Part shown: positions 1 through 64,000 of the stretch, one piece after another
Layout of the letters: each line of letters begins with the position of its first letter
Position numbering within the stretch: the first letter of the stretch is position 1
Source of the DNA: Hydrogenovibrio kuenenii DSM 12350
Lineage (GTDB): Bacteria; Pseudomonadota; Gammaproteobacteria; Thiomicrospirales; Thiomicrospiraceae
Length of the DNA stretch: 64,000 bases
NCBI RefSeq assembly: GCF_000526715.1
Contig: NZ_JAGP01000001.1
Coordinates: 2,356,001 to 2,420,000, forward strand
Direction: 5' to 3'
Position numbers and translations under genes: made by a program
The notes under the pieces: model-generated
The model's database searches: none
The model's input: only the letters and a program-made list of their open reading frames with translations
Told to the model about the DNA's origin: nothing

Positions 1-1
1 C

Positions 2-661
2 ATTATTCCGTCTTTCGCCGTTGAACGAACTCAGGAACTTCTTTTACTGCTCAAACAAATGTATTACGACAAAGAACTGCCTACTTGCAAAATCTTTTTA
101 GACTCCCCGATGGCGATTCGAGCCACGCGAATTTACAGCCAGTATGTTCAAGAACTCAATGAAGTCGCCAATGACTTCCTAGAAAGAGACGGATCTGTAT
201 TTGACTTTCCTTATCTTGAATACACGCTGAAAGGCGAAGATTCAATGAAAATAAATGATGAAGAAAGCGGCTGTATTATTATCGCGGGTAGTGGCATGTG
301 TACTGGTGGCCGAATTTTACACCACTTCAAACACAGACTATGGAATCCCCGTAATAGTGTGATATTCGTCGGTTATCAAGCGGTAGGCACACTGGGCAGA
401 TTGATGGTAGATGGTGCCGAATCGATTCGAATCTACCGTGAAGAAATCAAAGTCAACGCAAAAATCTATATGATTAACGGATTTTCTGCTCATGCCGATC
501 AACAAGAATTACTAGCGTGGATGGGGCAATTCGAGCAACTAGATAAGGTATTTCTCATCCATGGCGAACGGGATAAACAGGAAGTTTTCAAAACCGCTAT
601 TGAAGACAAACTGCACAAAACGGTGCACATCGTTGAACATGCAGAAGGTGTCTGGATTTAA
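2..661 (+). CDS. MBL-fold metallo-hydrolase, beta-CASP/RMMBL type (5' partial)
   Basis: C-terminal part of a beta-CASP metallo-beta-lactamase-fold protein; the frame is open to the window's left edge, so the start lies upstream. Visible are the beta-CASP segment (PSFAVERTQ near base 11, then a helical stretch), a GSGMCTGGR glycine loop, and the C-terminal RMMBL motif GFSAHADQ followed by FLIHGE. This arrangement is typical of bacterial RNA-processing or exonuclease-like members (RNase J / YSH1-like). The HxHxDH metal-binding motif should lie outside the window, so catalytic integrity cannot be judged. A nucleic-acid substrate is a family inference. Confidence 0.85.
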   Translation: MIPSFAVERTQELLLLLKQMYYDKELPTCKIFLDSPMAIRATRIYSQYVQELNEVANDFLERDGSVFDFPYLEYTLKGEDSMKINDEESGCIIIAGSGMCTGGRILHHFKHRLWNPRNSVIFVGYQAVGTLGRLMVDGAESIRIYREEIKVNAKIYMINGFSAHADQQELLAWMGQFEQLDKVFLIHGERDKQEVFKTAIEDKLHKTVHIVEHAEGVWI

Positions 662-688
662 GCAGTAGTTGAAACAAAGAGAAGCTTG

Positions 689-913
689 ATGAAAAAAATA
701 CATTCTATCAGCTCAATTATCGTCATCATATTGGTCGCGATTTTTGCACTGCAAAACACATCAATAGTTGAAGTTAAACTGCTATTTTGGGGATTCTCCG
801 CACAAATTGCGCTTTTAGTGGTGATTCTAATTGGGTTAGGTTTTATACTTGGCGTACTGTTTTCAGGCTTCTCAAAACACAAAGAAAAAGACGAAGCCAA
901 CCATTCAGAATAA
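689..913 (+). CDS. LapA-domain (DUF1049) small inner-membrane protein
   Basis: Protein of about 74 residues with two hydrophobic helices (roughly residues 6-23 and 38-60) separated by VEVKLLFWGF, and a charged tail (KHKEKDEANHSE). The helix, short loop, helix plan with N-T-x-x-V-x-V-x-L-L-F-W is characteristic of the LapA/DUF1049 family, linked in enterobacteria to LPS assembly control. ATG at 689 is preferred over the adjacent TTG at 686 because a GA-rich ribosome site (AAGAGAAG) ends about 4 bases upstream. It lies 27 bp after the metallo-hydrolase and 22 bp before the VIT gene, so co-transcription is plausible. Confidence 0.75.
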   Translation: MKKIHSISSIIVIILVAIFALQNTSIVEVKLLFWGFSAQIALLVVILIGLGFILGVLFSGFSKHKEKDEANHSE

Positions 914-935
914 TTTTTAGTCAGGAGCAACAGCC

Positions 936-1652
936 ATGTCCCATTTTACCGAAGAAATGCTGGATGAGCATTTAGCCGATAAACACTACAGCCACCGAAT
1001 GGGTTGGCTTCGTGCCGCTGTATTAGGGGCAAATGATGGCATTATTTCCGTAGTCAGTATTCTGGTGGGGGTTATTGCTGCGGGTACCGACAAAGACCAT
1101 ATCATTCTGGTCGGAACCGCTGCCTTGGTGGCAGGTGCACTTTCCATGGCCGCAGGAGAATATGTTTCCGTCAGCTCTCAGTCCGATACTGAAAAAGCTG
1201 ACTTGGAAATAGAACGCCAAGCGTTAGAGGACGACTGGGAAACCGAACATGCCGAACTGGCAATGATTTACCAGCAAAGAGGCGTGAGCCCGGAAACCGC
1301 AGACCAAGTAGCGAAAGAGCTGATGGAGCACGATGCATTGGGCGCTCATGCTAAAGATGAACTCGGGCTGTCGGAAATTCATACGGCAAGGCCACTACAA
1401 GCAGCCTTTGCTTCTGCCGCTTCTTTTGTCTCTGGGGCAGGGATTCCGGTCATTCTGGTTTCTATTTTACCGATGCAAAACCTAGGTTATATTGTTGCCG
1501 CCAGCTCTTTAGTACTACTTGCACTATTAGGAGCAATTGCCGCTAAAACTGGTGGTGCCAATATGATGAAAGGCGGTGTTCGTATGTTGGTCTGGGGTGC
1601 ATTAGCAATGGCGCTTACCACCTATGTTGGTTTAATGTTTGGCGCAGGTTAG
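936..1652 (+). CDS. VIT family iron/manganese transporter
   Basis: 238-residue membrane protein of the VIT1/CCC1 family, which moves Fe2+ or Mn2+ out of the cytoplasm. The N-terminal HRMGWLRAAVLGANDGIISVVSILVGV is the classic VIT first helix. Two membrane segments (about 25-75) are followed by a long acidic cytosolic region (about 85-145, rich in Glu with EIERQALEDDWETEHAE) that binds metal in plant VIT1, then three further helices to the C-terminus. Length fits the family. An AGGAGC ribosome site sits about 8 bases before the ATG. Metal specificity cannot be read from sequence alone. Confidence 0.88.
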   Translation: MSHFTEEMLDEHLADKHYSHRMGWLRAAVLGANDGIISVVSILVGVIAAGTDKDHIILVGTAALVAGALSMAAGEYVSVSSQSDTEKADLEIERQALEDDWETEHAELAMIYQQRGVSPETADQVAKELMEHDALGAHAKDELGLSEIHTARPLQAAFASAASFVSGAGIPVILVSILPMQNLGYIVAASSLVLLALLGAIAAKTGGANMMKGGVRMLVWGALAMALTTYVGLMFGAG

Positions 1653-1706
1653 ACGGGGTTCGAGCTCTGCAGTTCGGAGATCACATAATAAATAGGAGAA
1701 ACAATC

Positions 1707-2321
1707 ATGCCGCATCAAATCAAAGTATGGGATATTGCGGTTCGTAGCTTTCATTGGCTGCTAGTTGCATTCTTCTTTATCGCCTACCTAACAGGGGATG
1801 ACAGTGTTATCCATGCCTACGCCGGCTATGTAGTATTGGCTCTGGTCGCATTTCGCCTGATTTGGGGGATAATCGGCACCCGTTATGCCCGTTTTTCGAA
1901 CTTCGTTTACAGCAAACAAACCGTTAAAACCTATGTTCGCTCCATTCTAGATTTCCGCCCTATTCATTATATTGGCCATAACCCTTTAGGCGGCTGGATG
2001 GTTATTTTCCTACTGATCTTTTTGCTGTTAACCTCTTGGACCGGGCTTGAAGCTTATGCTGCTGAGGGCAAGGGACCACTTGCAGCTCTTTCACTTGATT
2101 TAAATCCTATCGGCATCGCATGGGCTGATAGTGATCATAACGGTCACAGTCTTTGGGAAAGTGTTCATGAATTTTTTGCCAACTTCACTCTGTTTCTCGT
2201 TTTTGTTCACATCGCCGGCGTACTCTTCTCAAGCGTGATTCACGGTGAAAACTTGATTAAATCAATGATTACCGGCGAAAAAACGCTCTCCGAAAAAGAG
2301 ACATCAAATACTGATGACTGA
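1707..2321 (+). CDS. Cytochrome b561-type membrane protein
   Basis: 204-residue, four-helix inner-membrane cytochrome b of the Ni/Fe-hydrogenase b-type / b561 superfamily. Candidate axial haem ligands are His16 (in WDIAVRSFHW), His36 (VIHAYAGY), His154 (SVHEFF) and His168 (FVHIAGVLF), which would allow two b haems. Such proteins pass electrons between quinone and a periplasmic partner. No dedicated partner such as a small c-type cytochrome or hydrogenase is adjacent, so the redox role is open. AGGAG ribosome site about 9 bases upstream. The 3' end overlaps the next gene by 8 bp, suggesting translational coupling. Confidence 0.85.
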   Translation: MPHQIKVWDIAVRSFHWLLVAFFFIAYLTGDDSVIHAYAGYVVLALVAFRLIWGIIGTRYARFSNFVYSKQTVKTYVRSILDFRPIHYIGHNPLGGWMVIFLLIFLLLTSWTGLEAYAAEGKGPLAALSLDLNPIGIAWADSDHNGHSLWESVHEFFANFTLFLVFVHIAGVLFSSVIHGENLIKSMITGEKTLSEKETSNTDD

Positions 2322-2784
2322 AGCCATCCAAATTCGATCCGCTGAATTATCTGACATAAATGCATTGAATCGACTATTGGCTTCGCTTTTTCAACAGGAA
2401 GATGAGTTTACGCCAAGTTTAGAATCACAGACCCAAGGCCTCACCGAGATTTTGCACCACCCAGAAATGGGACAGATTTTGGTTTCATGTGAAACAAGTA
2501 CGCCGGAGCAAAACATCATAGGCATGGTCAGTCTATTGTTTACCATTTCCACCGCTTTAGGCGGAAAAGTAGCGCTATTGGAAGACATGATTGTAAGTGA
2601 GAATTATCGTAAACAGGGCATTGGTTCTGCATTAATTCAGTCCGCCATTGATGAGGCCAAACGCCATGATTGCAAGAGAATCACGCTACTAACTGACAAC
2701 CACAATACAGCAGCGCAGGTGTTTTACGAAAAACATGGCTTTCAGGCTTCGCCAATGCGACCTTATCGTCTATTACTGGAATAA
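2314..2784 (+). CDS. GNAT family N-acetyltransferase
   Basis: 156-residue single-domain GNAT acetyltransferase. The acetyl-CoA pyrophosphate loop is RKQGIGSALIQ (Q/R-x-x-G-x-G), preceded by the beta4 strand ALLEDMIVSENY, and the C-terminal NTAAQVFYEKHGF is the usual motif B with its Tyr. The acceptor substrate is unknown. It begins inside the end of the cytochrome b561 gene (8-bp overlap). A parS-like site (2482-2495) lies within this coding sequence, where it reads as VSCET. Confidence 0.88.
   Translation: MTEAIQIRSAELSDINALNRLLASLFQQEDEFTPSLESQTQGLTEILHHPEMGQILVSCETSTPEQNIIGMVSLLFTISTALGGKVALLEDMIVSENYRKQGIGSALIQSAIDEAKRHDCKRITLLTDNHNTAAQVFYEKHGFQASPMRPYRLLLE
2482..2495 (+). other. parS-like site 1 (GTTTCATGTGAAAC)
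   Basis: Exact copy of a 14-mer found four times in the window. With flanks (2481-2496) it matches 14 of 16 positions of the ParB consensus TGTTTCACGTGAAACA as I recall it. It lies inside the GNAT gene. ParB binding is inferred from sequence similarity. Confidence 0.55.
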
Positions 2785-2804
2785 ATCATTCATTCAAACA
2801 CACC

Positions 2805-2823
2805 CCCTGCCTGACAGATTTTA
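2805..2823 (+). repeat. 19-bp dispersed repeat, copy 1 (degenerate)
   Basis: Matches 17 of 19 positions of the unit CCCAGCCTGGCAGATTTTA. It lies between the GNAT and phospholipase genes, 20 bp past the GNAT stop. Confidence 0.6.
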
Positions 2824-2889
2824 CTCACTTTAGCATTGCGACACTTACCACAAGTTAAACCCTGCCTTAACGTAAGGCCCATGCTTTGA

Positions 2890-2918
2890 TTGCGTTATAA
2901 AGCAATTCAATTTATGCT
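2890..2918 (+). promoter_or_regulatory. Possible sigma-70 promoter for the phospholipase gene
   Basis: TTGCGT (2890-2895) and TATGCT (2913-2918) are separated by 17 bp, about 30 bp before the phospholipase start. Judged by eye against the sigma-70 consensus only. Confidence 0.35.
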
Positions 2919-2947
2919 GTCATCAGGTTTCTGTTTAGGATAAAAAA

Positions 2948-3940
2948 ATGCTTAAAACCACTTGGTTAATTGCAACCTTGACACCTCTTATGAGTTTAAG
3001 TGTCTTGGCAGAAACGCCTTTGCCGAAATATGATGCCGAATGCATACAGAAAGCACTTGAAGATCAAGCTCCCAACACGACCTTACAGCAACTGCGTGAC
3101 CAATGTGTTCTCGATCAAGCTGCGTTAGAGCAAGGGAAAACTGCACTTAATGCTCGATTGCTATCTGAAAAAAGTACAAAATACGATCCCTTCACAATCC
3201 AACCCTATCGACCCAATTACTTAATCATTGGTTCCTATAACTTCGCCGGCACCAATGAACACCCTTTTCAACAAGCGACTTTGCCACAAGCAACTCACTT
3301 CGAACCCTATGAAGCCAAATTTCAAATCAGCCTAAAAATTCCCATCGCGGACGATCTGTTTGGCATTGGCGACCACTTGTATATCGGTTATACCAATCGC
3401 TCTTTTTGGCAGGCCTATAGCCACAACATTTCTGCCCCCTTTCGTGAAACCAATCACGAACCCGAAGTGTGGATGAGTTTTGACAATAAAATGGAGATTT
3501 TTGGTTGGCGTAATCGTTTGATCGATGTTGGCTTGAGCCATCAATCGAATGGGCGATCTGATCCTTTGTCTCGATCTTGGAACCGCATCTACACCAGATT
3601 GATGTTTACTAAAGACAACTCGACCTTTTCCATTAAACCTTGGATTCGCGTGCCTGAAGCTGCTTCAAACGACGATAATCCAAATATCTCGCATTATATG
3701 GGCAATATCGAATTTACCTTCACCAGCAAGCTTGAAAAACATCATTTTAAAATCATGGTACGAGACAACTTCAGTGAAACTGACAATAAGGGCGCGTTTG
3801 AGCTGGGCTACAGTTACCCGGTACACCGTAATATGAAAGCTTATATTCAATGGTTCTCAGGTTATGGCGAAAGCTTGATCGATTACAATTATCGCAATAA
3901 TAGCATCGGCATTGGGGTGCAATTTAGTGGCTGGAGTTAG
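2948..3940 (+). CDS. pldA: Outer-membrane phospholipase A (OMPLA)
   Basis: 330-residue secreted beta-barrel of the phospholipase A1 family (PF02253), which hydrolyses mislocalised phospholipids in the outer leaflet. Signal peptide about 1-21 (LMSLSVLA|ET). The active-site segment SHQSNGRSDPLSRSWNRIY gives His198, Ser200 and Asn212; the spacing (His+2=Ser, Ser+12=Asn) is the same as in E. coli PldA (142/144/156). The mature N-terminus carries about 60 extra residues before the barrel. Catalytic residues look intact. It has its own upstream promoter-like sequence and is followed by a 19-bp repeat copy. Confidence 0.93.
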   Translation: MLKTTWLIATLTPLMSLSVLAETPLPKYDAECIQKALEDQAPNTTLQQLRDQCVLDQAALEQGKTALNARLLSEKSTKYDPFTIQPYRPNYLIIGSYNFAGTNEHPFQQATLPQATHFEPYEAKFQISLKIPIADDLFGIGDHLYIGYTNRSFWQAYSHNISAPFRETNHEPEVWMSFDNKMEIFGWRNRLIDVGLSHQSNGRSDPLSRSWNRIYTRLMFTKDNSTFSIKPWIRVPEAASNDDNPNISHYMGNIEFTFTSKLEKHHFKIMVRDNFSETDNKGAFELGYSYPVHRNMKAYIQWFSGYGESLIDYNYRNNSIGIGVQFSGWS

Positions 3941-3974
3941 CGTTACTTGTGAATTAGGTCACTAATCAGACTAA

Positions 3975-3993
3975 CCCAGCCTGGCAGATTTTA
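3975..3993 (+). repeat. 19-bp dispersed repeat, copy 2 (perfect)
   Basis: Exact CCCAGCCTGGCAGATTTTA, between pldA (ends 3940) and the FMN-reductase gene (starts 4083). Confidence 0.85.
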
Positions 3994-4082
3994 CATTGCC
4001 ATCCATCATTTGCATTGCACGCCATTCGGCGTACAATCTTTCATACCACTAATCAGCATTTTGCTTGAAGGAGGGTATTCTG

Positions 4083-4643
4083 ATGGAAGACTTAAAGATT
4101 CTTGGTTTGTGCGGTAGTCTGCGTAAAAAGTCGACTAATATGGGATTGTTGCGTTATGCAAAAGAACACCTCCCAGAAGGTATGACTCTCGAAATTGCCG
4201 ACTTATCCCATGTCCCCTTTTATAACGAAGACATTAAAGACAAACCTCCAGCAGTAGAAATGCTTTTTCAACAAATGTCAGAAGCTGATGGGTTTTTATT
4301 TGCCTGCCCTGAGTACAACTACTCCATTGCACCAGCTTTAAAAAATGCCATAGACTGGGCTTCTAGAGAACCAAACAACCTTTTACTATCAGACAAACCT
4401 GCTGCAATTATGGGATCGGGTGGTGGAATGGGCACCTCCCGTGCGCAATATCATTTGCGCCAAGTTTGCGTGTTCGTCAATCTTCACGTTCTCAATCGCC
4501 CGGAAGTCTTTTGCAATGCATTTGCCGATACCTTCAATGAAAAAAGCGAACTGGTAGACACACGGATTCAACAGTTGATTGAACAACAACTAATGGCCCT
4601 CAAAGCTTTTGCCCAAAAATGGCAAAGGGATTCTTCAAATTAA
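4083..4643 (+). CDS. NADPH-dependent FMN reductase (flavodoxin-like)
   Basis: 186-residue flavodoxin-fold reductase of the ChrR/YieF/SsuE-like family (PF03358). Motifs: FMN-phosphate loop GSLRKKSTNMGLL near the N-terminus, and PEYNYSIAPALKNAIDWAS, the family's flavin-ring segment. It probably reduces quinones or other electrophiles with NAD(P)H and FMN; the physiological substrate is unknown. ATG at 4083 is chosen because AAGGAGGG (4068-4075) lies 7 bases upstream; an in-frame TTG at 4065 would overlap that ribosome site. The MFS gene starts 9 bp downstream, so the two are likely one transcript. Confidence 0.88.
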   Translation: MEDLKILGLCGSLRKKSTNMGLLRYAKEHLPEGMTLEIADLSHVPFYNEDIKDKPPAVEMLFQQMSEADGFLFACPEYNYSIAPALKNAIDWASREPNNLLLSDKPAAIMGSGGGMGTSRAQYHLRQVCVFVNLHVLNRPEVFCNAFADTFNEKSELVDTRIQQLIEQQLMALKAFAQKWQRDSSN

Positions 4644-4652
4644 GGAAAAATA

Positions 4653-6002
4653 GTGAGTACATCTGAAAACTCTCGTGTTAACCAGCTATATAACATGATT
4701 CACGGTGATGAAGATGCTCGCGCCTGTAAAGATATACCTGAGTCGGCGTGCCATGATCAACCCAAAAACTTTTTTGCTTATTTGGTTGCCAATAGTCTCG
4801 GTAAAATAGCCGATGAACTTGCCAGTGCAAAACTGATCTTACCCTGGTTACTGGGTGTACTCGGTGCGCCCGCTATTTTTGCCGGTTTTTTGGTTCCGAT
4901 ACGCGAATCAGGTATCTTACTACCACAATTGATGGTGGCAGCAGCCGTACGTCACCTTCCCGTTCGTAAAGGCGTTTGGTTATTAGGCGCTGCCTTATCG
5001 GCATTGGCATTACTGGGCATGGCAATCACTGCTTATACCGCCAGCGGTGCAACTGCTGGCTGGGCCATCATTATCGCACTCATTGTTTTCAGTTTAGCGA
5101 GAGGCCTTTGCTCGGTATCTGCTAAAGATGTACTTGGCAAAACGATTTCTAAAGGAAAACGCGGCGTATTAATGGGGTATAGCGCCAGTTTCGCCGGGCT
5201 TTTTATCTTAGCTATCGGTGCCATAATCGAAATGCTGAGTGAAAAATCCACCAACTCTTCGCAACTATTACTCTCCATTTTACTTGGCTTGGGTGCGATG
5301 CTTTGGGTGGTTGCTTTTATCAGCTTTAACCGTATTAACGAGCAACCTGGCGCAACGGAAGGCGGCAAAAATGCTTTAACTGCTGCGTTACATAGTTTTT
5401 CTCTACTCAAAACAGATACGCCTTTTCGGCAATATGTCATTGCCCGCACGTTATTCTTAAGTATTGCGCTGGTGCCCCCTTTCTATGTGTTGTTGGCACA
5501 ATCTTACAGTGAAGACGCTTTAAGTGGCTTGGGGATGTTGATTATCGCGGGTGGCATTGCCAGTAGTCTGAGCGCACCGCTCTGGGGAAAAATGTCGGAT
5601 AAATCCAGCCGAAAAGTCATGATCCTCGCTGCTTCCTTAGCTGGCTTACTCGGTGTTTTGTTATTTGCTCTTGTAGAAGAAAAGTCCAGTTTGCTAACGC
5701 ATCCTCTAACTCATGCCGTGTTCTTTATGGCGATTACGTTGTTTCACAGTGGTATTCGTTTAGGGCGAAAAGTCTATTTGGTCGATTTATCTAATGGTGA
5801 AAACCGTGCTATGTATGTCGCTTTGAGTAATACTTTAATCGGGATTTTCATGCTTTTGGCTGGTACTATTGGTTTATTGGCTGACATATGGTCTATTCAA
5901 AGTGTGATTTTGTTACTCAGTCTTATTGCTATCGCTAGCGCTGTTTGGACTTGGCGTTTACCAGAAGTGAGTTTAACCACTACAACAGAACCCTCAAAAT
6001 AA
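4653..6002 (+). CDS. MFS transporter
   Basis: 449-residue polytopic membrane protein with about 12 hydrophobic helices, a charged soluble N-terminal tail of about 45 residues, and the MFS-like loop LWGKMSDKSSRKVMILAA in the middle of the second half. Substrate unknown. It starts with GTG 9 bp after the FMN reductase, behind an AAGGA site. The N-terminal tail contains two Cys (DARACKDIPESACHD), unusual for an MFS. Direct continuation of the reductase operon suggests a linked role, but that is inference. Confidence 0.82.
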   Translation: MSTSENSRVNQLYNMIHGDEDARACKDIPESACHDQPKNFFAYLVANSLGKIADELASAKLILPWLLGVLGAPAIFAGFLVPIRESGILLPQLMVAAAVRHLPVRKGVWLLGAALSALALLGMAITAYTASGATAGWAIIIALIVFSLARGLCSVSAKDVLGKTISKGKRGVLMGYSASFAGLFILAIGAIIEMLSEKSTNSSQLLLSILLGLGAMLWVVAFISFNRINEQPGATEGGKNALTAALHSFSLLKTDTPFRQYVIARTLFLSIALVPPFYVLLAQSYSEDALSGLGMLIIAGGIASSLSAPLWGKMSDKSSRKVMILAASLAGLLGVLLFALVEEKSSLLTHPLTHAVFFMAITLFHSGIRLGRKVYLVDLSNGENRAMYVALSNTLIGIFMLLAGTIGLLADIWSIQSVILLLSLIAIASAVWTWRLPEVSLTTTTEPSK

Positions 6003-6062
6003 TTTAGGTAAAACGTATGCCTTTTAATATTCCCGTTGAAACGAAAACTGCGATGACTGTAA

Positions 6063-6170
6063 GAGACCTTGTACTTTCATCACATAGGCGTTGGGCTAAT
6101 GCAAGGGTATTTCTTTGCCAAACCCGGCTATGAGCCTTTGCCCAGTGTGGATTTCAGTCAATTAAATTAA
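6063..6170 (+). pseudogene. Remnant of an EAL-domain gene (C-terminal tail)
   Basis: In the gap between the MFS and patatin genes, one frame encodes a short piece ending IGVGLMQGYFFAKP-GYEPLP-SVDFSQLN and then TAA (6168-6170). GxxLMQGYFFAKP is the hallmark end of EAL c-di-GMP phosphodiesterase domains. Everything upstream in that domain is missing. In another frame a short opening (ATG at 6017, MPFNIPVETKTAMTVRDL) could be the old 5' end joined by a deletion, but I could not confirm that. I read this as decayed DNA, not a working gene. Confidence 0.6.
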
Positions 6171-6177
6171 AAACAAT

Positions 6178-7071
6178 ATGCCAAACAATTCTCACAAAAA
6201 AACCATATCACTAGTCTTAGGCAGCGGTGGAGCCAGGGGGCTTGCTCATATCGGTATTATTCGATGGCTGGATGAGCACGGCTATCAAATCACTTCCATT
6301 TCCGGGTGTTCTATCGGCGCTCTCATTGGCGGCATTTATGCCATGAATAAACTGGATGATTTCGAGCAATGGGTATGCGCCATTCGGAGAATGGACATTG
6401 TCAAACTACTTGATATTTCCTGGCAAAAGAACGGTTTGGTCAAAGGCGATAAAATCATCAACTCACTAATTGATTTGGTTGGGAATCAGTTGATTGAAGA
6501 ACTTCCCATCAACTTCACTGCTGTCGCGACCGATATTCAAAACCAAAAGGAAGTCTGGTTAACGTCAGGTAAACTCTTTGATGCCATTCGCGCTTCCATT
6601 TCGCTTCCTCTATTTTTCACGCCTGTACACCGCAATGGAATCAATTTGATTGATGGCGGTGTGTTAAACCCTGTGCCCATCGCTCCAACTTTTGGTGATG
6701 CAACAGATATCACTATCGCGGTTAATTTGAATGGCACCATACAAGTCTCGCAAGAAAAACCGCAAGAAAACCTCGTTGAACCCAATCCCTTTTATGAAAA
6801 AATTCGCCATTTCATCGATCAGTTTAGTGGATCAGAAAAAGCATTAGAACAACCAGATTGGGGCATGTATGACATTGCAAACCAAGCTTTTGATGCCATG
6901 CAAACCGCGATTTCTCGTCAAAAATTAGCTGCTTATCCACCAGATTACTTAATTGAGATTGCTGGTAATGCTTGCGGTACGCTGGAATTTGAAAGGGCAA
7001 AAGAAATGATTGCGTTGGGCTATCAAATGGCAGACCAACAATTAACCGAACTAATCACTAACGAATCCTAA
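6178..7071 (+). CDS. Patatin-like phospholipase (RssA-like)
   Basis: 297-residue patatin-family serine lipase. Oxyanion loop GSGGARG (15-21), nucleophile elbow GCSIG with Ser45, and DGG with catalytic Asp159, so the Ser-Asp dyad is complete. No signal peptide, so it is cytoplasmic or peripheral, like the bacterial RssA/YlbK group. The C-terminal 100 residues (helical, with a YPPDYLIEIAGNACGTLEFERA segment) match this group's layout. The ribosome site before the ATG is poor (A-rich only). It follows an EAL remnant, so its promoter may have been changed by that deletion. Confidence 0.88.
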   Translation: MPNNSHKKTISLVLGSGGARGLAHIGIIRWLDEHGYQITSISGCSIGALIGGIYAMNKLDDFEQWVCAIRRMDIVKLLDISWQKNGLVKGDKIINSLIDLVGNQLIEELPINFTAVATDIQNQKEVWLTSGKLFDAIRASISLPLFFTPVHRNGINLIDGGVLNPVPIAPTFGDATDITIAVNLNGTIQVSQEKPQENLVEPNPFYEKIRHFIDQFSGSEKALEQPDWGMYDIANQAFDAMQTAISRQKLAAYPPDYLIEIAGNACGTLEFERAKEMIALGYQMADQQLTELITNES

Positions 7072-7188
7072 TAAATATATTTAATTCGTATTAACCAAAC
7101 ATTCGGCGTCTAATAAAGCTACAGGATGTTGTAATCAATCCGCATCCGAAAGAATTTAAGTAAAGCTCATTTAGTTAAGGAGTTTATC

Positions 7189-7569
7189 ATGATAAAACAG
7201 ACGCTACTTGTTTCGGCCTTGGCCTGTACCTTCTCAGTGTTTTCAGCTAACGCTTTTGCAGCACCGCCTCCACCGCCACCAGTTTATGGCGGTCAGCTTA
7301 TGACTCAACAAGAAAGGAACGCATACAGAACCAAAATGCAATCTGCGCAAACACAGGAAGAGAGAAATCAAATCCGCAATGAGCATCATAAACAGATGCA
7401 AGAACGCGCTAAAGCACAAGGCATCACTTTGCCAGATAACCCACCTGAAAATCGTGGTCCTGGTAATAGAATGAGACCTGGTTCAGGCATGGGTCCTGGC
7501 GGTGGAATGGGGCCAGGCATGATGAGACCTGGTGGTGGAATGGGCCCAGGCGGAGGCCCAAATCGTTAA
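7189..7569 (+). CDS. Secreted small protein with Pro stretch and GMGPG repeats
   Basis: 126-residue exported protein of unknown function. Signal peptide about 1-24 (ANAFA|APPPPPP), a poly-Pro run, then a charged helical segment (LMTQQERNAYRTKMQSAQ, continuing EERNQIRNEHHKQMQERA and GITLPDNPP) of a kind I recall from hypothetical periplasmic proteins of proteobacteria, and a tail of G-x-G-M-G-P-G repeats rich in Met. A good AAGGAG site precedes the ATG. Met- and Gly-rich tails may bind metals, but nothing here proves it. A similar tail occurs in the protein at 18901-19488. Confidence 0.75.
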   Translation: MIKQTLLVSALACTFSVFSANAFAAPPPPPPVYGGQLMTQQERNAYRTKMQSAQTQEERNQIRNEHHKQMQERAKAQGITLPDNPPENRGPGNRMRPGSGMGPGGGMGPGMMRPGGGMGPGGGPNR

Positions 7570-7591
7570 TTCAAAACACTTCACGCTAATC

Positions 7592-7625
7592 CCTAGGCAG
7601 TTTCCAAAAGAAGCTGTCTAGGTTT
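7592..7625 (+). terminator. Probable hairpin terminator after the secreted-protein gene
   Basis: CCTAGGCAG (7592-7600) pairs with CTGTCTAGG (7614-7622), a 9-bp stem with one G-T pair, followed by a short T run. It lies 23 bp after the stop. Confidence 0.45.
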
Positions 7626-7689
7626 AAAACCTCAATCACTCCTCACCTTTAATCTCTAACGTCTTTTCGTATAATAAAGCCTACTTAAC

Positions 7690-8343
7690 ATGTGGGGATT
7701 CCTAGTGCTAGATTCTGTTTTTTTACACTTATTGACCGTTTTTATGGGGTTTTTCGCCATTATGAATCCCATTGCCAACACCCCCATTTTCTTAAGCTTG
7801 ACCGCTGATGACTCTGAATCCACTACACGTAAAATCGCCTTTCGTAGTCTTATGCTGGCATTCTTCATCGTTGTCCTGTTTGCAATACTTGGTAAACTGA
7901 TTTTCCAAGTTTTTGGCATCAGTCTGCCTGCATTCCAAATCACTGGTGGCTTGATTGTCTTACTGATTGGTTATCACATGCTGCAGGGGAATGCTTCTAG
8001 CGTGCACAGCCTTAATGAAAGCGATCAACAAAGTGCAATTGAATCCAAACTAAGTGTCGCAGTGTCGCCCTTGGCAATGCCTCTACTTGCTGGCCCAGGA
8101 ACCATTGCCACGGCAATGAATTTTTCTGCCAGTGGTAGCCCGCTTGAAATGTTGGTAACGATTGGCGCGTTTGCCGCTCTGTGCGTACTGACTTATTTTA
8201 TTTTTATTTTCGGTGAGCGATTCGTCACTTTTATCGGTGCCGGTGCCTTAAGCGTGATTACACGGATGATGGGGCTCATTCTTGCAGTGATTGGTGTACA
8301 GATGTTGATTGGCGGTATTCATGCCGCCTTTCCTGTCAACTAA
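7690..8343 (+). CDS. MarC family (UPF0056) integral membrane protein
   Basis: 217-residue, about six-helix membrane protein. FFAIMNPIANTPIFLSLT near the N-terminus, ITGGLIVLLIGYHML in the middle and AMPLLAGPGTIATAMN are signature MarC segments. Function is unknown; the old link to multiple antibiotic resistance did not hold up. The start is uncertain: ATG 7690 lacks a good ribosome site, whereas GTG 7705 has GGGGA about 6 bases upstream and would remove five residues. It ends 25 bp before the convergent membrane-protein gene, with a perfect 19-bp repeat bridging the gap. Confidence 0.88.
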   Translation: MWGFLVLDSVFLHLLTVFMGFFAIMNPIANTPIFLSLTADDSESTTRKIAFRSLMLAFFIVVLFAILGKLIFQVFGISLPAFQITGGLIVLLIGYHMLQGNASSVHSLNESDQQSAIESKLSVAVSPLAMPLLAGPGTIATAMNFSASGSPLEMLVTIGAFAALCVLTYFIFIFGERFVTFIGAGALSVITRMMGLILAVIGVQMLIGGIHAAFPVN

Positions 8344-8352
8344 TGCTCTTAC

Positions 8353-8371
8353 CCCAGCCTGGCAGATTTTA
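8353..8371 (+). repeat. 19-bp dispersed repeat, copy 3 (perfect), forms a stop codon
   Basis: Exact CCCAGCCTGGCAGATTTTA between two convergent genes. Its last three bases (TTA, 8369-8371) are the TAA stop of the leftward gene 8369-9718. Confidence 0.85.
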
Positions 8372-9718
8372 TTTTACAGGCACAACCTGCCAAATTTTGT
8401 AACCCTCAGGAGTCGAGGCTTGTAACTTTAAGCAGGGTAAAGGCAATCCGACCGCAGAATTTTCCACATATTTGTTAAAACCAAATTCATGCAAAAACTG
8501 ACAGGTGACTTTATTGTCCAAAGTGGCTTGCTGGATTTTCTTATCGGAAAAACCAATTTCCATCGCTGGCGCTACTTTCACCAATTGTTGAGCACCCTGG
8601 TTCACTACCCAAAAATTAACCCCAAGGTTTTGTGTCATCACATGATCGTGCATTTCAAAGTAGGGCTTTGTTGGTGTTTTGGGTTCGTGGCTGAAGTAAA
8701 AGCCATAATTACCTAACGTGACTTTCACCATAACCAACATAAAGAGAATTAAAAATGGGTGTGGGCGAACTTTCCACTCTCTTGCCAATAAAATCGCCAC
8801 TATTGGAATCAAGTTATCAAGCATATATCTGATTTGCATCGGCAAAGAAAACCAGGCAGCGGTCAATGCCCATTTCTTCTCCGAAGTTCGCCACTTATAA
8901 ACAAACAATACGACTAGGCCGATAAATATCAGCGACAAGGGTAAAGAAAAAGCATTTTCTGAAACCTTAATGCCGGGAATACGCATCGCACCAAAGTTCA
9001 AAATATCCAATACTTCTTTGAAATACTGGCCACCAGTAAACCACTGCCAACCAGCCAAACCGAAAATCAAAGGCAAAATGTAAATACGTCGCCAGATGAT
9101 TAACGGCAATAGATAGATAAAAAACAGATGGTAGAAACTCGCCATCAAACAACCTAGTAATAGGTGTATGACCATATCCCATTTTGGTTTGAGTGGATAA
9201 AAAGTGATGCCGATAGCAATAAACATAAATAGTGTTTCAAAAGTGGTCGGTCTGGCAATTAAAAAACGAGAACCTACTGCCCAAACCAGAATCAAGACCA
9301 CCAATACTCTGGTGTCACGATGAGCCTCTTTTAAATTAAGATAAATGGCTAACGCGAACAAACCAATAGACGCGGCTTGTATCAACTTAATGGCAAACGC
9401 CCCCATGGATTGATACAAATGACCAACCAGCCAGTCAAAGCCAAACCAAGCATCAAAATGATAAGGATAACCATCGAACATTCTGCGGTAATCAAAATCA
9501 TACTGCCAGGCATGGATATGTCGGAGCAAGTCATCTTGCGGCATAGGCGAGAAAAACAGCGTGATGCCGAACAGAAACAACCAGACAAGCACAAAAGATA
9601 AACTACGGTCCTGCCATTGCGGATCTTCAGGCGTATAAATGGGTTTACGGCCATACCAATAGTTTGCCAAGAACAATTGCCAGTCGTTCTGTAGCCGATT
9701 CTTAAAGGTTTCTAACAT
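8369..9718 (-). CDS. Polytopic membrane protein, possible GT-C-type glycosyltransferase
   Basis: 449 residues with a cytosolic N-terminus (about 45) and roughly ten hydrophobic helices, then a soluble C-terminal domain of about 90 residues (from about 360). The first outside loop holds PMPQDDLLRHIHAW, with paired acidic residues after the first helix as in GT-C glycosyltransferases that use lipid-linked sugars. I do not recognise a named family. It lies 23 bp downstream of a polyprenyl-phosphate-type glycosyltransferase gene, so transfer of a lipid-linked sugar is a reasonable inference. Its stop codon is provided by the 19-bp repeat. Confidence 0.7.
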   Translation of the reverse strand: MLETFKNRLQNDWQLFLANYWYGRKPIYTPEDPQWQDRSLSFVLVWLFLFGITLFFSPMPQDDLLRHIHAWQYDFDYRRMFDGYPYHFDAWFGFDWLVGHLYQSMGAFAIKLIQAASIGLFALAIYLNLKEAHRDTRVLVVLILVWAVGSRFLIARPTTFETLFMFIAIGITFYPLKPKWDMVIHLLLGCLMASFYHLFFIYLLPLIIWRRIYILPLIFGLAGWQWFTGGQYFKEVLDILNFGAMRIPGIKVSENAFSLPLSLIFIGLVVLFVYKWRTSEKKWALTAAWFSLPMQIRYMLDNLIPIVAILLAREWKVRPHPFLILFMLVMVKVTLGNYGFYFSHEPKTPTKPYFEMHDHVMTQNLGVNFWVVNQGAQQLVKVAPAMEIGFSDKKIQQATLDNKVTCQFLHEFGFNKYVENSAVGLPLPCLKLQASTPEGYKIWQVVPVK

Positions 9719-9741
9719 TAAGCGATTCCTGAAATTCGACG

Positions 9742-10737
9742 TTAAATACGCTGACTGCTACGGAAAATGAAGCGTTTGATTTCTCGACTGTGACTGTTGA
9801 TGTTTTCGGAAATCAATCCAATGGCAAAGGTTAACAGCGTCAATACAAAGCCACCCATGCTAACAATCAACGTTGGGAAGTGTCTTACCTTGTCTGTCAT
9901 GATAAATTCGGTCAACGGAATCGAAAATGCGACCAATGACATAATCAACAGCAGCAAACTGGCATAACCATAGAATTGAAGCGGTTTCTTCAACTGATAC
10001 AACCAAACCAACTTAAACAAGATGCGGCTGCCGTCTTGAATGGTACGGAGTTTGGAGTGAGAATCTTCCGGTCTTTCGCGATATGCCACTGGCATTTCGG
10101 CAAAACCAACACCCAAATCAAAGGCATGCACGGTTAATTCTGTTTCCACTTCAAAGCCAGACGCTACCGATGGAAAGCTTTTCACAAAGCGCGCGGTCAT
10201 TACTCGCATACCCGAAAACGGATCTTCAACTTCCATATCAAACAAAGTAGAAATTGCCTTAGAAAATAATCGATTCCCTAAATAATGTCCCGCTCTGGTA
10301 TGACTGCTTTTGTCTTTCAAACGGTCTCCGACCACCATTTCCAAATGGTCATGCTGTAATCGTTTAATCATCTCTGGCAGATATGAGGTTTCATAAGTGT
10401 CATCACCATCAATGATGATGAAAATATCAGCATCAATTTCACCAAATGCTTTTTTCAAAGCTCGCCCTTTTCCAGGTCGCTTTTCACAACGCACAATCGC
10501 ACCAGCCGCTGTCGCCACAGCGCAGGTATCATCCGTAGAGCCATTGTCATACACATAAATACCACAGTTGGGCAAAACTTCGCGAACAGATTCAATAACC
10601 TTAGTGATTGTTTGAGATTCGTTGAGACAAGGAATCACCACTGCGATTCTTGGTGAAGTAGTAGACTGACCTTCTTCAGAAAACTCAAGAGAATTTTCGA
10701 CCAACCTGAGAGAAGGATTAAGCGCAAACATAGACAA
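9742..10737 (-). CDS. Glycosyltransferase family 2 with two C-terminal membrane helices (GtrB/DPM1-like)
   Basis: 331-residue GT2 enzyme. GT-A motifs: VVIPCLNESQT at about 32-42, YDNGSTDDT, GKGRALKKAF, and the metal-binding IDGDDTY. Two hydrophobic helices (about 255-280 and 290-312) near the C-terminus are typical of GtrB/ArnC-type enzymes that put a sugar on polyprenyl phosphate at the membrane. The next gene downstream, 23 bp away, is a polytopic protein that could use that product. Sugar identity is unknown. Confidence 0.88.
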   Translation of the reverse strand: MSMFALNPSLRLVENSLEFSEEGQSTTSPRIAVVIPCLNESQTITKVIESVREVLPNCGIYVYDNGSTDDTCAVATAAGAIVRCEKRPGKGRALKKAFGEIDADIFIIIDGDDTYETSYLPEMIKRLQHDHLEMVVGDRLKDKSSHTRAGHYLGNRLFSKAISTLFDMEVEDPFSGMRVMTARFVKSFPSVASGFEVETELTVHAFDLGVGFAEMPVAYRERPEDSHSKLRTIQDGSRILFKLVWLYQLKKPLQFYGYASLLLLIMSLVAFSIPLTEFIMTDKVRHFPTLIVSMGGFVLTLLTFAIGLISENINSHSREIKRFIFRSSQRI

Positions 10738-10859
10738 CTTTTAACACCAGTGATAAGTTAAAACGCATATTATGCGCTTAATGAACACTCAACGTTTTTG
10801 AAGTTTTTTATTGGCTTATTGTGCAACTTTATACTAACTAGAACAGATTTAAACAAACA

Positions 10860-10878
10860 CCCAGCCTGGCAGATTTTA
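10860..10878 (+). repeat. 19-bp dispersed repeat, copy 4 (perfect), forms a stop codon
   Basis: Exact unit; its terminal TTA (10876-10878) is the TAA stop of the histidine-kinase gene read leftward. It sits at the left end of that gene, in the gap before the glycosyltransferase start. Confidence 0.85.
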
Positions 10879-12315
10879 TTGGCATAATTCAGAACTCGGT
10901 TTGACATTTAATACGATTTGAAAGCAATTTTTATTATTCTCATACTGGTAAGTCAGAACCCCTGCATGCTTTTCAACAATGAAGCGGACAATGGCAAGCC
11001 CGAACCCAGTATGATTCCGCTCTGCTGTGCTATTCGTTCTACCAACGACTAACTTATGCTCCAATAACCTATGAACCTCATCCAATTGGGCGCCGGCACT
11101 ACAGACGCGTATATGAATCTCGGTATCAGCTTGATAAAGATGAAAACTTACCCAATCATCGCCATATTTAACGGCATTATCCAATAGGTTTCTAATCGCA
11201 CTTTCCATCAATTCCTTGTCAAATTTCATCTCTATCTCTGGATGAATGTCCACCCACCAATCTACGTTTGGCGATAATGACTGATACTGAATTAACAGCG
11301 TTTCACAAAACGCACTCAGCGATTGATGGCGCTCATTAAGCGGAATCAAATTGGAATCTAACTTTGCGTATTCAAACAGTCTGTTCAAGTAATTCTTCAA
11401 CTTTATACCATTCTGAAATGCTACCTCTAAGTAAACGGTAGAGTCATCTAATTTCGCTTGCTCGATATAGCCAAGTAAATTGGTTAATGGCGTTCTTAAA
11501 TCATGGGATAAACTGGAAATCATGAAACGCCTTTGTTGATCCGTTTGCTGAATATGCGCCAACTGTTCATTGAGTTGCATAGACATATCAGAAGTGGCAA
11601 GCGCCAACTCATCTAATTCATCGTTCAGCTTTTTCGGTGCTAAAATCACCTGTTGAGGATGCTGCTTAAACTGTTTTACTTGTTTCGATAATAAGGTGAT
11701 ACGACGATTCAAAAAGTAAAATAATGTACCGCCAAGTCCCAAACCAAGTAATAAACTCGTGATAAAAGACCAGCCACTCAACTTTAGCAGTATGCTTTCT
11801 TGCAAACGTCTATCCACCTCTTCTGCAATATGCGATTGAATTACTACATAAAGATAAGCTTCAGGATGATCCGCATTTGGCAAATAAGCGACAGAAAAAG
11901 GACTTTTGCCATCAAAGCTTCTCGGATCATCCCCGAGAATAACCCCTTGAGATGGGTGATTCAAAAAATGTTGCAGGGGCTTGGTATCAATGTGACTGCG
12001 TTTGATCTTATCGGCATTTGCCGAGTACTTAAGCAAGTTACCAGATAAATCCACAAGATAAATCTCAAGATTCGGGTTCAGCAACATATAACGATGGAAA
12101 GTATCTTCAAGCGCTGGTTCATTGAGCTTACCTTGCTTGACCAGTTCGTTATCTTGTATCAAGGTTTGGGCAACATCTGCGTTGATCTTGATTTGCACCT
12201 GCTTCAAATAGTGGCTGGACAAGGCGAGGCTCAACGCCAAATAGCTGATACCCATCACGGAAAAAATCGCGACTAGCCACAAGCTATACCGTCTGGAGAT
12301 TTTCGATTTAAACAT
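10876..12315 (-). CDS. Two-component sensor histidine kinase
   Basis: 479-residue membrane kinase. N-terminal helix about 12-34, a periplasmic sensor of about 140 residues, a second helix about 178-200, a linker/HAMP region, then the dimerisation domain with SSLSHDLRTPL (His271 phosphorylated) and the ATPase domain with N box NLLDNAVKYGDDW and a GFGLAI lid motif; the classic DxGxG box looks weak (VCSAGAQL). The start overlaps the 3' end of the response-regulator gene by 8 bp, marking them as partners. Signal unknown. The stop codon lies in a 19-bp repeat. Confidence 0.9.
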   Translation of the reverse strand: MFKSKISRRYSLWLVAIFSVMGISYLALSLALSSHYLKQVQIKINADVAQTLIQDNELVKQGKLNEPALEDTFHRYMLLNPNLEIYLVDLSGNLLKYSANADKIKRSHIDTKPLQHFLNHPSQGVILGDDPRSFDGKSPFSVAYLPNADHPEAYLYVVIQSHIAEEVDRRLQESILLKLSGWSFITSLLLGLGLGGTLFYFLNRRITLLSKQVKQFKQHPQQVILAPKKLNDELDELALATSDMSMQLNEQLAHIQQTDQQRRFMISSLSHDLRTPLTNLLGYIEQAKLDDSTVYLEVAFQNGIKLKNYLNRLFEYAKLDSNLIPLNERHQSLSAFCETLLIQYQSLSPNVDWWVDIHPEIEMKFDKELMESAIRNLLDNAVKYGDDWVSFHLYQADTEIHIRVCSAGAQLDEVHRLLEHKLVVGRTNSTAERNHTGFGLAIVRFIVEKHAGVLTYQYENNKNCFQIVLNVKPSSELCQ

Positions 12316-13027
12316 GTTCAGTTGTCTCGGATAAACAAGCAGGATTCAAGCGATAACCCACGCCCCAAACCGTCTCTAAAATTTTTGGCTTAGCAGGATT
12401 AGACTCGATTTTCTTCCTTAAACGATTAATGTGAGAGCTGATGGTATGCTCAAACCCGAAATAGTCAGATCCCCAAATTTGCGCCAACAAATCATGTCGA
12501 GTAAAAACCTGATTTGGGGACACCGTAAACAACTTCAACAGGTCAAATTCCTTGGTGGTCAACTCTAGCAAAGACTCTTTCAACCATGCTTGGCGGGATT
12601 GCAAATCCAACTTGAGGTAACCGACCTGAACAATCGTGTCTAGAGTGTTGTGCGTTCGTGAGCGCCGTATCAAAGCCTTAATGCGCGCCTTGAGTTCTTC
12701 CAGCCCAAAAGGTTTGCTCAAATAATCGTCTGCTCCTAATTCCAATCCTGCAACCTTATCTTGCTCGTCAGAACGCGCGGTCAACATCAAAATAGGGGTA
12801 ATATGGTTTTGTCTGCGAAAATAACGACAAAACTCAAGGCCATCTCCATCAGGAAGAGACAAATCGAGAATAAGAAGGTCAATAACATTTGATTCAACAT
12901 AGGATTTCGCTTGTTCTAATCGATCCAATATCGTGGCTTGCCCTTTTAAGCTGCCTATCTGGAGGCGAACTAAATTAGCGATGTCTAGATCGTCCTCCAC
13001 AATTAAAGCTTTGAATAGATCGCTCAT
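12308..13027 (-). CDS. OmpR-family response regulator
   Basis: 239 residues. Receiver domain 1-120 with the acidic pair ED (11-12), phosphoacceptor Asp55 (LILDLSLPDGDG), Thr in MLTAR and Lys in YLSKPF. The C-terminal winged helix (about 135-232) has TTKEFDLLKLFTVSPNQVFTRHDLL and ISSHINRLRKKIE, typical OmpR/PhoB DNA binding. It works with the downstream overlapping kinase. The cytochrome P460 gene lies 57 bp upstream on the same strand and may share its transcript or be its target. Confidence 0.93.
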   Translation of the reverse strand: MSDLFKALIVEDDLDIANLVRLQIGSLKGQATILDRLEQAKSYVESNVIDLLILDLSLPDGDGLEFCRYFRRQNHITPILMLTARSDEQDKVAGLELGADDYLSKPFGLEELKARIKALIRRSRTHNTLDTIVQVGYLKLDLQSRQAWLKESLLELTTKEFDLLKLFTVSPNQVFTRHDLLAQIWGSDYFGFEHTISSHINRLRKKIESNPAKPKILETVWGVGYRLNPACLSETTEHV

Positions 13028-13083
13028 ATGAATTCCTTAAACTCTGCCCATCACCGTTGTGTTCTGGGCAAAGGCGCTACCAA

Positions 13084-13626
13084 TTATGGTAAACGACTTG
13101 GCAAAAGTGCAGGCTTGTGGAACACCCAATCCTGATTCTTCACTGGCGTGTGACAAGCAACACAACTGGCATGGGCGGATCCTCCCGCATCTGCAAAAGG
13201 TTTTTGCGCCATACCAACCCATCTGGCCCACCCCCAACCATGGGTAGAAGCCCATTTCTTACTATCCTTGAACATAAATTCCGCATGAACAAACTTGCCA
13301 GGAACCTCTGCCGTTGGCCAATGAGGGTCTTTTTCTTTTTTCCAAACTATTTTGCCTAACACTGCTCCATCAGGCCAAGGGTTGGTTTTGCCTTCCTCAA
13401 TAGCTTTGATCGCTGCTTCATTTCCCAACACCGCACGAAGCGTTTTATTATCGTCTCGATTAGTTACAGAAATCAGCTTCCAATTCTGGTAACCGGCAGG
13501 AAATTCAATGCCATCCACCGTTGCTGCAGGCAATTTATTGGCAGATTGAGCAAAAGTGACTTGCATAGGCAAGCTCAATGCAAAAAATACCATTGCTTTC
13601 AAGTTTAACATGTTGCGTCGTTTCAT
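13084..13626 (-). CDS. Cytochrome P460 family protein
   Basis: About 180-residue exported haem protein. Signal peptide MKRRNMLNLKAMVFFALSLP-MQVTFA, then a P460-like fold (DGIEFPAGYQNWKLISVTNRDD, NDEAA-like region, WPDGAVLGKIVWKK) and one c-type haem site CVACH near the C-terminus. Family members such as the Nitrosomonas protein oxidise hydroxylamine, but most homologues in other bacteria have no proven role. The start at 13626 has GGAG seven bases upstream; an alternative ATG at 13647 (MTTWRKG) is also preceded by AAGG. It probably acts in the periplasm. Confidence 0.82.
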   Translation of the reverse strand: MKRRNMLNLKAMVFFALSLPMQVTFAQSANKLPAATVDGIEFPAGYQNWKLISVTNRDDNKTLRAVLGNEAAIKAIEEGKTNPWPDGAVLGKIVWKKEKDPHWPTAEVPGKFVHAEFMFKDSKKWASTHGWGWARWVGMAQKPFADAGGSAHASCVACHTPVKNQDWVFHKPALLPSRLP

Positions 13627-13726
13627 TCCTTTTCTCCATGTGGTCATTAAAGGACCTTCATTATCAAGGTCGTAGCACCTTGAAATCCTCACAAAACTTT
13701 CACAAACCAATATTTTTCTTCCACCC

Positions 13727-13745
13727 CCCAGCCTGGCAGATTTTT
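13727..13745 (+). repeat. 19-bp dispersed repeat, copy 5
   Basis: 18 of 19 positions match (final A is T). It lies in the divergent gap between the P460 and SulP genes, so here it is in a promoter region and not at a gene end. Confidence 0.8.
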
Positions 13746-13819
13746 GCTTTTGCTTTCATGTTTTTGCTACACTTTTTAAATCCTTCCTTTACCCGCTATA
13801 TAAAAGGAGCAATCGCTCT

Positions 13820-15550
13820 ATGCTGACTAATTGGTTTCCCAATTTGCAAAGTTTTTGGCACAGTCTTACCCAGCCTGCGGATTTAAAATCGAATGTGTTG
13901 GCTGGGTTAACGGTAGGCATCATTGCTTTACCTTTGTCTATGGCATTGGCAATCGCTATCGATGTGCCTCCACAACATGGACTTTACACCGCGATGATTG
14001 GTGGTGTGCTCATTGCGCTTTTGGGCGGCTCCAAAATCAATATTTCTGGGCCAACGGCCGCGTTTGTCGTGGTGCTGTTACCAATTGTGTATCAATACGG
14101 ATTGGGCGGCTTATTGCTTAGCGGACTCATGGCGGGCGTTATTCTAATCATTATGGGTTTAACAAAAATGGGGCGCTTAATTGAAGTGGTTCCTTATCCT
14201 GTCACCGTCGGTTTTACATCAGGGATTGCGGTGGTTATTGCTACCCTACAGATTAAAGATTTACTGGGGCTGCCCTTACCTACTTTGACTGGACATTTTT
14301 TGGAAAATGCCAGCACGATTGTTCAAGCACTGCCACAATTTCACTGGCAAGAAACACTAGTGGGTCTGCTGACCCTCTTCACCTTTATTTTTTGGGGCAA
14401 ATTAAAATCTCACATCCCGCCACACCTGATTGCACTTTTAGTCGGTACCCTCTCAGCCTTACTTCTACAATTCATTTCCCCTGGCTTTCACATTGAAACT
14501 ATAGGGTCACGTTTTCACTATGTGGTGGACAGTATTTCTGGGCAAGGCATCCCACCATTCTTACCGGAATTCACCTTACCTTGGAATCAAGCAGGAGCAG
14601 ATGGCAAGCCATTACAATTGTCGTTTGAACTGATACACAACCTGCTCGGCCCTGCAATTACCATCGCACTCTTAGGGTCAATTGAATCTTTGCTTTGCGC
14701 CGTAGTTGCCGATGGTATGACCGGTACTAAACATCAGCCAAATAAAGAATTAATTGGGCAAGGTATCGGTAATTTGGTGGTGCCATTTTTCGGTGGTATT
14801 CCGGCTACCGCAGCCATTGCCCGTACTGCTGCCAGTATTCGTTCTGGTGCTAACTCACCTTTGGCATCAATCGTTCATGCGGCTTTTGTGTTAGGGGCAA
14901 TCGTATTTTTTGCGCCTTTACTATCCCATATTCCTATGGCGGCTTTGGCTGCGCTACTCGTTATGGTGGCATGGAATATGAGTGAAGCGAAGCACTTTAT
15001 CCGTATTTTAAAAATCGCACCGCGAACAGATATTGCGGTTTTACTCACCTGTTTTTCCATTACCGTACTCTTCGATATGGTGATGGCGGTCAGCATCGGC
15101 ATGGGCTTAGCGGCATTACTGTTTATTAGTCGCAGTATCCAACTGACAGAAATCAAGAAGTGGGAAAATCAATCGGAACATCCTCACTTGAAAGATCTAC
15201 CGAAAGAAATTGTGGTTTATGACATCAACGGCCCTTTGTTTTTCGGGTCGGCACAAAAAGCCTTGCACAGTATTGCAACCGTAAACCCAGAAACCCGCGT
15301 GGTCGTACTCGATATGAGCGATGTTTCAATGCTGGATATGAGCGCCATGATGGTGCTAGAAACGATTTATTCACGATTGAATGCGCAAAAAGTCGCTATC
15401 ATTATTAATCAGTGCAATACTAGGTTGACTTTGAAATTAGGCAAAGCGGGGATTCGCCATCAACCTGGTGAAGTGGAATTTTCTAGAAACATACAAGAAG
15501 CCATAGAAATCGCACAAACAGCTCTACTTAAAGAGCCCGCTGCTGAATAA
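13820..15550 (+). CDS. SulP family anion transporter with STAS domain
   Basis: 576-residue SLC26/SulP transporter. The membrane domain (about 20-420) opens with NVLAGLTVGIIALPLSMALAI and contains GGSKINISGPTAAFVVVLLP, the family's anion-site region; the C-terminal STAS domain (about 440-565) has VVVLDMSDVSMLDMSAMMVLE. Members carry sulfate, bicarbonate, chloride or dicarboxylates. In autotrophic Thiomicrospira relatives SulP-type proteins have been implicated in inorganic-carbon uptake, so bicarbonate is possible here, but sequence alone does not decide it. Followed 35 bp later by a ZntB-like gene and then an amino-acid permease, all rightward. Confidence 0.9.
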   Translation: MLTNWFPNLQSFWHSLTQPADLKSNVLAGLTVGIIALPLSMALAIAIDVPPQHGLYTAMIGGVLIALLGGSKINISGPTAAFVVVLLPIVYQYGLGGLLLSGLMAGVILIIMGLTKMGRLIEVVPYPVTVGFTSGIAVVIATLQIKDLLGLPLPTLTGHFLENASTIVQALPQFHWQETLVGLLTLFTFIFWGKLKSHIPPHLIALLVGTLSALLLQFISPGFHIETIGSRFHYVVDSISGQGIPPFLPEFTLPWNQAGADGKPLQLSFELIHNLLGPAITIALLGSIESLLCAVVADGMTGTKHQPNKELIGQGIGNLVVPFFGGIPATAAIARTAASIRSGANSPLASIVHAAFVLGAIVFFAPLLSHIPMAALAALLVMVAWNMSEAKHFIRILKIAPRTDIAVLLTCFSITVLFDMVMAVSIGMGLAALLFISRSIQLTEIKKWENQSEHPHLKDLPKEIVVYDINGPLFFGSAQKALHSIATVNPETRVVVLDMSDVSMLDMSAMMVLETIYSRLNAQKVAIIINQCNTRLTLKLGKAGIRHQPGEVEFSRNIQEAIEIAQTALLKEPAAE

Positions 15551-15585
15551 TATCTGAACATCACTAAATTGTCTCTGGAGGCTAC

Positions 15586-16581
15586 ATGAGTGACCACATT
15601 TCCCACCAACATGAAGAGAAGGGGTTGATACACGCCTTTTTGATGGATGGTAACGGTGGTGGTCGTCATTTGAGCTGGGACGAAGTTCAAAACTGGACGC
15701 CTGATCAAGGCAAAATCTGGCTACACTTCGACTACACAGAAGCTTCTACCCGGCATTGGTTAGAAACCGATAGCGGTCTTGATCCTGTGATTATTAATGC
15801 CCTACTGACAGAAGACACTCGCCCCCGTACCACCAATATCGAAGATGGCTTGCTTATCACCCTGCGCGGTGTCAACAATAACCCAGGAGCCGACCCGGAA
15901 GATATGGTCTCCATTCGACTCTGGTCAGACGCAGATCGCATTATCTCTACCCGCAAGCGCAAGCTGCTTTCTGTCAAAGATTTATTGAGACAACTCGAGC
16001 GTGGAAAAGGCCCGAAGGATATGGCGGAGTTTATTGTCTATCTTACCGATCGCCTAGTATGGCGCATGATTGATACGATTGATCAACTGGAAGAGCAAAT
16101 AGACGATATTGAAGATAAAGCGCTGACTGAAAACCCAGGTGGATTACGTCACGAATTGTCCGAATTAAGACGTCAAACCATTGCATTACGCCGCTATCTT
16201 TCCCCCGAACGGGATGCTGTAACAAAAATCATGGTAGAACAAGTGAGTTGGATTCACGATATGCATCGTATGAAAATGCGAGAAGTTGGTGAGCGCTTAA
16301 TTCAACATATCGAAGACATAGATGTGGTTCGTGAAAGAACCTCCGTTATGAACGAACAACTGTTAAACCGTATGTCAGAACAACTTAACCAACGCATTTA
16401 TGTGCTATCGATTTTATCTGCTATTTTCCTGCCACTAGGTTTTTTAACAGGCTTGCTAGGCATTAATGTTGGCGGTATTCCCGGCTCACAAAACCCAATT
16501 GCTTTTTGGGTTTTTGTCGGCATACTCGCTGTCGTCGTCGTGATGCAAGTAGCCATATTATGGTGGAAAAAATGGTTTTAA
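15586..16581 (+). CDS. zntB: CorA-family zinc transporter, ZntB-like
   Basis: 331 residues: a large cytosolic domain (1-270) ending in a long coiled helix (MNEQLLNRMSEQLNQRIYVL), then two membrane helices. The CorA signature is GINVGGIPG in place of GMN; the GxNxGGIPG form is typical of ZntB, which moves Zn2+ coupled to protons. Length matches E. coli ZntB (327). GGAGG ribosome site before ATG. Gene spacing (35 bp before, 24 bp after) allows co-transcription with its neighbours. Confidence 0.86.
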   Translation: MSDHISHQHEEKGLIHAFLMDGNGGGRHLSWDEVQNWTPDQGKIWLHFDYTEASTRHWLETDSGLDPVIINALLTEDTRPRTTNIEDGLLITLRGVNNNPGADPEDMVSIRLWSDADRIISTRKRKLLSVKDLLRQLERGKGPKDMAEFIVYLTDRLVWRMIDTIDQLEEQIDDIEDKALTENPGGLRHELSELRRQTIALRRYLSPERDAVTKIMVEQVSWIHDMHRMKMREVGERLIQHIEDIDVVRERTSVMNEQLLNRMSEQLNQRIYVLSILSAIFLPLGFLTGLLGINVGGIPGSQNPIAFWVFVGILAVVVVMQVAILWWKKWF

Positions 16582-16605
16582 CAGCCAGCTTCACCAAGGA
16601 ATTAA

Positions 16606-17907
16606 ATGACTAAACCCATACGTAGCATCGGACTAATCGGCGCCATTGCCATAGGCATTGGCGGCATGGTGGGTGGTGGTATTTTCGCCGTTTTAGGCGA
16701 AGCCGTTTCTTTAGCTCATGGCGCAACTGCGGTGGCTTTTCTCATGGCAGGTGCCGTAGCTCTGCTAACCTCTTACGCTTATGCCAAGCTATCGGTTGCC
16801 TTTCAAAGCCAAGGTGGCACTGTGGTGTTTATCGACAAAGCATTTCACCACAATATACTATCGAGCAGCATGAACTTTATGCTTTGGTTGAGTTATCTGG
16901 TGACGATTTCTCTATATGCGGTAGCGTTTTCATCTTACGCACAAACCTTTTTCCCGCATGTCCACTCTATCGTGTTAAACCATTTTTTTATTACCCTAGC
17001 GATTTTACTACCCACATTGATTAACTGGATCAGTGCTGCATTTGTCAGTAAATCTGAAACCTTTATCGTATTACTCAAAATCATATTGTTGGTTTTGATT
17101 ATTGTTACCGGATTCAGTTATGTCGATCCGAAGTCTTTAGACCCCCATCAGTGGAAAGCCCCTCTATCGATTTTCGTGGCAGGAATGGTGATCTTTGTTG
17201 CCTATGAGGGCTTCGAGCTGATTGCCAATGCCGCAGAAGAAATCAAAGACCCAGAACGTAACCTGCCCCGTGCTTTTTACGGCTCCATTTTGTTTGTTAT
17301 TCTGCTTTATGTATTGATTGCAATTATCACTGTTGGCGCAGTACCGGAAGCACAACTGATGCAGGCAAAAGATTATGCACTTGCCTTGGCTGCCAAACCT
17401 GCATTGGGTCAACTTGGCTTTATCCTGGTCGCTATCGCTGCTCTATTGGCGACCTTTTCTGCCATTAATGCCACTATTTACGGTAATGCACGATTAGGCT
17501 TTATCATCGCAAAAGAAGGTAGCTTGCCAAAATTTCTAGAGCGGGAAAAACGCAACCAACCACTGATGGCGATTATCATCACATCTGCTTTAAGCTTACT
17601 GATTGCTAACAGCATTCCATTAAGTCAAATTGCTATTATCGGTAGTGCCAGCTTTCTACTGATATTTTTCATGGTCAATTTAAGTGCGCTCAAGCTTCAC
17701 CAACAGATTAAAGGAAAACCTTGGCTGTTTTTTATAGCGGCTATGTCGAGCTTGGCAGCTCTTATAACGCTTTTAGTTCACACCTATCAGCTTCACAAAA
17801 CAGCAGTGATGATTTTCTTTGCTTTCCTCATACTCTCAATCAGTTTTGAATTGCTCTATGGCCGTTGGGTAAGAGGGCATTTCTTCTACCGACCTTATTC
17901 AAAATAA
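16606..17907 (+). CDS. APC family amino acid permease
   Basis: 433 residues with about 12 helices. The first helix IGAIAIGIGGMVGGGIFAVLGEAV is the APC substrate-binding unwound helix (GGGIF), and FVAYEGFELIANAAEEIKDPERNLPRA is the helix 6/loop signature of the superfamily. Substrate unknown; it lacks obvious cationic-amino-acid features. AAGGA ribosome site. It ends the SulP-ZntB-permease run. Confidence 0.87.
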   Translation: MTKPIRSIGLIGAIAIGIGGMVGGGIFAVLGEAVSLAHGATAVAFLMAGAVALLTSYAYAKLSVAFQSQGGTVVFIDKAFHHNILSSSMNFMLWLSYLVTISLYAVAFSSYAQTFFPHVHSIVLNHFFITLAILLPTLINWISAAFVSKSETFIVLLKIILLVLIIVTGFSYVDPKSLDPHQWKAPLSIFVAGMVIFVAYEGFELIANAAEEIKDPERNLPRAFYGSILFVILLYVLIAIITVGAVPEAQLMQAKDYALALAAKPALGQLGFILVAIAALLATFSAINATIYGNARLGFIIAKEGSLPKFLEREKRNQPLMAIIITSALSLLIANSIPLSQIAIIGSASFLLIFFMVNLSALKLHQQIKGKPWLFFIAAMSSLAALITLLVHTYQLHKTAVMIFFAFLILSISFELLYGRWVRGHFFYRPYSK

Positions 17908-17978
17908 GGCTTTAATAAATACTGCCCGATTTTGTTCTAAAACAGTTCTGACAGTGATAGGATTTTCTTTAAAATAGA

Positions 17979-17997
17979 CCCAGCCTGGCAGATTTTA
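17979..17997 (+). repeat. 19-bp dispersed repeat, copy 6 (perfect)
   Basis: Exact unit, 30 bp before the start of the RMD1-like gene and 71 bp after the permease stop. Confidence 0.85.
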
Positions 17998-18027
17998 CAT
18001 GCTGGTTTTATCCTTGAGGATTCCCAT

Positions 18028-18855
18028 ATGCCTAACCTTTCTACGCCAAACGAAACCAGTAGTGAACTCAATCTATTATCTGTTTATCTTCCAGCAGATT
18101 TGAACCATCATGAAGTCGCTGAAAAACTCAACATGCCACTCAAAAAAGGGATTGAAGCCTCCTTTTACGCGGAAATTATTGAAGAAGATTCTCATCGCTT
18201 TTTGTTTTTCACCCAGTTTGATGTCATTACCTTTATTAACTGGCCAAAAGAATCAGTTAACGAAGCATTGACTAAACTTGGGTTGGCAGAACCTTACACA
18301 CAAGCAACGCTTTATCAGGACTATCAAATCCTACTTAATGCCAACGCATCGGCACCTTTTCATGTTGATAACAATAGAATAGAAATCCGAGAGTTAAGCT
18401 TATGGCCGCTGATGATCGTAGCCTTGGTGATTGCACAAAGTGTTGGTCTGGAAAAGTTCGAAAAAGAAGTCGATCGCTTCTATACCAAAGGTCGAAATAT
18501 GGTGGAAAACTCCAGTCGCCTTGGTTGGGTTAAACGTCATCATTTTACGGATTACGCCATTGAATTAAGTCTGTTACGACATGATATGGTGCTAGATCTG
18601 ATGCTGTTAGACAAACCCAATATTCTTTGGGACAACGAAACCTATGAAAGCCTCTATAACCGCTTGGCAGAATTGCTCGATTTGCAAGAACGTTTTGAGG
18701 TCGTAAGTTACAAACTCAATGTGCTTAAAGAAGATATGACGATGATGATCGATCTCCACCAACATAAACATAGCTCGTTTTTAGAGTGGATTATTATTGT
18801 GTTAATTTTGGTAGAAGTCTTTATGGGGCTTTGGGAAATGTTTTTCAAACACTAA
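18028..18855 (+). CDS. RMD1/YagE family (DUF155) protein
   Basis: 275 residues. The N-terminal half carries a small alpha/beta region; the middle has LWPLMIVALVIAQSVGLEKFEKEVD, the DUF155 signature, then a helical stretch, and a single C-terminal membrane helix (about 250-270, WIIIVLILVEVFMGLWEMFF) in which the family's conserved V-x-L-I-x-x-E pattern is seen. Related to yeast Rmd1 and Sif2; molecular function in bacteria is unknown. Ends just before a strong terminator. Confidence 0.83.
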   Translation: MPNLSTPNETSSELNLLSVYLPADLNHHEVAEKLNMPLKKGIEASFYAEIIEEDSHRFLFFTQFDVITFINWPKESVNEALTKLGLAEPYTQATLYQDYQILLNANASAPFHVDNNRIEIRELSLWPLMIVALVIAQSVGLEKFEKEVDRFYTKGRNMVENSSRLGWVKRHHFTDYAIELSLLRHDMVLDLMLLDKPNILWDNETYESLYNRLAELLDLQERFEVVSYKLNVLKEDMTMMIDLHQHKHSSFLEWIIIVLILVEVFMGLWEMFFKH

Positions 18856-18859
18856 TAAA

Positions 18860-18883
18860 AAAGCCGGCTATAAAACCGGCTTT
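18860..18883 (+). terminator. Bidirectional intrinsic terminator
   Basis: AAAGCCGG (18860-18867) pairs with CCGGCTTT (18876-18883) around an 8-nt loop, with A-rich and T-rich flanks, between the convergent RMD1-like and CpxP-like genes. Confidence 0.8.
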
Positions 18884-18900
18884 GACCAACCTTAAAAAGG

Positions 18901-19488
18901 TTAAGAAGCTTTCGCAGCAGGTGCTGGTTTCGCCATCATGTTTTTAGGGCGGTAATAGTTTTTCGCTATCATTTCAAACTGTGCAGGTGTTAATACAGAA
19001 CGCACAAAAGCGCGACACTTCAATTTACCGTGCATGATTTTTGATCGCAGTTTGATTGACTCCTCACCCACTTTGATAATGGCATTATCATCTTCACCAG
19101 CCAATGCCATTTTTCGGGCTTTTCTTTCTAGCTGGACGACTTTTTCAACCATGCCACGCATTTTACCTATGTTTTTGGTATGAAAACCCATCAACTTATC
19201 ATACTGTTCTTTAGTTAGGGCCAAAGGGTTTCCACGTTTATAGCTGCCCATTAGTCTAGGCATCAAATTCGGCATAAAGTTGGCGTGTCCCAAATGACGT
19301 TTAAACGCCTTTCCTGGACCCATTCCTGCACCGGGCCCCATACCAGCACCCATACCAGCACCCATTCCTTGACCCGGCCCCATGCCCGCACCAGGCCCTG
19401 AACCAGGCACTCTTTCAATAGCATAAGCTTGAGAAGCGAAAACTCCCGTTGCTAAAACAAGTAACATCGCTTTAATGTAACGCACCAT
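18901..19488 (-). CDS. Spy/CpxP-like periplasmic protein with GMGPG repeats
   Basis: 195 residues. Signal peptide about 1-23 (ASQAYA|IERV), a Gly/Met/Pro repeat block (about 28-60), then a helical domain with LTKEQYDKLMGFH and LTPAQFEMI, the paired LTxxQ motifs of the Spy/CpxP/Zra family (periplasmic chaperones or metal sensors). It is longer than CpxP (about 166) because of the repeats. A charged linker GKMRGMVEKVVQLERKARKM lies between the motifs. Function as a chaperone is a family inference. No two-component system is adjacent. AGGAGG-type ribosome site upstream. Confidence 0.72.
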   Translation of the reverse strand: MVRYIKAMLLVLATGVFASQAYAIERVPGSGPGAGMGPGQGMGAGMGAGMGPGAGMGPGKAFKRHLGHANFMPNLMPRLMGSYKRGNPLALTKEQYDKLMGFHTKNIGKMRGMVEKVVQLERKARKMALAGEDDNAIIKVGEESIKLRSKIMHGKLKCRAFVRSVLTPAQFEMIAKNYYRPKNMMAKPAPAAKAS

Positions 19489-19629
19489 AAAACCCTCCTA
19501 GGGTTAACTATTCATAATGGACATGATCAGACTAAGTTTACACCGAAGTCATAGTTTTTCATTATCATTAAAAAATGATATTTGGGAATAGTTTTTTCGT
19601 TAAAGTATTATTTCAAATCATTAAAAAGG

Positions 19630-20790
19630 CTAAGACTGATCGGCTTTTATCTGCAATTTAAGCTGCTTGGCTGCCATGGCATAACCGCCGTCTGCGGCAT
19701 CGACAAAATGCACGTGATCTGTTCCTGTCTTTTCGACCAGACAAGTGATGACCGCGGCATCCGCCTGGTGACAACCATAAAACAAAATACCGGCTTGGTA
19801 TTGTTCTTCCAGCCATGCCAATAGCGCTTGCAAGGAAGACAAATCGCAAGACAAAACGGTTTTGAAATTATCATCCAGTTTTTGATAATCGGAGTTTTCA
19901 ATCAGATCCGATTTATAGTTTCCCCAATCAAACCCATCCACTTCTTTATGCGTTTGCATCCAATAAACCCCTACCAGGTTCTCCAAACGGATACGGATGG
20001 CTGTTTTAAGTCGGAACCAGAGAGAGTGATGAAAGCTTTTTGCCCGAGTTTCGGCTTTCAGCTTGTCACTATCGAAACTGAGAGATAAATTTCCTGTACT
20101 AAGCGGATGGTGCTCGACACGATCACCCAGCAATTCTTCGATTTTGTCGGTCAAGCGTTGATAGAGTGTCAACGTCACTTTCTGCTCGGGTAAACGTGAT
20201 TTCACCAGTAAACTAAACGTCACTTGTTTTGGGCTAGGTATTTGATTCCATCGGCATTCAAAACCGGAAAAGTCCGCCTCGGAGGGCGTATCGGCTGGCA
20301 GTTGATAGGATGCAACTTCTTTTATCAACGCATCGGCTTCATCCATACCGCCGCCCATAAAAAAATATTGAGTCAAATTGGGTGCGCTACGATAACGACA
20401 TAAACGGATTTTCTGCTTTAATTCACTGACAGGCACAACCCCAACTCTTAGCGTCAGATCCAATCCTTCGGAAGCCAACTCCTGACAACCACGCATTGCA
20501 CGTTTGACCTTATCGATTAGCTCGGGCGGCACACAAAAGCTCGCACCATCTCCGCCAAACACATAAGGCAGCCGATAAGGTTTTGCCGCATTAACGACCG
20601 CAGCAATCGTACTGCCGCCTACCGCATTAACATCTCTGTAACGGCCTTCTTCTATAGCTTTGGTGGAATTAACGACATCAGTGACAATAACATACCAGTC
20701 TGAAGGCAACTCGGTATAGGCATCGCAATTTAGGGTTTGTTCAAAATGGGTAAAAAGGGGAAGTGACGCTTCAAAATCTATCGAAGGCAT
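19630..20790 (-). CDS. DUF3095 domain protein (cyclase-fold)
   Basis: 386-residue soluble protein matching the DUF3095 family: VIVTDVVNSTKAIEEGRYRDVN near residue 35 resembles the first metal-binding loop of class III nucleotide cyclases, followed by VFGGDGASFCVPP, a second cyclase-like loop. No experimentally known product that I can cite. It follows thrB by 18 bp on the same strand, so they share a transcript, though the link with threonine synthesis may be accidental. Confidence 0.8.
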   Translation of the reverse strand: MPSIDFEASLPLFTHFEQTLNCDAYTELPSDWYVIVTDVVNSTKAIEEGRYRDVNAVGGSTIAAVVNAAKPYRLPYVFGGDGASFCVPPELIDKVKRAMRGCQELASEGLDLTLRVGVVPVSELKQKIRLCRYRSAPNLTQYFFMGGGMDEADALIKEVASYQLPADTPSEADFSGFECRWNQIPSPKQVTFSLLVKSRLPEQKVTLTLYQRLTDKIEELLGDRVEHHPLSTGNLSLSFDSDKLKAETRAKSFHHSLWFRLKTAIRIRLENLVGVYWMQTHKEVDGFDWGNYKSDLIENSDYQKLDDNFKTVLSCDLSSLQALLAWLEEQYQAGILFYGCHQADAAVITCLVEKTGTDHVHFVDAADGGYAMAAKQLKLQIKADQS

Positions 20791-20808
20791 GACTGCTGAA
20801 ACCAGCCT

Positions 20809-21756
20809 TTACAAAGGCTGTGCATTGTCTCGGTGATGTTTTAGAATCGCTTTAAAGACATTCGGGTCTTTGATTTGCGTCATTTCACCTTCTCTCGGAA
20901 TATGCTTGTCTTTCAAACGAGATAAGAAAAAACGCAACGCCGCCAAGCGTAAGGCATAAGGCCAGGTTTCTTTTTCTTGCCAGCTCAGTTCACGAATTTT
21001 TTGATAACTGGATACCATGGCATCGACTTTTTCAGCATCGAAAGTCAAATCCGGCGAACGACACCAATCATTGACCATGACCGCTAAATCATAAAGTAAT
21101 GGGCCATTGCACGCATAATATAAGTCGATAATACCCGACAACTGATCGCCATCAAACAATGCATTGTCACAGAAAAGATCTGCATGGATCACACCATGAG
21201 GTAACAGCTCCCATTCATAGTTTGAAAGCAAATTGATTTCTGAAGAAATAAGGTTCGTTTCATCTTGTGGCAAGCGAGTCTGAATCAGATCGAAAGTCGT
21301 TTGCATCCAATCCAAATTGCGATCATTTTCACGGAAATCTTCAAAATCCTGCCCTGCCATGTGGAATCGAGCCATTTGCTCACCCATCACTTTGCACTGC
21401 TTCAGAGTCGGAAGTTCAACACCATCTCCTTTTAAGCGTTCAACTAAAGCGGCAGGTTTGCCTTGGATGGATTTTAAGTAGCCGTTGGATAGAGTTTGTT
21501 CAGGATGCGCGGTCGGAATGGCATGCTCTGCCATAAAAGCCATGATATTTAAAAAATAAGGCAGTTCGTCAAAACTATGATGCTCAAATACCGTAAGAAC
21601 AAATTGATGATGCTCACCCTCTTTTTCCGTATTAACGAAATAGTTGGTATTTTCAATTCCAGCACTAATCCCTTCATAGGAAGACAAAGTACCGACATCA
21701 TAATCTTGTAAAAAAGCTTCTAGTTCTGCTTGTTCTATGACTGTATAGACTGACAC
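20809..21756 (-). CDS. thrB: Homoserine kinase (APH-fold, ThrB type II)
   Basis: 315 residues of the aminoglycoside-phosphotransferase-like homoserine kinase found in pseudomonads and relatives, which phosphorylates homoserine in threonine synthesis. Start MSVYTVIEQAELEAFLQDYDVG and SYEGISAGIENTNYFV are signature; the catalytic loop is HADLFCDNALF and the metal-binding loop GIIDLYYA (DFG-like). It sits next to polA in divergent orientation, an arrangement I recall from the pseudomonad thrB-polA-engB region. Confidence 0.92.
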   Translation of the reverse strand: MSVYTVIEQAELEAFLQDYDVGTLSSYEGISAGIENTNYFVNTEKEGEHHQFVLTVFEHHSFDELPYFLNIMAFMAEHAIPTAHPEQTLSNGYLKSIQGKPAALVERLKGDGVELPTLKQCKVMGEQMARFHMAGQDFEDFRENDRNLDWMQTTFDLIQTRLPQDETNLISSEINLLSNYEWELLPHGVIHADLFCDNALFDGDQLSGIIDLYYACNGPLLYDLAVMVNDWCRSPDLTFDAEKVDAMVSSYQKIRELSWQEKETWPYALRLAALRFFLSRLKDKHIPREGEMTQIKDPNVFKAILKHHRDNAQPL

Positions 21757-21827
21757 AATCTAAATCCGAATATAGGTTAAAATAATGAACGAATTTTACC
21801 ATAACTCATCAAAATCTAGGCAGTTTC

Positions 21828-24659
21828 ATGACATCAATGCAACAGGCTCCGCAACTCGAATTTAATTCTAAAGCACCTTTTATATTAGTGGACGGTTCGT
21901 CTTATCTATTTCGAGCTTTTCATGCCATGCCACCTTTAACCAACTCTAAAGGTCATGCGACAGGTGCGATTTTCGGTGTGGTGAACATGATTGGTAAGTT
22001 GTTAGAACAATATCAACCTGAACGCATTGCCGTGGCATTTGATGCCAAGGGCAAAAACTTTCGTCATGAATTGTATGAGGAATACAAAGCACACCGCCCA
22101 CCAATGCCGGACGAATTGCGTATTCAAATAGAACCGATTCACCAAATTATCAAGGCGTTAGGGATTCCGCTTTTGGTGATTGATGGCGTAGAAGCCGATG
22201 ATGTAATGGGAACACTGGCGCACCAAGCCACAGAAGCAAAAATGGATGCCCTGCTGTCGACTGGCGATAAGGATATGGCGCAACTGGTGAATGAACATAT
22301 TTCGCTCATCAATACCATGAACGACACTTTGATGACGCCTGAAAAAGTGGTCGAAAAGTTTCATGTGAAACCAGAACAGATTATCGACTATCTCGCTTTA
22401 ATGGGCGACAGCGCTGACAATATTCCCGGTATTCCGAAATGTGGTCCCAAAACAGCGGCTAAATGGTTGGAAGAATATGGCACGATTGAAAACTTGGTTG
22501 CGAATGCCGATCAAATCAAGGGAAAAATCGGGGAAAGTCTTCGTGACAATTTGGATCAGCTAAAGCTCTCGCAAGAACTCACCACTATTCGTATTAACTG
22601 TGAGTTACCAATACACCTAAGTGACATCAAACGCGAATCCCCAGATATGCAAGCTCTGGCAGAACTCTTTGCTGAATATGACTTACGCAACTGGCAGAAC
22701 CAGATTGCAAAAGGCGAACTGCCATTTAGCAAGTCCACAGGACGTAAGGCGCATAGCAAAACCGTGGTAAGTGAACAGAATGGTAAACATCACGCCAACC
22801 AAACAATACCTCAAGCAGCAACAACGAGCACTTATGAGATTGCGCCTTATGAAACGATTTTAGACTGGAACAGCTTTGATGAATGGCTGAAAAAATTGAG
22901 TCAAAGCGAATTGTTTGCGATAGATACCGAGACGACTTCTCTTGATACCATGACAGCAAAAATTGTCGGTATCAGCTTCGCCTATGAGGCGTCCGACACA
23001 ATTCATGCGGCCTATTTGCCTTTAACGCATGACTATGAAGGGGCGCCTGAGCAATTAAATTTTGACCAGGTTCTATCCAAGCTCAAACCGATTTTAGAAA
23101 ATGACCAACACCAAAAGGTGGGACAAAACCTAAAATACGATTGGCATGTATTTATGAATCATGGCATTGAACTTAAAGGCATTGCCTATGACACCATGCT
23201 GGAATCTTACTGTTTTAACAGTGTCGCCACCCGACACAATATGGATGACTTGGCACTTAAATACCTAAACCACAGTACAATCCACTTTGAAGATATTGCC
23301 GGTAAAGGTAAAAACCAATTAACCTTTAATCAAATCCCACTTGAACAAGCTGCACCCTACGCTGCCGAAGATGCGGATGTCACATTACGTTTGCACTTTG
23401 CACTTTGGCCTCAGCTGCAACAAGATGAAGGGCCGTGCAAAATCTTCCAAGAGATTGAAGTGCCTTTATTAAGTGTATTGGCAAAAACCGAACGTAATGG
23501 TGTATTGATCGACAAGCAAATGCTGGCAGATCAATCTTATGAAATTGGTGAAAAACTGGTACAACTTGAACAGAAAGCGCATTTGATTGCAGGTGAAACT
23601 TTCAACCTCAATTCTTCAAAGCAACTGCAAGTCGTATTGTTTGAAAAGCTGAATCTACCAATCTTGAAAAAAACACCGAAAGGCCAACCTTCTACTGCTG
23701 AACCTATTTTGGCTCAACTGGCAGAAGAAGGACATGAGTTGCCGACCTTGATTTTAGAATACCGCAGTTTGGCAAAACTGAAATCCACCTATACCGATAG
23801 TTTGCCGAAACAAATTAACGAACAAACTGGACGTGTTCACACTTCTTATCAGCAAGCGGTGGCCTCAACGGGCCGCTTGTCTTCGACCGATCCAAACCTG
23901 CAGAACATCCCCATTCGCAATGCAGAGGGGCGTCGTATTCGCCAAGCGTTTATTGCGCCTGCCGGCTATAAAATCATGGCGGCCGATTACTCACAAATCG
24001 AATTACGCATCATGGCGCACTTGTCTGGAGATGAAAACTTGCTGAAGGCTTTTGCCGAAGGCAAAGACATACACCAAGCCACCGCGGCAGAAATTTTCAA
24101 TATGTCGCTCGATGAAGTCACCAACGAACAACGTCGTAGCGCCAAAGCTGTAAACTTTGGACTGATTTACGGCATGTCAGCTTTCGGGTTAGCGAAACAA
24201 CTCAATATCCCTCGAAATCTGGCACAAGAATATATCAACCTCTATTTCAGCCGTTATCCTGGTGTGCAAAGCTACATGGAAACCACACAGGCCAATGCAC
24301 GTGAAAAAGGTTATGTTGAAACCCTTATGGGGCGTCGTTTATACCTACCTGATATTAATGCAAAAAACGGGCAACTACGCCAGTATGCCGAACGTACTGC
24401 AATCAATGCCCCAATGCAAGGCACGGCAGCAGACATTATCAAACGTGCCATGATCGATATGCAAAAATGGCTAAATACCACGGCTCTAGACATCAAAATG
24501 CTAATGCAAGTTCACGATGAATTGGTCTTTGAAGTCGCTGAAAATGACATGAATGCCGTTAGACCAGAGATAAAACGTATTATGGAAAACGCTCTAAAAC
24601 TTGATGTGCCTTTGATTGTTGAGATTGGTGAAGGAAATAATTGGGATGAAGCACATTAA
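21828..24659 (+). CDS. polA: DNA polymerase I
   Basis: 943 residues, close to the usual 900-930. 5' nuclease domain (about 15-300) with ILVDGSSYLFRAFHA, AFDAKGKNFRHELYEEYKA and GDSADNIPGIPKCGPKTA; 3'-5' exonuclease domain with an intact Exo I AIDTETTSLD and YAAEDADVTLRL; polymerase domain with motif A DYSQIELRIMAHLS, helix O RRSAKAVNFGLIYGMS and motif C VHDELVFEV. All three activities look complete. The ribosome site before the ATG is weak. A parS-like site lies within it (22358-22371), reading FHVKP. Confidence 0.97.
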   Translation: MTSMQQAPQLEFNSKAPFILVDGSSYLFRAFHAMPPLTNSKGHATGAIFGVVNMIGKLLEQYQPERIAVAFDAKGKNFRHELYEEYKAHRPPMPDELRIQIEPIHQIIKALGIPLLVIDGVEADDVMGTLAHQATEAKMDALLSTGDKDMAQLVNEHISLINTMNDTLMTPEKVVEKFHVKPEQIIDYLALMGDSADNIPGIPKCGPKTAAKWLEEYGTIENLVANADQIKGKIGESLRDNLDQLKLSQELTTIRINCELPIHLSDIKRESPDMQALAELFAEYDLRNWQNQIAKGELPFSKSTGRKAHSKTVVSEQNGKHHANQTIPQAATTSTYEIAPYETILDWNSFDEWLKKLSQSELFAIDTETTSLDTMTAKIVGISFAYEASDTIHAAYLPLTHDYEGAPEQLNFDQVLSKLKPILENDQHQKVGQNLKYDWHVFMNHGIELKGIAYDTMLESYCFNSVATRHNMDDLALKYLNHSTIHFEDIAGKGKNQLTFNQIPLEQAAPYAAEDADVTLRLHFALWPQLQQDEGPCKIFQEIEVPLLSVLAKTERNGVLIDKQMLADQSYEIGEKLVQLEQKAHLIAGETFNLNSSKQLQVVLFEKLNLPILKKTPKGQPSTAEPILAQLAEEGHELPTLILEYRSLAKLKSTYTDSLPKQINEQTGRVHTSYQQAVASTGRLSSTDPNLQNIPIRNAEGRRIRQAFIAPAGYKIMAADYSQIELRIMAHLSGDENLLKAFAEGKDIHQATAAEIFNMSLDEVTNEQRRSAKAVNFGLIYGMSAFGLAKQLNIPRNLAQEYINLYFSRYPGVQSYMETTQANAREKGYVETLMGRRLYLPDINAKNGQLRQYAERTAINAPMQGTAADIIKRAMIDMQKWLNTTALDIKMLMQVHDELVFEVAENDMNAVRPEIKRIMENALKLDVPLIVEIGEGNNWDEAH
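22358..22371 (+). other. parS-like site 2 (GTTTCATGTGAAAC)
   Basis: Exact copy of the 14-mer, inside polA, in a different reading frame from the copy at 2482. The 16-bp context (22357-22372) matches 13 of 16 positions of the ParB consensus. Confidence 0.55.
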
Positions 24660-24717
24660 GATTTATTTATTCGCGACATTTGCATTGAAAATAGATAAAA
24701 ATCAAGAATAGAAGCTT

Positions 24718-24745
24718 TTGACTACCTTTCATCTTACTGTAAGAT
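24718..24745 (+). promoter_or_regulatory. Possible promoter for the TraF-like gene
   Basis: TTGACT (24718-24723) and TAAGAT (24740-24745) with a 16-bp gap, about 50 bp before the start of the gene at 24798. Confidence 0.45.
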
Positions 24746-24797
24746 ACTTATATAATAAGATTTGAGACAGACTTTTTAACCTAGGAGAGGTTCACTC

Positions 24798-26072
24798 ATG
24801 AAAAGACAACTACTATTAAGCTGCATTCTAGCAGCATGCGCAACAGGTGCTAATGCAGCACCAAGTTCTTATATGCCAATTGGTCCTAACATCACTTACG
24901 GTGATGCTTCTAACTCAAACACCATCTATAGTCCACTTGCTAACCCTTCATACAACGCCATTAATAAAAGCGATACCGAAGGTTATCGTCTTGGTTTAGG
25001 GGTGAATGGTCAGATTAACTATGAATCAAAAGGTTTGGAAGGTTACTCAGATTACTTTAAAGATAAAATTCAAGCGGTTATCGATACTAATAATCCCGCT
25101 CTAGCAGGGACACTTCAAACCAACTTGAATAATTATTTTACTAAATATAATGGTGGACATGTTGCTGTACAAGGTGGTGTGACTATTCCTCTGTTAATTA
25201 AATCCGGTAAACTAGATGGCGGAATTTCTCTAGATATTTCCAAACAGTACGCCACTCAAGTAAATGTCGTCAGAAAATCGAATGTCACTGTTACAACTTC
25301 TGGAACTAATTTTGTTGTCACACCTGGTTCTGCAGGCTGGAATTTAAGTTACCGCGAATTAACGGAAATGGCATTAGGCTATGGTAAAAACGTTTTTTCA
25401 AAAAACGGAGGAACTTTATCTGTAGGGTTGACGGCCCGCTACTTAACCATGTTATCAAACACCAAAATGCTCGATTTTAGTACCGTTGTAAGTGATAACA
25501 ACGGTAGTAGCAGTAAAGATACAGGAGATTACTTATCTGACTTGAATACGGGTTCTTCTAGCTCTGCAATCACTGCCGATATCGGTATTAACTGGATTCA
25601 TGATAATTACTCACTTGGTTTCGTTGGGATGAACCTGACTTCACCGACCTTTAAAACCCATGATTTATCCACTACCGCTACAAGTACAAGTTTCGCTGGT
25701 TACTACAGTAGTTCTGACTTTCAATTAAAACCACAATATCGCATTACTGGTCAATTGAATACTGAAAGCCGTCATTGGACTCTAGCTGGTTCATATGACC
25801 TAGCTAAAGCAAATGACCTAAACAACCAAGACACTCAATGGTGGAGTGCGAGTGCAAGCTATGCTACTAACTCAGCTTGGTATGTTCCTGACTTACGTCT
25901 AGGCTTACGCGGTAATATGGCTGGTAACAAAAACACCTATACAGATGTTGGTTTAACCTTCGGCTTCTTGAACTTGGATGTTGCAACAACAACAACCGAC
26001 TTCTCTGGTGTTATAGATAAGCAAAAAGATTCTGGTTTGATTGCTTCTGCAGGTATTGAATTCGATTTCTAA
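24798..26072 (+). CDS. TraF-like (PF13729-type) outer-membrane barrel protein
   Basis: 424 residues with a signal peptide (about 1-20, ATGANA|APSS) and a C-terminal strand ending GIEFDF, typical of outer-membrane barrels. NPSYNAINKSDTEGYRLGLG near the N-terminus resembles the chromosomal TraF_2-type family often annotated as conjugal transfer protein TraF; no conjugation genes are near. Repetitive Ser/Thr-rich strands suggest a barrel of 12 or more strands. AGGAGAG ribosome site and a good upstream promoter. Function unknown. Confidence 0.68.
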   Translation: MKRQLLLSCILAACATGANAAPSSYMPIGPNITYGDASNSNTIYSPLANPSYNAINKSDTEGYRLGLGVNGQINYESKGLEGYSDYFKDKIQAVIDTNNPALAGTLQTNLNNYFTKYNGGHVAVQGGVTIPLLIKSGKLDGGISLDISKQYATQVNVVRKSNVTVTTSGTNFVVTPGSAGWNLSYRELTEMALGYGKNVFSKNGGTLSVGLTARYLTMLSNTKMLDFSTVVSDNNGSSSKDTGDYLSDLNTGSSSSAITADIGINWIHDNYSLGFVGMNLTSPTFKTHDLSTTATSTSFAGYYSSSDFQLKPQYRITGQLNTESRHWTLAGSYDLAKANDLNNQDTQWWSASASYATNSAWYVPDLRLGLRGNMAGNKNTYTDVGLTFGFLNLDVATTTTDFSGVIDKQKDSGLIASAGIEFDF

Positions 26073-26101
26073 AGACTGTCTTTCCATTTAATGCTTATTT
26101 G

Positions 26102-26125
26102 AACCCCTCTTTTGAGGGGTTTTTT
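26102..26125 (+). terminator. Intrinsic terminator after the TraF-like gene
   Basis: AACCCCTC (26102-26109) and GAGGGGTT (26114-26121) with a TTTT loop and trailing T run. Confidence 0.85.
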
Positions 26126-26164
26126 ATTTAACATCATAAGTATCATCAATTAAAGGAAGAATCC

Positions 26165-26902
26165 ATGCGCCTCTCTGCTAAGCTTTCAATTACAGCAACA
26201 TTCGTTTGTTTGTCATCTAGTGTTTTCGCTGCAAAAAATAATATCAATTATTTGAACTTCAGTTCACAAGATCAATTCAAACATTTTTCAACTGACCTAA
26301 CTGGTGTATTGGCTTACAAAAGCCTTCGCCCAACAGAACCTCTTGGGTTAATTGGTTTTGATATTGGCATTTCTGGCAACAGTTCTAGCTTGAAATATAA
26401 AGATATGGGATCTGTTTCATCTAATAGTGCTAACTCTATTGACACAGTTACTTTACACGCTGTAAAAGGTCTGCCTTTGGGGATTGATGTTGGTGTTGAC
26501 TATATGACAACACCTAACAGCAACCTGTCGACTTGGAGTGGAAATATGAGTTGGGCATTTTTTGATGGTGGAATCCTTAGCCCATCAATTGGGATTAACG
26601 GGCACTATACTCAAACCAGCGGGATCAGTGCTTTAGACTACAAAAGCTACGGCATGGATTTAGGGGTTTCGAAGGGAATCTTGAATATGACCCCTTTTGC
26701 TTCTGTTGGTATTGTAAATAGTGAGGTTAAGCCTCTAATCACCAATCAAGTGAGTGGTGTTAGCTTACAGAAAGTCACCTCAACCATGACAAAAATCGCC
26801 GCTGGTGTGAATATTAATCTGCTATTTATGGATGTATTGGTGGCTTATAACCAAATTGGGGATGTGCCAACCTATAGTATTAAAGCTGGTTATCGTTTTT
26901 AA
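26165..26902 (+). CDS. Predicted outer-membrane protein, unknown function
   Basis: 245 residues with a signal peptide (about 1-22, SSSVFA|AKNN) and alternating hydrophobic strands ending in KAGYRF, the terminal aromatic signature for BAM-assembled barrels. The size suggests about 8-10 strands. It lies 92 bp after the TraF-like gene, across a terminator, so it is partly uncoupled from it. I do not recognise the family. Confidence 0.65.
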   Translation: MRLSAKLSITATFVCLSSSVFAAKNNINYLNFSSQDQFKHFSTDLTGVLAYKSLRPTEPLGLIGFDIGISGNSSSLKYKDMGSVSSNSANSIDTVTLHAVKGLPLGIDVGVDYMTTPNSNLSTWSGNMSWAFFDGGILSPSIGINGHYTQTSGISALDYKSYGMDLGVSKGILNMTPFASVGIVNSEVKPLITNQVSGVSLQKVTSTMTKIAAGVNINLLFMDVLVAYNQIGDVPTYSIKAGYRF

Positions 26903-26909
26903 GCCTAAA

Positions 26910-27467
26910 CTAACCTTTGAAAGCACTGTCTGAATTAAGGTACGCCTCTTCTTCTGACGTACTAACTCTGTTCAAGATTGAATTACGATGCGGAAAGCGT
27001 CCAAAACGCTCAACAAGTTTTTGATGATGACGGGCGAAATTCAGATTAGCTGTTAATCCATAATGCTCAAATAGTCCAACTGACTTTTGTTGATCTTTTA
27101 AGTTTTCACTATGCATTAAAGGCATCAATAAAAACGCCTGTTGAGATTTGGGTAGCTGTTCTAAAAACCCTTTTTCAATAGCAACATAAGTTGCCTTAAC
27201 GGCTTGCTGCTCTGTCTGAAAACTTTCTGGAAGACCGCGAAACATATTTAACGGCATTTGGTCGAGCAGGATAATCAAGGCTAGCGCTGATTTTGGTTCA
27301 TTTAGCCAGTCATCCAATAACCCTTTTTGAGCTTGTTGCCATAAGGTTTGATATTTATCTCGAATTTCTTGATCCAATTCAGCAGTAGAATTAAACCATA
27401 AAGGTTTTATCCTGTCGGAAAACCAAAAACTTAAGATTTCTTCTGCTCGATTCATGATCTTACTCAC
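26910..27467 (-). CDS. DUF924 family protein
   Basis: 185-residue soluble helical protein. Signatures: EILSFWFSDRIKPLWFNST at the N-terminus, LALIILLDQMPLNMFRG in the middle and FARHHQKLVERFGRFPHRNSIL near the end. This family (distantly TPR-like) has no proven function. It lies 8 bp downstream of engB on the same strand and converges with the barrel gene, 7 bp apart. Confidence 0.87.
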   Translation of the reverse strand: MSKIMNRAEEILSFWFSDRIKPLWFNSTAELDQEIRDKYQTLWQQAQKGLLDDWLNEPKSALALIILLDQMPLNMFRGLPESFQTEQQAVKATYVAIEKGFLEQLPKSQQAFLLMPLMHSENLKDQQKSVGLFEHYGLTANLNFARHHQKLVERFGRFPHRNSILNRVSTSEEEAYLNSDSAFKG

Positions 27468-27475
27468 AGAAGTTT

Positions 27476-28099
27476 TTAATCGTTATTTTTAGGCGGCCTT
27501 TCATACTCCATCCATTCATCTAACTTTTGCCAGACTTGATCCAATCCTTGTCGTTTCAATGAGGAAAAAAGCTGAGCGCTGGCATGTGGATAGGATTCTT
27601 TCAACATCTTTTGTAGCTTTAGTAAGCTGGCTTGGGCTGGCCCTTTTTTCAATTTATCTGATTTGGTTAATAAAATATGAACAGGTAAATCCAAACTCAA
27701 TGTCCAATCCAACATCACCATATCAATTTCTGTTGGTGGCATTCTTGAATCCATTAACAGAACTAGACCTTTCAGAGATTGGCGTTGTTCAATATAAGCT
27801 GAAAGGCCAGCTTCCCAAGCATGCTTCACATTGATATTGACTTTGGCATAACCGTAACCAGGTAAATCAATCAAACGTCTTTCATCATCACACTCAAAAA
27901 GATTGATCATTTGAGTACGTCCAGGCGTTTTACTGGTTCTGGCTAACGCCTTTTGTGAGGTAATCACATTTAATGCGCTTGATTTACCAGCATTAGAGCG
28001 ACCGGCGAAAGCGACTTCATAGCCACTGTCTTCGGGACAATGTGACAAATCTGGCGCTGATTTTAGATAATGTGCTTTTTGATATAATGGGTGTTGCAT
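27476..28099 (-). CDS. engB: Ribosome biogenesis GTPase EngB (YihA/YsxC)
   Basis: 207 residues; needed for large ribosomal subunit assembly in other bacteria. G1 GRSNAGKSS (about 33-41), G2 region SKTPGRTQMIN, G3 DLPGYGYAK, G4 LTKSDKL, and G5-like SSLKRQGLDQV. Length fits the family. It stands close to polA as in many gammaproteobacteria (E. coli polA-yihA), with two extra membrane-protein genes and DUF924 between. Divergent from resB across 147 bp holding an inverted repeat. Confidence 0.95.
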   Translation of the reverse strand: MQHPLYQKAHYLKSAPDLSHCPEDSGYEVAFAGRSNAGKSSALNVITSQKALARTSKTPGRTQMINLFECDDERRLIDLPGYGYAKVNINVKHAWEAGLSAYIEQRQSLKGLVLLMDSRMPPTEIDMVMLDWTLSLDLPVHILLTKSDKLKKGPAQASLLKLQKMLKESYPHASAQLFSSLKRQGLDQVWQKLDEWMEYERPPKNND

Positions 28100-28159
28100 A
28101 ATATTCTTCTAAGAACGATGAAATAAGCTTAAATACCGCTTATTTATTAAGGTTTTAAC

Positions 28160-28184
28160 TGATAAAGTCCTTAATACTTTATCA
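28160..28184. promoter_or_regulatory. Perfect inverted repeat in the engB-resB divergent promoter region
   Basis: TGATAAAGT (28160-28168) and ACTTTATCA (28176-28184), 9-bp arms with a 7-bp gap. A TATACT (28201-28206) downstream could be the resB -10 box, placing the repeat over its -35 region. It looks like an operator for an unknown regulator. Confidence 0.4.
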
Positions 28185-28246
28185 ATAATGGCAATCGGTT
28201 TATACTTTACAATCTTTTCTCTAATGAAACTTGAAAAACCATCAAA

Positions 28247-30238
28247 ATGTCAGAAAAAAACATCGTTACACCAAAAAAATCCAATTTATTCATCCAGTTT
28301 CTAGGTTCTATGAACCTTGCTGTAACGCTGTTGGTGATGCTCGCTATCGCCTCCGTTATCGGAACGGTATTAAAACAAAATGAAGCCTTTCAAAACTATA
28401 TCATTAAATTTGGCCCTTTCTGGACCCATGTATTTGATACTTTAGGCTTGTTCCATGTTTATGGCGCTGCCTGGTTCATGTTGGTATTATTGTTCTTACT
28501 AACATCAACAGCAACATGCTTAACTCGCAACTCGCCTCGTTTCCTTAAAGACATGAAGCAATATAGCGAAAAGCTATCCATTACCGCCTATAAACACCAA
28601 CCTTACACTGAAACTTATGCAGTTGAAGGCTTTGACCAAGATTTAGCTCAGCAGACTTTAGAAAAAAACGGCTATAAAACAAAAATTCATCACGGTGAAA
28701 ATGGCGATGTTACAGTTGCCGGAATGAAAGGTCGTTGGGGACGTTTAGGTTATATCTTTACCCACGTCTCAATCATTGTCATTTGTGTTGGCGCGTTACT
28801 AGACAGTGATCTGCTTTTAAAATATCGTCAGATTACTGGTCATTTGGCTCCAGAGACAAGATCTGTTCCACTTGATCAAATCCCTCAAAAATCCTGGCTA
28901 GGACCAAACAACTTTTCTTTCCGTGGTACGGTTAATGTTGCAGAAGGCCAGAGTACAGATGTCCTGTTCTTGCCTTATGGTCGAGGTTTTTTAGTACAAA
29001 AATTACCATTTAATATCGCCGTTAAACAATTCCGTATTCGCTACTACGATACTGGCATGCCAAAATCTTTTGAATCAGATGTCGTTCTTACCGCTCCAGA
29101 TTTGAAAAAACCGATTGTCAAAACAATCAAAGTAAACCATCCATTACTTTATAAAAACTATGCTGTTTACCAATCTTCTTTTGGTGATGGCGGTACCAAA
29201 TTAAATTTAGAAATTCATCCACTATTATCGCCTTATCCAAATGCGTTAAAAATCAATACTGCCGTCAAGCAAGTTGAGCCTTTAAAAACACCTGTCGGTA
29301 CTTTTAAAGCAGAGTTCAACGACTTTAAGATGTTTAACATTGTGCCAGCAACACCGGAAGAGAAGAAGAAAACCGGGCATAAAATGCATAACAATGGCCC
29401 AACGATTATCTTTAAAGTTCGTAACGATCAAGGGAAAGCTTGGGAGTATGTAAACTACATGCAGCCAAATCTACAGGATGGTCGTTGGTTCTTTATGAGC
29501 GGCGTTCGCACAACACCTGCTGCACCTTACCGCTACTTGTTTATTCCAGCTGATGAAAAACGTACCAAAGAACGTTTCTTTAAGTTCTTAGCACTACTGA
29601 ATAATCCTGTACAAATTCATCAATATTTGAAAGATTCGATACCTCATTCGAAAAATATTGATGATAAAACCTATAACTTGCAAATGCGCTTGCTTCAACA
29701 GTTGATGGTTTTGTTCAGAGACAAGGGATTCAGAGGTATTGACTTATTCGTTGAGAAAAAAGTACCTAAAGCACAGCAGAAAAAGGTTAAGGACTATTAC
29801 CTAAGCCAAACCAGTTATGCTTTGCAAATGCTTTATCTAGAGTTTTTACAAAAACAGTACCCTACAAAAAACTTTGATCCTAATACGCTTTCCGATTTCA
29901 ACAAACAATGGTTTGAAGATACTTTGAATGTTATTAACGCCTTACCTAACTACGGGCCACCAATGTATTTTGAAGTGAAATCTTTTAAACAAATCAATGC
30001 AACCGGATTACAAATCACTAAATCCCCTGGAAAAGATGTCGTTTTCTTTGGAAGCGCAATGCTTATAATCGGGGTATTCATCCTGTTCTATATTCGCCAG
30101 AAACGCGTTTGGCTGGCTTATTCTAAACAAGAAAACGCACTGACCATCGCGGGTAAAGACACTAAGGATTTACCTGAAACACAAAACGAATTTGACCAAC
30201 TCGTAGAGATTGTCAAAACTAACATGAAGGTATCATGA
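28247..30238 (+). CDS. resB: Cytochrome c biogenesis protein ResB
   Basis: 663-residue membrane protein of the system II (CcsB/Ccs1/ResB) family; with CcsA it moves haem across the membrane and attaches it to apocytochromes. Features: FLGSMNLAVTLLVMLAIASVIGTVL first helix, further helices at about 75-95 and 165-190, a long periplasmic domain (about 200-600), and a last helix at about 608-630. AWFMLVLLFLLTSTATCLTRN is typical. The stop overlaps the CcsA start (ATGA). Dense in c-type cytochrome genes nearby, as expected. Confidence 0.93.
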   Translation: MSEKNIVTPKKSNLFIQFLGSMNLAVTLLVMLAIASVIGTVLKQNEAFQNYIIKFGPFWTHVFDTLGLFHVYGAAWFMLVLLFLLTSTATCLTRNSPRFLKDMKQYSEKLSITAYKHQPYTETYAVEGFDQDLAQQTLEKNGYKTKIHHGENGDVTVAGMKGRWGRLGYIFTHVSIIVICVGALLDSDLLLKYRQITGHLAPETRSVPLDQIPQKSWLGPNNFSFRGTVNVAEGQSTDVLFLPYGRGFLVQKLPFNIAVKQFRIRYYDTGMPKSFESDVVLTAPDLKKPIVKTIKVNHPLLYKNYAVYQSSFGDGGTKLNLEIHPLLSPYPNALKINTAVKQVEPLKTPVGTFKAEFNDFKMFNIVPATPEEKKKTGHKMHNNGPTIIFKVRNDQGKAWEYVNYMQPNLQDGRWFFMSGVRTTPAAPYRYLFIPADEKRTKERFFKFLALLNNPVQIHQYLKDSIPHSKNIDDKTYNLQMRLLQQLMVLFRDKGFRGIDLFVEKKVPKAQQKKVKDYYLSQTSYALQMLYLEFLQKQYPTKNFDPNTLSDFNKQWFEDTLNVINALPNYGPPMYFEVKSFKQINATGLQITKSPGKDVVFFGSAMLIIGVFILFYIRQKRVWLAYSKQENALTIAGKDTKDLPETQNEFDQLVEIVKTNMKVS

Positions 30239-31413
30239 TTATGAACACTCTCAATTCGACAATGGAAAGTCCTGTTCCAAAAAGTCATCTTGTGAAAGAC
30301 GCTATTTGGGCGACATTAGTTGCTATTGGTAGCTTTTTAGCCTGGCAAGAATTTAATGCGTTAATGGGAATTTATGAAGACGGTATTCTAATCGGTGTAA
30401 CAGTCGGTTTAATCATGCTAGGGCGCTTTTGGCCAAGCATTAAAACACTGTCTTTCTTTATTACTGCCCTAACTCTTTTGGCCCTGTGGTCCTATAGTCT
30501 CCACAATAACCAAATCAGCGCGAATGAACATGCATTCTTTTTACGCTTTTTGGTTTCAAGCCAATCGGCATTTATGTGGATGAGCGCTTTGTATGTAATG
30601 GCGACCGTTACTTACTTCGGCGCGCTTTGGGCTAAATCAGAGTTTACTGGTAAAGTAGCTTCAACCTTAGCTTGGTCTGGGATCACTTTTGGTTTGGTTG
30701 GTATGTTAGTTCGTTGGCGCGAATCTTACCTAATCAACCCTGATTATGGTCATATTCCAGTCAGTAGTTTGTATGAAGTGTTTATTTTATTTACTGTTAT
30801 CACTACCCTGCTATACCTTTACTACGAGCAAAAACTGAAAACCCGTGCAATGGGCGGCTTCGTTATGTTGGTTGTTAGTGCTGCAGTTGGTTTTATCCTT
30901 TGGTATACCTTTGACCGTCATGCTTATGTGATTCAACCACTAGTACCAGCTCTAAAAAGTTATTGGATGAAAATACACGTTCCAGCTAACTTTATTGGTT
31001 ATGGTAGTTTCTCTATTGCGGCAATGGTTGGCTTGTCATATATCTTGACTGACAGAGCCAAAGAAAAGAATCCAAACAGCGAATTCGTTGCCAGAATGCC
31101 AAGTTTAGAAAAAATGGATGACTTGATGTATAAAGCCATTTCTCTTGGATTTGGTTTCTTTACTATTGCGACTATTCTTGGCGCTCTCTGGGCTGCAGAA
31201 GCTTGGGGTGGTTATTGGTCTTGGGATCCAAAAGAAACTTGGGCATTAATTGTTTGGCTAAACTATGCGGCTTGGTTACATATGCGTATGTCTAAAGGTT
31301 TGCGTGGTCGTCCAATGGCTTATTGGGCATTAATTGGCCTATTGGTTACAACTTTTGCTTTCCTTGGTGTGAATATGTTCCTATCAGGATTACATTCATA
31401 CGGTGAGCTTTAA
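30235..31413 (+). CDS. ccsA: Cytochrome c biogenesis protein CcsA (often named CcsB), WWD-domain haem protein
   Basis: 392 residues, about eight helices. The haem-handling WWD motif is WGGYWSWDPKETW near residue 324, flanked by conserved His residues (KIHVPANFIGYG; LSGLHSYG at the end). It overlaps resB by 4 bp (ATGA), showing translational coupling, and forms the system II cytochrome c synthetase with it. A second ATG at 30241 is an alternative start. Name varies between annotation schemes. Confidence 0.93.
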   Translation: MIMNTLNSTMESPVPKSHLVKDAIWATLVAIGSFLAWQEFNALMGIYEDGILIGVTVGLIMLGRFWPSIKTLSFFITALTLLALWSYSLHNNQISANEHAFFLRFLVSSQSAFMWMSALYVMATVTYFGALWAKSEFTGKVASTLAWSGITFGLVGMLVRWRESYLINPDYGHIPVSSLYEVFILFTVITTLLYLYYEQKLKTRAMGGFVMLVVSAAVGFILWYTFDRHAYVIQPLVPALKSYWMKIHVPANFIGYGSFSIAAMVGLSYILTDRAKEKNPNSEFVARMPSLEKMDDLMYKAISLGFGFFTIATILGALWAAEAWGGYWSWDPKETWALIVWLNYAAWLHMRMSKGLRGRPMAYWALIGLLVTTFAFLGVNMFLSGLHSYGEL

Positions 31414-31435
31414 TCCAATCATCGAAAAACAGACT

Positions 31436-32065
31436 ATGCTAAGAAGATATTTTTTAACAACTGTTTTGGGTCTTTCAGCACTGGGATTAAGCTCCCAGGC
31501 TTTAAGTGCCCAGCAATCGAAATTTTTGGAAGGCATTAACTACCAAAAACTAGAGAAACCCGTTTCAATAGAACCTTATAAGAAAAAAGTCGTAGAAGTA
31601 TTTTTTTACGGCTGCCCTCATTGTTATCATTTGGAATCCAGTCTTAACCAGTGGCTTAAAAACAAACCAAAAGACATCGATTTTGAACGTATGCCTGCAG
31701 TTTTAGATAATCCAAATTGGGTTTTTATGGCACGTGTTTTTTATACCGCTAAAGCACTTGGCATTTTAGACAAATTCCATGAAACTTACTTTAATGCGAT
31801 TCAACGTGATGGAAAACGTATTTTTGACATTGATACGCTAGCAAACTATTGTGAGCAATTCGGTATCAAACATAAAGATTATGTACAAATGTTCAAAAGC
31901 TTCCAAGTGAGTCAAATGGTTCAAAAAGCTAAAATCTTAACCAAAGAATATGGCGTAGATGGTGTACCTGCTGTTATCGTTAATGGTCGTTACCGTACTG
32001 ATGTACCTATGGCAGAAGGTAAACCTCAACTTTGGCACTTGGTTAACGAACTCGTTAATAAATAA
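31436..32065 (+). CDS. dsbA: Thiol:disulfide interchange protein DsbA
   Basis: About 209 residues. Signal peptide about 1-25 (MLRRYFLTTVLGLSALGLSS then QALSA|QQ), thioredoxin fold with active site C60-P-H-C63 in FFYGCPHCYH, and the cis-Pro loop VDGVPAVIVNGRY near the C-terminus. It introduces disulfides into periplasmic proteins, which also matters for cytochrome c maturation and fits the resB-ccsA operon. ATG 31436 starts the signal peptide; an in-frame GTG at 31403, overlapping ccsA, would add 11 polar residues and is less likely. Confidence 0.93.
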   Translation: MLRRYFLTTVLGLSALGLSSQALSAQQSKFLEGINYQKLEKPVSIEPYKKKVVEVFFYGCPHCYHLESSLNQWLKNKPKDIDFERMPAVLDNPNWVFMARVFYTAKALGILDKFHETYFNAIQRDGKRIFDIDTLANYCEQFGIKHKDYVQMFKSFQVSQMVQKAKILTKEYGVDGVPAVIVNGRYRTDVPMAEGKPQLWHLVNELVNK

Positions 32066-32090
32066 TCACATCACTATTACATTTCTAATG

Positions 32091-32113
32091 ACGGCGCTAT
32101 TGCGCCGTTTTTT
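32091..32113 (+). terminator. Intrinsic terminator after dsbA
   Basis: ACGGCGC (32091-32097) pairs with GCGCCGT (32102-32108) around a TATT loop, followed by T6. It closes the resB-ccsA-dsbA operon. Confidence 0.85.
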
Positions 32114-32150
32114 ATCGCCTTTTAAATCCGATGGTTTATAATCAAATCAA

Positions 32151-32169
32151 TAAAATCTGCCAGGCTGGG
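32151..32169 (-). repeat. 19-bp dispersed repeat, copy 7 (perfect, reverse)
   Basis: Exact unit on the minus strand, between the dsbA terminator and the acetolactate-synthase-like gene. Confidence 0.85.
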
Positions 32170-32205
32170 TAGATCAAGCATAACTGAGGATTAAAGGGAC
32201 TCATA

Positions 32206-33849
32206 ATGAAAGCATCACAACTCTTTGTTCAATGTCTGGAAAATGAAGGCGTCGAATATATTTTCGGTATCCCAGGCGAAGAAAACATGGATGTTATGGA
32301 TGCTTTGGTCGATTCCAAAATCCAATTTATTACCTGTCGTCATGAACAAGGTGCTGCCTTTATGGCAGATGTCTATGGTCGGTTAACGGGTAAAGCCGGT
32401 GTTTGCCTTTCTACTCTTGGACCTGGCGCAACCAACCTTGTTACCGGGGTTGCAGATGCTAATATGGATAATTCTCCTGTCGTTGCTATTGCAGGCCAAG
32501 CTGCCACCACCCGCATGCATAAGGAATCACATCAAGTATTAGATTTGGTCAGTATGTTTAGACCTATTTCCAAATATGCTATTCAGATTTTAGAACCTGA
32601 AACGATTCCAGAGGTTATGCGTAAAGCATTCAAATTAGCGCAGGCAGAAAAACCTGGCGCGTCTTTTATTGATTTTCCAGAAAATATCAGTGAAATGGAA
32701 ATTGTTGAATCACCTCTTCCAGTTATCAACTCCAAATTAACTTTGGCAGACTCACAACTGATTTTGGATGCTGCTGAAATTATTAAACAAGCAAAAAAAC
32801 CTTTAATTTTGGTTGGTAACGGCGCAGTCAGAGCCAAAGCTTCAGGAAGCTTATTCGCATTTTCTAATCACTACAATATTCCGGTTATCAACACTTTTAT
32901 GGCAAAAGGCGTCGTGCCTCACTATAAAAACCCACTATCAATGGGAACTGCAGGTTTACAAAAAGGTGACTACAACAATGGCGGTTTTGCCGAAGCGGAT
33001 TTAGTGATTTGTATCGGTTTTGATATGGTTGAGTATCATCCTCATTTATGGAATCCGAACCGAGAGCACAAAATTATTCATATTGATACTAAAGCTGCAG
33101 AAGTTGATTACAGCTATATTCCACATGTCGAACTCATCGGTAATATCGGTTTTAATTTAGACGCTTTAAAACAGGCATTACCGGAAAAACCTAAGACATC
33201 TATTCAATTTCCACTAAGACAATCTCTATTTGATGAAATGGAGCGTGTTTCACAGAGCCAAGATTGGCCAATGAAGCCACAAAAAATAATTTGGGATCTC
33301 AGAACTGCAATGAAGAAGAAAGACATTGCTATCAGTGATGTAGGCGCTCATAAGATGTGGATGGCACGCATGTTCCGCTGCGAATTACCAAATACCTGTA
33401 TTATTTCCAACGGATTTGCCAGTATGGGTATCGCTGTACCTGGTGCAGTAGGTGCCAAGCTTGCATTTCCAGACAGAGCTATCGTTGCAGTAACTGGTGA
33501 TGCCGGCTTTATGATGAACTCTCAAGAAATTGAAACTGCTCTACGCTGCGAAACACCTTTTGTTATTTTAATTTGGAATGACAACCAATACGGTTTAATT
33601 AATTGGAAGCAAAAACGTCGATACGGCCGCCCTGCTTACATAGACTTTAAAAACCCAGACTTTGTTAAGTATGCTGAATCTTTTGGTGCTACAGGCATCA
33701 GAATTAACGCAGCAGATGAATTATTACCTGCTTTAAAAACAGCATTAACAGCTAATACGGTTACTGTTATAGATTGCCCGGTTGATTATTCAGAAAACGA
33801 TCGTTTAACGGAACTCTTGGGTAGTGTAATATCTGAAATAGAGAATTAA
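32206..33849 (+). CDS. Acetolactate synthase-like TPP enzyme
   Basis: 547 residues with the three-domain layout of thiamine-diphosphate decarboxylases: catalytic Glu47 (CRHEQGAAF), STLGPGATNLVTGVADANMD, central FAD/DHS-like domain from about 190, and the TPP motif GDAGFMMNSQEIETAL then WNDNQYGLI. Closest in pattern to acetolactate synthase large subunits. No regulatory subunit (ilvN/ilvH) or ilvC follows, so it could be a catabolic or other 2-oxo-acid enzyme. Its partner may be the small protein 17 bp downstream, but no functional link is known. Confidence 0.85.
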   Translation: MKASQLFVQCLENEGVEYIFGIPGEENMDVMDALVDSKIQFITCRHEQGAAFMADVYGRLTGKAGVCLSTLGPGATNLVTGVADANMDNSPVVAIAGQAATTRMHKESHQVLDLVSMFRPISKYAIQILEPETIPEVMRKAFKLAQAEKPGASFIDFPENISEMEIVESPLPVINSKLTLADSQLILDAAEIIKQAKKPLILVGNGAVRAKASGSLFAFSNHYNIPVINTFMAKGVVPHYKNPLSMGTAGLQKGDYNNGGFAEADLVICIGFDMVEYHPHLWNPNREHKIIHIDTKAAEVDYSYIPHVELIGNIGFNLDALKQALPEKPKTSIQFPLRQSLFDEMERVSQSQDWPMKPQKIIWDLRTAMKKKDIAISDVGAHKMWMARMFRCELPNTCIISNGFASMGIAVPGAVGAKLAFPDRAIVAVTGDAGFMMNSQEIETALRCETPFVILIWNDNQYGLINWKQKRRYGRPAYIDFKNPDFVKYAESFGATGIRINAADELLPALKTALTANTVTVIDCPVDYSENDRLTELLGSVISEIEN

Positions 33850-33866
33850 TAAATAAGGGTATTTTT

Positions 33867-34211
33867 ATGATCTATGTAAAAAGGAATGAATCCAATCAAA
33901 TTATTGATATTTGTTTTGATGAAAAAGAAAATTACGAAAAATCCTCTATTTTTAATGAAGAAATAAAAACATTTATTCAAAATTCCAATAATCAAAACCA
34001 AGTTAAAGAGATCATGACAAACTTGGATCTTGATATGGTCAGAATTACGGAAGATGTAATTGAAATTTTAATAAAAAAAGAAATTTTACTCTTCACTGAC
34101 TTCCCTGAAGCTGTTCAAAGCAAACTTCTCTTTAAACGTTTCTTAAGACAAGCATTAAGTAAAAATGGTGTAAATCTGACAGAAGATGGTGAATCAATTC
34201 AGTTTAATTAA
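33867..34211 (+). CDS. Small conserved protein ('tryptophan synthase subunit beta-like')
   Basis: 114-residue soluble acidic protein. IYVKRNESNQIIDICFDE, then LDMVRITEDVIEILIKKEILLFTDFPEAVQSKL, is a pattern I recognise from small proteobacterial proteins annotated as tryptophan synthase subunit beta-like, although they are not tryptophan synthases and have no known role. It follows the TPP enzyme by 17 bp and overlaps the end of the convergent nitroreductase by 4 bp. Confidence 0.65.
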   Translation: MIYVKRNESNQIIDICFDEKENYEKSSIFNEEIKTFIQNSNNQNQVKEIMTNLDLDMVRITEDVIEILIKKEILLFTDFPEAVQSKLLFKRFLRQALSKNGVNLTEDGESIQFN

Positions 34212-34774
34212 TCAAAATGCTTTATAACTTCTGATACTTCTTTACGTTGTGTTGTCCCTACAGCATGAGGATACCCAATATAAAGTGCCGCAATTAACTC
34301 ATGTTTATTAGAGTCTAAAGACAAAATATCAAACGTTCTGCTATCTTTTAAAATAGGCCCAGAACTCCATTGAACACCTACCCCCTTCTCCCAAGCAGCA
34401 AGTTGAAAATTCTGAATTGCACAACTACAGGCAGCATAATCTTCTTTGCTTGTAATCGAATCTTCATCTAAATTTTGTACGACAAAAACAATTTGTGGGA
34501 TTGAACAAAACTTATCCAATGATTTATCAAAGGCTTTCTTATATCCTTCTGAATCCTCAACCTGATACTTAAGTGCCCTATTCTCAGCGTAAATTTTAGC
34601 TATATTTTCCTGAGTATTATTACCAATAATTAAAAATTGCCAAGGCTCAGTCAACTTATGATTTGGCGCATAAATAGCTGCTTCAATAAAAGATTGGATT
34701 AAATCCAATGAAACTTCTTTTTCTATAAATTGGTAAATAGTACGACGGTTTTTTATTAACTCAGTTAAAGACAT
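34208..34774 (-). CDS. Nitroreductase family protein
   Basis: 188-residue FMN-dependent nitroreductase-fold protein. RRTIYQFIEKEVSLDLIQSFIEAAIYAPNHKLTEPWQF carries the R-R-x-x-x-x-F and PNHKLTEPW segments of the family (RutE/HadB-like), and GVQWSSGP and HELIAALYIGYPH are the usual C-terminal parts. Substrate unknown. Divergent from the LysR regulator across an unusual 313-bp AT-rich gap. Confidence 0.85.
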   Translation of the reverse strand: MSLTELIKNRRTIYQFIEKEVSLDLIQSFIEAAIYAPNHKLTEPWQFLIIGNNTQENIAKIYAENRALKYQVEDSEGYKKAFDKSLDKFCSIPQIVFVVQNLDEDSITSKEDYAACSCAIQNFQLAAWEKGVGVQWSSGPILKDSRTFDILSLDSNKHELIAALYIGYPHAVGTTQRKEVSEVIKHFD

Positions 34775-35087
34775 AGTTATTGGGCTTTTAATATTAAATT
34801 TTCACTATTATAAATCGCTTAATAATATAATCTGATAAAAGAAAACTCATGAATAACCCTTGTAAAAGGTGTTATAAATTGTGAATAACTTTTGGATACT
34901 TTTAATAACCAAAAACTATCCACAAACTAATCACATTAACTAAAGCAGTTTTATCTAAAGTTAAACAACGATTATTCACAAATCAACTCTTTGAAAATAA
35001 AGATCTTTATAGAGTTATTCACTGAAAACTAGCTCACTAATAATAAAGAAAAGAATAAAAAAAGAATATATATATATTTAATTTAAT
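34775..35087. other. Candidate replication origin (oriC-like DnaA-box cluster)
   Basis: The longest gene-free stretch in the window, very AT-rich. Perfect DnaA boxes TTATTCACA at 34972-34980 (+) and 34880-34888 (-); one-mismatch boxes CTATCCACA (34916-34924) and TTATTCACT (35015-35023); weaker boxes at 34847-34855 and 34892-34901. A GATC at 35002-35005 is followed by an almost GC-free tract (35038-35088) that could unwind. Hand-sampled strand composition changes sign across the region, and parS-like sites lie on both sides. dnaA is not in the window, and the region is also the divergent promoter of two genes. Confidence 0.5.
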
Positions 35088-36002
35088 ATGACATTAACCG
35101 AACTTAAATATTGCGTTGAACTCGCAAAAACCAAACATTTTCGAAAAGCATCGGAAAATTGTTATGTCAGTCAACCTACACTTAGTGTTGCTATTAAAAA
35201 GTTAGAAGAAGAGTTAAATGTCACTCTATTCGAAAGAAGAAAAAACGATGTTATTCTCACGCCTATAGGAAAAAAAGTTATTGAGATAGCAGAAAATATT
35301 TTGAAGCAATCTCAGATGATTCAACAAATAACAAAAGATGAGTTTTCTGAAGTTACAGAAGTAAATATTGGCGCAATTTATACAATAGGCCCCTATCTAT
35401 TACCAAGCATGATTAAAAAGCTCAATCAACAAGCGCCTTATATACGGCTTACTATTGAAGAAAACTATACTCATGAGCTTGCTAAAAAATTACAGTCTGG
35501 AGAATTAGATATTATTTTGATCGCAGAGCCTTTTGATGAAAAAAATATCGAGAAAATGGCTCTTTATGAAGAACCTTTTGTAGCGGCTTTGCCATCTCAT
35601 CACAAAATGGTCGGTCAGAAAACAATTGATTTAAAGTCAATTGAAGATGATGTTGTTTTTTTACTAGGTGCAGGGCATTGTTTTAGAGATCAAGTGCTAG
35701 AGGCTTACCCTAATTTGAATCATTCCGGTTATCAAAGTCATCCATTACAAAAAACATTAGAAGGTAGTTCTCTTGAAACCATTCGCTATATGGTTGCTTC
35801 TGGTGCGGGTTTGACAATATTGCCATGTACCGCAGTTCAAGAAAATAATAATGAATTGTTAGTCTATAAACCTTTAACCATGCCTGTACCTAAAAGAAAG
35901 GTTATTATGGCTTGGCGAAAAAGTTTTCCGAGAACAAAATTATTGAAACTTTTTCAGGAACTTTTGTTATCTATTGACTTAACCTGCACAGAAAAAAATT
36001 AA
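35088..36002 (+). CDS. LysR-type regulator, OxyR-like
   Basis: 304 residues. N-terminal winged helix-turn-helix (1-60: MTLTELKYCVELAKTKHFRKA, CYVSQPTLSVAIKKLEEELNV), then a LysR effector domain. The segment GAGHCFRDQ (Cys198) matches OxyR's peroxide-sensing GHCLRDQ, but the resolving Cys nine residues later is Tyr207 here. So it looks like a one-Cys OxyR relative, perhaps sensing peroxide through another route. No catalase or ahpC gene is adjacent. The ribosome site before the ATG is weak. Confidence 0.85.
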   Translation: MTLTELKYCVELAKTKHFRKASENCYVSQPTLSVAIKKLEEELNVTLFERRKNDVILTPIGKKVIEIAENILKQSQMIQQITKDEFSEVTEVNIGAIYTIGPYLLPSMIKKLNQQAPYIRLTIEENYTHELAKKLQSGELDIILIAEPFDEKNIEKMALYEEPFVAALPSHHKMVGQKTIDLKSIEDDVVFLLGAGHCFRDQVLEAYPNLNHSGYQSHPLQKTLEGSSLETIRYMVASGAGLTILPCTAVQENNNELLVYKPLTMPVPKRKVIMAWRKSFPRTKLLKLFQELLLSIDLTCTEKN

Positions 36003-36007
36003 TTTTT

Positions 36008-36742
36008 ATGAAAACAGTTTTAATTGGTTTGTTTTTAACTTTTTTTTCCGTTTCTTGTTTTGCAGCTGCAGACAAAGACAGTTCGCCAATGAATGATAAG
36101 GATCCCTATGAATCCTATAACCGTTTTATGTTTAATTTTAATATGGGGTTTAATGATTCAGTCGGTGCACCAGTTGCTAATGTTTATAAAAATTATGTTC
36201 CATCACCAGCACGAAAAGGCATCAGTAATTTTTTCCAAAATTTAAAAGAACCGTTAAATATTGTTAATGCGCTTTTTCAAGCTAAGCCGAAAGAAGCTTT
36301 AACGAGCTTGATGAGATTAAGTTTGAATACAACATTAGGCTTATTCGGGTTAATTGATATAGCGACGCCTGCCAAATTAAAATATCAAAAAGAAGATTTG
36401 GGTCAAACGCTTTATAAATGGGGTGTTTGGGATAAATCTTCATTTATTATGATGCCAATTTTAGGGCCTTACACAACACGTGAGTTGGTTGGTGGATCTG
36501 TTGATTCAACTTATGATCCAACCTACCCTTATTTGATCAAAACAGATTTATCTGGAAGAGTTGGTTTCTTTATAGGTGGAAAATTTGTTGATTACACTAA
36601 GGCAATGACTTTGATTCCTGAAATTAAAGCGCAACCAGATCCTTACATTTTTATGCGTGAATCCTATCTACAATATCGAACTAATTTGATTTACGACGGT
36701 CATCCTCCACAACCTAAATTAGATGATTTTGATTTTAATTAG
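36008..36742 (+). CDS. mlaA: MlaA/VacJ family outer-membrane phospholipid-transport protein
   Basis: 244 residues. Hydrophobic signal (about 1-19; SVSCFAA has a Cys but a poor lipobox), then DPYESYNRFMFNFNMGFND, the MlaA hallmark, YVPSPARKGISNFFQNLKEP and ILGPYTTRELVGG. MlaA extracts phospholipids from the outer leaflet for return to the inner membrane by MlaC and MlaFEDB; those genes are not in the window. It starts 5 bp after the LysR stop, so the two may share a transcript. A 19-bp repeat copy follows 7 bp after the stop. Confidence 0.92.
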   Translation: MKTVLIGLFLTFFSVSCFAAADKDSSPMNDKDPYESYNRFMFNFNMGFNDSVGAPVANVYKNYVPSPARKGISNFFQNLKEPLNIVNALFQAKPKEALTSLMRLSLNTTLGLFGLIDIATPAKLKYQKEDLGQTLYKWGVWDKSSFIMMPILGPYTTRELVGGSVDSTYDPTYPYLIKTDLSGRVGFFIGGKFVDYTKAMTLIPEIKAQPDPYIFMRESYLQYRTNLIYDGHPPQPKLDDFDFN

Positions 36743-36749
36743 CAGTTAT

Positions 36750-36768
36750 AAAAATCTGCCAGGCTGGA
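36750..36768 (-). repeat. 19-bp dispersed repeat, copy 8 (reverse)
   Basis: 17 of 19 positions match on the minus strand (both end bases differ). It lies 7 bp after the MlaA stop. Confidence 0.75.
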
Positions 36769-36893
36769 CCAATTAAAAAATCCTTATTATTAATGATGTT
36801 AATCAAGAAATTAACAATAATTTATTGGAAGCTAAAGGGTGAGGTAATTTAAACTACTCGCACTTTATCTGATGAAAATTTAATCATTAAAAA

Positions 36894-39509
36894 ATGGATT
36901 TTAAAAAACCGAGTATTCGAAAAACTATCCTTTTGGGAGCGCTAGCTGCTTCCTTGTTGATTTTTGTTGGTTCTTATTTTTTCTCGTCTAAATTATTCGA
37001 AAACTCAATTATTGAAAATAATCACCGTGTTGCAGTTACTTTTTCTCGTCTGACTTTCGATAATATGTATCAAATTATGAGCGAAGGTTGGACACGTAAA
37101 TAGCTCAATAATTTTCTTGAAAAAACCCAAAAAACCTATCAATTATCAAATATTAATATTGATATTTTTCGCAGTCAGATTGTTAGTAAACAGTTTGGCG
37201 CAATCCCTCAACATTTAGAAAATTCTCCAAAATTAAAAAAACGATTGGATCAGGTTTTTTTAGATAAAGAACCTTTGTCATTAACGCAAGATGCGGTTTT
37301 AGATAGCCTGTTTCCACTTAAAGCAGAGCAAAGATGTTTGGTATGTCATACACAAGCGAAAGTAGGGGATGTATTAGGAGTGATGCACTTTCGTCAAGAT
37401 ATGCGTCAAACCTTATCTGATGCTAATCAACGATTTTTGCTTTTTTTCCTTCTCTTATTGCCTTTACCTATTATTGTTGCTTATTTAATTACTTTAAAAC
37501 TCAGCGGTTTTTTAGAAAGAGTAATTAGCTCTCTTCATGAAAAAATAGAACATATTCATAAGATTAGAGATTTAAAATAAATCCAACCATCAGATATTTT
37601 TTCAAAATTTAAAGAACTCGAAATGCTGGGTGTAGAGTTTGAAAAACTATCCGATAAGTTGCAGATGGTTGCAGTGGATAGAGATATTCTTGAATTTGAA
37701 ATTAAGCTTTTAGATAAATTTATTATTACATCTGAAGTGGTTCGAGATTGGAAAGAGCATGTTAATCAACTGATTGTTGAAATCACTAAAATTTTACCGA
37801 TTTATGGGCTTTTTGTAGTTTTCAGAACGGATGATGAAGAACGTTTTGGGATGGAAATATTTTGGGCAGGTACGCCTTCAGAGGAAATGAAAAAGCATTT
37901 TGAAAAGTTAGCTGAAGCCCAAATTTTAGAGCACCCTATTTTAAAATTGAACCCACAAATTGATGTTCATCATAGTATTGCTGATGAAAATCTTCGGCTA
38001 GAAGATAATCAAGAAAATATTGAAACTCAAGCCAAAAGTTTAATGCTAGAGCAGCCTCGTATTGGTGGTGTGGTTGGTATTGGTGTTCAGGCAATAAATC
38101 AAGATTTAACTCGTACTATCGTTATTGAAAGTATTTTAACGACTTTGATTAATGTAGTTGGTTCTATCAAAGCCATTAATAAATATACTCATGATTTGGA
38201 ATATTATGCGACTCGAGATCCTTTAACCAACCTTTATAACCGTCGTGTATTTCATGAATTACTGGAATATGAAATACAACGTGCTGATAGACATGAGTAT
38301 CACTTCTCATTGATGATGATTGATTGTGATAATTTTAAAATGATTAATGATCGATATGGCCATGCATTTGGTGATCAGATGTTACAAGCTTTGACTAACA
38401 AAGTAGAGGAAGCTTTGAGAGGTGAAGATGTATTTGGTCGTTATGGTGGTGATGAATTTTGTGTGCTGTTACCAGAGACGGATATAGAGAAAGCGCATGT
38501 GATTGCACAGCATATTATGGATGAAATTCATCAAATCGAAGAAATTCATCCTAGTGGTGAAAGGGTTCATTTAACCTGTTCTATTGGTTTGGCTAACTAT
38601 CCTGATCATGCTGATAGTGCAAAAGACTTATTTATTGTTTCTGACAATATGATGTATAAGGGTAAACGAAATGGTAAGAACCAATTTTGTTTCCCTGATG
38701 AAGATGAGCTTGCTGAACTTTATCGTAGAAATACTGAAAAAAGTGCATTCATTATGCAAGCTTTAGCGGATGAAGATTGTATTGAACCGCATTTTCAACC
38801 GATTTTATCTTTTAAAAATCATAAAGATATTCAAGTACACGAATTGTTGATGCGTATTCGTAAAAATGATGAATTAGTGTCAGCTGGTGAGTTTATTGAT
38901 ATTGCTGAAAACATGGGTGTTGTGCATCAACTTGATTATCTATTAATCAAAAAAGCATTTATCAAAATGCGGCAACAAAATTATCAAGGTTTGATGTTTA
39001 TTAATATTTCGCCTCGTGCCTTAATATTGAATGAATTTATCAATAAGGTAAAAGAGCTCGCAAGAGAGTATGAAATAGTGCCTAGTCGCATTGTTTTTGA
39101 AATAACTGAGCGTGAGACTGTAAGAAACATCAGCCTTTTAGAAAAGTTTGTTAAAGAACTTAAATTTGAAGGCTTTATGTTTGCCATTGATGATTTTGGT
39201 TCCGGTTTTTCGTCTTTTCAATACATAAAACGCTTCCCAATCGACTATTTAAAAATAGAAGGGGAGTTTATTAGCAATATGCTGAATGATCGTATTGATT
39301 ATGCATTTGTAGAAAGTGCGGTCACACTAGCAAAATCAGTTGGTATTGAAACCGTTGCTGAATTTATTGAATCTGAAGAAGTGTTAAAAGCTGTTCAAGA
39401 TTGCGGTATTACTATGGCTCAAGGCTATTTTATAGGTAAAGCTGAGCTAGAGTTTTTAGACCAGGTTCCTGATAGAGTTCTTAATGTTTTGGATTTAGAT
39501 AATACTTAA
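36894..39509 (+). pseudogene. Haem-c sensor GGDEF-EAL protein split by two in-frame stop codons
   Basis: A single reading frame of 872 codons from ATG 36894 to TAA 39507-39509, interrupted by TAG at 37101-37103 (codon 70) and TAA at 37578-37580 (codon 229); no frameshift is needed. Domain order: membrane helix (about 12-30), periplasmic region with a c-type haem site CLVCH (148-152), second helix (about 180-205), HAMP-like linker containing the second stop, a GAF-like region, GGDEF (from residue 518, with an RxxD inhibitory site RGED), and EAL-type domain (ELL at about 650, DDFGSGFSS). Both stops could come from single base changes. The rest looks intact, suggesting recent inactivation or sequencing error. 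Confidence 0.75.
37623..39509 (+). CDS. Cytoplasmic GGDEF-EAL part of the split gene (possibly still translated)
   Basis: 628 residues from an in-frame ATG after the second stop. It holds a GAF-like domain (about 40-190), GGDEF (275-279, RYGGDEF) with RxxD inhibitory site, and an EAL-type phosphodiesterase domain (407 onward; the EAL triplet is ELL). If translated alone it would be a soluble c-di-GMP enzyme that has lost its membrane haem sensor. No convincing ribosome site precedes the ATG, so expression is doubtful. Confidence 0.4.
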   Translation: MLGVEFEKLSDKLQMVAVDRDILEFEIKLLDKFIITSEVVRDWKEHVNQLIVEITKILPIYGLFVVFRTDDEERFGMEIFWAGTPSEEMKKHFEKLAEAQILEHPILKLNPQIDVHHSIADENLRLEDNQENIETQAKSLMLEQPRIGGVVGIGVQAINQDLTRTIVIESILTTLINVVGSIKAINKYTHDLEYYATRDPLTNLYNRRVFHELLEYEIQRADRHEYHFSLMMIDCDNFKMINDRYGHAFGDQMLQALTNKVEEALRGEDVFGRYGGDEFCVLLPETDIEKAHVIAQHIMDEIHQIEEIHPSGERVHLTCSIGLANYPDHADSAKDLFIVSDNMMYKGKRNGKNQFCFPDEDELAELYRRNTEKSAFIMQALADEDCIEPHFQPILSFKNHKDIQVHELLMRIRKNDELVSAGEFIDIAENMGVVHQLDYLLIKKAFIKMRQQNYQGLMFINISPRALILNEFINKVKELAREYEIVPSRIVFEITERETVRNISLLEKFVKELKFEGFMFAIDDFGSGFSSFQYIKRFPIDYLKIEGEFISNMLNDRIDYAFVESAVTLAKSVGIETVAEFIESEEVLKAVQDCGITMAQGYFIGKAELEFLDQVPDRVLNVLDLDNT

Positions 39510-39754
39510 TCTGCCTGTTTATAGCCTAATTGACGCATACAATCCTCATAAGAGATTGCACCCATTTCACCTTTATAAATATTCATTTTAGACACGCCAT
39601 TCCGGTTGTTCCATGCACCAGTAGCTTCGCCTTTACAGTAAAGCATGTCATTACGGTATTGATTATTGGTTTGCCCTGATTTTTTTAGAAATGCTTGATT
39701 ATGAGCACAACTGCTCAAAAGCAATATGCCTGCAAAAATACCTAGTTTTTTCAT
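39506..39754 (-). CDS. Small lipoprotein, unknown function
   Basis: About 82 residues. MKKLGIFAGILLLSSC gives a lipoprotein signal with lipobox LSSC and lipid anchor at Cys16; mature part has two further Cys (YCKGEA and EDCMRQLGY) and might form a disulfide. The start at 39754 has AGGA six bases upstream; an upstream ATG at 39775, overlapping the stop of the transporter gene, would add MKKLGFI, a near copy of the real N-terminus. Its 3' end overlaps the c-di-GMP gene's 3' end by 4 bp. The C-terminal pattern (Y-x-D-C-M-R-Q-L-G-Y) recurs in small bacterial lipoproteins of unknown role. Confidence 0.7.
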   Translation of the reverse strand: MKKLGIFAGILLLSSCAHNQAFLKKSGQTNNQYRNDMLYCKGEATGAWNNRNGVSKMNIYKGEMGAISYEDCMRQLGYKQAD

Positions 39755-39774
39755 AATAAATCCTAATTTTTTCA

Positions 39775-41541
39775 TTAATTTTGTGGTGATTCCAAACCCT
39801 TGGTTTGTAATCTTGCAATCCTTTTAGATAGAGTGTGTAAACGTTTCAGTGCATCGACAATTTGCATTTCTATTCTAAAAATAATCAGTCTGGATTCATC
39901 TGATCTCATATGTTTCACTTGATGTTTTAATGTCATTTGTATCATTTCATCAATGGCTGCTTTTGCTGAAAACACTTCCAAAGCTTTTTCTTTTTGCTGC
40001 TCATCAAGAGCAATTAAAGCATTATTTAGAGATTTAACCACTTCTTTGGTGATATTACCCATTAAATCCTGCATGGTAGGGCTAACCTTGAGTTGGAATT
40101 CAAACGTTTGATGGCGGGCATCTAACAGTCCATTTTCAATGGTTTCCATTACCGATTCTAATATGTTCGATATGGTAATCAATTCAACATATTTTTGTTG
40201 TTGGGTTTCATCAAGATTAGATTGAGAGATTTTGCTTAAATACAGCAATATTAAATGTTGATATTGTCGAAGCTGTCGAAGTGATTTTTCTTCAAATTTA
40301 AGAGCATTTAATTGAACAGGATAGTTATTGTTTATGAAATGTTGGAATAGATTATTCAGTTTTTCACGAAAAACATTCAGTTCCATTACAACTGCACCAA
40401 AAGCTAATTCAGGGGTTTTTAGAAAGTTGTCATCCAAAAATTTAGGATCGAATGATTGTTGTTTTTCTTCATCCAAAACGGGTACGAAACGGTAAGCTAG
40501 CCAAACAAATAAACCCAGTAAAGGTAAAAATAGAATCAGAGCAGAAAGTTTGAAAATTGTATTGGCATTGGCAATCTCACGAGGTGTATTTTCTGCCAGG
40601 CTGGCCATAGAATTTAAGTCAGTTCCTGTCATTGGAGAAATATAAACAGCTAAAGCTGCTAACACACTAATAAACGGTAACCAAAGTAGCACGCCAAATA
40701 CATTGAACAGCACATGAATCAAAGCTGCTCTAATCGCTTCTCGAGATTGTCCGATGGTAGCGAGAACCGCTGTAATACAAGTACCTATGTCAGCGCCCAT
40801 CGATAGAGCAATACCGTTGGGTAAGGTCAAAAATCCTTGGCTTGCCATGACAATCACAATACCAATAGTTGCTGAAGAAGACTGTACTAAGGCAGTAAAC
40901 CCCAGGCCAATCAAAATGCCGTAAAGTGGATGGTTAAGTTCTCTGATTGTTTGTAAAAAAGGCTCATAGGTTTTGAGTGGAGACATACCTTCACCCATTA
41001 AATTCATGCCGATGAAAAGTAACCCAAGACCTAAAAGCAATTGGCCGAAATTTTTTCTAACACGTGTTTCGCTCATAAATTGAATTAGAAAACCGACAAA
41101 GACCATTATGAGTGCTAGGTTGTAGATTTTGAAAGCAACGATTTGGGCAGTGATTGTTGTCCCTAAGTTTGCTCCCATTATGATGCTACCCGCCTGCATA
41201 AGCGTCATCATGCCTGAAGCAACAAAACCGATGACTAAAACACTAGTGACGGAAGAAGATTGGATAATAGCAGTTACGAAAGTACCAGATAGGGCGCCCA
41301 TCACTCGGTTGGTGGTTAAGGTAGCTAGCAGTTGTTTCATGCGGCCACCGGCAATTGCCAACAAGCCTTTAACCATCAAATCCAAACCAAAGAGAAAGAG
41401 TGCTAGACCGCCTAATAATTGCAACAGCATTTCATACCAATTCAGGGTAGAAATCATTTCTCTTGGTAGAACAGCCAGTGCAGTACCTGACCAAAAAAGT
41501 AGCAGTAGGAGAGTTTTGACAGGTTTTATTTTGATTTGCAT
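39775..41541 (-). CDS. Na+/phosphate cotransporter family protein (NptA/YjbB-like)
   Basis: 588 residues. Two inverted Na/Pi repeats with the QSSS motifs TAIIQSSSVTSVLVIGFVASG and TALVQSSSATIGIVIVMASQG, eight or more helices (about 30-345), then a cytosolic PhoU-like helical domain (about 360-590). It moves phosphate with sodium, often as exporter in bacteria. ATG 41541 is preferred to the upstream TTG 41559. A 19-bp repeat relative lies inside it (40587-40605), coding SLAEN. No pst or phoB genes are near. Confidence 0.88.
   Translation of the reverse strand: MQIKIKPVKTLLLLLFWSGTALAVLPREMISTLNWYEMLLQLLGGLALFLFGLDLMVKGLLAIAGGRMKQLLATLTTNRVMGALSGTFVTAIIQSSSVTSVLVIGFVASGMMTLMQAGSIIMGANLGTTITAQIVAFKIYNLALIMVFVGFLIQFMSETRVRKNFGQLLLGLGLLFIGMNLMGEGMSPLKTYEPFLQTIRELNHPLYGILIGLGFTALVQSSSATIGIVIVMASQGFLTLPNGIALSMGADIGTCITAVLATIGQSREAIRAALIHVLFNVFGVLLWLPFISVLAALAVYISPMTGTDLNSMASLAENTPREIANANTIFKLSALILFLPLLGLFVWLAYRFVPVLDEEKQQSFDPKFLDDNFLKTPELAFGAVVMELNVFREKLNNLFQHFINNNYPVQLNALKFEEKSLRQLRQYQHLILLYLSKISQSNLDETQQQKYVELITISNILESVMETIENGLLDARHQTFEFQLKVSPTMQDLMGNITKEVVKSLNNALIALDEQQKEKALEVFSAKAAIDEMIQMTLKHQVKHMRSDESRLIIFRIEMQIVDALKRLHTLSKRIARLQTKGLESPQN
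40587..40605 (-). repeat. 19-bp dispersed repeat, copy 9 (intragenic, degenerate)
   Basis: 15 of 19 positions match on the minus strand, including an unbroken CCAGCCTGGCAG. Inside the Na/Pi gene it reads A-S-L-A-E. Confidence 0.55.
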
Positions 41542-41717
41542 AGGTACAGCTTTAAACAATGGATATAAAGGTTATTCTGAACCCGTTTAGATGTTTATGG
41601 GTATTTTTTTGATAAAAATTTTTATTTTTAAATAAACGAATTTTGGGTCTTTTATACGATTTTTTATGTATTATGAAATTACTGTTGCTTGAGAAAGTCT
41701 ATTAGAAGGATCTATAT

Positions 41718-42983
41718 ATGACTCATAGATCAACGCGAGAGATCATCGATGATCTCTATGAAAAGTTTTATCAAGAGCTGCTGTCTGAACCGCATTATGC
41801 AGTGTTTTTTGAGAAACAAAATATTAATTCAATCAAGCAAAAACAAGCTCAATCTCTTTTTGATCTACTCAGTCTTTCTGACGAAGAAATCCATGAAAAT
41901 GGTCTTTTACTTGGCAAAATTCATGTCAATATCGGCCTACCTTTTGAAGATTTATATGCGGGTTATCACAAACTTCAGCAATTAATTCCGTTATATTTTG
42001 ATGAATATTGGTTGGCAAATCACCAACTTTTCCGAAGATTGAGTTTACAAAAAGATGCTGTTGCAAAAGGTTATTTGATTAGTTATATCGAGCAACTTAA
42101 GCAAGAAATTGACACGACTATAGATAAACGCAGACTTTTACTCCGAGCCAATTTTTCAGAGTTGGCAAACTATCCTTTGGTTTGGTTCCAAGAAATTTTA
42201 GTTCACTTATCCGACAAAAAAAATCCTTTACCGGAAATGGATCACAATTTGTGTTCGTTAACAGATCAATTAGTTAATCATACTTGTTTGAAGGAGTCCG
42301 AAAGAGCAGAGTTGCTCCATACCCATACGGTACAGCATATTATGGGTAATAATTTTCTGTTTTTTGTTAATCATAAAGAATATACGTTAGCGGTATTTTT
42401 GTTATCACGTTTTTACGGCCTGACTTTAGATTTATCTAATCGTATTGGCCTGGCTTTTCAAATGTCGTTTATTCAGGAGCTGCAAAAAGATCCTTTAACG
42501 CATTTTTATCTGCGACATGATATGGAAAGTCTTATTGAAGAAGTGCTTCAAATTTCTGTGACTACAAAGCGGAATGTTGCCATTGTTATGCTTGATTTAG
42601 ATGACTTTAAACAGATTAATGATCTTTACGGACACTTGGCGGGAGATAATGTTTTAAAAGAAATTAGTGAATTGTTTGCCCAAATTGTTAGAGAATCAGA
42701 CAAGATTTTTCGTTATGGCGGAGAAGAATTTTTGATTTTATTGGACGGTGCTAATATTGAAGTAGCAGCAACAATCTCTGAGCGTTTGCGTAAGCTGATT
42801 GAAGAACATGATTTTTCAATTAACGAAACGGTAAAAATGCACATTACCGCCAGTATCGGTATTGCTGCTTATCATCCGAGTATGATGGAAAAAGTGCCTA
42901 GTGCTAGACACTTTATTGATACCTGTGATCGTATGTTGCTTAGAGCAAAACGAAACGGTAAAAACCGTATTGAGTATTGCTAA
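41718..42983 (+). CDS. Diguanylate cyclase with globin-like sensor domain
   Basis: 421 residues, no membrane helix. The N-terminal 130 residues (LYEKFYQELLSEPHYAVFFE, GKIHVNIGLPFEDLYAGYHKL) resemble the protoglobin fold of globin-coupled sensors, with His in IHVNIGLP as candidate haem ligand. A middle helical region follows, then GGDEF domain (about 255-420) with RYGGEEF active site and RxxD inhibitory site (RESD). It would make c-di-GMP in response to oxygen or another gas. The globin assignment is by pattern only. It stands 158 bp downstream of the divergent phosphate transporter. Confidence 0.8.
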   Translation: MTHRSTREIIDDLYEKFYQELLSEPHYAVFFEKQNINSIKQKQAQSLFDLLSLSDEEIHENGLLLGKIHVNIGLPFEDLYAGYHKLQQLIPLYFDEYWLANHQLFRRLSLQKDAVAKGYLISYIEQLKQEIDTTIDKRRLLLRANFSELANYPLVWFQEILVHLSDKKNPLPEMDHNLCSLTDQLVNHTCLKESERAELLHTHTVQHIMGNNFLFFVNHKEYTLAVFLLSRFYGLTLDLSNRIGLAFQMSFIQELQKDPLTHFYLRHDMESLIEEVLQISVTTKRNVAIVMLDLDDFKQINDLYGHLAGDNVLKEISELFAQIVRESDKIFRYGGEEFLILLDGANIEVAATISERLRKLIEEHDFSINETVKMHITASIGIAAYHPSMMEKVPSARHFIDTCDRMLLRAKRNGKNRIEYC

Positions 42984-42986
42984 ATC

Positions 42987-44405
42987 TTAAAACAAGTTAG
43001 CGTTAATCAAGCTGTGAACCCAAATACTGGCAAAATAACCCAATAGAATCGCTGGCATCCATTTTAAATGCCCGACAAAGGTATATTTTCCTTTTGATTG
43101 TCCCATCAGTGCAACACCCGCTGCAGAACCAATAGAAAGTAAGGAACCACCAACCCCCGCGGTTAAAGTGACTAGTAACCATTGACCGTCTGGCATGCTT
43201 GGATTCATTGTTAGTACAGCGTACATAACAGGGATGTTATCAACAATCGCTGATAAGAAACCTACTGCAATGTTAGCTTCTGTCGCGCCCCACTGGTTAT
43301 ACATAACATTGGAAGCCACAGCAAGATAACCAATCGTTCCTAAACCACCTACAGCGAGAATTACACCGAAGAAGAATAAAAGCGTATCCCACTCTGCACG
43401 GGCAATTTTGTTGAAAATATCAAAACTGACGGGTTGAGAAATGTGTTTGATTGAACCATCGCTTCCTGTGTTCATTTCATAAGACAATTCCCCCGTTTTC
43501 TTTAGATAGAAAGCAAAGAACTGTAAATAAGCTAAACCGGTCATCATGCCCAATACGGGAGGCAGTTCGAGGAAGTTATGGATAGAAACTGCAGTTGCAA
43601 TGGTTGCGAAGAACAAGAAAATAATGCGCTTTGCACCACGTTTCATTTTGGTAATTTCTTCTAAAGCATCAGGTTTTGATTTTGGCAGGGCTAAAGACAT
43701 GAAAATCGCCGGTACAACAAAGTTCACCAAAGCTGGAATAAATAAGTCGAAGAATTCATGGAATTTCAACAAACCTTTTTGCCAAACCATTAGCGTGGTG
43801 ATATCACCAAATGGGCTGAAAGCACCACCCGCATTGGCAGCGATAACAACATTAATAAAGCTCAGTGTAACGAACTTCGGTGAGTTTACACCTACAGCAA
43901 GGATAACAGCGCCCATTAGCAAAGCGGTTGTTGAGTTGTCTGCAACCGGAGAAATAAAGAAAGCTAAGAACCCGGTAATCCAAAAGAGTTGTCGGTAAGA
44001 AAAACCTTTAGAGACCAACCAACCGCGAAGCGCGTCAAATACATGGCGCTCTTCCATTGCATTGATATAAGTCATGGCTGCCAGTAAGAATAAAAATAGT
44101 TCGGCATATTCTAAAATATTATGGCGTACAGCCTCTTCAGCTGCATGAGGGAAACCGTGAGTATGCATGACATAGGCAATCAGTATCCATATCAATCCCG
44201 CAGCTAGAATCACAGGTTTTGATTTACGAAGTTGGGTAAATTCTTCTGTCATTACCAGTAAATAGGCGACAACGAAAATACCCAAAGCAGTATAACCAAT
44301 CCAATGTGTTGTTAAATCTAAACTGCTGGGTGTTTCCGCAGCGAAAGCAAATCCCGGGATGAATGAGATAGCCAGAACGAAAAGAGTGGACAGAAATGTC
44401 TTCAT
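42987..44405 (-). CDS. nhaD: Na+/H+ antiporter NhaD
   Basis: About 472 residues, 12-13 helices. Signal-like first helix (MKTFLSTLFVLAISFIPGFA), then GLIWILIAYVMHTHG, FFISPVADNSTTALLMGAV and NAGGAFSPFGDITTLMVW, which are signature NhaD/ArsB-type segments. It exports Na+ or Li+ in exchange for protons. ATG 44405 follows AAGGA at a good distance; an earlier in-frame ATG at 44426 lacks a ribosome site. Divergent from nhaA across about 75 bp, so the two antiporters may be controlled together. Confidence 0.92.
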   Translation of the reverse strand: MKTFLSTLFVLAISFIPGFAFAAETPSSLDLTTHWIGYTALGIFVVAYLLVMTEEFTQLRKSKPVILAAGLIWILIAYVMHTHGFPHAAEEAVRHNILEYAELFLFLLAAMTYINAMEERHVFDALRGWLVSKGFSYRQLFWITGFLAFFISPVADNSTTALLMGAVILAVGVNSPKFVTLSFINVVIAANAGGAFSPFGDITTLMVWQKGLLKFHEFFDLFIPALVNFVVPAIFMSLALPKSKPDALEEITKMKRGAKRIIFLFFATIATAVSIHNFLELPPVLGMMTGLAYLQFFAFYLKKTGELSYEMNTGSDGSIKHISQPVSFDIFNKIARAEWDTLLFFFGVILAVGGLGTIGYLAVASNVMYNQWGATEANIAVGFLSAIVDNIPVMYAVLTMNPSMPDGQWLLVTLTAGVGGSLLSIGSAAGVALMGQSKGKYTFVGHLKWMPAILLGYFASIWVHSLINANLF

Positions 44406-44479
44406 CACTATTCCTTTAAAAAGCATTAATTATGTGTATTATAAGGAATTGATGTCATAAATGGGATTAATCAAAGCTG

Positions 44480-45844
44480 ATGCAGAGTTTTAAAGAATAT
44501 AAGTTGTATGCGCCTTGGGAAAAGGCATTTAACCGTCTTGCTACACCTTTTGAACGTTTCCTTCATCAACAAACCACCACGGGTTTGGTGTTGATGTTTA
44601 TGACGGTGGTTGCACTGATTCTAGCCAATACACCTTTAGCAGAAGCCTATAGTCATTTGTTTCATACACACATTGTTGTGGGTATTGGTGATTTTAAAAT
44701 TGATCACTCTTTACATCACTGGATTAATGATGGATTGATGGCACTGTTTTTCTTTGTGATTGGTCTTGAAATTAAACGAGAAGTGCTTGTTGGTGAACTT
44801 TCCGATATTCGCAATGCTATTTTGCCGATTATCGCTGCATTAGGCGGTGTTATTATGCCGGCTATGCTTTATTTCGGTATTAACCAAGGCTTGCCAAGTG
44901 AAAATGGCTGGGGAATCCCAATGGCAACGGATATCGCGTTTGCCATCAGTGCGTTGGTGTTGCTTGGCAGAAGAGTTCCAACGGCATTAGTGACATTTTT
45001 AGTTGCCTTGGCAATTGTCGACGATTTGATGGCGGTTGTTGTAATCGCCTTGTTTTACACTGAGCAAATTCACTTTATTCCATTATTTGTGGCACTTGGT
45101 TTTTTCCTAGTGTTGATCTTGTTTAATCGTTTTGGTATCCATAAACCTTTACCATATTTCATCATTGGTGGCTTGATGTGGGTCGCTATGCTGGAGTCCG
45201 GTGTGCATGCAACCATTGCAGGGATTTTAACGGCTATGGCTATTCCAGCTAAGCCTTCGTTTAATCCTGAAGCATTTGACTCACAAATCAAAACGTTGAC
45301 CGAAAAATTCCGTTCTTACAATGTTCAGAATGATTTTCAGCTTCATGAAAAACAAGAGCCTATTTTGCATGAAATCAATCATACAGTTCATGCAGTACAA
45401 GCACCATTGAATCGTTTGGAGCATGATTTTCATTTGCCGGTCAGTTTAATTGTCATTCCTTTGTTTGCATTGGCAAATGCCGGGATTACGATAGACTTTT
45501 CAGCAATGGAAAGTATGATTATGGAACCCGTTACTCTAGGGGTTATTATTGGATTGGTAGCAGGGAAAGTCATCGGTATTGCTGGGGTGTCAATGCTGGC
45601 TATTAAATTAGGTATTGCGCGTTTGCCGACAGGATCAAGTTATTCTCAATTGCTCGGAGTGTCTTTCCTTGGTGGGATAGGGTTTACCATGTCTATTTTT
45701 ATTGCCGGACTAGCTTGGCCAGCTAATGAAGCTTTCTTATTACAGGCTAAGGTAGGTATTTTACTCGCATCTTTGTTTGCGGGACTATTTGGTTTTATGT
45801 GGTTACGCTTCGTTGCGAAACCAATCCATTTAAAAGATATTTAA
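44480..45844 (+). CDS. nhaA: Na+/H+ antiporter NhaA
   Basis: 454 residues against 388 in E. coli. Key motifs: FFFVIGLEIKREVLVGEL, GWGIPMATDIAFAISALVLLGRRVP and VALAIVDDLMAVVVIALFYT with the paired Asp of the ion site; LFALANAGI late. Extra length comes from a longer hydrophilic loop (about 265-320, rich in charged and His residues) between the two bundles and a longer N-terminus. It exports Na+ electrogenically (2 H+ in). Divergent partner of nhaD. Confidence 0.95.
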   Translation: MQSFKEYKLYAPWEKAFNRLATPFERFLHQQTTTGLVLMFMTVVALILANTPLAEAYSHLFHTHIVVGIGDFKIDHSLHHWINDGLMALFFFVIGLEIKREVLVGELSDIRNAILPIIAALGGVIMPAMLYFGINQGLPSENGWGIPMATDIAFAISALVLLGRRVPTALVTFLVALAIVDDLMAVVVIALFYTEQIHFIPLFVALGFFLVLILFNRFGIHKPLPYFIIGGLMWVAMLESGVHATIAGILTAMAIPAKPSFNPEAFDSQIKTLTEKFRSYNVQNDFQLHEKQEPILHEINHTVHAVQAPLNRLEHDFHLPVSLIVIPLFALANAGITIDFSAMESMIMEPVTLGVIIGLVAGKVIGIAGVSMLAIKLGIARLPTGSSYSQLLGVSFLGGIGFTMSIFIAGLAWPANEAFLLQAKVGILLASLFAGLFGFMWLRFVAKPIHLKDI

Positions 45845-45867
45845 TCCCTATTTGAAATGATGGGATT
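45843..45867. terminator. Weak hairpin between convergent nhaA and the small gene
   Basis: AATCCC (45843-45848) and GGGATT (45862-45867) with a 13-nt loop; no clear T run. Confidence 0.25.
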
Positions 45868-46079
45868 CAATCAAGCGTTGGATGTATCAATGTATTGGGT
45901 TCCGTCATTTCTTCATTCGCTTCGGAATTGAAGTGAATTTCATAATGCGTAAAATCCGTATCCTTTATGCTGATAAGTTGTTCCGCGACTTTTTTTAAAT
46001 AAACGGAATCATAATGTTTGGCTTTAAAAGTCAGGTTGTGTTTTCCATACACCTTAAGCACAAACTCTTCGTCTTTCAT
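45867..46079 (-). CDS. Small hypothetical protein
   Basis: 70 residues, soluble, acidic, beginning MKDEEFVLKVYGKHNLTFKAKHYDSVYLKKVAEQL. No family recognised. It starts 2 bp after the YjbQ gene on the same strand with a good AGGAG-type site, so it is likely expressed with it. Convergent with nhaA. Confidence 0.6.
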   Translation of the reverse strand: MKDEEFVLKVYGKHNLTFKAKHYDSVYLKKVAEQLISIKDTDFTHYEIHFNSEANEEMTEPNTLIHPTLD

Positions 46080-46081
46080 TA

Positions 46082-46501
46082 TTATTCTCCTTGTACCGTG
46101 ATCACAATACGGCGCTCAAATCGACCAGTACGATGTTCATATAGAAAAATACCCTGCCAGGTACCCAAATTCAAAAACCCATTGGTGACCGGTAAGGTTT
46201 GGCTCGATTGGGTAATCATACTACGAATGTGACCACTCATATCATCGTCACCCTCGTAATCATGACGATAGGATGGGTCGCCATCTTTAACGGTTTTTTG
46301 CATCCAATATTCAATATCTTCCCTTACGGTTGGATCGGCATTTTCAGTAATGATTAAAGAAGCCGATGTATGTTGACAAAACACATGACACAAACCAGTC
46401 TTAATGCCTGATTCTCTGACACATTGCTCAATTTTATCCGTGATTGAATAAGTTCCTCGATTTGGGGTATTAACGTTTAACGTGGTTTGGAATGTTTTCA
46501 T
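46082..46501 (-). CDS. YjbQ family (UPF0047) protein
   Basis: 139 residues. CQHTSASLIITENADPTVREDIEYWMQ with two conserved acidic residues and His, and HRTGRFERRIVITVQGE at the end, are the signature of YjbQ proteins, which show secondary thiamin-phosphate synthase activity in vitro but whose real role is unclear. Length matches the family. A parS-like site lies 37 bp upstream of the start. Confidence 0.92.
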   Translation of the reverse strand: MKTFQTTLNVNTPNRGTYSITDKIEQCVRESGIKTGLCHVFCQHTSASLIITENADPTVREDIEYWMQKTVKDGDPSYRHDYEGDDDMSGHIRSMITQSSQTLPVTNGFLNLGTWQGIFLYEHRTGRFERRIVITVQGE

Positions 46502-46537
46502 ATTTTCTTAAAAAGACCTACAGATTTGTATTTTACC

Positions 46538-46551
46538 GTTTCACATGAAAC
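46538..46551 (-). other. parS-like site 3 (intergenic)
   Basis: GTTTCACATGAAAC on the plus strand is the exact complement of the 14-mer found at 2482, 22358 and 60007. The surrounding 16-mer (46537-46552) matches 14 of 16 positions of the ParB consensus. The only copy outside a coding sequence, between the YjbQ and chemotaxis genes. Confidence 0.55.
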
Positions 46552-46677
46552 ATTTTACTACGTAAAAAAACTAATTTATTGAAAGTAAAAGAGATTTTTA
46601 TGATGTTTCATAAAAGGTTAAAAATTCCTTAACGATGGATTGCTAAAGTACGCGCTGTCATTGCAAAGGAAAATAGA

Positions 46678-49413
46678 ATGTTAAAACTCAAAAATAAGAT
46701 TATTTTGAACTTAATGGTTGTCGGAATTTTACCACTAATTGTAGTAGTTTCTATTTCTTGGTTTCTAACTAAGAATGAAATATCTAAAGAAACCTATAGC
46801 CACTTAGAAGCCGTTAGAGATCTTAAAGAACAGGCGTTAACAGACTATTTCCAACAGGTAAAAGCGCAGCTGGTCAACCTTTCTGCCACCAGCCGAGTTC
46901 AAAGAATGGCAGGTTACATTGCACCTAACTTTGCCTATATGGTCGATTTTTTAGCGGTAAACAAAACCGAACAAAAAGAAGCCGTAAAAAATTATTGGAA
47001 GACACAGTTTGCTAAAGAGTATCTAAAACGTAATCCTGGTAGTCATCTTAATATCGATAAGTATTTTGATCAGATGGATCCTTCTGCAATTAGCGCGCAA
47101 TATCTGTATTTAGCCTCTAATCCATTTCCTTTGGGGCAGAAAAATAAACTGCTGACAGCAAAAAAAGATGAGTCACCTTATTCTGACTTTCACTCGCTAA
47201 ACCATGCGTTTTTTAATCAGTATCTGAAGAATTTTGGTTTGTTTGATATTTTTGTTATCAGTAATGATGGCAGAGTAGGTTATAGCGTTTATAAGAATCT
47301 TGAGTTTGGTACAGACTTGAACAAGGGGCCATGGAAAAAATCAGGTCTGGCACGTGCTTTTCAAGCGGCTAAAAAACTCAAAAAAGGGCAAGTCTACTTA
47401 GAAGACTTTGCACTTTACACGCCTTACTATGATGCACCAAGTAGCTTTATTGCTACGCCGATTTTTGATGATGATGGGCGCCAAGGCACATTGGTTTTCC
47501 AATTGCCTTTAGATCGTATTACCCAAGTGATGAGTGCTCGTTCAGGAATGGGTAAAACGGGTGAATCTTATTTGGTTGGTCCCGATGGTTTATTGCGTTC
47601 CGATACCTTTCTAGATGCGTCGCATTTTAATGTTGTGAATGCTTTCCGTGATCCTAAGCAATATAAAATTATCTCTTCACAGGTTAAACAAGCGATTGCA
47701 GGCAAAAAAGGATCGATGTTAACAACCAACTATCTTGGTCAATCAGTGTTATCAGCCTATGGACCAATCAAAATCCTCGACAAAAACTGGGGCATGATAG
47801 TTGAAATCAATAAAAAAGAAGCCTATGCCTCTTTAACCCAGTATCTTCAACTTATATTGGTAATCACAGGGGTGATTTTGATTGTGTTGTTAGTAATGGG
47901 CATATTCTTAAGTCACAGTATTACCAAACCGATTTTGAAAATTGCTAAAACCATTCGTACCGTTGGTAAAACAGGGGACTTCTCTTTGAAGTCTGATGTT
48001 AAGTCAAAAGATGAAATTGGTGAAATGGGACAAGCCTTTAATGAAATGACATCGGATTTATCTGCCATTTTCGGTGAGATCAATTTTGTAGTGGATCAGA
48101 TTTCAAAAGGACAGTTCCAACATAAAATTACCGGAGAATTTTCAGGGGACTTGGCAACATTGAAAACAGGTGTGAATACTTCTGTTGAGATGATCGAAAA
48201 AACCATGAGTGTGATTCGTTCTGCGCTAGAAAACTTGGAACAGGGTGAATTTAAAACCAATGTATTGGTAGATGGCGAAATACAAGGTGAGTTCCAGCAA
48301 ATATTATCAAATTTAGGTTCCGCAATGCAGGGTCTGGATGCGATTATCAATGAAATTAACCAAGTGATGCGTGAAGTGAAACATGGCGTGTTTGATCAAC
48401 GTTCAACTTCTGAAGCCAAGGGAGATCTTAAGTACCTGCAATCGAATATCAATATTTCATTAGATGCGTTGCAAAATGCATTCTCTGAAATTAAGCAGGT
48501 CGTTGAAGCTCAAGCTCTGGGTGATTTAACGCAAAAGGTTCAAGGTGATTATCCAGGTGACTTAGGTGTGCTGGCCAAAGACCTTAACCGAGCGACTGAA
48601 TCAAGCCAAGTGGCATTGCATCAAGTAAATACCAATGCCCGTTTGGTCTTTGACAGTGCTCAAGAGATTGCTAAAGGAAGTGAAGACGTTTCTTTAAGAA
48701 CACAAAATCAGGCGTCGGCGCTTGAAGAAACGGTAGCAACCATGGAACAGATGAATTCTGCCGTTGCACAAAATGCAGAGAATGCGCAGAGCGCAGCAGA
48801 GAAAGCTGAATCCACAGCAAAAATAGCTGAAGAAGGCCGTGTGGTGATGCAGCAGCTACAAAATGCGATGGTCGATATTTCAGAGTCCAGTCAACGTATT
48901 CCAGCCATTATCGAGTTGATTGAGAGTATTGCTTTCCAAACCAATCTATTAGCGTTAAATGCAGCAGTTGAAGCTGCAAGAGCAGGGGAGCAAGGACGAG
49001 GATTTGCGGTTGTAGCCTCTGAAGTCCGTACGCTTGCCGGGAAGTCCACCTCTGCGGCGCATGACATTAAAGTACTGATTGAAGATTCCGTTTCTAAGGT
49101 TGAGACAGGAACAAAATTGACTGAGTCTTCTATGGCGTTCTTAAACAAGATTCATTTAGGCATAACAGAAGTCAACAATGTGGTTGCCGATATCAGCCAT
49201 GCGACTGCGGAACAAAGTCTCGGTATCCATCAGGTGAATACTTCCATGACGTCAATTGATGCAGATAACCAGCAAAATGCTGCTCTTTCAGAGCAAACTG
49301 CCAGCGCGGCAGATGCTTTGAAAGAAATGGCTGAAAAGCTTGAACAATCGGTTACTCAGTTCAAGCTATCAGCCTCAATCGAAAGCTTGGAATATGAAAA
49401 AGAGGTGGCTTAA
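46678..49413 (+). CDS. Methyl-accepting chemotaxis protein
   Basis: 911-residue receptor. First helix about 9-31, large dCACHE-like periplasmic sensor (about 35-390, with [21 protein letters not shown]), second helix about 391-412, HAMP at about 412-465, and then further HAMP-like repeats (IISKGQF and [14 protein letters not shown]-type) before the signalling domain (about 640-895) with the hairpin tip [20 protein letters not shown]. No pentapeptide CheR tether at the C-terminus. Ligand unknown. Confidence 0.93.
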
Positions 49414-49423
49414 ACCTCTTTTT
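49397..49423 (+). terminator. Intrinsic terminator overlapping the chemotaxis gene's stop
   Basis: AAAAAGAGGT (49397-49406) pairs exactly with ACCTCTTTTT (49414-49423) around a 7-nt loop. The upstream arm is inside the coding sequence. It serves two convergent genes. Confidence 0.7.
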
Positions 49424-49431
49424 AGAGGGTT

Positions 49432-49866
49432 TTAAAGCTTGAGCGCCTTTACTTTGATTTGGTAAGCTTTATGGCAAGCAACACAGTTTTTTTGTAATGC
49501 CGCCAAACGGTTTAGGATGACCTCTTTATCACCCAGACTTGAAGCTTCATCAGCAATGCTTTCAAAGCCACGATGTGTTTCTGGACCTAATTTCATCATA
49601 CCAGGTGGTAGTTGTTTTTTAAGCGATAGAGGAGTGTTCTTAATCATTTTGATACCTACTTCTCGCGCTGATTTTTCCACTTGGTCCATATTATCTGCCA
49701 GGCTGGCCTCTAGTATTTGTTGGCTGGCAGACATGAAATCACGCATTTCTTGTAAGAACATGGCTTTTTGTTCTGCAGATAGCCACACAATGGTTCGGTT
49801 ATCTGCATAGCTATTGGCTGAAAATATCAGCCCCATTAACATCAATAAAAGATTTCTTTTCATCAC
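49432..49866 (-). CDS. Small c-type cytochrome (class II, cytochrome c'/c-556-like)
   Basis: 144 residues: signal peptide (1-21, ANSYA|DNRT), a four-helix-type body and a single C-terminal haem site CVACH in LQKNCVACHKAYQIK, as in class II cytochromes c. It is periplasmic; role unknown, possibly gas binding or electron transfer. It would be matured by the ResB/CcsA system in this window. A 19-bp repeat relative lies inside it (49689-49707), coding SLADN. It lies 29 bp downstream of the TetR gene on the same strand. Confidence 0.82.
   Translation of the reverse strand: MMKRNLLLMLMGLIFSANSYADNRTIVWLSAEQKAMFLQEMRDFMSASQQILEASLADNMDQVEKSAREVGIKMIKNTPLSLKKQLPPGMMKLGPETHRGFESIADEASSLGDKEVILNRLAALQKNCVACHKAYQIKVKALKL
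49689..49707 (-). repeat. 19-bp dispersed repeat, copy 10 (intragenic)
   Basis: 16 of 19 positions match on the minus strand; reads A-S-L-A-D in the cytochrome gene. Confidence 0.6.
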
Positions 49867-49895
49867 TACGCTCCTTTGCGCTTGTTACTTAATGT

Positions 49896-50522
49896 TTAGT
49901 GAATTTTTACTGCATTATTAATCAAACGATAAATTTCGTTGGTTGCTTCATCTAATGTCGGATCAAGTGGTTGCTCGGAGCCAATAGCATCACGCATTGG
50001 CTTACTGGTGATAAAGAAACATAGGCTGCCGATAATCATAAAGTGCGTGGTTAAAGGGTCCACTTTAGCGAAGATGCCCTGTTTTTCCCCCTCAAGCAGA
50101 ATGGTTCTCAGAGCTTCAAGTAAGCGCTGCATTTGCTGTCTGGCTGCTATGGGCATGTGGATGCCGCCAGAGGCGATTTCTCGCATTAGAATGGATGGCA
50201 TTTGGCTGTGGGTTTGAGTTTGCTTTGCAAACGTCTGTACAAATGCCCAGAGCTTGTCTTCTACTCCCGTTTGCGATTCAACTTGAGCGATGACCGCATC
50301 TGCTACAGTCGCAAACAGGTCATGCAAACAAAAATCATAAAGATTTTCTTTGCTTTGAAAGTGATAGTAAATGCTCGCTTTATTTACCGCTATAAGTTCA
50401 GCCAATTCATCCATAATCGTGCCGTCATAGCCTTTTTCTGCAAACAGTTTGGTAGCGGCCTGTTGGATTTTGATCGCGGTTTTAGATGTTTTTTTATTCA
50501 ATGGCATTACTTCGTTCATCAT
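49896..50522 (-). CDS. TetR/AcrR family transcriptional regulator
   Basis: 208 residues. N-terminal helix-turn-helix (about 14-60: IQQAATKLFAEKGYDGTIMDELAELIAVNKASIYYHFQSKENLYDF), and a C-terminal ligand domain of about 140 residues with FVQTFAKQTQTHSQMPSILMREIASGG, the YcdC/TetR_C-like layout. It probably represses its own gene and perhaps prlC through the inverted repeat in the divergent gap. Ligand unknown. Confidence 0.9.
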   Translation of the reverse strand: MMNEVMPLNKKTSKTAIKIQQAATKLFAEKGYDGTIMDELAELIAVNKASIYYHFQSKENLYDFCLHDLFATVADAVIAQVESQTGVEDKLWAFVQTFAKQTQTHSQMPSILMREIASGGIHMPIAARQQMQRLLEALRTILLEGEKQGIFAKVDPLTTHFMIIGSLCFFITSKPMRDAIGSEQPLDPTLDEATNEIYRLINNAVKIH

Positions 50523-50542
50523 AGGTTTTTCATTGTTTGAAA

Positions 50543-50579
50543 TTATTTAACTATACAGTTTAACTATTTAGTTAAATAA
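50543..50579. promoter_or_regulatory. Palindromic operator candidate for the TetR regulator
   Basis: TTATTTAACTA (50543-50553) is perfectly repeated inverted as TAGTTAAATAA (50569-50579). Inside lies a second perfect palindrome, TTTAACTATTTAGTTAAA (50559-50576), so the half-site TTTAACTA occurs three times. It sits 20 bp before the TetR start and about 80 bp before prlC. Confidence 0.65.
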
Positions 50580-50657
50580 GTCAAAAATTTTCACAACGCT
50601 GTTGATGCACTATAATTTGTACACTTAAATAAAAATGATTAAACAAAGGGCATAAAG

Positions 50658-52748
50658 ATGCAGAACTCCGAAGTTTCGACGAATCCTCTTTTGGATATAA
50701 ATGGTTTACCGAGATTTGATGCGTTTCATGTGGAACACATTAAACCCGCTGTCGAAACTCTGATCAAAGAAAACCTAGAAAAGATCGAGTATTTGATTGA
50801 GGAATCAATCGCGCCGACTTGGGAAAATTTTGTTCAGCCGCTAGAAGTACTGAGTAACCGTTTGGAAAGAGTTTGGGGGCCGGTCAGTCATTTAGATGCA
50901 GTGAAAAATAATGATGCTTGGCACGAAGCTTATAATGAGTGTCTTGCACCGATTACGGATTACTATGCACAGATGGGTCAAAACAAAGGTTTGTTTAAAA
51001 AGTTTGAAGCCATAGTTAATTCAGCGGAATATCACAGCTATACACTTGCTCAGAAAAAGGTTGTGGAAAATGCATTACGGGATTTTCGTTTATCCGGTAT
51101 CGATCTGCCAAGTGAAAAGCAGGATGAATACAAATCTATCTCGCAGAAATTATCGCAATTGAGCAGTCAGTTTAGTAACAATGTTTTAAAAAGTAGCCAA
51201 GCTTGGTCAAAGCATATTACAGATGAAGCTGAGTTGTCTGGACTGCCAGAAACTGCAATGGGTTTATTGAAGCAACTCGCTGAACAGCGTAGCGAAAAGG
51301 ATGGAAAGTCTTATCCGGGTTGGATGGTGACGTTAGATTTTCCATCTTATCTGGCAGTGATGACACATGCAGATAATCGCTCTCTAAGAGAAGAGGTGTA
51401 TAAAGCATTTTCTACTAGAGCATCTGAATTGGCAGATAATCCAGCCTATGATAATTCCGACTTGATTAGACAAATCTTAGATTTACGCCATCAAAAAGCC
51501 CAATTACTTGGTTTTGATCATTATGCAGATTTATCGCTTGCAACCAAAATGGCAGAGTCAATCGAGCAAGTAACAAGCTTTATTCGCGATTTGGCAACAC
51601 AATCCAAACAACAAGCCGAGCTTGAGCTCAATAAACTAAAAGACTTTGCCAAAACCCTTGACCCCAGCCTGGTAGATTTTCAACCTTGGGATGTTAGCTA
51701 TTGTTCTGAGAAATATAAGAATGAAACCCTGTCTTTATCACAGGAAGTACTTCGTCCTTTTTTTCCGGTGGAAAAAGTATTGGGCGGTCTATTTAAAATT
51801 ACCGAGACTTTGTTTGGGGTAAAAGTCCAGCAGCGTGAAGATGTAAAAACCTGGCATAAAGATGTGCGTTTTTATGATGTCATGGGTAATCAGAATGAAG
51901 TTGTGGCGTCTTTTTATCTCGACTTATATGCCCGAGAAAATAAGCGTGGTGGCGCATGGATGGATTCGGCAATCAGTCGTTGGAAATTGCCATCTGGAGA
52001 AATTCAAACGCCTGTAGCTTATTTAGTGTGTAACTTCACGCCGCCAGTCGGCGATAAACCAGCGTGTTTAACGCATGACGAGGTAACAACCTTATTCCAT
52101 GAGTTTGGTCATGGTTTACATCACATGTTGACGGAAATGAGCCACTTTGATGTTTCTGGCATTAATGGTGTGCCCTGGGATGCAGTAGAGTTGCCATCAC
52201 AATTTATGGAAAACTTTTGCTGGCATAGAGAAAGCTTAGATTTAATGACTTCTCATATTGAAACAGGCGATTGTCTGCCGGAAGAGTTATTGCAAGCATT
52301 GCAAAAAAGTAGAGGTTTTCAGTCGGCAATGATGATGTTACGTCAATTGGAATTCAGTCTGTTTGATTTTGTTGCACACGCTGAATATGATCCGAATGAA
52401 CCCAAAGAAATTCTGCAGCTTGCACAAGAAGTACGTGATGAAGTAGCTGTGATTCAACCACCTGAATACAGTCGTTTTGCACAAAGTTTTAGTCATATAT
52501 TCTCAGGTGGCTATGCTGCAGGCTATTTCAGTTATAAGTGGGCAGAAGTACTGTCTTCAGATGCGTTTGGGTTATTTGAAGAAGAAGGCATCCTTAACCC
52601 AGATATTGGCGCTAAGTTTAAAAACACGATTTTAGCTGCTGGCGGTTCTGTTCATCCGATGACATTGTTTAAAAGTTTCCGAGGGCGCGAACCACGGGTT
52701 GAAGCTTTATTAAGGCATTCTGGCATTAAGGTGGAAGATGCTGCTTAA
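50658..52748 (+). CDS. prlC: Oligopeptidase A (M3 family)
   Basis: 696 residues, near the usual 680. Zinc site in LFHEFGHGLHHML (HExxH plus the downstream Glu in NFCWHRESL) and the N-terminal segment FDAFHVEHIKPAVETLI are typical of PrlC/OpdA, which degrades signal peptides and other small peptides in the cytoplasm. A relative of the 19-bp repeat lies inside (51663-51681, PSLVDF), and a near-parS site lies at 50723-50736. It is divergent from the TetR gene. Confidence 0.94.
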   Translation: MQNSEVSTNPLLDINGLPRFDAFHVEHIKPAVETLIKENLEKIEYLIEESIAPTWENFVQPLEVLSNRLERVWGPVSHLDAVKNNDAWHEAYNECLAPITDYYAQMGQNKGLFKKFEAIVNSAEYHSYTLAQKKVVENALRDFRLSGIDLPSEKQDEYKSISQKLSQLSSQFSNNVLKSSQAWSKHITDEAELSGLPETAMGLLKQLAEQRSEKDGKSYPGWMVTLDFPSYLAVMTHADNRSLREEVYKAFSTRASELADNPAYDNSDLIRQILDLRHQKAQLLGFDHYADLSLATKMAESIEQVTSFIRDLATQSKQQAELELNKLKDFAKTLDPSLVDFQPWDVSYCSEKYKNETLSLSQEVLRPFFPVEKVLGGLFKITETLFGVKVQQREDVKTWHKDVRFYDVMGNQNEVVASFYLDLYARENKRGGAWMDSAISRWKLPSGEIQTPVAYLVCNFTPPVGDKPACLTHDEVTTLFHEFGHGLHHMLTEMSHFDVSGINGVPWDAVELPSQFMENFCWHRESLDLMTSHIETGDCLPEELLQALQKSRGFQSAMMMLRQLEFSLFDFVAHAEYDPNEPKEILQLAQEVRDEVAVIQPPEYSRFAQSFSHIFSGGYAAGYFSYKWAEVLSSDAFGLFEEEGILNPDIGAKFKNTILAAGGSVHPMTLFKSFRGREPRVEALLRHSGIKVEDAA
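50723..50736 (+). other. parS-like site, one mismatch (GTTTCATGTGGAAC)
   Basis: Differs from the 14-mer by one base. It lies in prlC over the conserved peptide FHVEH, so protein conservation could explain it. Confidence 0.3.
51663..51681 (+). repeat. 19-bp dispersed repeat, copy 11 (intragenic)
   Basis: 17 of 19 positions match on the plus strand; reads P-S-L-V-D-F in prlC, the same phase as the other two coding copies. Confidence 0.65.
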
Positions 52749-53746
52749 AATCCCCAGTGAAAATTTAAACTGGAATAGCGGAAACGCTTTTCCGGTTGAT
52801 TATCATAATATTGTGGCGTCGATTTGGTGCTGTAATTAACACTAAATTGATTGTGGGTAAGGCCGATACCGACATCAAATAATGGAAAAAACTTTCGTCT
52901 ATTTACCAATGGCCTATCATCGGTGAATAAGCGGCCATCGGTGATTCGATTGTAAATTTCATAATTGACATTGATTGTTGAATAGACAAACCACCCCCAT
53001 CCCCATCCAAATTTGATGGTGTTGAGCTGGTTATCGAAAAAATTGGGTGAACAGTTAGAGGCATAATCTATGCCTAAACCACCTCCTAAATTGGTTCTCA
53101 ATGTTCCTAGCTGCCCACTTAGTGTGTAAAAACTATGGAAGCTGTCATTTGATAATTGTGATATATCGCTTTGTATACTTAGGTTGAAGTTGATCGTTGG
53201 TTGATTAGGGTATTGATGGTTCCAGCCTCTTTCATTGCTGTTTCCGATCAGTTTGTGAACGCCGTTTTGGATCTCTTCTCCACCGCTACCTGGGCCAATC
53301 CATCCCAGGTTCAATTCCATTCCCAGTTGTTGTTTTTGATAGGACTCTATATGGCGAAAGGCAAAATAAGTCCAACCGGTATTTGCCAGTGGTTCTATTT
53401 GGTTACCATCCTTTTTTCTGAGGGTGTAAATTTCTGTGGCTAAAATGAGCTGGTCTATTTGGTCGCTTTTAGGTGAGAAATGGGGGCGTAGAGGCTTGAA
53501 AAGAGGAGAAAATATCTGTTCGTTTAGCTTGATTGAGTTTTCAGTCCAATAAAAATGACTGCCGGCCGTATATTCCCGATCTGTCCCAAAAAGAATATCG
53601 TTATCCAAATTAAACACAATTTGAGTTGTGCCATTGTTAATCAATGTGCCGGCATAAGCTTTTGTTGTAAAGACTACAGCTGCAAACACAAGCGGTGTCT
53701 TTATCAAAAGAAATAAGGCAAAACGGTGCCTTATGACAGAAATCAT
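52745..53746 (-). CDS. LpxR-like outer-membrane lipid A deacylase (DUF2219)
   Basis: 333 residues with a long signal peptide (about 1-32, TTKAYA|GTLI). FNLDNDILFGTDREYTAGSHFYW and GPGSGGEEIQNGVHKLIG followed by RGWNHQYPNQP are DUF2219/LpxR signatures; LpxR removes the 3'-acyloxyacyl chain of lipid A in the outer membrane. The Asn-Asp of the FNLDND segment fits the calcium/active-site region. C-terminus ends NFHWGF, a good barrel end. Convergent overlap of 4 bp with prlC. Confidence 0.85.
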   Translation of the reverse strand: MISVIRHRFALFLLIKTPLVFAAVVFTTKAYAGTLINNGTTQIVFNLDNDILFGTDREYTAGSHFYWTENSIKLNEQIFSPLFKPLRPHFSPKSDQIDQLILATEIYTLRKKDGNQIEPLANTGWTYFAFRHIESYQKQQLGMELNLGWIGPGSGGEEIQNGVHKLIGNSNERGWNHQYPNQPTINFNLSIQSDISQLSNDSFHSFYTLSGQLGTLRTNLGGGLGIDYASNCSPNFFDNQLNTIKFGWGWGWFVYSTINVNYEIYNRITDGRLFTDDRPLVNRRKFFPLFDVGIGLTHNQFSVNYSTKSTPQYYDNQPEKRFRYSSLNFHWGF

Positions 53747-53941
53747 TTTATGTCCATATTATTTTTATATAGTGTAGTGAATATTACACTTTTGCATGAT
53801 GAAAATCACCAAGTATTCTTTATTGATAAATCATTATCAGATTGATTTAACCCATAATAAGAATGAATCGTGTTTTTAGGTGAAGTTGTTATAATCCTGC
53901 ACCAATGTCTATAACGATTTGATTTTGATGGAGAATGCAGG

Positions 53942-55222
53942 ATGCGTGTTGCCTATAAATTACCTTTACTTTTATTATTTAGTGCTCAGGCGCAAGCTTC
54001 AGGTTTTGCATTGATTGAGCAGTCGGCCAGCTTTCAAGGCTATTCGTATGCCGGAGCGGCGGCATCAGCTGCAGATGCTTCGACAATTTGGTTTAATCCG
54101 GCAGGAATGACTCAGATTAAAGGTAATCAAGCTATTTTAGGTGCGCATTTGATTGTACCGAAGGCAAAGTTCACCAATAAAGGCTCAACAACCCCTCTTT
54201 CAACAGCGATTACGGGTAGTGGTGAAGATGGGGCGACTATTGGTCTTGTCCCGAATATTTATTGGAAAGGTCAGTACGGTGCCTATGATGTTGGTTTAGG
54301 TATCAGCGTGCCTTTTGGTCAGGAGATCAAATATTCCGACAAATCGGTATTGCGTTACCATGCGACTACAACGGATCTGAAATCTTTGAACATCAACCCA
54401 TCGATAGCCAGAAAAATTAATGACAAATGGTCGGTCGGACTGGGATTAAATGCGCAATACGTGCATTTGATTATGGAAAATCAAGTTGATGTTGGGACAG
54501 CTCTTGGTAGCCCGTATACTTATTCTCAAAAATTAGATGGCCACGCTAAATTGACAGCCGATAGCTGGGCATATGGCTATAACTTGGGGGTTTTGTTCAA
54601 GCCGGCTGAGCAAACCCATATTGGATTCTCTTACCGTTCACAAATGTCCCATCATGCAAAAGGGAATGTGAAGTTCACGGACATTAACGCGGCAGCAGCC
54701 AGTTCCTTTCCAAATACGGGGGTGAGTTCCACAGTAAATCTTCCTGCTTCTGCAATGCTGAGTTTAACGCAAGGCATCTCACCTAATATGACCGTCTTGG
54801 CGGATGCGACTTGGACAGGTTGGAAGGCCTATGATTCTTTGGTGATTCATTATGATCAAGCTGTCGGTGGTAAGACACAATCTTCAACCAATCAACACTT
54901 TAAGGATGTGATGCGCTATTCACTTGGTTTGAAATATCAAATGAGCGACAGATTAAAACTGAGAACTGGGGTGGCAGTTGATGAAACGCCTGTACCGAAT
55001 GCTGCATCCAGAACGCCTAGAACTCCCGATTCAACGCGTAAATGGGTATCGGCAGGGTTTGGGTATGAGTTTAGTCCAAAAATGGGCGTAGACGTCGCTT
55101 ATAGCCACTTGTTTGCAGACCGTAGTGATGTGAACTATAACAATGGTAGCAACTATATTTTGAAAGGCTATTACGACTCTTCCGTTGATATTGTCAGCGC
55201 GCAATTCCGCTGGAATTATTAA
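53942..55222 (+). CDS. fadL: FadL/OmpP1/TodX family outer-membrane transporter
   Basis: 426 residues. Signal peptide about 1-19 (SAQAQA|SGF), mature N-terminus SGFALIEQSASFQGYSYAGA with WFNPAGMTQI, the FadL plug/hatch signature, and a barrel ending FRWNY. It takes up long-chain fatty acids or other hydrophobic compounds. It precedes the LplT-Aas pair by 129 bp across a terminator. Confidence 0.92.
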   Translation: MRVAYKLPLLLLFSAQAQASGFALIEQSASFQGYSYAGAAASAADASTIWFNPAGMTQIKGNQAILGAHLIVPKAKFTNKGSTTPLSTAITGSGEDGATIGLVPNIYWKGQYGAYDVGLGISVPFGQEIKYSDKSVLRYHATTTDLKSLNINPSIARKINDKWSVGLGLNAQYVHLIMENQVDVGTALGSPYTYSQKLDGHAKLTADSWAYGYNLGVLFKPAEQTHIGFSYRSQMSHHAKGNVKFTDINAAAASSFPNTGVSSTVNLPASAMLSLTQGISPNMTVLADATWTGWKAYDSLVIHYDQAVGGKTQSSTNQHFKDVMRYSLGLKYQMSDRLKLRTGVAVDETPVPNAASRTPRTPDSTRKWVSAGFGYEFSPKMGVDVAYSHLFADRSDVNYNNGSNYILKGYYDSSVDIVSAQFRWNY

Positions 55223-55243
55223 TCAAGTCCAATGAGCGAGCAT

Positions 55244-55269
55244 GCCCTGGTTTATTACCGGGGCTTTTT
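55244..55269 (+). terminator. Intrinsic terminator after the FadL gene
   Basis: GCCCTGG (55244-55250) pairs with CCGGGGC (55258-55264, one T-G pair) around a 7-nt loop, followed by T5. Confidence 0.8.
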
Positions 55270-55351
55270 GTAACTTTTGGTAAAAGTCGATTAAACTAGG
55301 TGCTTAAAGTAAATGTGTTTTTATAACATGCAAATTCATCAATATTAGGCT

Positions 55352-56659
55352 TTGAAGTTTGTGACCAAGACTTTCTTTTTTCAAAAACGTTTTTTTCCTT
55401 TGTTTTGCGTTCAGTTCTTGGGTGCATTTAATGACAATGTCTTTAAAAATGCTTTGGTGATGCTCATCACCTTTCAATTAGCGAAAACACCGAATGAAGC
55501 GGGGCTTCTCATTACCTTAGCAGCGGGAATTTTCATTTTGCCGTTTTTTCTATTATCCGCGTTTGCCGGACAACTGGCTGACAGTCATGATAAAACGATG
55601 TTAATCCGAAAGATTAAGTTAGCGGAAGTATTAATTATGCTGACGGCAGCAGTCGCTTTTTGGATGCAGGATATTCAACTATTACTTGTCGTTTTGTTTT
55701 TTATGGGCGCACAATCCGCATTTTTCGGTCCGATTAAATATGGGGTTTTGCCTGAGTATTTATCTGAAACTGAACTTTTGAAAGGCAATGGTTGGTTTAG
55801 TGGGTCTACTTTTATTGCGATTTTGCTAGGCACGCTTTTAGGTGGCTGGATGGTACTGAGCCAAGACGGTATCAAATGGGTGTCTCTCACCGTTATAGTG
55901 ATTGCGCTAGCGGGTTATCTTATGAGTTTGAAAGTTCCTTCTTCTGACCTGAAAATTGAGCCTGTTACTTTAGAGTGGAATCTTTTGGGTGCAATTCGTC
56001 ATGAAGTTGCTCATGCCCGCCAATTTCCACAAGCATTTTTTGCGGTATTGGCAATCTCTTGGTTCTGGTTTTTAGGTGCAACTTATTTAAGCCAAATGCC
56101 AGTGTTGGTTAAGGAAACGTTAGGTGCAAACGACTCAGTGGTATTGATGTTCTTATCACTCTTTTCCATTGGTATTGGTTTAGGCGCATGGGTGGTGAAT
56201 CAATTTAAGCTGGATATAGCCAATATTCGTCAACTTCGTTGGCTAGTGCTGCCTTTATTGGGTATCTCTTTGGTAATGTTGCTGTCCAATGCCTTAATGC
56301 AACATTCCGGTACGGACACCAGTGAGCACGGACTGATAACGCTGTCGCATTTTCTAAGTAGTCCATTTCACGATATTGTGCTTGTTTTAATGGGGTTGAT
56401 TGCCGTATTAGGCGGCATCTATATTGTCCCGCTTTATACGCTTCTGCAAGTGCAAACACCGGATGGTAAGCGTTCACGCATGGTGGCAGCCAACAACATC
56501 CTTAATGCCGTATTTATGGTGGCGTCATCGCTATGGATTATGATGCTTTATGCGCTGGATTGGTCTTTATTGACCATTTTGACAAGCATTGCGGTATTGA
56601 ATTTAGTTGCAGCGATTTGGTTTATGTTGCGTGCTAAAAGATTAAGTATCGAAGAATAA
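55352..56659 (+). CDS. lplT: MFS transporter, lysophospholipid transporter LplT-like
   Basis: 435 residues, about 12 helices. FFPLFCVQFLGAFNDNVFKNAL near the N-terminus is the LplT signature (LGAFNDN); LplT flips lysophospholipids to the cytoplasmic side for reacylation by Aas, encoded next door. Longer than E. coli LplT (397). The start is uncertain: TTG 55352 or GTG 55361, neither with an ideal ribosome site. Gap of 58 bp to the aas gene. Confidence 0.87.
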   Translation: MKFVTKTFFFQKRFFPLFCVQFLGAFNDNVFKNALVMLITFQLAKTPNEAGLLITLAAGIFILPFFLLSAFAGQLADSHDKTMLIRKIKLAEVLIMLTAAVAFWMQDIQLLLVVLFFMGAQSAFFGPIKYGVLPEYLSETELLKGNGWFSGSTFIAILLGTLLGGWMVLSQDGIKWVSLTVIVIALAGYLMSLKVPSSDLKIEPVTLEWNLLGAIRHEVAHARQFPQAFFAVLAISWFWFLGATYLSQMPVLVKETLGANDSVVLMFLSLFSIGIGLGAWVVNQFKLDIANIRQLRWLVLPLLGISLVMLLSNALMQHSGTDTSEHGLITLSHFLSSPFHDIVLVLMGLIAVLGGIYIVPLYTLLQVQTPDGKRSRMVAANNILNAVFMVASSLWIMMLYALDWSLLTILTSIAVLNLVAAIWFMLRAKRLSIEE

Positions 56660-56717
56660 TAAAAACATGGGCAGCATAAGCCGCTCGGTGTAAACAGAAA
56701 ATAGGAAAAATAAAAAC

Positions 56718-58868
56718 ATGAAACGATTGGTGAAATTACTGCTTTTGGTATTTTTTCGCGTCAAGGTAAAAGGATTGGAAAATTATCATACGCTCGATAA
56801 GAGTGGTGAGCCCATGCTGATTATCGCCAATCACACCTCTTTGCTTGATGGCTTGTTGATTGCCAGTTTTTTACCGGGTAAGACAGCGTTTATGATTGCC
56901 GAAGAGCACACCAAGCAGTGGTATGAACGCTTCTTATTGAGTTTTGTTGATCACTTCAAAGTAGAGTTCCATAATCCTTACGCCACCAAACGTGTTATTC
57001 AAGAGCTGAAAAACGGCACCCATTGTATGATTTTCCCCGAAGGGCGTATTACGACCACGGGTAGCTTGATGAAGGTCTATGAAGGTACGGCGATGGTCGC
57101 TACCAAAGCCAATGCAATGATTCTGCCGATCCATATTTCAGGTGCAGAAAAAAGTAAATTGTCTTATCTAGATGGATCACATTATGCCTATACCAAGCGC
57201 CGATGGTTTCCAAAGATTCAGTTATCGATCCAACCCGCCGTAAAATTAAATCTGCCTAAAGGGTACAAAGGTACACGCAAGCATGAATACTTTAAAGACC
57301 GTATTTTTAATATTTTGAAGGATGCCGGTTTCCACGGACAGTTTGAACCGCAATCGCTCTTTAAAGCCTTAGTTAAGGCAAGAAAGTCTTATGATGCTTC
57401 TGAAGTTTGTTTAGAAGATTTTAATCACAATACGCTGACACTGAAGAAATTGTTGGCGGCCAGTAAGGTGCTCGGTAAGAAGTTGCACCAAGAGCTTGGT
57501 GAACAGAAACGAGTGGGGGTGTTGTTACCGAATGTTGTAGGGTTACCAACCACTTTCTTTGCACTACAAGCCTATGGTTATGTACCCGCAATGCTGAATT
57601 TTACGTCAGGACTTGGGCCGATAAAATCTGCCTGTGAAACAGCAGAATTACAGACGGTAATTACTTCTCGCAAGTTTGTTGAAGTTTTTCAGCTGGATGC
57701 GGTAATCGAAAATCTGTCTGCACAAACCGACTTTATCTATTTAGAGGATATCCGTGCACAAATCGGTTTGCTTGATAAATTAAGCTTGCTTTGGACTTGT
57801 AGTAAAAAACTGCCTGGCTACGGTTTAGATGAAGAAGAGGAAGCGGTTGTACTCTTTACTTCCGGCTCCGAAGGTGCGCCAAAAGGTGTGGTTTTATCGC
57901 ATAAGAATATCAATAGTAATATTGATCAAATCTCTGCGGTACTTACATTACTACCAGGAGAGAAAATCTTTAATGCTTTGCCGACTTTCCATAGTTTTGG
58001 CTTAACTGCGGGTACGCTTTGGCCAGTGCTTAAAGGGGCAAGTGTTTACATGTATCCATCGCCGTTACACTATGCGGTGATTCCGGAAATGATCTATCAG
58101 CTGAATGCCAAGTTCTTATTTGCAACGGATACCTTCTTTACAGGCTATGCGAAAAAGGCCGATCCTTATGACTTCTACAGTATTCGTGCTTTGGTTGCTG
58201 GCGCCGAGAGATTGCGCCCTGAAACGCGTCAACTGTACGCTGAAAAATTCCATACCCCCATTTTTGAAGGTTATGGCGTAACTGAAACGGCGCCGGTGCT
58301 TGCGGTGAATATCCCGCAAAAATTCAAACATGGCACTGTGGGTCAGTTGGTACCAGGCATTGAGTATCATTTGGAACCTGTCGAGGGGATTGAGGCAGGT
58401 GGACGCCTGTTGGTTAAAGGGCCGAACATTATGAAAGGCTATTTACTATCAGATCAGCCAGGTGTGTTGATTCCACCCAAAGATGGTTGGCATGACACCG
58501 GCGATATTGTCGATATTGATGAAGAAGGTTATATGTCGATTAAAGGGCGAGCCAAACGTTTTGCGAAAATTGGCGGAGAGATGATTTCTTTGGCGGCGGT
58601 GGAAAACTATATCAACAAAGCCAGTCCAGAAGGCCATCATGTTGTGGCAGCAGTGGCTGACCCAAGAAAAGGGGAACAACTCGTTCTTGTGACCAATGAC
58701 GAATCTTTAAGTCGCCACACGGTCAAAGAGGCGGCTAGAGCAGCAGAAGTGTCTGAAATTATGATTCCGAAAACGGTGATCTTGGTGGAGGAAATGCCTG
58801 TGTTGGGTACGGGTAAAACCAACTATCCTGAAGTGCAAAAAATAGCAGATGGGCATAGTGCCAATTAA
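56718..58868 (+). CDS. aas: Bifunctional acyl-ACP synthetase / lysophospholipid acyltransferase
   Basis: 716 residues, essentially the length of E. coli Aas (719). N-terminal PlsC-like acyltransferase (about 1-200) with the HX4D site in NHTSLLDG and FPEGRITTTGSLMKV; C-terminal AMP-binding enzyme (about 220-710) with LFTSGSEGAPKGVVLSHKN, FEGYGVTETAPV and GDIVDIDEEGYM. It reacylates lysophospholipids imported by LplT. Short A/G-rich leader, AGGA before ATG. Confidence 0.93.
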   Translation: MKRLVKLLLLVFFRVKVKGLENYHTLDKSGEPMLIIANHTSLLDGLLIASFLPGKTAFMIAEEHTKQWYERFLLSFVDHFKVEFHNPYATKRVIQELKNGTHCMIFPEGRITTTGSLMKVYEGTAMVATKANAMILPIHISGAEKSKLSYLDGSHYAYTKRRWFPKIQLSIQPAVKLNLPKGYKGTRKHEYFKDRIFNILKDAGFHGQFEPQSLFKALVKARKSYDASEVCLEDFNHNTLTLKKLLAASKVLGKKLHQELGEQKRVGVLLPNVVGLPTTFFALQAYGYVPAMLNFTSGLGPIKSACETAELQTVITSRKFVEVFQLDAVIENLSAQTDFIYLEDIRAQIGLLDKLSLLWTCSKKLPGYGLDEEEEAVVLFTSGSEGAPKGVVLSHKNINSNIDQISAVLTLLPGEKIFNALPTFHSFGLTAGTLWPVLKGASVYMYPSPLHYAVIPEMIYQLNAKFLFATDTFFTGYAKKADPYDFYSIRALVAGAERLRPETRQLYAEKFHTPIFEGYGVTETAPVLAVNIPQKFKHGTVGQLVPGIEYHLEPVEGIEAGGRLLVKGPNIMKGYLLSDQPGVLIPPKDGWHDTGDIVDIDEEGYMSIKGRAKRFAKIGGEMISLAAVENYINKASPEGHHVVAAVADPRKGEQLVLVTNDESLSRHTVKEAARAAEVSEIMIPKTVILVEEMPVLGTGKTNYPEVQKIADGHSAN

Positions 58869-58896
58869 ATAAACTCTATGGAAGGAGACTAGGAAG

Positions 58897-59481
58897 ATGA
58901 TGCGACAATATATAACGGCAAAGAATATTTTTGCTTTGCTTTTTATTATTTTGATTGTGACCAAGTTACATGCTTTTACGGCGATTACGCTCGATAGTAA
59001 ATTTGCTGAGCATTTCATCGTCATTAACTGGCCGTTGGTGGTGACGGTATTTGTGATTGCTGCCAGTGCCATTTTCGTGCGCCGTGGCTCCAATGACTGC
59101 TGGTTTATAGCGTTGAATTTTATTGCCTTAATCCTCCTTTCGATTGTGTTGGAATGGTATCAACCTGGGTTGGGTATCGGCATTTTCATCATGATGATTT
59201 CTACCGCGGTGGCTGAAGAGTTAATCGTGCGTTATGCGTTATTTGAAGTGCTTTGGCCGCGTTTTAAACCAGCTATGATCGTGTTGATTAGTGCGCTATT
59301 GTTTATGGGCATTCACACCAATATTTATACGGAGTTTGAATCTTCCTTGATGGTATTCTTTTTCGGCTTGGTTTTGGGTTCGATATATGCCAAATTTAAA
59401 CAAAAAGATCAAACCATAAAAGGCTTAGCATTGGTTGCTTGGCTGCATCTTGGGGCTTTGTTGCTTACTATCTATTTATAG
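58897..59481 (+). CDS. CPBP family intramembrane metalloprotease-like protein
   Basis: 194 residues, about six helices. Motif 1 EELIVRY (EExxxR) near residue 108, motif 2 FMGIHTN and motif 3 WLHLGAL place the usual Glu and two His residues of CPBP (Abi/CAAX-processing) glutamic proteases. Function unknown. GGAGA ribosome site. It follows aas by 28 bp, so it may be the last gene of the lipid operon. Confidence 0.82.
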   Translation: MMRQYITAKNIFALLFIILIVTKLHAFTAITLDSKFAEHFIVINWPLVVTVFVIAASAIFVRRGSNDCWFIALNFIALILLSIVLEWYQPGLGIGIFIMMISTAVAEELIVRYALFEVLWPRFKPAMIVLISALLFMGIHTNIYTEFESSLMVFFFGLVLGSIYAKFKQKDQTIKGLALVAWLHLGALLLTIYL

Positions 59482-59492
59482 TTTTGTATTGC

Positions 59493-59511
59493 TAAAATCT
59501 GCCAGGCTGGG
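59493..59511 (-). repeat. 19-bp dispersed repeat, copy 12 (perfect, reverse; left arm of hairpin)
   Basis: Exact unit on the minus strand, 11 bp after the CPBP gene's stop. It pairs with the copy at 59527. Confidence 0.85.
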
Positions 59512-59526
59512 GTCAGGGATAGATAA

Positions 59527-59545
59527 CCCAGCCTGGTATATTTTT
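59527..59545 (+). repeat. 19-bp dispersed repeat, copy 13 (degenerate; right arm of hairpin)
   Basis: 16 of 19 positions match. The stop codon of BatD (59544-59546) overlaps its end. Confidence 0.65.
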
Positions 59546-61247
59546 AGGTTGGATAGATCGGATCCAGCTGTCGACCTTCTTGCTTGTCAGATACCTTCGA
59601 ATTTTGATTCTCCGCTGCTTTCAATGCTCCACAAAGCCCATTAAGCGTTTGTTCGCCTAAAGTCGTCTGGTGGAACAGGTGCGCCTTTAAATCCTCAAAG
59701 ATTGCGGCATTGTCTGGTGAAGATAAGAATTGCTGTGCATTATCGGGAAACGTCTGAGACCAATGATTAAAGGCTAGATAAACGCCTTTAGCATCCTTTG
59801 CACTACTCAAATCGCAAATCTGACGGATTGTTGGATGTACCGATATTTTCTCCGAACCAGACACGCTTTGGTTTGCTTGCTTTGTTTTTACATGGCTTGA
59901 TTGTTTGCGCTCGCGCCAATAAAGAATCAAAGTGACAAGCCAGAGTAATGCAAATACTCCCGTTAAAGCCTGCCAGAGCCAAGATGATTTTCCAAGGCTA
60001 ACTGTCGTTTCATGTGAAACCTTGGTTTGGTTCGCTTGAGGCGCTAAAGGGGTTAGGTTTGTTTGTGGTTTAAGCGACGGTAAGACTTCCAATGTTTTTG
60101 CCGGCAAAACACTGGTTTCCTGTTTATGGGTTTGTGTGTTCCACCAACTGATTTTTATAGGTGGTAAGGTGATTTTTCCTGCTTCTAAAGGCACAATTGC
60201 CATTTTGACGGTTTTGGCGGAAATTACCCCTTCATCGGTTTCTTGATCAGACAGTTTAGGGTCGTCCGGATAAACATGGAAACTCCCTTGTTCTTCCAAT
60301 GATATATCCGGCAATTGCGAAGACATCAAATCTTGCGCTTGTAAATGGATAGTGCGTGTAATTGAATCCCCGACCCGAAGCTTATCTGGCGTTTGCCAAT
60401 CTTGTGTCAGATTTAGTTGAGGTGTCGGTAGCCAGGTTTGATCTTTAGGATAACTTGCGTCTTGAGGCATTACCTTAAGCGTTAAAGGTTGGCTAGTGTT
60501 ACGGATCATTTTAATCACGCCACGGTATTGCAGGCGGCCATCAAATTCTTCAGGTGGAATTGTCAGTGTACCGCTTTTTTGCGGGTAAAAAGCCCAGCTC
60601 CACTCATAGACTTGGTAGAGTTGTCCATTAATGGTTTTTTGATAATTTACCTGATTTTTAAGCTGCTTATTTATGGAATTTTTAAAAATAGGCGGTCTGA
60701 TATTGCCATCAATAAAACGCCCCAAATGGTAGTATTTCAGCGTGTAGATTACCTGTTGCTGTACGTAGGCTTTGTTGGTGCTGACTGAAGACTCTAAGAA
60801 ACTGACACCTTGTCGTCCGGTTTTCTTCATCGCCGAAACATAGAGTTTATAGGGCTGACTGCTAATGCTATCAACTGTCAAAGGCGGCACCATTAATTCA
60901 CCGATTTGCTTGGGTGTGATGTTCACATCCCAGCGCGTTAGCGCCTTGTAATTACCATTCACTATGCTGACATTAGTAGAGCGCTGTGTGCCCAAAATCT
61001 TGAATTGATCTTTAAGTGGCGACAAATCCAGGTCATCAAATGTTTGGAAGTTGGTTTGTATCACCAAATCAATGACATCGCCCATTTCGACTTTTTGGCG
61101 GTCAGTGGAAACGGTCAGTGTTTTGGTAGCAGCAAAGGCATTTAGGGTAAACATAGCCATTAAAAAAGCCATAGCCGACACCAGCCATTTACGTTTCAGG
61201 CGTTCTGTTGCTGCACTTTGTAAAAATTGAACGGGGGTCATTGCCAT
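59544..61247 (-). CDS. batD: BatD family protein
   Basis: 567 residues. Signal peptide/anchor about 20-40 (FLMAMFTLNAFA|ATK), then repeated beta domains with LTVSTDRQKVEMGDVIDLVIQ at the N-terminus and DGRLQYRG later, the BatD (oxygen tolerance) layout, one C-terminal helix (about 428-448) and a cytosolic helical tail. It lies last in a leftward batA-batB/C-batD operon and probably forms a periplasmic part of the complex. A parS-like site (60007-60020) lies within it. Confidence 0.88.
   Translation of the reverse strand: MAMTPVQFLQSAATERLKRKWLVSAMAFLMAMFTLNAFAATKTLTVSTDRQKVEMGDVIDLVIQTNFQTFDDLDLSPLKDQFKILGTQRSTNVSIVNGNYKALTRWDVNITPKQIGELMVPPLTVDSISSQPYKLYVSAMKKTGRQGVSFLESSVSTNKAYVQQQVIYTLKYYHLGRFIDGNIRPPIFKNSINKQLKNQVNYQKTINGQLYQVYEWSWAFYPQKSGTLTIPPEEFDGRLQYRGVIKMIRNTSQPLTLKVMPQDASYPKDQTWLPTPQLNLTQDWQTPDKLRVGDSITRTIHLQAQDLMSSQLPDISLEEQGSFHVYPDDPKLSDQETDEGVISAKTVKMAIVPLEAGKITLPPIKISWWNTQTHKQETSVLPAKTLEVLPSLKPQTNLTPLAPQANQTKVSHETTVSLGKSSWLWQALTGVFALLWLVTLILYWRERKQSSHVKTKQANQSVSGSEKISVHPTIRQICDLSSAKDAKGVYLAFNHWSQTFPDNAQQFLSSPDNAAIFEDLKAHLFHQTTLGEQTLNGLCGALKAAENQNSKVSDKQEGRQLDPIYPT
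60007..60020 (+). other. parS-like site 4 (GTTTCATGTGAAAC)
   Basis: Exact 14-mer inside batD; read leftward it codes VSHET. The 16-bp context matches 13 of 16 positions of the ParB consensus. Confidence 0.55.
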
Positions 61248-61280
61248 AGTCTCACTGCATTTCTCGTATTGTATTCATGA

Positions 61281-63359
61281 TCACCATATTTTCCCTGAAT
61301 TTTGCGTGTTATCAGAGTTTTGATGCTGTAGTTGATATTGATACTCAAATTTCCGTTTCAAAAAAAGCCCAGGTTCATCTGGAATTTGGTTTAGCCAAGC
61401 TTTTTCTGCTTGCTCTGACTCGGTTAGTTTTTTACCTGATTGTCCTTTTCCGTCTTTCATTTGTTCAGAGAGCCTACTAGGTGCTGTTTGTTTTCCGTTC
61501 GGATGCGGTTGTTTGTTTGGTTTTACCTGAGACATTTCTGTCGCCTGCTGACCTTTTTTACCTGTTTTTTGCCCAGATTTTTCAGCTTGTTTTTGTGAGT
61601 CTGGTGATTGTTTGCTTTTTTCTGGTTGTGGCTTATTCTGTACGTTTTTAGATTCTGACTGTTTATCTTTAGCGGGTTTTCCAGATTCATCTTTTGGTTT
61701 GGCTTGAACGGGTTGGTTCAAGTCGTTTTTAGCATCAGACTTACCAGAATGATCGGCATTGCTGTTTTCTTTCCCTTTTTTCTTGGAAGGTTGCTGCCCG
61801 CCAGAAGAGTTTTGTTGGTTTTGCTGATTGTTCGTTTGGTTCTGCTGCGATGCCTTTTGGTGTTGTTTGGCTTGTTTATGCTTTAATAGTTTCTCCACCA
61901 GATTCAGGTTTTGCTTCGCTTTAGACCAGTTGGGACGCGCTTTTAAAGCCGCCTGATATTGTTCTTTTGCCTTTTTAAGTTCTCCCAGGTGTGCATAGGC
62001 GTTACCTTGATTGTAATGACCTTCGGGAGTGTGTTCCAAACTAAACTGTTTTTGTGCTTCTTTATAGTCTCCAGCACGATAGTAGCTAGCACCTTTCCAG
62101 CCAGGGCTTTCAAAGCGGTCAGCAGCCGTTTCGTAATCCTTCTGCTGCCATTTTTCATAACCTTGCTGATTGGGTGATTTGAACACATCCGTAAAATGCA
62201 CGCTGGCATCTTCATGTTTGGTTTTTTGTGTTGCCTTAGCAGTGCTTTCCGTGTTTTGCGTTTCTGCCGCAAAAGTAGGTGAAGAGTAAAGAGAGCTAGC
62301 GCCCATTAACCAAAATGCGAGTAAGCCGCTACCGATAGAAACACTAAATAACCAACCGCGACGATAAGCCAATGCAATTAAAGGCACCAGTAAATAAAGC
62401 AGGTACATGCCTTTATCTAACCAAGCGGTAAATGTCTTGGGTGGATTTTTTTTGTTTTTGGCTTGTTGAGCTGCCATTTGATTAAGGAATGGGGGCAGCA
62501 ATACAGGCAAATCATCATCTGAGTTTTGCAGGAGCGTTACGCGTGCATCCAAAGCTTGAGCCAGTTTTTGAATCCGTGCGACGGGAATTTTTGCCATGAT
62601 GATTTTGCCACTGTCATCCTTCAGTAAGCCGTAGTTTGGTACGGGAATCGGCCCGCCATCTGCAGTACCGCTGATTAAAATACTTACGCTGACTTTTGCA
62701 TCTTTAATCAGTGATACCACCTTGGAAATGGCATTTGGTTCAATATCGTCCATCACCCAAATCAAGTGACCGTGTTTGATATGTGCGCCTTTGAATAGGC
62801 TGAGTGCTTTTTTGACACCCTGTACGGCATCAGAACCATATTTAGGCATCATGGTTGGGCTTAAGTGTGGAATGAGCGATAGCAGGGTTTCATTATCGTC
62901 TGAAATGGGTGCTAAAGTATGGGCACTGCCGGCATAGACAACCATGCCTGTTGCCATTTCCGGATGCTGTTTTAACAGGTCGATGAGTTTGTATTGTGTT
63001 CGTCTAATGCGATTGGGTTTAAGGTCGTCTGCCAACATAGATAAAGACAAATCTTGTAATATCACCGTGCCTTCAGTTGATTTTTCTGCGGGTACTTTTA
63101 CTTGATCCCAAGTCGGACCAGACAGTGCAATGATTGCACTGAACCAAATTAGCATTAAACCAATCACTTCCCATGGTTTATCGGCTTTCTCAGCTGTTTC
63201 ACCCAGTAGAATCGGTTTGAAACTTGGGTTAATAACCTCTTGCCAACTGCTTTGTTGACTGCGTCTTTGCCAGAGTTTCCAGCCTAGCCATGCGGAAGGT
63301 AGTAGTAGCCAGAGCCATTCAGGGCGTAAAAAGTGGAAAGCCATTTCAGCAGAACTCAT
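61281..63359 (-). CDS. VWA-TPR membrane protein (BatB-BatC fusion)
   Basis: 692 residues. N-terminal helix FHFLRPEWLWLLLPSAWLGWK, a second helix about 63-80, VWA domain (about 95-285) with MIDAS-type DLSLSML, helix at about 318-355, TPR region (about 400-480, YNQGNAYAHLGELKKAKEQY), then a long low-complexity Lys/Gln/Asn/Ser tail (about 490-640). BatB (VWA) and BatC (TPR) are separate in Bacteroides and Leptospira; here they are fused. Its start overlaps the batA stop by 4 bp. Confidence 0.88.
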   Translation of the reverse strand: MSSAEMAFHFLRPEWLWLLLPSAWLGWKLWQRRSQQSSWQEVINPSFKPILLGETAEKADKPWEVIGLMLIWFSAIIALSGPTWDQVKVPAEKSTEGTVILQDLSLSMLADDLKPNRIRRTQYKLIDLLKQHPEMATGMVVYAGSAHTLAPISDDNETLLSLIPHLSPTMMPKYGSDAVQGVKKALSLFKGAHIKHGHLIWVMDDIEPNAISKVVSLIKDAKVSVSILISGTADGGPIPVPNYGLLKDDSGKIIMAKIPVARIQKLAQALDARVTLLQNSDDDLPVLLPPFLNQMAAQQAKNKKNPPKTFTAWLDKGMYLLYLLVPLIALAYRRGWLFSVSIGSGLLAFWLMGASSLYSSPTFAAETQNTESTAKATQKTKHEDASVHFTDVFKSPNQQGYEKWQQKDYETAADRFESPGWKGASYYRAGDYKEAQKQFSLEHTPEGHYNQGNAYAHLGELKKAKEQYQAALKARPNWSKAKQNLNLVEKLLKHKQAKQHQKASQQNQTNNQQNQQNSSGGQQPSKKKGKENSNADHSGKSDAKNDLNQPVQAKPKDESGKPAKDKQSESKNVQNKPQPEKSKQSPDSQKQAEKSGQKTGKKGQQATEMSQVKPNKQPHPNGKQTAPSRLSEQMKDGKGQSGKKLTESEQAEKAWLNQIPDEPGLFLKRKFEYQYQLQHQNSDNTQNSGKIW

Positions 63360-64000
63360 AAGGATCCTCCTGAAGACGGACCTGTTGAATCAGTAGACGT
63401 AGATGAGCTGTTTTCAGTCTCTGTGGTATTTAAGCGGTTTTTAAATAGCCTGCTCGGTTGATAGAGTCTATTGATAACAACCAAGAGACTGAGTAACAAT
63501 GCTAAGCCAAGCGGCCAGACAAACAATTCTTCTCGCATGCGATACTGATGAAGCTCATGAGGTGTGGATTCGAGTTTATCGATGCTGTCATAAACCTTGT
63601 TCAGTTTGTCTGTGTCAGCCGCATAGAAGAATTGACCGCCAGTGATTTTGGCGATGTTTTTCAAAGTAGCTAAATCCATATCGCTGCCACCGAAGAAGAC
63701 GCTCATTGCGCTAGCCTGAGAGCGACCAATACCGATGGTATAGATCTTTAAGCCCATTTTTTTCGCTTGTTTAGCGGCGTCTATCGGTTGCACCGTGCCG
63801 GCGGTATTGGAACCATCGGTCAGCAAAATCATCACTGCATTTTTTTGGTGAGCTTGGCGCAGATGTTTCAGCGTAATTCCTATCGCATCACCAATAGCTG
63901 TGTTGTTTCCCGCCATACCAATTTCAGTTTGATTGAGTAGGGATTCGACGGTTTTTAAATCGTAGGTTAAAGGGCTTTGCAGAAACGCTTGCGTACCGAA
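63356..64000 (-). CDS. BatA-like VWA domain protein (5' partial)
   Basis: C-terminal 214 residues of a VWA membrane protein; the frame is open to the window's right edge. It holds the end of the VWA domain (GNNTAIGDAIG, ILLTDGSNTAGTVQPIDAAKQAKKMGLKIYTIGIG) and one C-terminal helix (LFVWPLGLALLLSLLVVINRL). It overlaps the next gene by 4 bp (ATGA). BatA is typically encoded beside MoxR and DUF58 genes, expected just beyond the window. Confidence 0.9.
   Translation of the reverse strand, partial: FGTQAFLQSPLTYDLKTVESLLNQTEIGMAGNNTAIGDAIGITLKHLRQAHQKNAVMILLTDGSNTAGTVQPIDAAKQAKKMGLKIYTIGIGRSQASAMSVFFGGSDMDLATLKNIAKITGGQFFYAADTDKLNKVYDSIDKLESTPHELHQYRMREELFVWPLGLALLLSLLVVINRLYQPSRLFKNRLNTTETENSSSTSTDSTGPSSGGSL

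Follow-up and report, generated by a model that had tools for sequence, protein, structure and literature searches.

A dispersed 18-bp repeat of Hydrogenovibrio kuenenii and its clade-specific dialects: a putative uptake-sequence system

The uptake sequences of Neisseriaceae (DUS) are of the GCCGTCTGAA type, with a CTG core. They form dialects along the phylogeny around a shared core, as described in the available part of PMC3630211, and according to the accessible text of PMC2397512 they are mostly intergenic, strongly conserved in the core genome and present as inverted pairs serving as terminators. Those of Pasteurellaceae (USS) consist of a core, AAGTGCGGT or ACAAGCGGT, followed by AT-rich stretches, also come in dialects, and have ComN/PpdA as their predicted receptor; the available part of this 2025 report (PMC12616744) states that uptake sequences are known from these two families alone. 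Another element to be considered is HIP1 of cyanobacteria, an abundant, clade-wide palindrome that is the same 8-mer in all instances and has a methyltransferase link, going by the available portion of PMC4390886.

Here we characterise a repeat family found in a 64,000-nucleotide window (C1:2356001-2420000, the whole stretch analysed) of the 2,449,025-bp chromosome of Hydrogenovibrio kuenenii DSM 12350 (G000, the host genome). Hydrogenovibrio belongs to the family Piscirickettsiaceae, Gammaproteobacteria, in NCBI taxonomy (presumably Thiomicrospiraceae in GTDB), and we take its group to be environmental, culturable bacteria with a free-living, sulfur-oxidising life style. We consider it probable that the conserved 18-bp unit of the repeat is the uptake signal of an independently evolved, sequence-selective natural-transformation system in this gammaproteobacterial family. 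It would most likely be an independent third uptake-sequence system, with uptake itself as a putative function. A sequence-only reading of the window had pointed to such a likeness, and copy number, intergenic bias, inverted pairs, conserved positions and clade dialects now support it at the DNA level.

Like DUS, the family is an abundant short repeat with clade dialects that differ by a few bases and share an inner core (compare the available part of PMC3630211), and it is mostly intergenic, is kept in the core genome and forms inverted pairs, which for DUS are reported to be terminators (PMC2397512, available part). It differs from DUS in its unrelated sequence, its occurrence in another bacterial class, its two perfectly palindromic dialects, its AT tail, the putative nature of its uptake role and its copy number (280-1,025 here versus thousands in Neisseriaceae). 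Assignment to DUS was rejected: the core is CCAGCCTGG, in which the contained CTG is uninformative, and ComP_DUS (PF16732) exceeded its curated cut-off in 0 of 62 family genomes, with one weak sub-threshold match (G051). With USS the family shares a core followed by AT-rich stretches, a place in the Gammaproteobacteria and the presence of dialects, whereas the USS cores are unrelated (PMC12616744, available part). The T-run of the congener G014, with a further T-rich position 7-9 bp on, parallels the AT-rich stretches of USS, but the GCGG inner core of USS is missing from the G000 unit, and this assignment was rejected as well. HIP1 (PMC4390886, available part) is comparable to one palindromic dialect, CCAGGCCTGG, as a clade-wide, highly repeated palindrome; unlike HIP1, the present family is split into dialects and carries tails, and CCWGG is not enriched beyond the motif itself.

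The 19-mer originally proposed as the repeat unit has 12 matches at up to 3 mismatches in the window, against a mean of 0.00 over 100 dinucleotide shuffles, and 350 copies at up to 2 mismatches across G000 (194 on the plus and 156 on the minus strand), against 0 for the reversed-pattern control. The exact 17-mer CCAGCCTGGYAGATTTT occurs 280 times (157 plus, 123 minus). The claim that the repeat is far above chance thus holds in the window and genome-wide, where the count shows neither a scarcity of copies elsewhere nor a lack of excess over the control. All six perfect copies reported earlier (3975, 8353, 10860, 17979, 32151 (-) and 59493 (-)) lie where they had been placed. Among the 13 copies reported in total, 12 were confirmed at up to 3 mismatches; a bare core is also present at 40592, and either this or the decayed copy at 8381 may be the thirteenth. 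The existence of a repeat family was borne out, but its length of 19 bp was not. The core CAGCCTGG was used to retrieve 68 copies from 464 kb of G000, made up of the window and 20 stretches of 20 kb each. Their alignment gave the consensus CCCAGCCTGG[C74/T25]AGATTTT, and the conserved unit, CCCAGCCTGGYAGATTTT, is about 18 bp long, starting at the first C and ending with the final T of the TTTT run. In the same alignment the 19th base (A) shows no conservation, and the flanks are nearly information-free, with a weak A/C preference immediately 5'. The unit is a near-palindrome, imperfect, around a single C, and carries a one-sided TTTT tail.

The copies prefer noncoding DNA. In the window, 10 of 11 copies with up to 2 mismatches lie outside ORFs, where the noncoding share is 5.5% (p 2.5e-12), and in the 464-kb sample (90% ORF) 35 of 52 copies lie outside mechanical ORFs, which agrees with the earlier description of the repeat as mostly intergenic. 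In the congener G007, 28 of 37 copies are outside ORFs; for the palindromic dialect in five congeners, 46-62% are inside ORFs, below the coding share of ~90%.

To follow individual sites, three blocks of G000 totalling 98 kb (the window, the comEC region and the pilin region) were set against their syntenic counterparts in G007 and G012; for the window and the pilin block, G005, G009 and G014 were compared as well. For nine of the 13 window copies, G007 has a copy on the same strand no more than 25 bp from the mapped position, one G007 copy serving for two of them; the figure for G012 is likewise nine of 13. The corresponding controls were 9 of 250 random noncoding positions for G007 and 13 of 250 for G012 (random strand), and a loose control for G007 (80 bp, either strand) gave 48 of 200, far above the strict one. 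The degenerate copy CCCTGCCTGACAGATTTT at 2805..2822 (+, 2 mismatches), 21 bp past an ORF end at 2784, has perfect counterparts in G007 and G012. The perfect intergenic copy at 3975..3992 (+) has a counterpart in G012; in G007 the region holds no match to the preceding ORF, and the right flank leads to the same copy as 2805. A perfect copy at 8353..8370 (+), which overlaps the stop codon of the ORF 8369-9718(-), adjoins a decayed copy at 8381..8398 (+, 3 mismatches to the 18-mer), and another perfect copy at 10860..10877 (+) stands on the far side of two ORFs (8369-10737); tblastn retained nothing at 60 bits or above for these ORFs in the corresponding regions of the relatives. None of these three copies has a counterpart. 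Two perfect copies, one at 13727..13744 (+) between divergent genes and one at 17979..17996 (+, intergenic), are matched in place and strand in both G007 and G012, the former by the A dialect. The intergenic copies at 32152..32169 (-, perfect) and 36751..36768 (-, 1 mismatch) also have counterparts at the same place in both, the latter by its right flank; at the first, the palindrome CCAGGCCTGG is found in G005, G009 and G014, and at the second a palindrome lies 19-36 bp from the mapped place in these three genomes.

Two window copies are intragenic. One, at 49690..49707 (-) inside the ORF 49432-49866, is weak and doubtful (3 mismatches), and a same-strand counterpart is absent in G007 and G012. 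The other, at 51663..51680 (+) inside the ORF 50658-52748, is read in frame as P S L V D F, in keeping with the earlier claim that copies are tolerated in genes. Its offset within the gene, 1005, is identical in G000, G007 and G012 (PSLVDF in G000, PNLADF in G007), and nothing was found at its mapped place in G005, G009 and G014. Finally, an inverted pair between convergent genes (left arm 59494..59511, -; right arm 59527..59544, +, with a T-run at its end) is terminator-like, corresponds to an RNA hairpin at 59491-59548 of -28.3 kcal/mol, and is kept in G007 and G012. Conservation of position, which the sequence-only reading had proposed to check, is therefore seen between the near species G000, G007 and G012 across these 98 kb of G000.

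What changes at these conserved sites is mainly one base. The three blocks gave 13 G000-G007 and 14 G000-G012 site pairs from 19 G000 copies, copy 3975 being excluded from the G007 pairs because it shares its G007 copy with 2805. The G000 copies without a counterpart are 8353, 8381, 10860, the weak 49690 and one copy in the pilin block, and for G007 also 3975. Base 5 differs in 12 of 13 pairs with G007 and 13 of 14 with G012, base 11 (C or T in these dialects) differs in 6 and 5 pairs, respectively, and the 16 other bases together account for 7 differences in 208 cells with G007 and 4 in 224 with G012. The search pattern that yielded the pairs accepted either A or G at base 5, either C or T at base 11 and no more than 3 mismatches elsewhere. 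Low divergence at the remaining bases is therefore partly built in by the search, but the base-5 switch owes nothing to it. Flanking sequence mapped in G007 and G012 is ~68-87% identical to that of G000. By sequence comparison, this is a concerted, genome-wide switch at base 5, with place and strand kept at orthologous sites. The palindrome has G before CCTGG, as does the G000 dialect, which hints that A at base 5 may be the derived state. A motif whose positions stay fixed although almost every copy undergoes one and the same base change calls for a process able to rewrite copies where they stand. Transformation with a sequence-biased receptor would do so by itself, which fits the base-5 switch.

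This main argument rests on the G000-G007-G012 comparison. In addition to the copy at 32152, the pilin-region pair aligns directly with the palindrome in G005, G009 and G014, and the pilin-region copy L172 7493 maps in the palindrome genomes without a palindrome there. In G014, 2 of 3 mapped window copies have a palindrome within 80 bp, compared with 24 of 100 mapped random noncoding positions; with so few copies mapped, the positional match to the palindrome genomes may be due to chance.

Spacing and pairing were analysed in the first 1.301 Mb of G000, for which both strands were listed (141 exact copies). The copies are evenly spread (KS p 0.87), yet 16 neighbour pairs are closer than 100 bp versus 1.5 expected, and all 16 are inverted. 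Seven of these have their T-runs outward in a terminator-like layout and nine are tail to tail; about a quarter of the copies are in inverted pairs, and 109 of 141 are outside close pairs. Two pairs lie between convergent genes (59494/59527 in the window and L172 1705/1737). With regard to the earlier proposal that inverted pairs act as terminators, the pairs are therefore real, the terminator-like layout applies to 7 of 16, and termination itself is a putative role. That the whole family consists of small REP/MITE-like mobile repeats, or simply of terminators, is very improbable. Such an origin would suit the window pair, a hairpin with a T-run whose layout is shared by 7 of 16 pairs, as well as the A- and T-runs flanking many palindromic copies in G014, but the conserved unit ends at 18 bp with no flanking repeat, the majority of copies are unpaired and the nine tail-to-tail pairs have no T-run after the stem. 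Moreover, positions are kept between species while base 5 changes jointly, and one copy is in frame in a gene.

The strands are split 64+/77- in the first 1.301 Mb and 93+/46- in the rest, a modest bias (Fisher p 3e-4). KOPS and Chi are strongly oriented with replication, and matS is not uniformly spread. The orientation bias is what could speak for a signal of the KOPS, Chi or matS kind, serving chromosome segregation or recombination, an explanation to which we give very little weight: the bias is weak relative to KOPS and Chi, the core of a palindromic dialect gives no orientation, the copies are uniform in the first 1.301 Mb, unlike matS, and noncoding DNA is preferred. Membership of KOPS or Chi was accordingly rejected, the strand bias between the two parts of the chromosome being weak only. 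Both alternatives offered by the sequence-only reading, a recombination or segregation motif and a small mobile repeat, thus fit worse than uptake, given the weak bias, the 18-bp limit and the kept positions.

Among relatives, the exact 17-mer is nearly absent. It has one copy in four of 10 congeners and none in six (including G013, set aside as its sampled part is mostly N), and 0 in 51 genomes from other genera of the family. A wider collection of genome contigs, from which the host or near-identical records were maybe excluded, gave 19 single, chance-like matches to the exact pattern. Because the exact motif is almost restricted to G000, the family is a set of dialects and not one 19-mer. 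The proposed count in relatives had a corresponding double outcome: the exact 17-mer occurs 0-1 times per congener, but nine of ten congeners have other, related dialects in hundreds of copies. The dialect of G007 and G012, CCCAACCTGGYAGATTTT, is one base away from the G000 motif, and its exact 15-mer CCAACCTGGYAGATT occurs 290 times in G007, 341 in G012 and 4 in G000. Other congeners carry the palindrome CCAGGCCTGG (G005 367 sites, G006 599, G008 461, G009 677, G010 404, G011 367 and G014 673), which is found 0 times in G000. It reaches at least 100 sites in 27 of 62 family genomes (7 congeners and 20 others), i.e., 7 of 11 in the host's genus (g1), 10 of 32 in g5, 9 of 9 in g6, 1 of 1 in g7 and 0 of 9 in g2-g4, and five further g5 genomes have 15-44 each. 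One g5 genome without this palindrome, G026, has 1,025 sites of a palindrome of the same shape, ACCGGCCGGT (control 1).

At least one of the four dialects is present at 100 copies or more in 31 of 62 family genomes; the remaining 31 have none at that level, which counts against the uptake reading. No substitute dispersed motif was found in the 53, 40 and 40 kb sampled from the motif-poor genomes G024, G030 and G042, respectively, and the 6.8-kb sample of G016 was too small to judge a replacement dialect. The dialects were discovered by k-mer enrichment in sampled stretches, with the repeat k-mers of L050 and L070 set aside as single loci. Alignment of 69 tail-oriented G014 sites gave CCAGGCCTGG-Y-S-G-TTTT with the T-rich position 7-9 bp on; the T tail is partly by construction, as sites were oriented by their tails, but the unoriented profile has it too. 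The right half CCTGG-Y-N-G-W-TTT is common to the G000 motif and the palindrome dialect. Judged by one 943-aa protein, whose identity to the G000 sequence is 87% in G007 and G012 and 78% in G014, the dialects appear to be related and clade-specific, following the phylogeny roughly.

The palindromic dialects bring up another explanation, namely a chromosomal protein binding site (nucleoid, regulatory, or a HIP1-like, methyltransferase-linked palindrome) whose specificity changed between clades and of which hundreds of sites are kept for a cell-internal purpose. Two dialects are perfect palindromes and the G000 unit is nearly one around its single C, which suits a dimeric DNA-binding protein; the half-sites CCAGG/CCTGG resemble the CCWGG methylation site, and HIP1 offers a precedent for an abundant palindrome with a methyltransferase link (PMC4390886, available part). 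However, CCWGG outside the motif stands at 0.75 of expectation in G000, where the unit is moreover an imperfect palindrome, 0.63 in G007 and 0.95 in G014 (tandem arrays L050 and L070 excluded), and CCWGG was rejected as an explanation of the motif because it is not enriched there. The inner octamer of the G014 dialect, CAGGCCTG, even after masking exceeds expectation 3.2-fold, the result to be expected from decayed copies. Only 1 of 9 window intergenic positions (the pair counted once) is between divergent genes, which is not what promoter sites typically show. Both the one-sided TTTT tail and the one-base switch at nearly all sites need rewriting, a mechanism that an internal binder does not bring with it. 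Overall, we regard a binding site of this kind as unlikely.

If the repeat is an uptake signal, competence machinery should be considered. ComEC is present in 56 of 62 family genomes, G000 included, and its presence does not separate motif-rich from motif-poor genomes. PilQ (TIGR02515) was over its cut-off in 0 of 62 genomes, a weak negative since the same model reached cut-off in just 1 of 14 control genomes. An MSHA-type pilus locus is present in G000, where MshL exceeds its cut-off and is accompanied by a GspF-like protein and by an ATPase carrying MshE-type domains. The PilQ-model search in G000 found two secretins, MshL and one other, and by eye the latter looks like part of a Tad pilus locus. 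Four pilin-like genes form a conserved cluster beside miaB, and two of the four proteins are over the cut-off of an NCBIfam prepilin model. The soluble parts of these pilins have a pI of 4.2-6.3 in G000 and are not basic; among relatives one is basic (8.2, G007). These minor pilins were compared by identity and charge as possible receptors, none stands out, and none is nominated. In G006 (599 palindromes, one contig), the PilQ-model search found a single secretin, a 581-aa ORF in the length class of the G000 MshL, which is a candidate outer-membrane DNA channel if DNA crosses via a secretin, bearing in mind that the model may miss others.

Under the uptake reading, a surface pilus protein would bind DNA bearing the cell's own dialect, the pilus would draw the bound DNA in, ComEC would pass one strand inward, and homologous recombination would swap out the chromosomal copy. 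Receptor-matching copies would be over-represented in incoming DNA, so that good copies would spread and stay at fixed sites (molecular drive). A shift in receptor preference would then be followed by the sites, thus giving rise to dialects, and inverted pairs with outward T-runs would double as transcription terminators. We infer competence, the uptake preference, the receptor, drive (as against another rewriting process) and termination. A fuller scenario, which we offer tentatively and rate slightly short of even, is a third system without recognisable ComP or PilQ, probably using the MSHA-type pilus, in which the ancestral signal was palindromic and the receptor symmetric; in one Hydrogenovibrio clade the signal would have become asymmetric and then split by one base, with sites rewritten in place by transformation-driven drive. 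There is a very slight chance that some other process with the same evolutionary signature, one that we have not imagined, is at work; the DNA-level features match the uptake-sequence class.

In a literature search mostly outside subscription papers and preprints, no report of competence in Hydrogenovibrio was found by title or start of abstract, and Thiomicrospira or Hydrogenovibrio combined with uptake sequence gave nothing in the literature searched (few subscription papers, no preprints). For Thiomicrospira, Thiomicrorhabdus and Hydrogenovibrio, the organism names were absent among the matches listed and none was by title on their competence; for the palindrome CCAGGCCTGG, no title among the matches listed was about a bacterial genome.

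The finding bears on the puzzle of whether uptake sequences are selected as tags for self-recognition or arise as a by-product of receptor bias and molecular drive. If a third origin is true, dialects that differ by one base at shared sites would offer a natural experiment on the rewriting of a genome-wide tag, in which the rate, direction and cost of rewriting would be measurable and the receptor could be sought through co-variation. A further prediction would be that Hydrogenovibrio and its relatives are naturally competent, which would be useful for the genetics of carbon-fixing sulfur oxidisers.

Searches for prepilin-type proteins returned three matches each, at the search threshold, in the source genome and in its congeners G007 and G012 (the counts for the latter two each including one match below the cut-off), all of which carry asymmetric dialects of the uptake-sequence-like repeat, and seven to nine matches in the four palindrome-dialect congeners searched (G005, G006, G009 and G014). 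A cluster resembling type II secretion pseudopilins was not found by this search in G000, G007 or G012. Inspection by eye of positions 33-8989 of L054, a stretch of the source genome, shows a secretin together with TadZ-, TadA-, TadB- and TadC-like ORFs, and this region looks like a putative Tad pilus locus.

The assembled chromosome of the source genome begins with a tandem array (C1:1-8494, equal to L050 1-8494) in which a 318-bp unit is present in 26.7 copies with 99% matches; the array probably encodes a portion of a giant surface protein built of repeats. Repeated k-mers, occurring 18-34 times, are also present in stretch L070 of G007. In the motif-poor genome G024 (L138/L139), the k-mers of a short tandem-like repeat, TGTCTTG, were counted 22-23 times. 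Repeated k-mers of another genome, G054 (L145/L146), namely GTTCCCACGC and CTCGTTCCCA, look like a CRISPR array.

Within the window, GTTTCAYRTGAAAC occurs five times at ≤1 mismatch, against 0.07 expected from shuffles, with pattern matches at 2482, 22358, 46538 and 60007, and at 50723 with one mismatch. This sequence closely resembles the ParB parS consensus, and the parS-like copies suggest that the chromosome origin is close to the window.
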